Virus record (IMG/VR): IMGVR_UViG_3300030380_000784
Coordinates: 1 to 26,990 of that record
Origin: a virus
Strand: one strand, 5' to 3'
DNA length: 26,990 nucleotides
The position numbers were made by a program, and so were the translations under genes. This document shows positions 1-26,990 of this stretch, one piece after another. Every line of letters begins with the position of its first letter. Position 1 is the stretch's first letter. The notes beneath the pieces are model-generated. The model did not search any database, was not told the origin of the DNA, and was given only the letters and a program-made list of their open reading frames with translations.

Positions 1-1195
1 ATGGTGCTAATCCTAATTCTCCACGTATTTCATCTTCTGTCATTACACCTTTTAAATCTTCGCTTGTAAATTCTACTGTAATAGGTTTTAGTTGTACGAA
101 ATTGACAGGCATATCCATATTGTTAACCTTAAATATTTTTCTTAATACTTTTACAATATGATCTTGATAAGGTTTTACAACTGTATTTAAGTAAAAATTA
201 CTAGCTGCATTTAGTTCGTCTACATTAGAGCCTAGTCCTGTGTCATTTTTAATACCCATAAGCATAGGAGATGTAACTCTATGACCTGTAAGTATATTTT
301 GTACTAAAAGTTCCTGTAATGCAATATATTGCTTGTCTGCGTCAGACATACTGATTGGTACAATTTCAGGAGTTCTAGTTCTATCGTCTGAGAATGTTAA
401 TACAAATCTACCTGCTGCTTTTTCTCCTGTAAATTTTTGTGCTAAACTTTGCTCTATTTGGTATCTTTCTTCTGCTGTTGGTACTCCATTTGCAAAAGAA
501 ATAAAGTAAGAACCTGCAAAACCATTAGAAATATTAGATAAGTGATACTCTGCAACCTTTTGGTCTATCATTGCCCAATTATTAGCAGCTACATAGTCAG
601 GCGTGTGGTAAACATTCATATTAGGACTATAAAGACCTGAATAAAGTATTTGATTTGCAGAGGTTCTGTCGTTCACATTAAAGGCAGGTACTCTATAAGG
701 TTTATTTGTTCTTGTATTCCTCCAATCTGCTGAAACGTAGTACGCTTCTACTCTACCTAATTTATTTGGCTTCTCAGCCCTTATCTTTTCTACAGCTATA
801 TGATATATCTCTGCTATCTGAGTTCTGTCCTTAGACCACACTATATTAAGTGCAAACGCCCCTTGTAGTTTAAAATCAAATGCTATTTTCTTAATTACTT
901 CGTGTAGGCTTTCGTTTGAATTAGCCCTGTCCATAAAATGCTGTAATTTAACTCTAGCATCTAAATTTCTATCTTCTTCGCTTTCTATTACTAAGTTTTC
1001 TGCTGCTACGAGCTCAGAAGTTGCATTTATGATTGCTGCTTGTGTTGAAGAATTGTAGTATAAATCAATTAAGAACTGCGGATATAAGTTGTTCCAATTT
1101 TCTGTTCCATAACTAATCCAATCCTTACCTCTCTCTTCTACTACGTGAGGAGCTGTTTCAGTTTCTAAGTTGATATTTAAAATGTTATCTTTCAT
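1..1195 (-). CDS. Phage portal protein (C-terminus cut by window edge)
   Basis: Portal proteins form the dodecameric ring at the capsid vertex through which DNA is packaged and to which the tail attaches. The frame opens at an ATG at 1195 (start MKDNILNINLE) and stays open for 398 codons to the left edge, so the C-terminus is missing. Visible features are an N-terminal segment with WISYGTENWNNLYPQFL, a middle segment with YHTPDYVAANNWAMID and LSNISNGFAGSYFISFANG, and a late stretch VQLKPITVEFTSEDL, an arrangement I recognise from Bacteroidota phage portals. It lies last in the structural cluster, 8 bp after the 177-residue gene. If the window ends were joined, base 1 plus 26990-26989 would read TAA. 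Family assignment is by pattern recognition and fairly secure. Confidence 0.85.
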   Translation of the reverse strand, partial: MKDNILNINLETETAPHVVEERGKDWISYGTENWNNLYPQFLIDLYYNSSTQAAIINATSELVAAENLVIESEEDRNLDARVKLQHFMDRANSNESLHEVIKKIAFDFKLQGAFALNIVWSKDRTQIAEIYHIAVEKIRAEKPNKLGRVEAYYVSADWRNTRTNKPYRVPAFNVNDRTSANQILYSGLYSPNMNVYHTPDYVAANNWAMIDQKVAEYHLSNISNGFAGSYFISFANGVPTAEERYQIEQSLAQKFTGEKAAGRFVLTFSDDRTRTPEIVPISMSDADKQYIALQELLVQNILTGHRVTSPMLMGIKNDTGLGSNVDELNAASNFYLNTVVKPYQDHIVKVLRKIFKVNNMDMPVNFVQLKPITVEFTSEDLKGVMTEDEIRGELGLAP

Positions 1196-1203
1196 AATTT
1201 ATT

Positions 1204-1737
1204 TTATTGTCCGTAGTATATATAGTTTGTACCACTTGGTTCTTCACGTTGTGTGTATTGTACTTGTGCTGTATTATCTTTGTCAGATACCATCATAATT
1301 CCTTTAGTACATAGCCCCATTACAACTCCTGCTGTATCTGCTGGTTCTAACACTTGAGTTTCTGTTGCAGGAGCAGTTACTGCTGATAAACTTACAGTAC
1401 CATTCCAAGCGACTTCATAAACTTCGTAAACATAAGTACCTGCCATATTAAAACTTGTCTGTCCATTATAAACACTATTAACATTTAAATTAAGTACATA
1501 ATCAAACTGAATAGAAGTATATCTGTCAAGAATTGTACCTTTATTATAAGCATACTGTACAGACTTATCCATTTGGTTAATAAACTTGAACAAATGTCTA
1601 ATTTGAGTTGTTGGTACAGGCTTACCAATTAAAGTAGGAGCAGCAGGGGATTGATATACATCGTATATCCTATTATCTTCTGTAACTACTAATCCGTCTG
1701 TAAAAATAATTGATGTCTGTGTTTTAGCTTGTATCAT
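1204..1737 (-). CDS. Small structural protein of unknown role next to portal
   Basis: This 177-residue protein has no motif I can name. The sequence is rich in Thr, Val, Tyr and Asn with little charge, and shows alternating beta-type stretches (for example YVLNLNVNSVYNG and YVYEVYEVAWNGTVSLSAV), which suits a beta-rich virion protein. The start at 1737 is preceded at a fixed short distance by the repeated TACATTATATAA motif, and a strong terminator lies just upstream, so this gene probably opens its own transcript together with the portal, which begins 8 bp after its stop. A head-tail joining or minor capsid role is inferred only from position. Confidence 0.6.
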   Translation of the reverse strand: MIQAKTQTSIIFTDGLVVTEDNRIYDVYQSPAAPTLIGKPVPTTQIRHLFKFINQMDKSVQYAYNKGTILDRYTSIQFDYVLNLNVNSVYNGQTSFNMAGTYVYEVYEVAWNGTVSLSAVTAPATETQVLEPADTAGVVMGLCTKGIMMVSDKDNTAQVQYTQREEPSGTNYIYYGQ

Positions 1738-1738
1738 A

Positions 1739-1757
1739 TTATATAATGTAAAAAGTT
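1739..1757 (-). promoter_or_regulatory. Repeated late motif, copy A
   Basis: The minus strand reads AACTTTTTACATTATATAA immediately before the ATG of the 177-residue gene; the core TACATTATATAA ends one base before that ATG. Copy B before the tail chaperone gene is nearly identical across 23 bases including the ATG. This copy stands about 20 bases after the U-tract of a strong terminator, where a promoter is needed if the downstream genes are to be transcribed. Promoter function is inferred. Confidence 0.55.
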
Positions 1758-1775
1758 CCTATTTATTTGCTTATA

Positions 1776-1805
1776 TAAAAAAAAGAGTAACCGAAGTTAC
1801 CCTTT
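1776..1805 (-). terminator. Rho-independent terminator with UUCG loop
   Basis: On the minus strand, arms AAAGGGTAAC and GTTACTCTTT flank a TTCG tetraloop and give a 10-bp stem with a single G-U pair. The second arm runs directly into a T-tract, eight Ts in total, and then TATATAAG. This is a classic intrinsic terminator. It lies about 80 bp downstream of the tail tube gene and would end the scaffold-capsid-tail tube transcript before the 177-residue/portal unit. Confidence 0.9.
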
Positions 1806-1885
1806 CTTATGATGAACGCTAGATAAATCTATATAAGGTCGAACCTTACCACCCTCACCAAGCTATAGTAAAACTACAAAGTGTT
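1806..1885 (-). other. Intergenic segment with tandem small hairpins
   Basis: This non-coding stretch between the tail tube stop and the terminator carries two further perfect inverted repeats: TAAGGT/ACCTTA at 1834-1848 and TAGAT/ATCTA at 1820-1831. It also has a G-rich run (GGTGAGGGTGG on the minus strand), so it is less AT-rich than the genes around it. It could be a structured 3' untranslated region that protects the transcript end, or a small RNA. I find no ORF in it. Confidence 0.4.
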
Positions 1886-2449
1886 TTATGATACTACCAT
1901 AGTACCCATAGTAAACGCATTGTTGTCAAATGGTTCACTAGTATAATCTGCTACCATTTGGAATGGCTCATTTTCCATACCATCGAATGTAAGAGTATAA
2001 CCTCCTCTATCCCCAAATGCTGCCCCACTATCCATAGTACCTGCATTTAATTCCATACCATTTAATCTACCAAGACAAACTATTACATTATGCCCATTTG
2101 ATAATGTAGCATTTAATTCAGCAAAGATAATAGTCTTAGTTGCACCTAATAATTTAATTTGGTTTTGGTCTTCTTTTGTAAGTTTATTTAAAATAATGTT
2201 AATTGTAGGAGTATAGAAAATAGTTCCGTTTTCTTTAGAACCTGTAATAGTATCTGTAATACTCGCTACCCCTAAAGGTGTAGTATAACGATATAAAACG
2301 TTTGAACCCATTTCTATATCTGTAACCTCACCATTTGATGCAGGTATTGAAGTTACTTGGTCATATACTGCAAAATAAACATTTTTGATTCCGCCTGATA
2401 CTCTATTGCAATCTAACCCTCTACCTTTTGTTAATGTTCCGCACGCCAT
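1886..2449 (-). CDS. Putative major tail tube protein
   Basis: The 187-residue protein begins MACGTLTKGRGLDCNRVSGG and contains beta-strand and loop patterns that I associate with major tail proteins of Bacteroidota siphoviruses: a segment IIILNKLTKEDQNQIKLLG followed by IFAELNATLSNGHNVIVCLG and a C-terminal part with LNGMELNAGTMDSGAAFGDR and YTLTFDGMENEPF. Tail tube subunits stack as hexamers around the tape measure. The gene follows the major capsid gene with a hairpin between them and is itself followed by a strong terminator, which fits a highly expressed unit. Assignment rests on sequence memory and context. Confidence 0.65.
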   Translation of the reverse strand: MACGTLTKGRGLDCNRVSGGIKNVYFAVYDQVTSIPASNGEVTDIEMGSNVLYRYTTPLGVASITDTITGSKENGTIFYTPTINIILNKLTKEDQNQIKLLGATKTIIFAELNATLSNGHNVIVCLGRLNGMELNAGTMDSGAAFGDRGGYTLTFDGMENEPFQMVADYTSEPFDNNAFTMGTMVVS

Positions 2450-2475
2450 ATTTATTTATGTTTTTAAGGTTAAGG

Positions 2476-2501
2476 AAGTGAGGGTTATTACACCCCCACT
2501 T
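2476..2501 (-). other. Hairpin downstream of the capsid gene
   Basis: On the minus strand, AAGTGGGGGT and ACCCTCACTT pair as a 10-bp stem with one G-U pair around a 6-base loop. What follows (TCCTTAACC) is not a proper U-tract, so it is a weak terminator at best. It may be an attenuator or mRNA-stabilising structure that keeps capsid message above that of the tail tube gene. Confidence 0.5.
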
Positions 2502-2517
2502 TCATTGATTCTAGTTA

Positions 2518-3444
2518 TTATTTAGTTAATACAATATCAGCACCAACACCCTGTATAACACCTGCAGAGTATTTAGCAACTACTCTTAGGTTGTCAGAAC
2601 CATCTAAATCAGTCATATCTAACATCTTGATAGAAGTGTGGTCTGAAACAAGGTCAGTTCCAAAGAATAAATTAGACTTCTCTGCCGCAACTAATACGTC
2701 CTCTTGCATACCTGGACATACAGCCAATTTCGTTCCTTCAAATAAAGGAGCGTAGTCACCTTGCATATTGTAAGCGTTTAAGTAACCGTCAGCCGACATT
2801 TTAGCAATGTACAATCTGTAAGTCTTAGGAGCCATATATATGTGTAAATCTTCTCTTCCGTATACTGCACTTGGTACAGCCGCAAGAGTATTAGTTAAGT
2901 TTGTTACAATGTTAGCTGTAGTATAAGCGTTACCTGCACCACCATCATTAACTACATCAACAACTGTTGCGTCAGTTGCTAAATGTCCACCTGCTCTTGA
3001 GAATCCTGTAAACTCTCCTGCATTACCATCTAAACCATTCCATACAGAAGCCTCTACACCATCTGCAATAATTTGAGAAAAGTAAGAGATTACGTACTCA
3101 TCAAATCTTGGAGAAGTTTGGTTGTTAGCTCCTGCTCTCATATCAGCAGCTTCCCAACTACTTAAAAGTTTTCCTTTACATAAGTCTACGTTAATTTGTA
3201 GATTTTTAGGAGTAATAACTGATTCTGTCATTGTTAGTGTACCTGCATCTGTAAAGTCACAAGTAGCGTCTGCTACTAATGAAGCTCCAGCCATTTTTTG
3301 GATTACTTCTTTGTACTTAATGTTTTCTATCATTGTTAAAAATTCCAATGATTTTGCTTCTTTTAATGCTGCTGAAATATAAAATCCAGCCGCTTTCCCT
3401 GAGTACGAACTTGCCGAAACATCAGGAGTTCCTGTATAAGCCAT
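2518..3444 (-). CDS. Major capsid protein (HK97-fold type)
   Basis: This 308-residue protein builds the phage head shell. It has a typical capsid size, an N-terminal segment rich in small residues, and the order of elements seen in this capsid family: an early IENIKYKEVIQKMAG stretch, a middle FSQIIADGVEASVWNGLDG segment, a later VYGREDLHIYMAPKTYRLY, and a C-terminal part with YAPLFEGTKLAVCPGM and LRVVAKYSAGVIQGVGADIV. It directly follows the acidic scaffold gene with a 5-bp gap, and that gene follows the XkdF-like protease, the usual protease-scaffold-capsid order. A hairpin follows the stop. HK97 fold is inferred from family resemblance. Confidence 0.8.
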   Translation of the reverse strand: MAYTGTPDVSASSYSGKAAGFYISAALKEAKSLEFLTMIENIKYKEVIQKMAGASLVADATCDFTDAGTLTMTESVITPKNLQINVDLCKGKLLSSWEAADMRAGANNQTSPRFDEYVISYFSQIIADGVEASVWNGLDGNAGEFTGFSRAGGHLATDATVVDVVNDGGAGNAYTTANIVTNLTNTLAAVPSAVYGREDLHIYMAPKTYRLYIAKMSADGYLNAYNMQGDYAPLFEGTKLAVCPGMQEDVLVAAEKSNLFFGTDLVSDHTSIKMLDMTDLDGSDNLRVVAKYSAGVIQGVGADIVLTK

Positions 3445-3449
3445 AATTT

Positions 3450-4226
3450 TTAATTTTTATTTGTTAATATATTATTTAATATTCTTTCTCTTTTAGAAAG
3501 GTTTTTGTTTTGTTTTCTTGTTTGATTAAACCAACTATTTGAATCAGAAAAAGCATTAGTATTTAAAGGTTCGTCAGCAGGTGTTTCAGCTAATTGAACT
3601 TTTAACTTTTCGTTTTCTTCTTTTAATTTTTTGATCTCATCTTCTGCACTAAATTGCACAACTTCTGTTGTTTTAGTTGTAACAGTTTTAGGTGAATCAG
3701 ATTTGTCCGTTGCTTCTTCAGTCATTTCAACCTCTTCAGTGTCTCCTTCGCCTAATCTTGCTTTGATGTCAGCAATAGCATCTTCAAGGTTTTCAACTCT
3801 ATCTTTCATCTCTTCATAAGTCTTAGCCCAGTCTGCTTTTTCCGCAGGAGTTTCAGGAAATTCTTCTTCATACTCTTCTTTTTCCTTATCTTCAAATTCA
3901 GCTTTTTCATAAGCCTCATCAGCAGTTAACTCTTCTTTATCATCGCCTGCTTCAATTTCTTCTTCTGTTTCAGATTCCATAACTTCAGCAACAACGCCTT
4001 CTTCTTCAACTCTAAAAGAAACGCCTGTATCTGTCTTATAAGTTCCGATTGGTAATAAAATTGTAGTACCATCTTCAGTCATTACTGAGATGTCTACGCC
4101 TGCTTCCAATTCTTCAGCAGTTGATACGAAGATAGTTCCATCTTCTGATTTACCCTGCCAAGCTAATTTAACTTCTTCATCTTTATTAAGACCAAGAGCT
4201 ACTAGTATTTGTTCTTTGATGTCCAT
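3450..4226 (-). CDS. Acidic coiled-coil scaffold-like protein
   Basis: The 258-residue protein is extremely acidic, with Glu-rich stretches around residues 85-150, and contains coiled-coil segments near residues 140-160 (MKDRVENLEDAIADIKARLG) and 195-215 (IKKLKEENEKLKVQL). The first 85 residues look folded and include EDGTTILLPIGTYKTDTG. Internal scaffolds guide capsid assembly and are usually removed by the head protease. Position between the XkdF-like protease and the capsid gene supports this role. A copy of the repeated TACATTATATAA motif lies 11 bp upstream of its ATG, so scaffold, capsid and tail tube probably form one transcription unit that ends at the UUCG terminator. Confidence 0.7.
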   Translation of the reverse strand: MDIKEQILVALGLNKDEEVKLAWQGKSEDGTIFVSTAEELEAGVDISVMTEDGTTILLPIGTYKTDTGVSFRVEEEGVVAEVMESETEEEIEAGDDKEELTADEAYEKAEFEDKEKEEYEEEFPETPAEKADWAKTYEEMKDRVENLEDAIADIKARLGEGDTEEVEMTEEATDKSDSPKTVTTKTTEVVQFSAEDEIKKLKEENEKLKVQLAETPADEPLNTNAFSDSNSWFNQTRKQNKNLSKRERILNNILTNKN

Positions 4227-4237
4227 AGGTTCTTTTT

Positions 4238-4249
4238 TTATATAATGTA
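4238..4249 (-). promoter_or_regulatory. Repeated late motif, copy D
   Basis: The minus strand reads TACATTATATAA, 11 bp upstream of the scaffold ATG. Unlike copies A, B and C it is not joined directly to the start codon; an A-rich stretch (AAAAAAGAACCT) lies between. Promoter function is inferred from recurrence and position. Confidence 0.5.
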
Positions 4250-4275
4250 ATTAATTAATTTTTATTTGATTTTTA
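4238..4275 (-). repeat. Duplicated intergenic block, copy 1
   Basis: This 38-bp block runs from the repeated motif through the stop codon of the XkdF-like gene. It matches 5789-5826, which runs from motif copy C through the tape measure stop, at all but two positions. Both blocks join a stop codon to the next gene, so the pair looks like a duplicated gene junction. Confidence 0.75.
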
Positions 4276-5235
4276 GATTTTTATATCAGAATATTTTTGC
4301 ATATCATTTACTGCTGCTCTTAAATCATTACTTATTTTAGAACTTTTACTAAAATTAGGAATGTCTCTTGGTGCTAGTCCTAGTTCTTTTGCTTGTTTTT
4401 GTGTTTTTTCTAGTAATGAATTTAATTCTTTAAAAGTAGATTTGCCTTTTTTAATATTGTCACTTCTTCTATCATTAATCTTATTAAAATCATCAGACAA
4501 ACCTCTTAATTCTTGAAATAATTTAGACAATTCTATACTGTCTTTGTTTACACTTTTTTGAATTTCATCTGCTTCAGTATTCAATTTTTTTAAATCATCA
4601 ACAATACCTAACTCAACTTTTTTTGATTTTAGTTCGGTTCTTTCTTTTATTATTTCATTTAAAGCTGATAGTATTTCAGCATCTGTTGGTTTTTTTTCTG
4701 ACATTTTTTGTAGTTTATCTGTGAAGTAACCTTCTATACTAAGACCTTTTAATTCTCCTTCTTTTATCTTTTGCCAAAGGTCATCATTATTTATTTTCAT
4801 TTTAACAAACCAAGTTCCATTAGGCAAATCGTAGCCATACATTTTAGACTTATCCATATCGCCCTCTTTTATCCACGATTCAACTGTTAAAACACCACTC
4901 ACTCTATCTTGATGCTCGTATGTAGCTTTGTGGTGGTTGTTGTGCTTCAAATACAATTCAGAAGCTCTGCGTACTGTATCAGGACTAAAATATACGTAGT
5001 ATTCTGAATCAGTATTAGGATCATATCTAAATATCTGCTTATTTGGTATTAATGCAGGACTTACTAACATTCTTTTTTCTTCATCAACTTTTGCAAATGT
5101 TAAGTTGTTTTTTTCTTTTCCAAAAAATACAAAGTCCTGTTCTATTGCAGGTGAATTTACTAAGCTGATAGCATCTATTGCTAACTCTTGTGAATCATCT
5201 GCTATTACGAGTTCTACTATTCTAGTTTCTTTCAT
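4273..5235 (-). CDS. XkdF-like prohead serine protease with C-terminal coiled coil
   Basis: Residues 1-175 fit the XkdF family of putative phage head serine proteases: ISLVNSPAIEQDFVFF near 23-38, SPALIPNKQIFR at 59-70, YYVYFSPDTVRRASELYLK at 79-97, a His in TYEHQDRVSGVL around 105-115, ESWI at 119-122 and GLSIEGYF at 164-171. Candidate catalytic residues are His108 and a Ser of ESW or GLS; this is inferred. Residues 175-320 form a Lys/Glu-rich coiled coil. Its last part (about 207-300) repeats the module of the neighbouring 180-residue protein, including VELG, VDD, KQAKELGL and DIP. The gene is 9 bp after that neighbour and precedes the scaffold, its expected substrate. Confidence 0.75.
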   Translation of the reverse strand: MKETRIVELVIADDSQELAIDAISLVNSPAIEQDFVFFGKEKNNLTFAKVDEEKRMLVSPALIPNKQIFRYDPNTDSEYYVYFSPDTVRRASELYLKHNNHHKATYEHQDRVSGVLTVESWIKEGDMDKSKMYGYDLPNGTWFVKMKINNDDLWQKIKEGELKGLSIEGYFTDKLQKMSEKKPTDAEILSALNEIIKERTELKSKKVELGIVDDLKKLNTEADEIQKSVNKDSIELSKLFQELRGLSDDFNKINDRRSDNIKKGKSTFKELNSLLEKTQKQAKELGLAPRDIPNFSKSSKISNDLRAAVNDMQKYSDIKI

Positions 5236-5244
5236 ATTATAATT

Positions 5245-5787
5245 TTAAAATGCTGCTTTTATAGTTTTTGCTATTCTATTTGCTTCAAAAAATTCAGCTA
5301 CCATATCTTCTGACCTTTTTATAGCTGCGTTTGCGTTTTTATACGCAGGTATATCATTTACATTAAGTCCTAAATCTTTAGCTTGTTTATTTAAAACATC
5401 TAAATCAGAACTTAATGATTTTATACTTTTATCTAACGAGGTATATAATTTAGATACTTTCGGAAAATCTTTATTTATTGCAGCTATTTTATTATACCAA
5501 TTATCCATTGCAGTATCTAATTTTTTACTATCCTGCTCATAAGATTTTATTAATTTTTCTATATCATCAACTAATCCTAATTCAACTCTTTGTGAACTAA
5601 GATTAAATTCTTTTAATTCTTTTGCGTATTCTTCAAACGATTTTTTTCCTAGTGGTGTTGGATTCATAGTATTATTTTTTTTATAGTAGTCTTTATTTGC
5701 TTCTTCGCATTCTGCTTTAGTATCGTACTTACAAGAGCCTGTTTTGCCCCATTTGTATTTTCCATTTTCACATTGTTCGCACGGCAT
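5245..5787 (-). CDS. Cys-containing N-terminus plus coiled-coil module
   Basis: The 180-residue protein opens with a small Cys-bearing segment (CEQCENGKYKWGKTGSCKY, then AECEE), with cysteines at 3, 6, 19 and 27 that could hold a metal or form disulfides. After a linker, residues 67-165 are a Lys/Asp-rich coiled coil beginning VELGLVDDIEKL and ending LNKQAKDLGLNVNDIPAYK. The same pattern occurs at the C-terminus of the adjacent XkdF-like protease, so the two are paralogous over about 95 residues. Function is unknown; a head-assembly or protease partner is inferred from position. Motif copy C joins directly to its ATG, suggesting it starts a transcript. Confidence 0.65.
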   Translation of the reverse strand: MPCEQCENGKYKWGKTGSCKYDTKAECEEANKDYYKKNNTMNPTPLGKKSFEEYAKELKEFNLSSQRVELGLVDDIEKLIKSYEQDSKKLDTAMDNWYNKIAAINKDFPKVSKLYTSLDKSIKSLSSDLDVLNKQAKDLGLNVNDIPAYKNANAAIKRSEDMVAEFFEANRIAKTIKAAF

Positions 5788-5788
5788 A

Positions 5789-5800
5789 TTATATAATGTA
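5789..5800 (-). promoter_or_regulatory. Repeated late motif, copy C
   Basis: The minus strand reads TACATTATATAATATG, ending in the ATG of the 180-residue gene. The distance from motif to ATG is identical to copies A and B. The upstream AT-rich flank matches copy D rather than A and B. Confidence 0.55.
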
Positions 5801-5826
5801 TTTAATTAATATTTATTTGATTTTTA
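5789..5826 (-). repeat. Duplicated intergenic block, copy 2
   Basis: This 38-bp block includes the tape measure stop codon and motif copy C. It is the partner of 4238-4275, with two mismatches. Confidence 0.75.
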
Positions 5827-7377
5827 AATTGTCGACCTACGTCTAATATTTGCTAATTGGTTTTGGCTATCAGTCATTTCGTCTGTTACAACAAACGCCT
5901 TAGTAGGTTCAGGTGCTATACCTCCACCTAATTCAAATTCTCCTGACATCATTTGAGGTGCAGGTGCTGCGGCTGCTGCTGCTGCTCCTCCTCCACCACC
6001 TCCTCCACTACCTACGTCTTGTGATAGTATTTTTTGTACGTTAGCTAATCCTCCTGCAATTACTGCTGCTGCTGTAACAAATCCAAGTGTACCTCCCTGT
6101 GCAAACGCTTTGTTTGCCCCTGCATATGTATCTATAACTGCTGCGGCTACTGCTAACGCTTTATTGTCTCCTGCTAGTCCACTTAATGCTCCTGCTAATT
6201 GTCCTGCTGCTTGTATTTCTGCATTCACTTGGTCTTTCTTGATTTTCTTTTTGTCTTTAGCTGCTTTTGCTTCTATTTTAGTTGTAGATACACCTGCTAA
6301 TTTCGCTAATCTAATTTGTTCTTGTGTATTAGCATCTAACTCTGCTAATTCTCTTTCTTTAGCGTCCATACCTTCTAATGCAGCTTGAGTTTTTGCATCT
6401 CTTAATTCATTTTCTAAGGCTACTTGATTAGTAAGCTGTTCTGACAATTGCCCATTGATTGCTTCTTCAAGTTCTAGCATTTCAATTTCTTTAGCCATTA
6501 ATGCTAATTTATTTTCATCACTTGCATTAGTTTCAACTGCTAATGCTAAAGCATCTATTTCAGTTTGTAATGCTGCCTTTTGTGCGTTTTGTTGTTCTTC
6601 TAATATTTTACTTAACCTTTCGTTTGCTTCTATACGTTCTTGGAATGTTAAGTTTACATTGTCTCTTATTTGTCTTTCATCTTCAGCAGCTTTTAGATTC
6701 TCAGCTTGTAATTTTCTAACCTCTAGTTCAGCGAATTGTGCTGCTTTATTTGCTGCTACTTGTGCCTTTGCACCTTTTACTACTTCTGTCGTGTAGTCTA
6801 CTATTGTGTTTTTTACATCTTCATAACTGTCATCAACTCCTGTTATTACATCAACAGCTTCTTTTCCTGCTTCTTTTACTTCTTCTAATGCACCTTTGAA
6901 ATCTCCTTTAAATAATTTATTAAACGCACCACTAAGTCTACTTACTACATCTCCTGCTTGTTCAAATCTTTTTATAAAACCCTCTTGTATAGCATCACTA
7001 AAATCACTAATGGCTTGTTTTGGGTCCTCGAATAACGCTTTGAATGCTGCTTTAATAGGTTCTACATTGTCAGATATTACTTTAAATAAATCGTTGAACA
7101 TTATTTTCAATGATTCCATAACAACATTGAAGCTATCTACAACCTTTTGATTACTCATAAATACTTCTTTCAGAACTTCAAACGCTTTACTCAATAACGC
7201 TACAATTCCTGCCGCTTTCATTAAATTACCAAAACTTACGCCAAGTTTTTTAACACCTGAACTTGCTGTTTTCGTTGCCTTACCCACATTTTCTGTGTTC
7301 TTAGCAACTTCTTCCATTCCTTTTGCTACTTCTCCTGTGTTTGAATCTATTCTTGCGTTTAATACTGCGTCTGCCAT
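5824..7377 (-). CDS. Tape measure protein
   Basis: The 517-residue protein is long, helical, and rich in Ala, Lys and Glu, with heptad-like stretches through the middle (for example around residues 205-385). The N-terminal part (ADAVLNARIDSNTGEVAKG, then ENVGKATKTASSGVKKLG) is typical of tape measure proteins, and a hydrophobic segment (GNLMKAAGIVALLSKAFEVL) follows. Near residues 400-450 there is an Ala-rich, hydrophobic stretch that may insert in a membrane. A run of glycines then alanines at about 456-471 makes a flexible linker. Tape measures set tail length; at roughly 0.15 nm per residue this predicts a tail of about 75-80 nm. It follows the fibre-like gene by 12 bp. Confidence 0.8.
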   Translation of the reverse strand: MADAVLNARIDSNTGEVAKGMEEVAKNTENVGKATKTASSGVKKLGVSFGNLMKAAGIVALLSKAFEVLKEVFMSNQKVVDSFNVVMESLKIMFNDLFKVISDNVEPIKAAFKALFEDPKQAISDFSDAIQEGFIKRFEQAGDVVSRLSGAFNKLFKGDFKGALEEVKEAGKEAVDVITGVDDSYEDVKNTIVDYTTEVVKGAKAQVAANKAAQFAELEVRKLQAENLKAAEDERQIRDNVNLTFQERIEANERLSKILEEQQNAQKAALQTEIDALALAVETNASDENKLALMAKEIEMLELEEAINGQLSEQLTNQVALENELRDAKTQAALEGMDAKERELAELDANTQEQIRLAKLAGVSTTKIEAKAAKDKKKIKKDQVNAEIQAAGQLAGALSGLAGDNKALAVAAAVIDTYAGANKAFAQGGTLGFVTAAAVIAGGLANVQKILSQDVGSGGGGGGGAAAAAAAPAPQMMSGEFELGGGIAPEPTKAFVVTDEMTDSQNQLANIRRRSTI

Positions 7378-7389
7378 ATCTTTATTTTT

Positions 7390-8280
7390 TTATACTAATT
7401 CTCCAAAAATTAGTTGTGTTATTTGTACATTACATACCCATTCTATTGTCTGATTTGCTGCACCCCTACATTTTAAAGCAAGCGTACTACCTGTTGCACT
7501 TTTTTCAGCTAGAACTCGCCAATTTGTAATAGTTCCAGAAGTCTTAATTATATCTCTTTCTCTTTGTATGCTAGTTGTGCCTGCATTGTTTACCATAACT
7601 CCTCTTTCAACTGCTGAATAATAATCTCCTACTGCTCCTGAACCTGAACCTGCTGTTCTGAAGCCAATAGTTTCTGCGTGAAAGTATATAACAGAATTTT
7701 CTACAACTGTAAATCTTTCTCCTGATTTGTTATTCATACCTAAAGAAACATTAGCAGTACCTGTAGTTTGTCCTCCATACATTACTCTTATTGACTGTCT
7801 TGTACCTAATACATCGCTTGCCTGATTACCTCCTATCACTAAACTGTTATCTGCCGTAACATTAGCTTTTCTTCCTATCATTAAAGAGTTTTGTATATTA
7901 GCATTTACTCTATTTTGATACCCTAATACTAGATTGTTTTTACTTTGTCTAAATGCTTCATTTTGATCTCCTATCATTCTAGTATTTTCTACTCCTATGT
8001 ATGATGTGTTACCTTTACCTGTAAATGAATTGTTAGTATTTTGAAATTCGTTCATCAAAGTAACATTATTTTTAAAAGCATAACAAGTACCTGTAACTTC
8101 ATCATACTCATAACCATAAGTACGACATTCATCTCTATTAGGAAGAATATCATTAGTGCCATCTGTAAAAACTACAACACCACTAGGCTCTATATTCTTT
8201 GGCTTTATACCTATTAAAAAAGGAGTTGATGTTGTTTCAACTTTTGTAACTGTTGGGGCTGTTCTATATATTATTGTCAT
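7390..8280 (-). CDS. Tail fibre or spike with YadA-head-like repeats
   Basis: The 296-residue protein has a segment at about residues 90-152 with repeats of roughly 15 residues built on a hydrophobic-IG/LG core: SYIG, RMIG, LVLG, LMIG, LVIG, each with Asn or Ala turns. This pattern is like the left-handed beta-roll repeats of YadA-type trimeric adhesin heads, which also occur in phage fibres. Before it lies a Cys pair (DECRTYGYEYDEVTGTCYAF, cysteines 52 and 66). The C-terminal 140 residues look beta-rich. It overlaps the end of the 976-residue tail gene by 4 bp (ATGA), so the two are translationally coupled. A host-binding role is inferred. Confidence 0.65.
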   Translation of the reverse strand: MTIIYRTAPTVTKVETTSTPFLIGIKPKNIEPSGVVVFTDGTNDILPNRDECRTYGYEYDEVTGTCYAFKNNVTLMNEFQNTNNSFTGKGNTSYIGVENTRMIGDQNEAFRQSKNNLVLGYQNRVNANIQNSLMIGRKANVTADNSLVIGGNQASDVLGTRQSIRVMYGGQTTGTANVSLGMNNKSGERFTVVENSVIYFHAETIGFRTAGSGSGAVGDYYSAVERGVMVNNAGTTSIQRERDIIKTSGTITNWRVLAEKSATGSTLALKCRGAANQTIEWVCNVQITQLIFGELV

Positions 8281-11207
8281 AGTTCAGGTGTTATAGTGTT
8301 AATTAAAATAAATTCAACTGTTGACAAATCATTAGGTTTGTAGTCTATTCTATTTACCCTGAATGTTCTATTTTTAATAAATACATAGTCGCTAAAATCA
8401 AAGCTCTGTATATCCCCTGCGTGTAAGTCTACTTTTAAAGTCATAGTACGTGTATCAGGACTGTATAGTTCATTTAAGTAAGGTGCCCAATATCTATTGT
8501 ATAAGTTATCTACTACAGGAGTTGCTAAATCAGAACCTACCACTAATTGGCAAGCACCGAAATTAACGTCTCTAGTATCATCATTTTGAAAATCAATAGG
8601 TAATTCTGATAAATGACTAAACCTTAAATATGAATCTGCATTTGAACTTGTAACACCATTTTGAGAAGGTATGTAATAACTAATATTAAAAGCAGACAAA
8701 TCTACAACTCCATTATTGTAACATATACGTGGTGCATTATCAAAACCACTACATTCGCCATCGTCTGATAAACTATAAATACTAGGTATTACTAATTCAG
8801 GATATTGTGACATTAGTGGCTTCATAATAGTGGCAGCAAAAGGCTCTGCAATTATTTCTTTAGTTCCTTGTAATAAGCTATAATTAGAATCATATACTTT
8901 ACTACCATATAAATGCCCTTGAACAGATTTTTTGTAATTAGTAAACATATAATCATCGTCATCTTCTGCGTATTTCAAATGAACAACCTTATCAATATCT
9001 GTAAGAGGTTCTAATTTAATTTGGCTCACGTCTATTTTTTCTGTCCAATCGTGAGTTATACTTCTTGCAGAAAGACCTAAGTCTGTAGTAGTTCCTGACT
9101 TTGTATCTTTAATAAATACATCAGGATATGGCTCTATATTTATTTGAAATGGGTTTTCTTTGTCAGGAGTAGCAATTAAATTGTACATAGTAAATATACC
9201 TTTCAAAAATTCCCATTGACCTAACTCACCTCTAATACTGTTGAAAGATGAACTATCTACATCAACTGAAGCTGAAGTAGTAGCATCTACTTTACACCAC
9301 AAAACTTTGATGTCTGCTTTGTCTGCCTTTGCCATCATATACAGTTTATCTCCTGTGTTTATTGTTTTACTAAAGGTAATTTCATATTCATTAATTAAAT
9401 TGTTAGAAGAAGTAAATAATGTAGCAGGAATATCTGTTTTCACTCCTGCTGCTGTTTCGTGTACCCATTTGACATCTAATATATGACTAATCCCACCACC
9501 TGCATTATCTGCTCTAGTTCTTAGCAGTACATTCATTGTGTATTCTTGATTATCATAAGAAGCAATCCAAGCTGACCAATCTGTATATGCAGGAGTAGTA
9601 GAAACAGTTGTACTGTTTTCTTCATATATAACGTGACCTAATCTATCGCTATATCCTCCCGTTTCTCTGTTTAAATTATTTTCTTTGTCATTAGGTAATG
9701 TTTCTTTGAATGTGCCATTATTAATAGGGTAATTCATGTTAGGATAATTAGTAGTCACAAAATAATTCAATTTTGAACCTGACTTTGTAAATGTAGGTGC
9801 TTGTTCACCATCTCCCCAATTAAAGTCCATATACAGATTCTTAAAATCATCACTATCAAATAAATCACTCTTATATGTAAATGGACTATCTGCAAATATT
9901 CTGTTTATTAAGTAATGTAAACTTATCCAAGGTCTAAATACTTGTTCTAATGTATCTAAAATAGGCATACCTTCAGTTTGTGAGCCACCTGAAGGTGCTA
10001 CTGTCATTTGATGATTCCAATCTACAAAAGGGTATTTTAAAGTTTTGAAGTCTGTTCTAAAACCTGATGTATTAGGGTTTGACCAAGTTATTGGTGTACC
10101 TGAATCATTATAACTGTACTGAATTTGTGTTCTATTGTATGGGTGGTTCAATTCTTCAAAATTTATTTCATTAAATGTTTTGCCTTTCAATACGTCAGCT
10201 AATGCTATGGCTTCAGAATATAAATTTACATTGTAACTGCGTTCGTGGTCTTTTTCAGTAATATCTATCAACTTCAAATACCCTTCAAATAACAAGAATC
10301 CATTTTGCTTCAAAGTTGCCTTAGTTTTTATATAAGGATTGAATAATGTAGTTCCTTGCGTTTCTCTTGTTATCTCAAATATACTGTCAAATATTTTATT
10401 GTTTCTCTTACTTGCAGGAAGTTTAAATGCCTTTGAATATGATTGTACTTTTTCAGCAGAATTTTTAAAGTTGTCTACACTTAGTGTAAGCGGTATATCT
10501 TCATCTTCGTATAAATCAACTATTACAGAACCATTAGACACTAAAGTAGAAGAACCTGTAGGAGTGGTAGTAACTTCTTTTAAAGATACCCTATCTATTA
10601 TTAAATTATCATTTGCATTAGATTGATTAGTTGCTCGCCAAGTCATTAAAACATAACTGTAAGAACCATCTGCTGTAAATGTTGTTGAAAATGTTTCAGG
10701 AGTATTATCGCCTGAAGGAGAACCTGCTACATTATGGGTAACATTTGCTGCATAACCTAACGCCCAACCTGTAAAACATAAAAGTCGTATCTCTCCTCCT
10801 TCACTTCCTGATTCTTTATATCTTTGTCTTACGCTAAATTCCCATTGAACACCTGTAGTTGTTCCTGGTACTCGCATCACAAAACCTGAAGTATGTTGAT
10901 ACCAAAATTGCAGTTTTGGGTTTGTACCCCCTATCCTTTCAATATTAGGTATACCTGAACTAAATACTTTCCAAGCATTAAAAAATAAATTGGTACCATT
11001 ATTTTGCATAACAAAATCTAGTCCTGCCTGTTCAATTAAATATTGTTGTTGAGCATACGTATATCCTGTGTATATATGTGCGTTAGTGTCATTTTGATGA
11101 ACTATTTCAGAAAAATCTTGGTCTGCAATTAAGTTGAATGGGTCTGCACTAATAAGATTATACTGACCGTTATAATTTTGTGGATATAGTGTTAATTGTA
11201 CTGACAT
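8277..11207 (-). CDS. Large tail/baseplate protein with an apparent carbohydrate-binding domain
   Basis: At 976 residues this is the largest gene here. After about 30 N-terminal residues comes a region (about 40-210) with aromatic and Gly-rich beta strands (LQFWYQHTSGFVMRVPG; LMTWRATNQSNANDNLIIDR) that resembles a jelly-roll carbohydrate-binding module. From about residue 215 (VIVDLYEDEDIPLTLSVDNF) the sequence becomes a tail-hub-like region with YSKAFKLPASKRNN and FLLFEGYLKLIDI. The C-terminal part is beta-rich and ends with a PNDLSTVEFILINT stretch. It starts one base after the stop of the 490-residue tail gene. A distal tail or hub role with glycan binding is inferred from composition and position. 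Confidence 0.65.
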   Translation of the reverse strand: MSVQLTLYPQNYNGQYNLISADPFNLIADQDFSEIVHQNDTNAHIYTGYTYAQQQYLIEQAGLDFVMQNNGTNLFFNAWKVFSSGIPNIERIGGTNPKLQFWYQHTSGFVMRVPGTTTGVQWEFSVRQRYKESGSEGGEIRLLCFTGWALGYAANVTHNVAGSPSGDNTPETFSTTFTADGSYSYVLMTWRATNQSNANDNLIIDRVSLKEVTTTPTGSSTLVSNGSVIVDLYEDEDIPLTLSVDNFKNSAEKVQSYSKAFKLPASKRNNKIFDSIFEITRETQGTTLFNPYIKTKATLKQNGFLLFEGYLKLIDITEKDHERSYNVNLYSEAIALADVLKGKTFNEINFEELNHPYNRTQIQYSYNDSGTPITWSNPNTSGFRTDFKTLKYPFVDWNHQMTVAPSGGSQTEGMPILDTLEQVFRPWISLHYLINRIFADSPFTYKSDLFDSDDFKNLYMDFNWGDGEQAPTFTKSGSKLNYFVTTNYPNMNYPINNGTFKETLPNDKENNLNRETGGYSDRLGHVIYEENSTTVSTTPAYTDWSAWIASYDNQEYTMNVLLRTRADNAGGGISHILDVKWVHETAAGVKTDIPATLFTSSNNLINEYEITFSKTINTGDKLYMMAKADKADIKVLWCKVDATTSASVDVDSSSFNSIRGELGQWEFLKGIFTMYNLIATPDKENPFQINIEPYPDVFIKDTKSGTTTDLGLSARSITHDWTEKIDVSQIKLEPLTDIDKVVHLKYAEDDDDYMFTNYKKSVQGHLYGSKVYDSNYSLLQGTKEIIAEPFAATIMKPLMSQYPELVIPSIYSLSDDGECSGFDNAPRICYNNGVVDLSAFNISYYIPSQNGVTSSNADSYLRFSHLSELPIDFQNDDTRDVNFGACQLVVGSDLATPVVDNLYNRYWAPYLNELYSPDTRTMTLKVDLHAGDIQSFDFSDYVFIKNRTFRVNRIDYKPNDLSTVEFILINTITPEL

Positions 11208-11208
11208 A

Positions 11209-12681
11209 TTATACCGATTGTGTTCTTAATGTTTTAGTTTTTTCAACCTCAAAAGTGTATTGTATCAACTTATCATTTGCTACTGTTTTTCTTGTATATG
11301 AAGTTGTTTTCAAAGTAACAGGAGTTACATATTGATTTAATGCTGAATGCGATTGATCAGTTTGTTTTGGTTCTATAATATAAATTTCAGGACTATTCAT
11401 TAAGTCTTCGAACCAAGCAGATTCTTCGTCTGTAACAAAATCTGTATTTATTTTAATTCTTTCAGTTGCATTTACTCTAAATGTTTTTTTACCACCTCTG
11501 TGGCTTGCCATTTGATATGTACCTTTATTCCATTGTCCTTGTAATGGCTGGTATTTTGTACTTTTGGTACTAAGCGACCTAACAGACTTCATATTAAAAG
11601 TATAATAATCCCAAGCTCCCCATTGATTTAACCAAGTTAACCTGATTGATTCGTAACCTTTATTAGAAGGGCAGTTGATATATATTCTATATTGTTGTGA
11701 TAAATTTTGTCCTGAAGATGCTTCTGCTCTTATCGTGTAGTAAGCAACAGCATTAGGATTGCAAGTAAAACTAGAAAATGCTTGAAGCACATTAGCAGGA
11801 CCGCAACCAAAAAATATTTGTTTATTGTAAACGTAATTAAAATTAGTACTCTGAAAATTAGAACTAAAACCACCATTTGAGCTACCTGTAATGTAGTAAT
11901 AATGTCCACCACCTACAGCTCCACCACTATGGTCGTATCTTTGAAATTTAATTCTATTTACACCATTAGCATTTGCTTGAAATATATCTTCTAATAGCAT
12001 TATAGACATAGTCATATAATCATTTTGGTTAGCATACTGATATAATGGTGCATTAGTCATAAACTCTTTTGAATCACTACTTAATCTAAATCTATCTCGT
12101 AAATCATAACCTAAATCAACATCATATATACCACCCTTACGCTCTATTACATCTGTATGTTTTAGGTAGCCATTATACAATACATACTCTGTTGAATTTA
12201 CTGTAGTATTTGTACTATACACTTGGTTTGTGCTAGTGTCATACCATTCAGTTCTAAATTGTATTTTAAACCATATTGTGCTATTTGTAGACCTCGAAAA
12301 TTTATCTACCATATGAATCGGTACAGGTTTATTTTCTGTTACATCAACTTGCTTGTATTCTGCGTTTGCACCGTTTGGGTCTGAAAATGGGTTTGTCCAT
12401 ATTTCATTATCTGCACTTACATAAGATTGTAACAGGTCGCTAAAATCAAATATTCCTGCTCCTGCATTATTCGGAGTGGTTTTAAAATCACCAATTTTAT
12501 ATTCTGCTGAAGTAGATACAGTATCTGCTTCTGATATGAATAATCTTGCATTGTGCTTAACTCTAATTTCATTTGCAACTACTTGATTGTTTTCTACCAC
12601 GAAAATAATTGGCTGTCCTGCAACTAATTGCTCAAATCTTGGTTTCTGTACTATTTGTGTCTGTCCGTATGTTGTTGGCAT
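11209..12681 (-). CDS. Tail/baseplate structural protein
   Basis: The 490-residue protein is beta-rich with many Thr, Asn and Tyr residues and no transmembrane segment. It has an N-terminal part (GQTQIVQKPRFEQLVAGQPI) and a C-terminal part (FRVNATERIKINTDF, then SAWFEDLMNSPEIYIIE) that resemble distal tail proteins of Bacteroidota phages. The pairing with the 976-residue gene (one-base gap) suggests both sit at the tail tip. I do not recognise a defined catalytic domain. The start at 12681 is the first ATG after the upstream gene, with a 4-bp gap. Confidence 0.6.
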   Translation of the reverse strand: MPTTYGQTQIVQKPRFEQLVAGQPIIFVVENNQVVANEIRVKHNARLFISEADTVSTSAEYKIGDFKTTPNNAGAGIFDFSDLLQSYVSADNEIWTNPFSDPNGANAEYKQVDVTENKPVPIHMVDKFSRSTNSTIWFKIQFRTEWYDTSTNQVYSTNTTVNSTEYVLYNGYLKHTDVIERKGGIYDVDLGYDLRDRFRLSSDSKEFMTNAPLYQYANQNDYMTMSIMLLEDIFQANANGVNRIKFQRYDHSGGAVGGGHYYYITGSSNGGFSSNFQSTNFNYVYNKQIFFGCGPANVLQAFSSFTCNPNAVAYYTIRAEASSGQNLSQQYRIYINCPSNKGYESIRLTWLNQWGAWDYYTFNMKSVRSLSTKSTKYQPLQGQWNKGTYQMASHRGGKKTFRVNATERIKINTDFVTDEESAWFEDLMNSPEIYIIEPKQTDQSHSALNQYVTPVTLKTTSYTRKTVANDKLIQYTFEVEKTKTLRTQSV

Positions 12682-12685
12682 AATC

Positions 12686-13270
12686 TTATTCTTTTTTCCA
12701 ACCGACTTTTTCTAGTCCGTCTAATATATCTAATTTAATTGCTTGTAATGTTTCGTCTCCTAATACATTTTCTATTGAACTTCTTAATGCTGATTGAAAG
12801 AAGCTGATACCATGAATACCTCTAATCCATATATTTCTAACGATTAAATACTTTAATCCTTTAGGAGATAAATATTGACCTTTTGCGTCTCTTGGCTGTA
12901 AATTCTTTTTTCTAATAAATGAAGCAATACCTCTAGTCAATCCACCTTTCTTTCCTGTACCTCTACCATACTTGTATGGACTGTCTTGCCTTTTTCCTTT
13001 GTAATTTATAAACCATCTACGACCTCCCCAACTTCCTGCGTATTTACCATTTGGTATTTCTCCTCCTGTTCCTTTTACACCCTTATCTACGAAAGTACCA
13101 TAATCTGCCATAAGAAACTGTAGAGAATATCCATCTCCTGTTTGCTTGACAACTGCTTTTATAGACTTCTCTAGCTTACCACCTCCCTTACCTGCTTTAC
13201 GTAGGTTTTTTCTAGCTTGTCTTACAAACTGCTTTCCTATAGATTCTAATCTTCTTTCAAAGTTTTTCAT
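12686..13270 (-). CDS. HK97 gp10-like neck/tail component
   Basis: The 194-residue basic protein has an N-terminal helix with Arg/Lys residues (ERRLESIGKQFVRQARKNLRK), a GKLEKSIKAVVKQ turn, and the motif LMADYGTFVDKGVKGTGG. The YGTFVDKG element is typical of the HK97 gp10-like family, which takes part in head-tail joining or tail completion. A Lys/Arg/Gly-rich middle (about residues 75-130) is unusual in length and could bind nucleic acid or be a flexible loop. The start at 13270 overlaps the upstream stop codon by one base. Confidence 0.65.
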   Translation of the reverse strand: MKNFERRLESIGKQFVRQARKNLRKAGKGGGKLEKSIKAVVKQTGDGYSLQFLMADYGTFVDKGVKGTGGEIPNGKYAGSWGGRRWFINYKGKRQDSPYKYGRGTGKKGGLTRGIASFIRKKNLQPRDAKGQYLSPKGLKYLIVRNIWIRGIHGISFFQSALRSSIENVLGDETLQAIKLDILDGLEKVGWKKE

Positions 13271-13719
13271 TACACTAATCCAACGAATATTTCACATTGA
13301 ACATCTGTAGTTGCGCTAGGTTTAGCTTGTATTGTTACTACATCTGCTAATCCACTAAATGCAGGAGTACTATCAGCTTCACCTAATACACCATCTTCTG
13401 CTTGAAATAATACGTGAGAACCACCTGCTCTTACAGTAACTTGATAATTAGTTCCTGAAGTTACAAACGCTAATATCATATCGTCAGTAGTGCTAAGATT
13501 AGTTACTCTAATATACTTTGCATTTTCTACATCTAATGCTCCTGCTGAAGAATGAGGAGTTGAACCAAATGTTGCTATTGTTGTTGTGTTAGAATGTGCT
13601 AAAGTAAGTATTCTTTCCATTACATCTACAATATTAGGAGTAGTTATTGTATTGGTAGAACCTCTTGTAGCCCCATTCAAGATTACCGATTCTGTAATTG
13701 TTGTTGTTAAATCTGCCAT
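13270..13719 (-). CDS. Small Thr-rich virion protein, unknown
   Basis: The 149-residue protein has high Thr, Ala and Val content and few charged residues, with strands such as AKYIRVTNLSTTDDMILAFV and YQVTVRAGGSHVLFQ. This suggests a compact beta-sandwich decoration or tail protein. It is in the tail-completion segment between a conserved 116-residue protein and the gp10-like gene, whose start overlaps its stop by one base. No specific function is recognised. Confidence 0.55.
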   Translation of the reverse strand: MADLTTTITESVILNGATRGSTNTITTPNIVDVMERILTLAHSNTTTIATFGSTPHSSAGALDVENAKYIRVTNLSTTDDMILAFVTSGTNYQVTVRAGGSHVLFQAEDGVLGEADSTPAFSGLADVVTIQAKPSATTDVQCEIFVGLV

Positions 13720-13723
13720 AATT

Positions 13724-14074
13724 TTATTTTTTGTCTATTTGTTTTAATTTATTAATTGCCCAATTTATTCCTGACGAACCTCCCCAAGCGTCCCACATTA
13801 ATCCGCCACAACCTTCTGAGTAGGGTACATCTTTATTTTGTTGATGTCTTTTAAATGAAGCCATACGAGCTATTGTATCACGACTAATAGGCTTTCTGTC
13901 TGCTAACTGAGCTGACCTAGTCCAACCTACTCTAGTTCCGCAATCAGATCCATTTTCTTCTTTCCATTTTCTAGCACGTTTTGCATTGTTTGTAGCAGCT
14001 TGCGGATAGTCTGTATAGCTTTCAAGATTTATGCTAATTGCTTCTAGTTTTTCTAATACATCTTCGTAGTTCAT
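13724..14074 (-). CDS. Conserved small phage protein with Trp/Gly-rich C-terminus
   Basis: The 116-residue protein has a distinctive core: YPQAATNNAKRARKWKEENG, CGTRVGWTRSAQLADRKPIS, then TIARMASFKRHQQNKD and CGGLMWDAWGG near the C-terminus. I recognise this as a small domain found alone or fused to larger proteins in many phages, without a firm function. Two Cys residues and many Arg/Trp residues suggest a compact, possibly DNA-contacting fold. Its ATG overlaps the stop of a 29-residue ORF upstream as ATGA, so it is probably translated by coupling. Confidence 0.6.
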   Translation of the reverse strand: MNYEDVLEKLEAISINLESYTDYPQAATNNAKRARKWKEENGSDCGTRVGWTRSAQLADRKPISRDTIARMASFKRHQQNKDVPYSEGCGGLMWDAWGGSSGINWAINKLKQIDKK

Positions 14075-14160
14075 ATTTTTATTCTTATTGTAGGTGGTAT
14101 TAATTGAATTTCTACCTTACCTAATTTAATCTTGTTTATTTTTTTTAAATATTCAATCAT
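14071..14160 (-). CDS. 29-residue basic peptide ORF
   Basis: A 29-codon ORF (start MIEYLKKINKIKLGK) fills the gap between the 199-residue tail gene and the 116-residue gene. Its ATG comes one base after the upstream stop, and its TGA overlaps the next ATG (ATGA). Spacing like this suggests it is translated, even if its main use is to carry ribosomes to the next gene. The peptide is basic, with no recognised function. Confidence 0.4.
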   Translation of the reverse strand: MIEYLKKINKIKLGKVEIQLIPPTIRIKI

Positions 14161-14161
14161 A

Positions 14162-14761
14162 TTAATATCCTGCTCCTCTTGTTAATGGTATTGGTGCGTT
14201 ACAAGCATCAAAATTATTCTGTACTAAAATTCCCATATTAAAAACCCAACCAACACAAAGGTTATCAAACCTTTCTGAAAAGGGCTCTATTGTAAACTGC
14301 CCTTCTGTAAAATATATAGGGGCATTTATGTCATTAGCATTGTGTTCAGATGGAGTAGATGTAAATTTAGATTGCTGTATTGAGTGCCTTAACATACTAA
14401 TAAAATCTGTACATACTTGTAGCATTTCACTATATACTGTCTGCTCATTATTTAATGTCTTATAAAGTTTATTGAATGTGCTTGTTGCATCAGGATTAGG
14501 GGTTCCTGCGGGTGCCCTATTTTGTGTCCAATTACTTTCTTCTGTTACCATTGACATTACAAAAATTTGAAAATTATACGTCAATGTAGAATCTCCTGTA
14601 GTTACATTAGTTGGTGTAATATGTAGTAATGGAAATTTTGTATTCTTTTCAAGGTCTATGTCAAATATATCTCCTACGCTTGTAGTTTGTATTCCTTGAT
14701 ATTTTTCCCCTATATGCAGTAAAGTGTTTACTACGTTGTTGTATGTTTTATTGTGTACCAT
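14162..14761 (-). CDS. Putative tail completion/terminator protein
   Basis: The 199-residue protein follows the T part of the tail chaperone with a 14-bp overlap. It starts MVHNKTYNNVVNTLLHIGEK, then has strand-like segments (KFPLLHITPTNVTTG; LTYNFQIFVMSMV), a helix (VYSEMLQVCTDFISMLRHSI), and a C-terminal part with FTIEPFSERFDNLCVGWVFNM. The mix of strands with a long helix, size and place next to gp10-like and chaperone genes fit tail terminator or completion proteins. Function is inferred from context. Confidence 0.5.
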   Translation of the reverse strand: MVHNKTYNNVVNTLLHIGEKYQGIQTTSVGDIFDIDLEKNTKFPLLHITPTNVTTGDSTLTYNFQIFVMSMVTEESNWTQNRAPAGTPNPDATSTFNKLYKTLNNEQTVYSEMLQVCTDFISMLRHSIQQSKFTSTPSEHNANDINAPIYFTEGQFTIEPFSERFDNLCVGWVFNMGILVQNNFDACNAPIPLTRGAGY

Positions 14762-15005
14762 CTAATCTTACTTTATTTTGTGAATTTAAATCTGTTTCGT
14801 AACTTAACCAAGTCAAGCATTCTAACAAACCCAAATTTGTTATACTTTCTAATTTACTAATATCTTGATTACAGAGCCTGTGCATCACTCCGAACCAACC
14901 CCACTTTTCTGCAAAGCTTTCGCTTGCAATTGCATTCTCGTTTCCTTCAGCTTCTTTGTCAAAAATGATGGCAAAGCTATCAAGAGTTCTTTGACGAAAT
15001 TCCAA
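14748..15005 (-). CDS. Tail assembly chaperone T part, made by -1 frameshift
   Basis: This frame overlaps the 3' end of the G gene by 121 bp in the -1 frame. It has no ATG; its first possible codon is a TTG that lies inside a run of nine Ts in G. In lambda-type phages the tail chaperone gene is read as G and, after rare -1 slippage, as G-T. Here slippage on TTT TTT would fuse 174 residues of G to 85 residues of T, giving about 259 residues. The T part contains EKWGWFGVMHRLCNQDISKL and LLECLTWLSYETD, patterns I associate with T-type domains of related phages. Independent start at TTG is a less likely alternative. Confidence 0.75.
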   Translation of the reverse strand: MEFRQRTLDSFAIIFDKEAEGNENAIASESFAEKWGWFGVMHRLCNQDISKLESITNLGLLECLTWLSYETDLNSQNKVRLDGTQ

Positions 15006-15526
15006 AAAAAAACCAGAGCAGATTGCACTTCTTCTGCTTTCATCTTCTTCATTATCTCTGTTCTAATCTCAATATCTCCATCATACTTTTCTATTGTATA
15101 TATTTTGTTCTTCTTTTCAACTATTGGTCTATACAATATAGCCATTATTTCAGGCAAATGTTTTTGTATCCCTAACTTAATGAAAGTCTCTAAATCTGCA
15201 AACTCACCGAGAGTAATTCTGTCTAAACTAGGGTGGAATCCATATTCTTTGCCTTCAACTTTTATTATTCTTTTTAGACTTCCGTTTGCTTGTTGTTGTA
15301 ACGTAGATACCCTGTCCATAATTGTAGCTACATCTGATATGCTTAGTTGATTAATTAAATCATCAGGTATATTTGATAATTGCTTCAATGTACTCAATGC
15401 TTCTTCCGATGCTCCTGCTTCTTCTAGACTTACAATATTTAGCCATTTTTCTAAAGTAACTTCTGACCAACTTTTAATTACTTGGTAGCTTTTTATTTTG
15501 TCATCTTTTTTAATCTTGACCTTCAT
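14885..15526 (-). CDS. Tail assembly chaperone G
   Basis: This 213-residue protein is the short product of the G/GT pair. Such chaperones coat the tape measure and recruit tail tube subunits during tail assembly, and are not in the virion. It contains WSEVTLEKWLNIVSLEE near the N-terminus and HPSLDRITLGEFADLETFIK near residues 97-116; the latter motif is common in Bacteroidota phage G proteins. The last 39 residues (after the slip site) are replaced by T on frameshifting. The ATG at 15526 is joined directly to motif copy B, so it probably opens the tail transcript. Confidence 0.75.
   Translation of the reverse strand: MKVKIKKDDKIKSYQVIKSWSEVTLEKWLNIVSLEEAGASEEALSTLKQLSNIPDDLINQLSISDVATIMDRVSTLQQQANGSLKRIIKVEGKEYGFHPSLDRITLGEFADLETFIKLGIQKHLPEIMAILYRPIVEKKNKIYTIEKYDGDIEIRTEIMKKMKAEEVQSALVFFWNFVKELLIALPSFLTKKLKETRMQLQAKALQKSGVGSE
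15004..15012 (-). promoter_or_regulatory. -1 ribosomal frameshift site (run of nine Ts)
   Basis: The minus strand reads GGTTTTTTTTTGG, which in the G frame is GTT TTT TTT TGG. Tandem slippage of two Phe codons by one base moves the ribosome into the T frame (TTG GAA TTT). It contains a U UUU UUU slippery heptamer. Position near the 3' end of G is the same as in other G/GT pairs. Confidence 0.75.
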
Positions 15527-15527
15527 A

Positions 15528-15546
15528 ATATATAATGTAAAAAGTT
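15528..15546 (-). promoter_or_regulatory. Repeated late motif, copy B
   Basis: The minus strand reads AACTTTTTACATTATATAT and then TATG, the ATG of tail chaperone G. The match to copy A is 22 of 23 bases including the ATG. It may be the promoter of the tail gene transcript. Confidence 0.55.
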
Positions 15547-15606
15547 TGTATTTAGTTTAAAGTTATTATATTTGCCGCTCATTTCTTAAATTGTTTCCAT
15601 TTCTCT

Positions 15607-15633
15607 AGGGGGGTTGTCAATCTGACGCCCCCT
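15607..15633 (-). other. GC-rich hairpin directly after terL
   Basis: On the minus strand AGGGGG and CCCCCT pair as a 6-bp stem, with an inner GTC/GAC stem around a 5-base loop. It begins 3 bp after the terL stop. No U-tract follows, so it is not a standard terminator. A G/C run of this kind is rare in this AT-rich sequence. It could be an mRNA end structure or a protein-binding site. Confidence 0.5.
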
Positions 15634-15636
15634 TTC

Positions 15637-16839
15637 TCATTGTACAAAATACCTACCTGCGTTAGGATTGTCTAAGTGGTATATAACATTATATCTCACC
15701 CCATCTATTGCGTGATTATATGCGTCTACATATAATTTAGAAGATTTGTCGCTGAATATATAATTATTTAATTCTTTAGCTATATTAGTAGATTCTGGAG
15801 ATACAACTAAATGAAAGTCTTGCATTCTTGTAATACCACTTTCAATAGTTCCTTTTTTTACAGGTTTTATATTAACACCTAAATGCTTTAAATCTGCTAT
15901 AAGTCTAGGCTCTGCACTATCTGCAATAATAAGCTTATTGCCGACCTTGTCTAATACTATCTTTGCTAATTCATGTGACTTCAAGCCATTCTGATATATA
16001 TGTTCTTTTAAATATATCTTCATTTTCTTTTTATCTATTGCAATTTCTGTTAAAGAATCAGGATCAACTGAGAATCCAAAGTCCATTCCACAACTAGTCT
16101 GTAAATTGTCTGGATTAAATTCTCCTATACTCCAATTAGTAAATACAACACCCTCTGCTTTGTCTAACCAGCCACCTAATATCTTATGATTATATTTCTT
16201 AAAGTTATTATGTCTTATAGTCTTAATACGCTCTAAGAAGCTCTTAGACAGATTATCTTTATTGTCTAGGTATGTACTATGGATATAACATACATTGCCT
16301 TTAGAGCCATTAAAACCTGCTTCTACGCCTTTGCTTTCAAAGAACCTTCTGTATATCCAATGCTCTTTAGTAACAGGATTGAGTATAAGTATAATTCTAT
16401 TTTGCACATCTTTTTCTCTAATACTTAAATCAATAGTATCAAATATATCTTCATCTATTAATTCTTCTGCTTCATCTAATATCCAATTTGAAATACCTTG
16501 TAATGACTTTAAACTAGCAGTCTGATTACCTGCCGAAGTCTTTATACCTCTGAATAGTATATCACTCTTATTTCCTAAGTTTACAACCTCAGACTTATTA
16601 ACACTAAATATATTTTCAAATCCTAGTAGACTTATCTTTTCTAAAAATTCAGGTATTATAGATAAGTGAGCTGATACCATTGTATATCTTGTGAATAGTA
16701 TTCTTATATTTTTAGACATTGTAAGTAATGTCAGAAATACTGTAACAGCAAATGATTTTCCAGAACCACGACCTCCTGTTATTATAAAGTATCGTGCATC
16801 AGAATTAAATAGTGCTTGATATTTCTTATTCAGTTTCAG
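15637..16839 (-). CDS. terL: Terminase large subunit, non-canonical start
   Basis: TerL is the packaging motor: an ATPase joined to an RNase H-fold nuclease. Counting from a CTG at 16839 (400 residues), Walker A GGRGSGKS lies at 22-29, Walker B WILDEAEE around 119-126, and the nuclease acidic residues in GMDFGFSVD (Asp253), IIADSAEP (Asp307) and HAIDGVRY (Asp379). It fits the Terminase_3 family. The only ATG near the start (16719) is after Walker A and would delete it. Upstream of Walker A the frame is open to a TAG at 16845-16843 and holds no ATG, GTG or TTG; two CTG codons (16839 and 16833) are the best starts. The gene overlaps terS by 14 bp. A sequencing error or a +1 shift at the terS end are alternatives. 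Confidence 0.85.
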   Translation of the reverse strand: MKLNKKYQALFNSDARYFIITGGRGSGKSFAVTVFLTLLTMSKNIRILFTRYTMVSAHLSIIPEFLEKISLLGFENIFSVNKSEVVNLGNKSDILFRGIKTSAGNQTASLKSLQGISNWILDEAEELIDEDIFDTIDLSIREKDVQNRIILILNPVTKEHWIYRRFFESKGVEAGFNGSKGNVCYIHSTYLDNKDNLSKSFLERIKTIRHNNFKKYNHKILGGWLDKAEGVVFTNWSIGEFNPDNLQTSCGMDFGFSVDPDSLTEIAIDKKKMKIYLKEHIYQNGLKSHELAKIVLDKVGNKLIIADSAEPRLIADLKHLGVNIKPVKKGTIESGITRMQDFHLVVSPESTNIAKELNNYIFSDKSSKLYVDAYNHAIDGVRYNVIYHLDNPNAGRYFVQ

Positions 16840-17086
16840 TTTCTACAAAGTTTATTAGTGGCATATTAATACTTTCATCATTAGTAGTTACGTCTACTCT
16901 TTGTTGTGGTTTACCATAAAAATACTCAAAGAATAATTTAACTGCCCATTGTTCTTTTTTATCTAATCCTTGTTCTAAGGACTTTAATGCCTTACTATTC
17001 ATAGGAGTCAAATGCTCTATTAACTTTTGCTCCTCTGCTTTGCTTTTGCGTCCTGCGCCTTCTCTTTTACCTCCGTGTGTACTCAT
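16826..17086 (-). CDS. terS: Terminase small subunit
   Basis: This 86-residue basic protein precedes terL. TerS recognises the phage DNA packaging site and regulates TerL. It begins with GGKREGAGRKSK, a flexible basic lead common in phage TerS proteins, then helices with LTPMNSKALKSLEQGL and a segment WAVKLFFEYFYGKPQQRVDV whose YGKPQQ turn is characteristic of the family. It is short for TerS, without a long C-terminal domain. Its last 17 bases overlap the open terL frame. Motif copy E lies 31 bp upstream of the ATG. Confidence 0.8.
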   Translation of the reverse strand: MSTHGGKREGAGRKSKAEEQKLIEHLTPMNSKALKSLEQGLDKKEQWAVKLFFEYFYGKPQQRVDVTTNDESINMPLINFVETETE

Positions 17087-17117
17087 CTTGAAAAAACTTG
17101 ATTATTCAACTTGTTTA

Positions 17118-17129
17118 TTATATAATGTA
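17118..17129 (-). promoter_or_regulatory. Repeated late motif, copy E
   Basis: The minus strand reads TACATTATATAA directly after the stop codon of the NinB-like gene and 31 bp before the terS ATG. If the motif is a late promoter, this copy would switch transcription from the early block to packaging genes. Confidence 0.5.
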
Positions 17130-17131
17130 AA

Positions 17132-17515
17132 TTATTCATATTCATTTGGTAGCATTAGTCTTATATTCAATTCGCTTAACGCCCATATTCTTATTTGCTC
17201 TGCATATATCTCAAACTCTTTAGTATCCATTGTAGCTGTGCTATTGATTACTTGCAGACCTACTTTATTGTTATTTACTTCTATGCTTTGCCACTCACTT
17301 GCAAACTTTACTTTAAGTATATCATGGATTTCATTTGGGTAATAGCCTAATTCTTCTGATAGTGTTTGTACTATACATTTCCAATAATAATTATTTTGCA
17401 TAATTGATCTGTTATTCCGTTGCTTTTTTACATCTACTATATAATCATTACCTAATTCTTTTAAGTAATTAATTAGCATTTGCTTATCTCTACTATCTTT
17501 TATTACAAACTTCAT
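17132..17515 (-). CDS. ninB: NinB-like recombination protein
   Basis: The 127-residue protein matches the layout of lambda NinB (Orf), a recombination mediator that binds ssDNA and helps load strand-exchange functions. The RNNRSIMQNNYYWKCI segment (about residues 33-48) parallels the ERNRSLDQN motif of NinB, and STATMDTKEFEIYAEQI with IRIWALSELNIRL near the C-terminus parallels its STSRM...EFAELLELI part. The start overlaps the upstream stop by one base. With NinG at 19826-20245 it gives a nin-type recombination pair. Assignment is by motif memory. Confidence 0.7.
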   Translation of the reverse strand: MKFVIKDSRDKQMLINYLKELGNDYIVDVKKQRNNRSIMQNNYYWKCIVQTLSEELGYYPNEIHDILKVKFASEWQSIEVNNNKVGLQVINSTATMDTKEFEIYAEQIRIWALSELNIRLMLPNEYE

Positions 17516-17769
17516 TAATCAAATGATTCATTAATACCTCTCTCTCCTATTAGCTTTTCTTTTGCTCCTTCCCATAGCTTATCTCTATTCTTACTTAATG
17601 ATGGCTCTGTACGTCTTAAAGTAGGCATGCCGTCCACAGGTTTACTGTCCATAAATTTTCCGCAAGAACATTCAGCTTCTTTTGCTACCCATTTACCTTC
17701 TCTATATACAATAGTAGCTTTGCTAATTTCTTTAGATTCTTTACAGCATTCGCATTTATATAGTGTCAT
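17515..17769 (-). CDS. Small zinc-binding-type protein, unknown
   Basis: The 84-residue protein has four or more cysteines in two clusters: CECC near residues 6-9 and CSCGKF near 34-39. Spacing fits a small zinc ribbon, with a strand pair (KATIVYREGKWVAKEAE) between. The C-terminal half is basic and probably disordered. It lies in a run of small early genes whose starts and stops touch. No function can be named. Confidence 0.5.
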   Translation of the reverse strand: MTLYKCECCKESKEISKATIVYREGKWVAKEAECSCGKFMDSKPVDGMPTLRRTEPSLSKNRDKLWEGAKEKLIGERGINESFD

Positions 17770-17770
17770 C

Positions 17771-18001
17771 TTATTGTATTATAGTTAAATCTCTGTCTTC
17801 TTTTTTGGCTAAGCTTATAATTTTTTTAAATATTTTTTTTCTCTCTAAATTACTTTCACACCAAATAAATTGAGTTTCATACATTCCATCTAACTCTAAC
17901 TTAATTCCAAATCTAGTACCTTTGTTTTTAGTTTCTTTATATCCATACCTTTTAACTACTTGCTTCCAGCTAACTAGTTCTATAGTGTCTTTAGTAATCA
18001 T
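17771..18001 (-). CDS. Small unknown early protein
   Basis: The 76-residue protein has no recognised motif. It has basic and hydrophobic residues alternating around SWKQVVKRYGYKETKNKGTR and a C-terminal helix (ERKKIFKKIISLAKKED). Its ATG overlaps the stop of the DUF3310 gene by 4 bp, so the two are coupled. Confidence 0.5.
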   Translation of the reverse strand: MITKDTIELVSWKQVVKRYGYKETKNKGTRFGIKLELDGMYETQFIWCESNLERKKIFKKIISLAKKEDRDLTIIQ

Positions 18002-18255
18002 TTTTCTAATCCTCCTGTTAGTATTTTATCCTCCTTATATAGTTTTTCTAACTCAAAGTGTAAAACATTTATTGCTTTACGTATATCTTGTTCAGTAGAA
18101 TTACCTTCTTTTTTACCAGCTCTTAATATATATTGTACTGCTTGAGCTGTCCAAGGACTCAATTCAAAATCATCTACAATATTCTTAGCAGTATATCCGT
18201 AGAGCTTACCTATGTAATAATGCGGTTCTGCTGTTTCTTTATAGTCTATCGCCAT
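17998..18255 (-). CDS. DUF3310 family protein
   Basis: The 85-residue protein fits DUF3310, a small family widespread in phages and sometimes named nucleotide kinase-like. Visible family features are PHYYIGKLYGYTAKNIVDDF near residues 11-30, then the core SPWTAQAVQYILRAGKKEG (about 33-51) and DIRKAINVLHFELEKLY (about 57-73). Function is not settled; a role in nucleotide metabolism is proposed in the name only. It overlaps a 48-residue membrane ORF upstream by 17 bp. Confidence 0.75.
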   Translation of the reverse strand: MAIDYKETAEPHYYIGKLYGYTAKNIVDDFELSPWTAQAVQYILRAGKKEGNSTEQDIRKAINVLHFELEKLYKEDKILTGGLEK

Positions 18256-18385
18256 TTTTATATCTTTTTAAATTTTTGTAAAATTCTTTTTTTTCGTGTT
18301 GTTTAAGTTTATAATCTAATATCATAGCCATAATAAACATAACTATAATTATAATGCCTAAACAAAAAAACGTAAATTTTATCAT
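18239..18385 (-). CDS. 48-residue single-pass membrane protein
   Basis: The ORF starts MIKFTFFCLGIIIIVMFIMA, a strong N-terminal transmembrane helix, followed by a basic cytoplasmic-type tail (DYKLKQHEKKEFYKNLKRYK). Its ATG overlaps the stop of the upstream Cys-rich gene as ATGA, and its stop lies inside the DUF3310 gene. It fills what would otherwise be a 126-bp gap. Function unknown; its coupling suggests it is translated. Confidence 0.6.
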   Translation of the reverse strand: MIKFTFFCLGIIIIVMFIMAMILDYKLKQHEKKEFYKNLKRYKNGDRL

Positions 18386-18783
18386 TGTTTATTGTATTTG
18401 TTATATAATTTTTTAATACCATCATAACAAGTAGATATACAAGAGCCACAATTAGTGTTAGGATTGTAACCTGTTGCGTATATAGTGTTATATATATCTA
18501 TCATCTTGTTTTTTGCTTTTACATCTTTTGCTACTCCTGTTTTCAAATCTTCCCATAATATTGTTATTTCATCAATTATGTCTTGCGGTAATTCATCAGG
18601 CTCAGGTATGCTTGTAGTTTTGTTCCAATATTTTTTAGGACAACTCATAGGGGCTAATCTTGCCTTCACTTTCATGAAGCATTTACATATACCACAATTA
18701 CCTAATAAACTTAAATAATGTACACAAGATTTGCATATTGCTATTCTATCTTGATATATGTTATCAGGTACAAAAAATCTCAT
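18382..18783 (-). CDS. Cys-rich zinc-binding-type phage protein
   Basis: The 133-residue protein has two Cys clusters. The first (about residues 17-48) is CKSCVHYLSLLGNCGICKCF followed by ARLAPMSCPKKYW, with a spacing typical of a zinc ribbon. The second, near the C-terminus, is CGSCISTCYDGIKKLY. I recognise this architecture from small early genes of Bacteroidota phages but know no function. The start overlaps the stop of a 35-residue ORF (ATGA). Confidence 0.6.
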   Translation of the reverse strand: MRFFVPDNIYQDRIAICKSCVHYLSLLGNCGICKCFMKVKARLAPMSCPKKYWNKTTSIPEPDELPQDIIDEITILWEDLKTGVAKDVKAKNKMIDIYNTIYATGYNPNTNCGSCISTCYDGIKKLYNKYNKQ

Positions 18784-18887
18784 TTAGTCCATCTTCTTTT
18801 GTATTTATAATCTTTTGGTGCTTTAAAGCCAAACATCATTACCCAAGTATTATTTTTTATAGAATCATATAGCTTAACTTTCTTCAT
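18780..18887 (-). CDS. 35-residue basic peptide ORF
   Basis: The ORF starts MKKVKLYDSIKNNTWVMMFG and ends in a basic tail (YKYKRRWTK). It overlaps the end of the sigma-like gene by 14 bp, and its TGA overlaps the next ATG as ATGA. It fills the 90-bp space between the two genes. Tyr/Trp/Lys-rich with no hydrophobic helix; function unknown. Confidence 0.5.
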   Translation of the reverse strand: MKKVKLYDSIKNNTWVMMFGFKAPKDYKYKRRWTK

Positions 18888-19455
18888 TTAATTTTTCTTT
18901 TAATAATGTTCTTACTTTGTCTATTGTACTAAATAAACTATTTCTGCTTATTTTAGTCTTTTTTGCGAGTGAGTCTAGCGTATTACCTTCGTAATAATAT
19001 AACTCAAATATTTTTTTATCATACCAATTTAATAGTTCCAATTCATTATCTATTAGTTTAAAATAATATGACTTATCTGTATGAGTTTCTTCTGCAATAT
19101 TCTCCAAAGTTTTATAATTAATACGATGGTCATATAAATAATTAAAATCAGTAGTAATACTACTAACGTGAATACTGCTATCAAGATGTGTATTATACTT
19201 TTTGTATTTATAATAGAACGCATTGTTTTTACAAGTTAAGGCTCTTCTGATAACAACAGCCCCATATCTTATTATACCTTTTTTTCCGTCTTGTTCCCAT
19301 ATTTTTTTGATTGTATCAGGATTCATCTGTTGTAAAAAATATAGCATTAATTCTTGTACTACATTATCAATATCTTCTTTGTCATTTGTTAATCCATAAC
19401 ACATTTCTCTAAACTTGTCTGACAATTTAGATATTTCTATGTAAATATCATTCAT
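18874..19455 (-). CDS. Sigma-70-like transcription factor
   Basis: The 193-residue protein resembles small phage sigma factors. Residues 15-45 (MCYGLTNDKEDIDNVVQELM and following) look like sigma region 2 at its start. Residues about 140-190 look like region 4: LLNWYDKKIFELYYYEGNTL, then SLAKKTKISRNSLFSTIDKV, with the helix-turn-helix over LAKKTKISRNSLFSTI. It is the only transcription factor of this class in the window and is encoded in the early block before packaging and structural genes, as expected for a late regulator. It is a candidate reader of the repeated TACATTATATAA motif; this link is inferred. Overlaps the upstream gene by 8 bp. Confidence 0.65.
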   Translation of the reverse strand: MNDIYIEISKLSDKFREMCYGLTNDKEDIDNVVQELMLYFLQQMNPDTIKKIWEQDGKKGIIRYGAVVIRRALTCKNNAFYYKYKKYNTHLDSSIHVSSITTDFNYLYDHRINYKTLENIAEETHTDKSYYFKLIDNELELLNWYDKKIFELYYYEGNTLDSLAKKTKISRNSLFSTIDKVRTLLKEKLNEES

Positions 19456-19804
19456 CAGTTGGCTCTAATTTTTCTATCTTACTTATTAATTGATCTAACA
19501 TTTCTGCTAATATTACTCTATATGCTCTTATTTTAGCTGTATTTCTTTTGGTTTCAATACCTGCAAAATATCCCTGTATCATTACTGAAACATTTATTGG
19601 TATAATCATAAGCCAATCCCAATAGTTGTTTTCACGTTTACCTTTTCCATAGTTGTTATGATATTCTAAAATCACATCTAAAACTTCATTATAGTTGTCG
19701 TATCTTGTTGGATTGCTTACTTCTTGTACAAAGTCATTGCACATTGTTAGATAGCTTTCTACTGCTTGTTTATGTTCTTCATTAGCATATATTGGCACTA
19801 TCAT
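19448..19804 (-). CDS. Unknown early protein
   Basis: The 118-residue protein shows a largely helical pattern with EEHKQAVESYLTMCNDFVQE near the start and a C-terminal helix (KIRAYRVILAEMLDQLISKI). A short hydrophobic stretch (WLMIIPINVSVMIQGYF) in the middle could be buried or membrane-associated. Its stop overlaps the sigma-like gene start by 8 bp. No family is recognised. Confidence 0.5.
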   Translation of the reverse strand: MIVPIYANEEHKQAVESYLTMCNDFVQEVSNPTRYDNYNEVLDVILEYHNNYGKGKRENNYWDWLMIIPINVSVMIQGYFAGIETKRNTAKIRAYRVILAEMLDQLISKIEKLEPTDE

Positions 19805-19825
19805 ACGCCAAAGTTAAGAAAAAAG

Positions 19826-20245
19826 TTACTCTATTCCTTTTTCTTTTTTTAATTTATTAACAATCTTTTTGTAATAACTTATCTTTTCTTCATAATCTAC
19901 TCTTGACATTTTTAATGTAGTCTTAGCTAAATACATTAATTCGTCAGCTGTTCCTTCACCATATTTTCCATCTAACTGTAATGCAAATTTATACTGTTCA
20001 CCTTGTTTAAACATATTGCAACCTACACATTGTGGCTGACAATTTACTTCATCAAATCTAGTTGCTAAGTGTGATCTACTTTGAAAGTGTCCACATTGCA
20101 TACCTTTATTATATGGCTTTATACAACCACAAGTATAACATTGAACCATGCCATATTCGTTAGCATCTCTAAGTCTTATATATAAACTAAAAAATTTATC
20201 TAGTTCTTTTTTTAGCTTGCTTATAGACTTCTTAGTATTCGTCAT
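19826..20245 (-). CDS. ninG: NinG-like recombination endonuclease
   Basis: The 139-residue protein fits NinG (Rap), a phage endonuclease that acts on branched recombination intermediates such as Holliday junctions. Family marks are LDKFFSLYIRLRDANEYG (about residues 15-32), CYTCG at 36-40, MQCGHFQSRSHLATRFDE at 49-66, NCQPQCVGCN at 68-77 and a KQGEQYKFALQL segment after it. The Cys and His residues make a zinc-binding, HNH-like core. The C-terminus is a basic helix. The start overlaps the upstream gene by 14 bp. Confidence 0.85.
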   Translation of the reverse strand: MTNTKKSISKLKKELDKFFSLYIRLRDANEYGMVQCYTCGCIKPYNKGMQCGHFQSRSHLATRFDEVNCQPQCVGCNMFKQGEQYKFALQLDGKYGEGTADELMYLAKTTLKMSRVDYEEKISYYKKIVNKLKKEKGIE

Positions 20246-20591
20246 AACCGCCTATAGTATGTTGTTTAGGCACTTGACAAGACATATGTACTTTATATCC
20301 TAACTTTTCTTTCATTTTATTTTGCTGCGTAGTCTGTCTTTCTTTATATAATTCTCCTCTTAATTCTACATTTTCTTCTTGTACCTTTCTACGCATTCTG
20401 GTTAGCCCTTCTACATTATGCAGCTTGCTTTGTGCAAACATACATAGAAATTCATAAGCAGACATTTTATTAGTGTCCATTCCCTTTTTTTCTAGTTCAT
20501 TAGTCCAAAATCTAGCGATTAGTTTAGAATCACTATCTCTTAGCCTTTTGTCATTAGTTAATAGTTTCTTAATTTCATCTTTTGTTTTCAT
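20232..20591 (-). CDS. Conserved early phage protein, unknown
   Basis: The 119-residue protein has the core DSDSKLIARFWTNELEKKG (about 20-38), AYEFLCMFAQSKLHNVEGLT (about 45-64) and RMRRKVQEENVELRGELYKER (about 65-85). I recognise this pattern as a recurring early-gene protein next to NinG in Bacteroidota phages, without known activity. The mainly helical, charged sequence suggests nucleic-acid or protein binding. About 100 bp without a clear gene precedes it, so it may have its own promoter. Confidence 0.55.
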   Translation of the reverse strand: MKTKDEIKKLLTNDKRLRDSDSKLIARFWTNELEKKGMDTNKMSAYEFLCMFAQSKLHNVEGLTRMRRKVQEENVELRGELYKERQTTQQNKMKEKLGYKVHMSCQVPKQHTIGGYDEY

Positions 20592-20692
20592 TTTTTAAAG
20601 TTTTAAAAACTATACAAGCAAAGAATATTCCGCACACAAGTATAACTGCTCAGGTTATTTATTATGAATTTAACTTTGCTCATATAGTTTTG

Positions 20693-20755
20693 TTAATGTT
20701 TTAATTCTCTTATTATCCACATTACAACTGCTGTTATTATTACCCAACCTATCAT
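20693..20755 (-). CDS. 20-residue hydrophobic peptide ORF
   Basis: The ORF encodes MIGWVIITAVVMWIIRELKH, a single hydrophobic helix with a basic end. Its ATG overlaps the stop of the upstream 122-residue gene as ATGA, the same coupling used by accepted genes in this block. Very short, so support rests on coupling and composition only. The remaining 100 bp to the next gene hold no convincing ORF. Confidence 0.3.
   Translation of the reverse strand: MIGWVIITAVVMWIIRELKH
20713..20721 (+). promoter_or_regulatory. Perfect DnaA-box sequence
   Basis: The plus strand reads TTATCCACA, the consensus DnaA box, in a mostly non-coding gap next to the replication genes. I find only one copy and one exact match could be chance in a sequence of this length. 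It is of interest because a DnaA-like DNA-binding domain is encoded about 1.2 kb away. Confidence 0.25.
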
Positions 20756-21120
20756 TTCAAAAGTTTTATAGGCTCTTGATAATACAAGACATTTTCCTTT
20801 GGTTTGCCAAGCGTATGAACTTCATAATAAGCGTTGTCGCACATCTCTTTCATTTTATACGTCCATTTATAAAACGTACGAATGTTCAAAAATGGTTCAT
20901 CTTTGCCAAATCTAACACCATAATGAAAAGCATTTTGCACTTGATTAAAGGTCATATTACCAAATCTTTTTTCATTAATTAAATCACTTGCAAATATCTT
21001 ACTAAGACTAGCCATAGTTTGTGGATCAGTTTTATGACCTATCTCAACGCTTGTTTTAGCTACTAAGTCTAAAACCTTTTCTGTTAGTTCTTGTAAATTT
21101 TCTCTTTTAAGTGGTTTCAT
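20752..21120 (-). CDS. Unknown replication-region protein
   Basis: The 122-residue protein has an N-terminal helical part (ENLQELTEKVLDLVAK) and a core KRFGNMTFNQVQNAFHYGVR followed by FLNIRTFYKWTYKMKE. It follows the HTH replication protein and a 67-residue protein with short overlaps, so it is likely part of the replication module, perhaps a helicase loader or organiser. No motif proves this. Confidence 0.5.
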   Translation of the reverse strand: MKPLKRENLQELTEKVLDLVAKTSVEIGHKTDPQTMASLSKIFASDLINEKRFGNMTFNQVQNAFHYGVRFGKDEPFLNIRTFYKWTYKMKEMCDNAYYEVHTLGKPKENVLYYQEPIKLLK

Positions 21121-21320
21121 ATCTTAATATTATTTACTGTATTATCTAATTCGTCTAACCTTTTATTTACTTCAATGTCTATTTGCTGTTCTACGTAATC
21201 AAAAACAAAGTCTTTAACAGTATCGCATATATCCATAGGACATAATATAAAATCTTGCATATCATTTAGTTGGTCTATTAATAATAGCTCAAACTCATCA
21301 TAATTTAACTTTTTTTTCAT
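21117..21320 (-). CDS. Small acidic unknown protein
   Basis: The 67-residue protein is acidic and helical (YDEFELLLIDQLNDMQDFI; FVFDYVEQQIDIEVNKRLDE). It overlaps both neighbours by 4 bp, so it is coupled in a three-gene run with the HTH protein and the 122-residue protein. No family is recognised. Confidence 0.5.
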   Translation of the reverse strand: MKKKLNYDEFELLLIDQLNDMQDFILCPMDICDTVKDFVFDYVEQQIDIEVNKRLDELDNTVNNIKI

Positions 21321-21916
21321 AATAGTTTTTTAGCTTCTTGCCAAGCATTTATTTGACTATCTAACTTTGACATTGTAGGTTTTGCTTTATTCCATTTATT
21401 CTCATTTTTCGCCCAACGCAATAATCGTAATTTTATTTCAAATGTAGACTGTTTTTGAAATCTCATTTTCTTTTTTCCTTCAGTCCAATAGTTAATAAAA
21501 TCCTCTAACATACTTTTAGGATAATCAAAAGTCATAACCTCAGCAATAAATTTTTCCTTTATAGTTATATTATTACTTGTAGTATTATTACTTGTATTAT
21601 TTCCTTTGACTTTTTTGTCAATAGGGGTAACTACATTTTTGTCAATACCTATAATCCTTTTTGTAATTTCTTTGTTTTTATTTCGTTGAATTTCTATTGT
21701 TATAAATCCTAACTTAGTTAGATCAGAAAGCCACCTAGATACTGTATTTTTACTTACACCATATAATTTAGCAAAGTAATTATTACTTGCGTAACAATAC
21801 CCTAGCTTATTACTTAACGCTGTTATTTCTCCATATAATAATTTAGCATTAGGTTTTAAGCTAGAGTATCTAACATTAGCAGGTATAGTAGCGTAGTATG
21901 TTGGCTTCTCTGTCAT
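21317..21916 (-). CDS. Helix-turn-helix replication protein
   Basis: The 199-residue protein has an N-terminal winged HTH: YATIPANVRYSSLKPNAKLL, then YFAKLYGVSKNTVSRWLSDL with the recognition helix over SKNTVSRWLSDL, then LGFITIEIQ as the wing. This is the HTH_36-type domain seen in phage replication organisers. After an Asn/Thr-rich linker (about 105-118), the C-terminal part has FINYWTEGKKKMRFQKQSTF and LRLLRWAKNENKW, a pattern seen in DnaT/DnaD-like replisome proteins. It probably binds the phage origin. Overlaps both neighbours by 4 bp. Confidence 0.7.
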   Translation of the reverse strand: MTEKPTYYATIPANVRYSSLKPNAKLLYGEITALSNKLGYCYASNNYFAKLYGVSKNTVSRWLSDLTKLGFITIEIQRNKNKEITKRIIGIDKNVVTPIDKKVKGNNTSNNTTSNNITIKEKFIAEVMTFDYPKSMLEDFINYWTEGKKKMRFQKQSTFEIKLRLLRWAKNENKWNKAKPTMSKLDSQINAWQEAKKLL

Positions 21917-22446
21917 TTGATAATTAATTTGTAATTACAATTTGTCAGCGCTAAAGTAATTAATTCTAATTGATTAGAAAAATCTCTATAAGACACCTTA
22001 ACATCAACACCAACCTTACCTGATTTTACTCTAATAGTAGTTTGTGGGTTTTCACTATGTCTTACACCATTAGACCTTAGATGGTCTCTTAAATGAAACA
22101 TATCTTCAAAAGTCCTTTTAGAATTTTTAATTTCAGAATAAAAATTAAATATTTTATTAAATAAATCTCTATACTCAGGAAAACTTCTGTAATTAGATTT
22201 GTGCATATTGACATAGTAATTTATTAAAGTTCTATCTCTGTCAATACCATCTGCAATAACATCGTAATGTGTTTCATCTAACATATTAGACACTACGCTC
22301 ACGACCATTCTAGGTAATTGTAATGCTCTTATCCTTGACTTTGAAGCTAATGATCCTTCTTCTAATTCAAGCATGTTAGTAGTCATTTGACATAATGCCT
22401 TAAAATTATCTTCTTGCTGTACTCTAGAAAGGCAGGTCGTTTTCAT
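21913..22446 (-). CDS. DnaA domain IV-like DNA-binding protein
   Basis: Taking the ATG at 22446 (177 residues), residues 38-82 resemble DnaA domain IV, which binds DnaA boxes: ALQLPRMVVSVVSNML, then THYDVIADGIDRDRTLINYY, matching the bacterial PR...A...L and IG..FGGRDHTTV layout, with RDRT in place of RDHT. There is no AAA+ ATPase part, so this is a stand-alone DNA-binding unit. The C-terminal half is unknown, with IRVKSGKVGVDVKVSYRDF. A start at 22473 is possible, but its first nine codons merely read the SSB-like gene in another frame. Likely role is origin recognition. Confidence 0.6.
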   Translation of the reverse strand: MKTTCLSRVQQEDNFKALCQMTTNMLELEEGSLASKSRIRALQLPRMVVSVVSNMLDETHYDVIADGIDRDRTLINYYVNMHKSNYRSFPEYRDLFNKIFNFYSEIKNSKRTFEDMFHLRDHLRSNGVRHSENPQTTIRVKSGKVGVDVKVSYRDFSNQLELITLALTNCNYKLIIK

Positions 22447-22876
22447 TTTCTTGTATGTTTTTAGTTGATTCATTATTTGTTGTAGTAGCTTTTGGAGCTT
22501 CTTCCATTACCCAATCAGTAAACTTCTGAGCAACTTTTAGAACATCTTCTGCACTACAACCCTCATTACAAAAATCAACTGCTGCTTTTAAGCTAGACTG
22601 CTTTACAATCATTTTTTGTACGTTATCGTCTTTTTTAAACCCACCCCCAAAAGATTGTGGTTTTTGATATACAGGTTTTACTTTAGGAAAATTACCTCCA
22701 ATAAACTCGTATTCAGTTTCTTGACCAACAACAAATTTATCTTGCTCTCTAGTTTTAGAAGAATATTCTCCGACATCTCCATTTTCAAAACCAATCTCAT
22801 TTTTATACATTAATCCGAACTTACCTTCCCAAGTTCCGTTAGGCTGTGCTGATGTTACTTTACTTTTTTTAATCAT
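22424..22876 (-). CDS. SSB-like single-stranded DNA-binding protein
   Basis: The 150-residue protein starts with a probable OB-fold: KVTSAQPNGTWEGKFGLMYK, then FENGDVGEYSSK and FVVGQETEYEFIGGNF. A Gly/Pro-rich linker (QKPQSFGGGFKKDD) and a helix follow. It ends ENENDLPF, an acidic tail with the DLPF tip like the DDIPF tip with which bacterial SSBs recruit partners. It is not a clear member of the canonical SSB family, so it is a phage-type version or analogue. It precedes the DnaA-like gene with a 23-bp overlap, as expected in a replication module. Confidence 0.6.
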   Translation of the reverse strand: MIKKSKVTSAQPNGTWEGKFGLMYKNEIGFENGDVGEYSSKTREQDKFVVGQETEYEFIGGNFPKVKPVYQKPQSFGGGFKKDDNVQKMIVKQSSLKAAVDFCNEGCSAEDVLKVAQKFTDWVMEEAPKATTTNNESTKNIQENENDLPF

Positions 22877-22877
22877 T

Positions 22878-23138
22878 TTATTTGTTGTTTAAGTTATTAC
22901 TATTTTTGTTTTTTACTAAATAATTTATAGACTCTCTAAAATTATATACTAGCTTTTCGTGATAAACTGTATTAAAACATCTTCTATCTAATCCATCATA
23001 CAGAACACCCCCAACAAAATCTTCTCCTGTAGGAAAAACTAATTGTTGCATTACATCGTGTACATCATATAAAGTTTTCAATAATTTTTCATCATCTATT
23101 TTTTCTTTTTTATTATCATATTCACATATATATTCCAT
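22878..23138 (-). CDS. Small unknown early protein
   Basis: The 86-residue protein is acidic to neutral, with IDDEKLLKTLYDVHDVMQQL near the start and FVGGVLYDGLDRRCFNTVYH in the middle. The C-terminus is Asn/Lys-rich. It ends one base before the SSB-like gene. No family recognised. Confidence 0.45.
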   Translation of the reverse strand: MEYICEYDNKKEKIDDEKLLKTLYDVHDVMQQLVFPTGEDFVGGVLYDGLDRRCFNTVYHEKLVYNFRESINYLVKNKNSNNLNNK

Positions 23139-23159
23139 TTTTTGTAGTTTTAATATTTA

Positions 23160-23426
23160 CTAATTTATAGGCATTAGTATTCGCCTCATTTTATCTGTCT
23201 TTAAAAACCATTCTGGCAAAGATATATTTATTTCTTTAACATCTTGATGATTGACATTTACATCTTTTGAATGGTCTATTGTTATTATCTTTTTAGGTAT
23301 CCACCTATTACGCTTTTGATTATGTCCTAGAAAATGGATACATATAGCGTCAGGTGTTGTATGTACTATTTTAGCCATAGGATAACCTTCTATTATTATT
23401 CTATTCTTAAATTTTAGTAGTTCCAT
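23160..23426 (-). CDS. Small unknown early protein
   Basis: From the ATG at 23426 this is an 88-residue basic protein (start MELLKFKNRIIIEGYPMAKI) with IHFLGHNQKRNRWIPKKIIT and an ISLPEWFLKTDKMRRILM C-terminus. An earlier ATG at 23477 is possible, but it would add 17 residues that only read the upstream membrane segment in another frame. The chosen start overlaps the previous gene by 13 bp. No family recognised. Confidence 0.5.
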   Translation of the reverse strand: MELLKFKNRIIIEGYPMAKIVHTTPDAICIHFLGHNQKRNRWIPKKIITIDHSKDVNVNHQDVKEINISLPEWFLKTDKMRRILMPIN

Positions 23427-23686
23427 TGTATATATAATAATAGTGAACATATAAAAGCAATACACATTACCCCACATAAAACATAAAACTGTAAATCTGT
23501 AATAGGTTCTTTTTTCTTTTCATTATTCCAGATGTATCTTACAACCTCATAATCTTTATTCCAATTTATATATTGACCTCTAGCATTTTTAGTGTTCATA
23601 AACTTTGAGTATTCATCACTACTCATAATAAAAGTATATCCATGTGTTTTATGTTTATACTCAACTACATAATTTAATTTTTCCAT
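23414..23686 (-). CDS. C-terminally anchored small membrane protein
   Basis: The 90-residue protein has a polar N-terminal part (about 62 residues, Tyr/Lys/Asn-rich) and a C-terminal transmembrane helix (LQFYVLCGVMCIAFICSLLL). It is the first gene after the intergenic region that probably carries the early promoter, so it may be made soon after infection. A role at the host membrane is inferred only from the helix. Confidence 0.55.
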   Translation of the reverse strand: MEKLNYVVEYKHKTHGYTFIMSSDEYSKFMNTKNARGQYINWNKDYEVVRYIWNNEKKKEPITDLQFYVLCGVMCIAFICSLLLYIQWNY

Positions 23687-23795
23687 TTCTATTTCTTAAT
23701 TGATTAATATGATGCAATATTACAAACTATTTTAGTTTCTAACAAACTTTTTAACCTTTTTTTTAACAAAAAGTTAGTTTATATCTAGTAAATTT
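23687..23795 (-). promoter_or_regulatory. Probable early promoter/operator region
   Basis: This is the longest clearly non-coding gap in the right half, very AT-rich. It has three copies of the half-site TAGTTT/AAACTA at 23724-23729, 23733-23738 and 23775-23780; the first two form a 6-bp palindrome around TTT. AACTTTTT at 23745-23752 can pair with AAAAAGTT at 23768-23775. No exact Bacteroidota -7 element (TAnnTTTG) is seen, although TAGTTTG is close. Promoter function is inferred from its place at the lysis/early boundary. Confidence 0.4.
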
Positions 23796-23915
23796 CTAAA
23801 AAAAATATTTGAAAATTTCTCTAAAAGAAAGTAAAACAAGAGAAATAATATACAACATTGAGCATATTAATGCTGTATTTATAAGCAAAACAACGAGAAA
23901 GTTTTTGAATTTCAT
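23796..23915 (-). CDS. 39-residue hydrophobic membrane peptide
   Basis: The ORF starts MKFKNFLVVLLINTALICSM and continues with YIISLVLLSF, making one long or two short transmembrane helices, then a basic end (REIFKYFF). Its ATG overlaps the metallophosphoesterase stop as TAATG. It could be an accessory lysis peptide such as an antiholin or spanin-like factor; this is inferred from hydrophobicity and neighbours. Confidence 0.55.
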   Translation of the reverse strand: MKFKNFLVVLLINTALICSMLYIISLVLLSFREIFKYFF

Positions 23916-24643
23916 TACAAAGGCATTAATATATTGATAGGTAATGTACCATTATTAAGTACAACACCACAACCAATAGCCTGTTTTTTGTAGTTTTTAG
24001 CGTATGCAGCAGCATAACTCTTAGAATTGACACCACAACCTACCTGCATACCAAACACTCTAAAACGCTTCCCTACGTACCATCTCGTATACGCTTCAGT
24101 ATGCGTATGACCACATACGCTTGACATTAGATTATTCTTTGCTTTGGTTTGTGCTTGCCCTCCTTCGCCATGTTCGTACAATACATCATCATATATAATA
24201 GATTCAACCCAATTCCAATTAGGAGTTCCTAATACTTCGTTATATGATCTAATCCATGCAGCAGGTATACCGCCTGTAAATGCTTTTCTTGCAGCCATTC
24301 TATCGTGATTCCCTATACATACATCTGCGTATGGGAATGCTTCGTACCATTTTTGTACTTTTTTTATACTTAGTTCAAGCTCCATACCTGCTGAATAGCC
24401 ATCAGGGTCTGGCTCATGAAAAGAATAGGCGTGGTTATCCAAAATATCGCCTATCATGATTACGTGGTTACAATTGAATGTTTCGTATTGCTCTAGACAG
24501 AAGTCTAAATAGCCATCAAGGCAGAATGGTTCATGAAGGTCTCCGATGACCAGAATATTTCTAGTCTCGGATTCCCTCATTTTTTTAAGTGCTGCAATTT
24601 CATGCGGCTTTAATCTAAATCTATTACTTTGATTCTTTTCCAA
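23915..24643 (-). CDS. Calcineurin-like metallophosphoesterase
   Basis: The 242-residue protein has the complete set of metallophosphoesterase motifs: GDLHEPF (Asp35, His37), GDILDNH (Asp66), GNHD at 111-114, EHGE around 157-160 and GHTH at 178-181. These bind two metal ions and catalyse phosphoester hydrolysis. The substrate is unknown; phage members of the family may act on nucleotides, nucleic-acid ends or host signalling molecules. It overlaps the holin-like gene by 20 bp and is followed by a membrane peptide, so it lies in the lysis/host-takeover block. Confidence 0.9.
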   Translation of the reverse strand: MEKNQSNRFRLKPHEIAALKKMRESETRNILVIGDLHEPFCLDGYLDFCLEQYETFNCNHVIMIGDILDNHAYSFHEPDPDGYSAGMELELSIKKVQKWYEAFPYADVCIGNHDRMAARKAFTGGIPAAWIRSYNEVLGTPNWNWVESIIYDDVLYEHGEGGQAQTKAKNNLMSSVCGHTHTEAYTRWYVGKRFRVFGMQVGCGVNSKSYAAAYAKNYKKQAIGCGVVLNNGTLPINILMPL

Positions 24644-24812
24644 AATCAGCAGCAGATTGTCCTAATAACATAGCTAGGCAAGAATACCATATTTTTGCTA
24701 CAGCATCTTCGTCAGCTCCAATAGCTCCTGCTATTAAAGGTATTACGATAGATGATATACCTAACCATACTTTTTTAGATTTTAAAAGTTTCATTAAAAT
24801 GTACTGTTTCAT
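24624..24812 (-). CDS. Holin-like small membrane protein
   Basis: The 62-residue protein has a basic N-terminus (MKLLKSKKVW), a first hydrophobic helix (LGISSIVIPLIAGAIGA), a short acidic turn (DEDAVAKIWY) and a second, weaker hydrophobic helix (SCLAMLLGQSAADFG). Two helices with a basic end and small size fit a class II-type holin that permeabilises the membrane for cell lysis. It follows the DUF5675 gene, a candidate lytic protein, by 2 bp. The ATG at 24794 is an alternative start. Confidence 0.6.
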   Translation of the reverse strand: MKQYILMKLLKSKKVWLGISSIVIPLIAGAIGADEDAVAKIWYSCLAMLLGQSAADFGKESK

Positions 24813-24814
24813 AA

Positions 24815-25264
24815 TTATTTATTTTTGATTATTAATTTTATATCCTCGCCACCCAAATTTATGATTTCTTTGATTAACAAATCCATAGCTAATCTAGAGT
24901 TTTGAACAGCGTTATGTTTACTACCTTGTCCTACTAGAATACAACCGCTTGTATCTTTAGCTGTATTGCCTCTGTGAAATAGAATCCAATCTCTATTAGG
25001 AACGTCTTGTACTAATAAGTGTATATAATCTCTTGTTGCACTTTCTCTTGGTAGTCTTAATCTTACGTTATATTCACCTTTTGGAATGCACGATATATTT
25101 CTTTGATTATCTTTCCAAGGGTTTTCTAAAGTATCACAAAATAATTCTCCATTTATAAACAACCTACCAATTGTAGATTCTTCTGTAAATGTATCTCTTA
25201 TTAATAAAAGATTGATTTTATTGTCCAAATTAAAGTGAGTAGACTTTGTAGATTTTAACTCCAT
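24815..25264 (-). CDS. DUF5675 family protein, candidate lysis enzyme
   Basis: From the ATG at 25264 the protein has 149 residues. It fits DUF5675: LLLIRDTFTEESTIGRLFIN, then ELFCDTLENPWKDN, CIPKGEYNVRLR, and DWILFHRGNTAKDTSGCILV with the HRGN and SGCILV parts most conserved. His and Cys in this order resemble the His...Cys active-site layout of L,D-transpeptidase-like folds; this comparison is inferred. It lies next to a holin-like gene and no other wall-degrading enzyme is visible. An ATG at 25312 would add 16 basic/hydrophobic residues but overlap the 43-residue ORF by 83 bp. Confidence 0.7.
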   Translation of the reverse strand: MELKSTKSTHFNLDNKINLLLIRDTFTEESTIGRLFINGELFCDTLENPWKDNQRNISCIPKGEYNVRLRLPRESATRDYIHLLVQDVPNRDWILFHRGNTAKDTSGCILVGQGSKHNAVQNSRLAMDLLIKEIINLGGEDIKLIIKNK

Positions 25265-25361
25265 TAACTTCACAAGCAAGCTCCTTACGAACTTTAATAT
25301 CTTTTTCAACATTCTTAAAGTATTTAGGGTTTTTAGAATTAAGTTTTCTTTTCTTAGGCAT
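25230..25361 (-). CDS. 43-residue basic protein ORF
   Basis: The ORF starts MPKKRKLNSKNPKYFKNVEK and ends with a VNGVKIYKVYSL stretch. It overlaps the 52-residue membrane ORF by 8 bp and the DUF5675 gene by 35 bp. Lys/Arg-rich composition suggests nucleic-acid contact or a charged lysis accessory. Support is spacing and composition; no family is recognised. Confidence 0.45.
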   Translation of the reverse strand: MPKKRKLNSKNPKYFKNVEKDIKVRKELACEVNGVKIYKVYSL

Positions 25362-25512
25362 CTTTGTTGAATTTAAAAAACTTGTAAATGGTAAACGCTA
25401 TTGCTAGTATTAATGATACGAATGTTAAGACTTCATTACATTCAGTAATACTAAATCCTATTGCTGTGCTATTTGCTACAGCTACTTGTACTGTGTCCTT
25501 TACGTTTTCCAT
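25354..25512 (-). CDS. 52-residue single-pass membrane protein
   Basis: The ORF begins MENVKDTVQVAVANSTAIGF and has one transmembrane helix at about residues 28-46 (VLTFVSLILAIAFTIYKFF), ending in a short basic tail. It overlaps the upstream 38-residue ORF by 44 bp in another frame and the downstream one by 8 bp. A holin or holin partner is a reasonable guess from size, helix and closeness to the DUF5675 gene. Confidence 0.55.
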   Translation of the reverse strand: MENVKDTVQVAVANSTAIGFSITECNEVLTFVSLILAIAFTIYKFFKFNKDA

Positions 25513-25585
25513 TTGTATTATTTTTATCTAAATATGATTTCAATTTAGTTACGTTTATTTTTTTTGGTTTGTAGTATTTTTTCAT
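25469..25585 (-). CDS. 38-residue Lys-rich peptide ORF
   Basis: The ORF starts MKKYYKPKKINVTKLKSYLD and ends KGHSTSSCSK. Its ATG overlaps the stop of the connector-like gene as TAATG. Highly basic with no hydrophobic helix. The coupling argues for translation, but the 44-bp overlap with the membrane ORF below leaves doubt. Confidence 0.4.
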   Translation of the reverse strand: MKKYYKPKKINVTKLKSYLDKNNTNGKRKGHSTSSCSK

Positions 25586-26160
25586 TAGTAGTCAGAAGAA
25601 CTTAAAAAATCTCTTAAAGTTAACCTATTACCTTTCTGTATAGGTCTTTCAACGTTTAAGCCCGAATAATAGGCATTAGGGTCAGGATTGACATCTGCAC
25701 CACTATTTGTATTGTATTCAGGATAATTGCTTATATTGTTTCTTACAAACTCTATCATACGTTCTGTATAATATTCAGCAGTATTAATCACCTCGGAACG
25801 TAAATGCTGTGCTTCTTCTGTACTTAAAGCAGTTCCTGTTTCTGATGTTTTACTATAGATATTACCATTTTCTATCTTAAACCTTAAAAAAGGAATAGCA
25901 TGATAAAATGCCCAATTCGGTAACATGTCTCCTATATATTCATCCACTAAAGTCTTGTATGGTTTATTACCTGCATCGCCTAAAGTACCTGTTTTAATAA
26001 GGTCTTTTAATTTTTCTGTAAGTTTCGTGCCTAGTTTAGTTTCAACATACAGTTTCTGTGCTTGCCTTACATAAGGAAGTAGTAAATCAACATCTACATT
26101 GAGGTTAATTGCTGTGCTGTCTTTCAGCTTCTGCTCTGATATAAATAATACGTATGCCAT
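25585..26160 (-). CDS. Putative head-tail connector/adaptor protein
   Basis: The 191-residue protein is largely helical: INLNVDVDLLLPYVRQAQKL near the start, then ETKLGTKLTEKLKDLI, DEYIGDMLPNWAFYHAIPF and EVINTAEYYTERMIEFVR. Helical proteins of this size next to the portal are often head-completion adaptors that sit under the portal ring, and the sequence resembles the DUF6712-type family from Bacteroidota phages as I remember it. It comes 2 bp after the head-associated gene at the right edge and is the last structural gene before the lysis block. Confidence 0.55.
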   Translation of the reverse strand: MAYVLFISEQKLKDSTAINLNVDVDLLLPYVRQAQKLYVETKLGTKLTEKLKDLIKTGTLGDAGNKPYKTLVDEYIGDMLPNWAFYHAIPFLRFKIENGNIYSKTSETGTALSTEEAQHLRSEVINTAEYYTERMIEFVRNNISNYPEYNTNSGADVNPDPNAYYSGLNVERPIQKGNRLTLRDFLSSSDY

Positions 26161-26162
26161 AA

Positions 26163-26990
26163 TTAATTGTAATATCCGTTATTCTTCATTCTTTGTGGTG
26201 CTATTGCTACCAATTTATCATTTCTTTCTGCTGTAAAACCTTCACTAACTGCCTTTGTATATGATACTATTTGACTGTCTTGTATAGGCTGTTTTGCATT
26301 TCTTAGTGATGTCTTGTAAATTCTACGTAAGAAAAAGTGCCTGCATTGAGGTCCTCCTTTGTATAAAAAGATACTGTAAGGCTTGCCATCATGCCCAAAT
26401 CCAGGATTAACCTCATTACTATTTACACCAATATCTCCTTGCTTCATTATCAAATCTTCCTTCCTAAAAATTTTATTAGCAGCTACCATTTTTCTGCAAA
26501 AATCTCTGCTTGTTCCTGATTTATTTTTTAAGAAGTTATCTGTAGCATAAACATACCTTACTTTGTAATAGTCATTATAAGACTTATTTACACCATCTTG
26601 CTCACTTCTTTTGTTAGGCGTTGCCTTTGGAGATGACGCAAGCTCTATTTTTTCGTTTGCTATTTTATTTAATTCTTTTTCAAAATCAAAATCTGCGTGT
26701 TCTCCATCTACTACTTCTTCATCTACTAATTCCCAATCTGTAGGCATATCTTCTCCTACACTTTCTATCCAATTATCAAGCTCAGTTTTTTCTAATGAAA
26801 GTTTACAATTACATTCTTTTTTTAAACTTGTAATTTGATCATGATTCTCGCAAGGCATATAGTAAGTCTTGCCATCTTGCTTATGCTCATGATGCCCTTT
26901 GCAACCCATTTTAGCAGCTTCTGCTTCAGCTTCTTCAACTGTTTCATATAATGGTAATTCTACACCATCTGTAATCATCGTTCCCACCTT
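26163..26990 (-). CDS. Head-associated protein (N-terminus cut or at the window edge)
   Basis: The frame is open to the right edge (…KVGTMITDGVELPLYETVEE), so it may be cut. Possible starts inside the window are GTG at 26987 and ATG at 26978. The N-terminal part has Cys/His residues (CKGHHEHKQDGKTYYMPCEN) that may bind zinc. A charged acidic region follows. The C-terminal domain (about 130-270) has NDYYKVRYVYATDNF, then NPGFGHDGKPYSIFLYKGGP and CRHFFLRRIYK, a pattern I associate with head or XkdF-associated proteins in related phages. It may be a separate gene after the portal or a C-terminal extension of it. Confidence 0.6.
   Translation of the reverse strand, partial: KVGTMITDGVELPLYETVEEAEAEAAKMGCKGHHEHKQDGKTYYMPCENHDQITSLKKECNCKLSLEKTELDNWIESVGEDMPTDWELVDEEVVDGEHADFDFEKELNKIANEKIELASSPKATPNKRSEQDGVNKSYNDYYKVRYVYATDNFLKNKSGTSRDFCRKMVAANKIFRKEDLIMKQGDIGVNSNEVNPGFGHDGKPYSIFLYKGGPQCRHFFLRRIYKTSLRNAKQPIQDSQIVSYTKAVSEGFTAERNDKLVAIAPQRMKNNGYYN

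Follow-up and report, generated by a model that had tools for sequence, protein, structure and literature searches.

What are the five near-identical short elements that stand ahead of structural and packaging genes in this virus, and what machinery would read them? The initial annotation had proposed a promoter, with an RNA-processing or translation signal as the alternative. The evidence collected here makes it very probable that the five elements are late promoters, probably read by the host RNA polymerase in combination with an ECF-like sigma factor produced by the phage. The promoter reading is strongly supported by two boxes at a rigid spacing, from a variable distance between these boxes and the ATG, and from their occurrence at five homologous genes in dozens of relatives.

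The window, meaning the whole stretch of DNA that was analyzed, is an IMG/VR virus record of 26,990 bp in which the minus strand carries nearly all genes. Both ends of the window fall inside the portal gene, and a 275-aa frame at 26163-26990 matches the C-terminal part of a portal family. Because both ends lie inside this gene, the record is taken to be a near-complete, circularly permuted genome. The best isolate match of the window terminase (TerL) is to the Nonlabens phages P12024S/L, with 65% identity. The host is probably of the Flavobacteriia type, judging from the relatives and from a host-type promoter box described below.

A sequence check agreed with the five minus-strand copies and with the genes that had been named downstream of them. 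Four copies read TACATTATATAA, and the one at 15528-15539 reads TACATTATATAT. As had been claimed, the exact copies are placed on the coding strand outside genes; all five fall in the 4.4% of the window that is non-coding, and the plus strand of the window holds zero exact copies. Each copy is accompanied by an upstream box, and the candidate promoters so formed, all on the minus strand, are as follows. Promoter A (1739-1769; CAAATAAA at 1762-1769 and TACATTATATAA at 1739-1750) precedes a 177-aa gene (1204-1737, minus strand), which is the first gene of transcription unit A and is followed by the portal gene. The promoter at 4238-4268 (CAAATAAA at 4261-4268 and TACATTATATAA at 4238-4249) precedes a scaffold-like gene of 258 aa (3450-4226, minus strand). 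Promoter C (5789-5819; CAAATAAA at 5812-5819 and TACATTATATAA at 5789-5800) serves a 180-aa Cys/coiled-coil gene (5245-5787, minus strand), after which comes a 320-aa gene with a phage protease XkdF-like domain (Pfam E 1.3e-17). Promoter B (15528-15558; AAACTAAA at 15551-15558 and TACATTATATAT at 15528-15539) stands before a 213-aa gene in the tail chaperone position (14885-15526, minus strand). The fifth (17118-17148; CAAATGAA at 17141-17148 and TACATTATATAA at 17118-17129) precedes a terS-like gene (16826-17086, minus strand) located upstream of terL (15637 to about 16840), and its upstream box sits within the 3' end of a 127-aa gene. The strong terminator that had been placed ahead of copy A is borne out by the sequence: a hairpin at 1779-1808 on the minus strand, lying between promoter A and the 187-aa gene, has a 13-pair stem, a U tail, and a predicted energy of -12.3 kcal/mol.

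The word TACATTATATA[AT] occurs 5 times, compared with 0.03 to 0.12 copies expected from Markov models of order 1 to 5, and the full two-box element occurs 5 times against an expectation of 0 to 0.005. One-mismatch copies of the downstream part are found elsewhere in the window, for example within a gene at 18711-18722, and the full two-box element is confined to the five sites. A generic scan for sigma-70 promoters and terminators was uninformative, with promoter counts the same as in shuffled sequences.

The element is conserved at the same genes in related viruses. A scan of IMG/VR with the terminase yielded 80 loci with 86-94% identity, and the relatives compared have terminases about 84-94% identical to that of the window; the full contigs were retrieved, genes were mapped by tblastn, and the element was counted as T[AC][CT]ATTATAT within 90 nt upstream of a gene homolog. 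It lies upstream of 195/201 homologs of the five target genes, whereas the count for 38 other genes is 2/1082, and the per-gene pattern is unambiguous even though the homologs counted are related and not independent: terS 62/62, the 213-aa gene 80/81, the 180-aa Cys gene 19/23, the scaffold 18/18, and the 177-aa gene 16/17. The element thus sits, as expected of a promoter, on the coding strand at the first genes of units. The prediction that close relatives would carry the motif at homologous genes was borne out in all of them, mostly with CT for AC at bases 2-3, so that most relatives have TCTATTATATA where the window has TACATTATATA. A literal search for TACATTATATA had suggested that the element was missing in most relatives. 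An unbiased word count revealed TCTATTATAT in its place: this is the top over-represented 10-mer on the coding strand among the relatives (159 seen versus 5 expected), and it occupies the places held by TACATTATATA in the closest relatives of the window. Most target-gene homologs that lack the element have decayed forms of it, such as TCTATATATTATT or TCTATATAATAAT, with the upstream box kept. These decayed sites retain TCTAT and vary in the TATATA that follows, which fits the earlier suggestion that TACATT is the -10-like part. We conclude that the five elements are functional sequence.

Alignment of the sites, which were selected on the downstream box alone, brought out the second box. It reads [CA]AA[AC]T[AG]AA, and its first base is 19 nt upstream of the first T in 192/196 sites and 20 nt upstream in three. 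Positions -18 and -17 are both A in every one of 149 distinct sites, the stretch between the boxes is weakly conserved, and the downstream box is T[AC][CT]AT(TATATA). Two conserved boxes at a near-constant spacing of 19 bp are the arrangement expected of a promoter. The initial annotation had overlooked this upstream box, the gene for the phage sigma, and the host-type promoter of that gene.

The candidate reader of these boxes is a 193-aa protein encoded at 18874-19455 on the minus strand. It matches sigma-factor PHROG 1740 (E 1.6e-7), and its scores lie below the Pfam cut-offs for Sigma70_r4 (17.4 bits versus 24.1) and Sigma70_r4_2 (17.7 versus 25.7). The Pfam search gave no region 2 match, and sequence searches of the PDB gave only sub-threshold matches. 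Because these searches stayed below threshold, the structure of the protein was predicted. The AlphaFold2 model, built from 29 aligned sequences and of moderate confidence (mean pLDDT 71.5, pTM 0.49), has the two helical domains that characterize ECF factors, with helices at 2-86, a low-confidence stretch at 88-126, and helices at 125-188; the predicted sigma2 domain covers about residues 1-86 and, after a linker, sigma4 about 125-188. ECF sigma factors top the list of Foldseek matches in the PDB, with a best E-value of 0.0074 and none below 0.001. The C-terminal domain of the model superposes on region 4 of E. coli sigmaE with -35 DNA (2h27, 1.8 A, TMt 0.81), and structure matches among viral models include annotated ECF and sigma-70 factors. 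Since it falls short of the Pfam cut-offs, we call the protein ECF-like and do not file it as an ECF member.

The sigma gene was found in every relative contig that spans its place. It forms a two-gene operon, with an 8-nt overlap, with an upstream gene for a 118-aa protein (19448-19804, minus strand), whose predicted four-helix fold (pLDDT 90) had no significant match in the PDB. An anti-sigma factor was not identified. A host-type -7 box, TAACTTTG, at 19809-19816 on the minus strand and 12 nt before the ATG of the 118-aa gene, is a predicted host sigmaA promoter by the published consensus (PMC6847099), and a TAnnTTTG box lies 11-12 nt upstream of the sigma-operon ATG in 32/32 distinct relatives.

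The sigma gene and the promoters vary together. The candidate specificity loop of the window sigma comprises residues 75-78 (CKNN), which are predicted to connect the third main sigma2 helix (46-74) to the fourth (79-86); at this place ECF sigmas have a loop with which they grip the flipped -10 base (PMC6411747). Loop residues 75-78 co-vary with promoter positions 2-3, probably through one switch. A loose two-box pattern was too noisy for counting, and the strict form was used. Sigmas with an RS loop (RS[NPS]) pair with TCT promoters at 118/120 strict sites in 74 sigma/site sets, and sigmas with non-RS loops (NSKYSR or TCKNNA) pair with TAC or TAT at 30/30 sites in 11 sets. The most divergent sigma, in G015C4, has an RS loop and TCT sites, and the TAC-type sigmas fall outside a supported TCT clade (98/98). 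Contig L004 is mixed: its sigma has an RS loop, and of its sites one is TAC and another a decayed TCT-like form. Since one evolutionary switch could explain all of these pairings, and given the mixed contig, the co-variation is suggestive rather than proof, and it is not independent of phylogeny.

This co-variation bears on the question of which sigma factor is used. Host sigmaA could act at the late elements with the help of a phage activator bound to the upstream box, an arrangement like that of MotA in T4. Counting the first T as -12, the upstream box would then fall around -31 to -24, and TACATT has TA..TT in common with the host -7 box TAnnTTTG (PMC6847099). We nevertheless regard it as unlikely: most relatives, with TCTATT, no longer match the host box at its A, none has the TG of TTTG, the same genomes use the host box elsewhere, at the sigma operon, and the change in the downstream box is tracked by the sigma loop and not by some activator. 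Alternatively, the elements could be promoters of an ECF sigma factor of the host's own. Flavobacteria have several, with 7 in F. psychrophilum (PMC9723704), and the spacing of the boxes is ECF-like. This reading is quite improbable, as the whole group retains the phage sigma, with a loop that changes along with the promoter, whereas a host sigma would not track the phage phylogeny in this way.

An RNA-level signal, either a translation enhancer or an RNA-processing site, is a further reading, and here the distance to the start codon is informative. The equal spacing that had been reported for copies A, B, and C holds, with 13 nt from the first T to the ATG in each, so that the element adjoins the ATG at three genes; Bacteroidota are without Shine-Dalgarno sequences (PMC6847099). 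The distance is, however, 23 nt at the scaffold gene and 43 nt at terS, and across the relatives it ranges from 13 to 45 nt (13-27 at most genes, 23-42 at the scaffold, and 40-45 at terS). Because of this variation, the element is better seen as a bipartite promoter, and a ribosome-binding or processing signal is unlikely. The element is also found at the first genes of units only, with none internal to an operon, and the rigid 19-bp layout of the two boxes is typical of promoters. The alternative raised in the initial annotation is therefore disfavored, and we rate it as very improbable. Chance repetition can be dismissed: about 10% of simulated 27-kb AT-rich sequences contain some 11-mer at least five times, so that repetition alone is weak evidence, but the significance of the element rests on its placement, its second box, and its conservation at homologous genes, which refute a chance origin.

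With the elements read as sigma-dependent late promoters, a cascade can be proposed that runs from host sigmaA through the phage sigma to these promoters. The two-gene sigma operon would be transcribed earlier from its host sigmaA-type promoter, and the sigma would then associate with the host polymerase, with sigma4 on the upstream box and sigma2 on the downstream box. Five units would thereby be switched on: terS-terL, the 213-aa gene with the tail genes, the 180-aa Cys gene with the protease, the scaffold with the capsid, and the 177-aa gene with the portal. The lysis block would presumably be reached by read-through from the last unit. Whether the first T is taken as -12 or base 2 or 3 is taken as flipped, as in an ECF-type -10, transcription would start 10-12 nt past the first T. 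It follows from the 13-nt geometry at copies A, B, and C that their mRNAs are predicted to be leaderless or nearly so, with a leader of 0-3 nt. Among host-group transcripts, only 5.5% of the mRNAs of F. psychrophilum are leaderless (PMC9723704), and in F. johnsoniae the leader exceeds 10 nt for 87% of the transcripts to which a probable promoter was assigned (PMC6847099).

Phage factors that redirect the host core polymerase to the late promoters of structural genes include the sigma-like proteins gp55 of T4 and gp28 and gp33/34 of SPO1. The proposed circuit resembles these systems in using the host sigma for early genes and a phage-made sigma-like factor for late promoters, and it differs in having an ECF-like factor with predicted sigma2 and sigma4 domains and promoters made up of two boxes. 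In T4, a late promoter is a lone TATAAATA box whose use depends on gp33 and the sliding clamp; a promoter of the T4 type was ruled out for the window, where a conserved upstream box is present. In common with ECF sigmas such as E. coli sigmaE and M. tuberculosis sigmaH (PMC6411747), the window sigma has two predicted helical domains joined by a linker and a predicted short loop ahead of the last sigma2 helix, which in those factors sets -10 specificity. Their promoters likewise have two boxes at a rigid spacing and an AA[AC] core in the upstream box (PMC6411747). In contrast, the upstream box of the window is A/T-rich and not GGAAC, its downstream box is T[AC][CT]AT and not CGT/GTC, and its sigma is phage-borne and matches by sequence only below threshold. 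Compared with the Bacteroidota sigmaA consensus, TTTG / TAHHTTTG with T at -12 (PMC6847099), the sigma-operon promoter is alike, whereas the five late elements are without the TTTG of the -7 box. A host sigmaA promoter with a TAHHTTTG -7 box was accordingly rejected for the late elements, which read T[AC][CT]ATTATATA.

The Inhavirus isolates P12024S/L offer a further comparison. They have a sigma-70 region 2 gene (gp33/gp35) just upstream of terL, and P12024S has seven AAAAC-N16/17-CGTTA elements ahead of structural genes, the C-to-ATG distance being 12 nt in six of them and 11 nt in the other. The layout, the ECF-like spacing, and the possession of a sigma-type gene upstream of terL are shared with the window, whereas the box sequences differ, and the sigmas are only remotely similar, the window sigma aligning with P12024S gp33 over the first 50 residues only (hhalign probability 53%). 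On this sequence evidence, P12024S/L appear to carry an analogous regulon that is an independent parallel to that of the window. Our literature searches found no published description of P12024S/L promoters and no late promoters or sigma factors described for flavobacterial phages. Searches on phage-encoded ECF factors, late genes, and leaderless late promoters returned only papers on the jumbo phage AR9, in which the RNA polymerase that recognizes the promoters is the phage's own. Late promoters driven by phage sigma factors are already known, and what is new here is an ECF-like, two-box, co-evolving, and probably near-leaderless form.

Hardly any work exists on gene regulation in the phages of marine Flavobacteriia, and the window offers a complete, testable circuit consisting of a putative host promoter, a phage sigma, and five late units, along with a predicted sigma-promoter specificity code that includes a natural switch. 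The element offers a means of flagging the late genes of uncultivated phages. Such systems could also be a source of orthogonal sigma-promoter pairs for use in Bacteroidota, a group that differs from other bacteria in its expression signals. On a broader scale, we see an even chance that a widespread uncultivated lineage of marine phages governs virion production through leaderless late promoters and an ECF-like sigma factor of its own, and that sigma loop and promoter underwent a joint TCT-to-TAC specificity switch. If so, the lineage would hold a natural record of promoter-sigma co-evolution, and leaderless initiation, which accounts for a small minority of mRNAs in the host group, would be the rule for several of its structural genes.

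The reading frame of TerL contains no ATG, GTG or TTG start upstream of the Walker A motif (16719-16842, minus strand). In the window and in its relatives alike, the frame begins directly after a stop codon, and the CTG codons found there overlap the end of terS (AAACTGAAACTGAATAAG). Because the usual starts are lacking and CTG codons lie at the terS end, the sequence suggests that TerL is translated either from a CTG start or by frameshifting from terS. A frameshift can also be proposed in the 213-aa gene, at the tail-chaperone position, where a second minus-strand frame (14748-15005) overlaps the gene and begins right after a T run at about 15004-15012 (region 14748-15012); together, the T run and the second frame are a candidate tail-chaperone frameshift.

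The late leader of terS (about 17087-17117, minus strand) carries a palindrome, TTGA[A/T]TAATCAA, that is kept in nearly all relatives and could form a weak hairpin ahead of a T-rich stretch. Candidate roles for this element are an operator, an attenuator or a terminator of early transcription. In a single relative, G010 (contigs L101 and L102), two additional promoter copies lie 5' of a diverged terS region, one of them preceding the homolog of the 84-aa gene.

The constant partner of the sigma gene encodes a 118-aa protein (19448-19804, minus strand). Its confident predicted model, which has four helices, gave no significant match in the PDB; the protein weakly resembles the DGR accessory protein Avd.

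MAGs that bear the labels Euryarchaeota SP3063 and Pseudooceanicola SP158 include contigs of this phage group (L081, L082 and L083); the most likely cause is binning contamination. The Nonlabens phages P12024S/L (L085 and L086) carry AAAAC-N16/17-CGTTA elements upstream of structural genes, a candidate for a previously undescribed late-promoter family.
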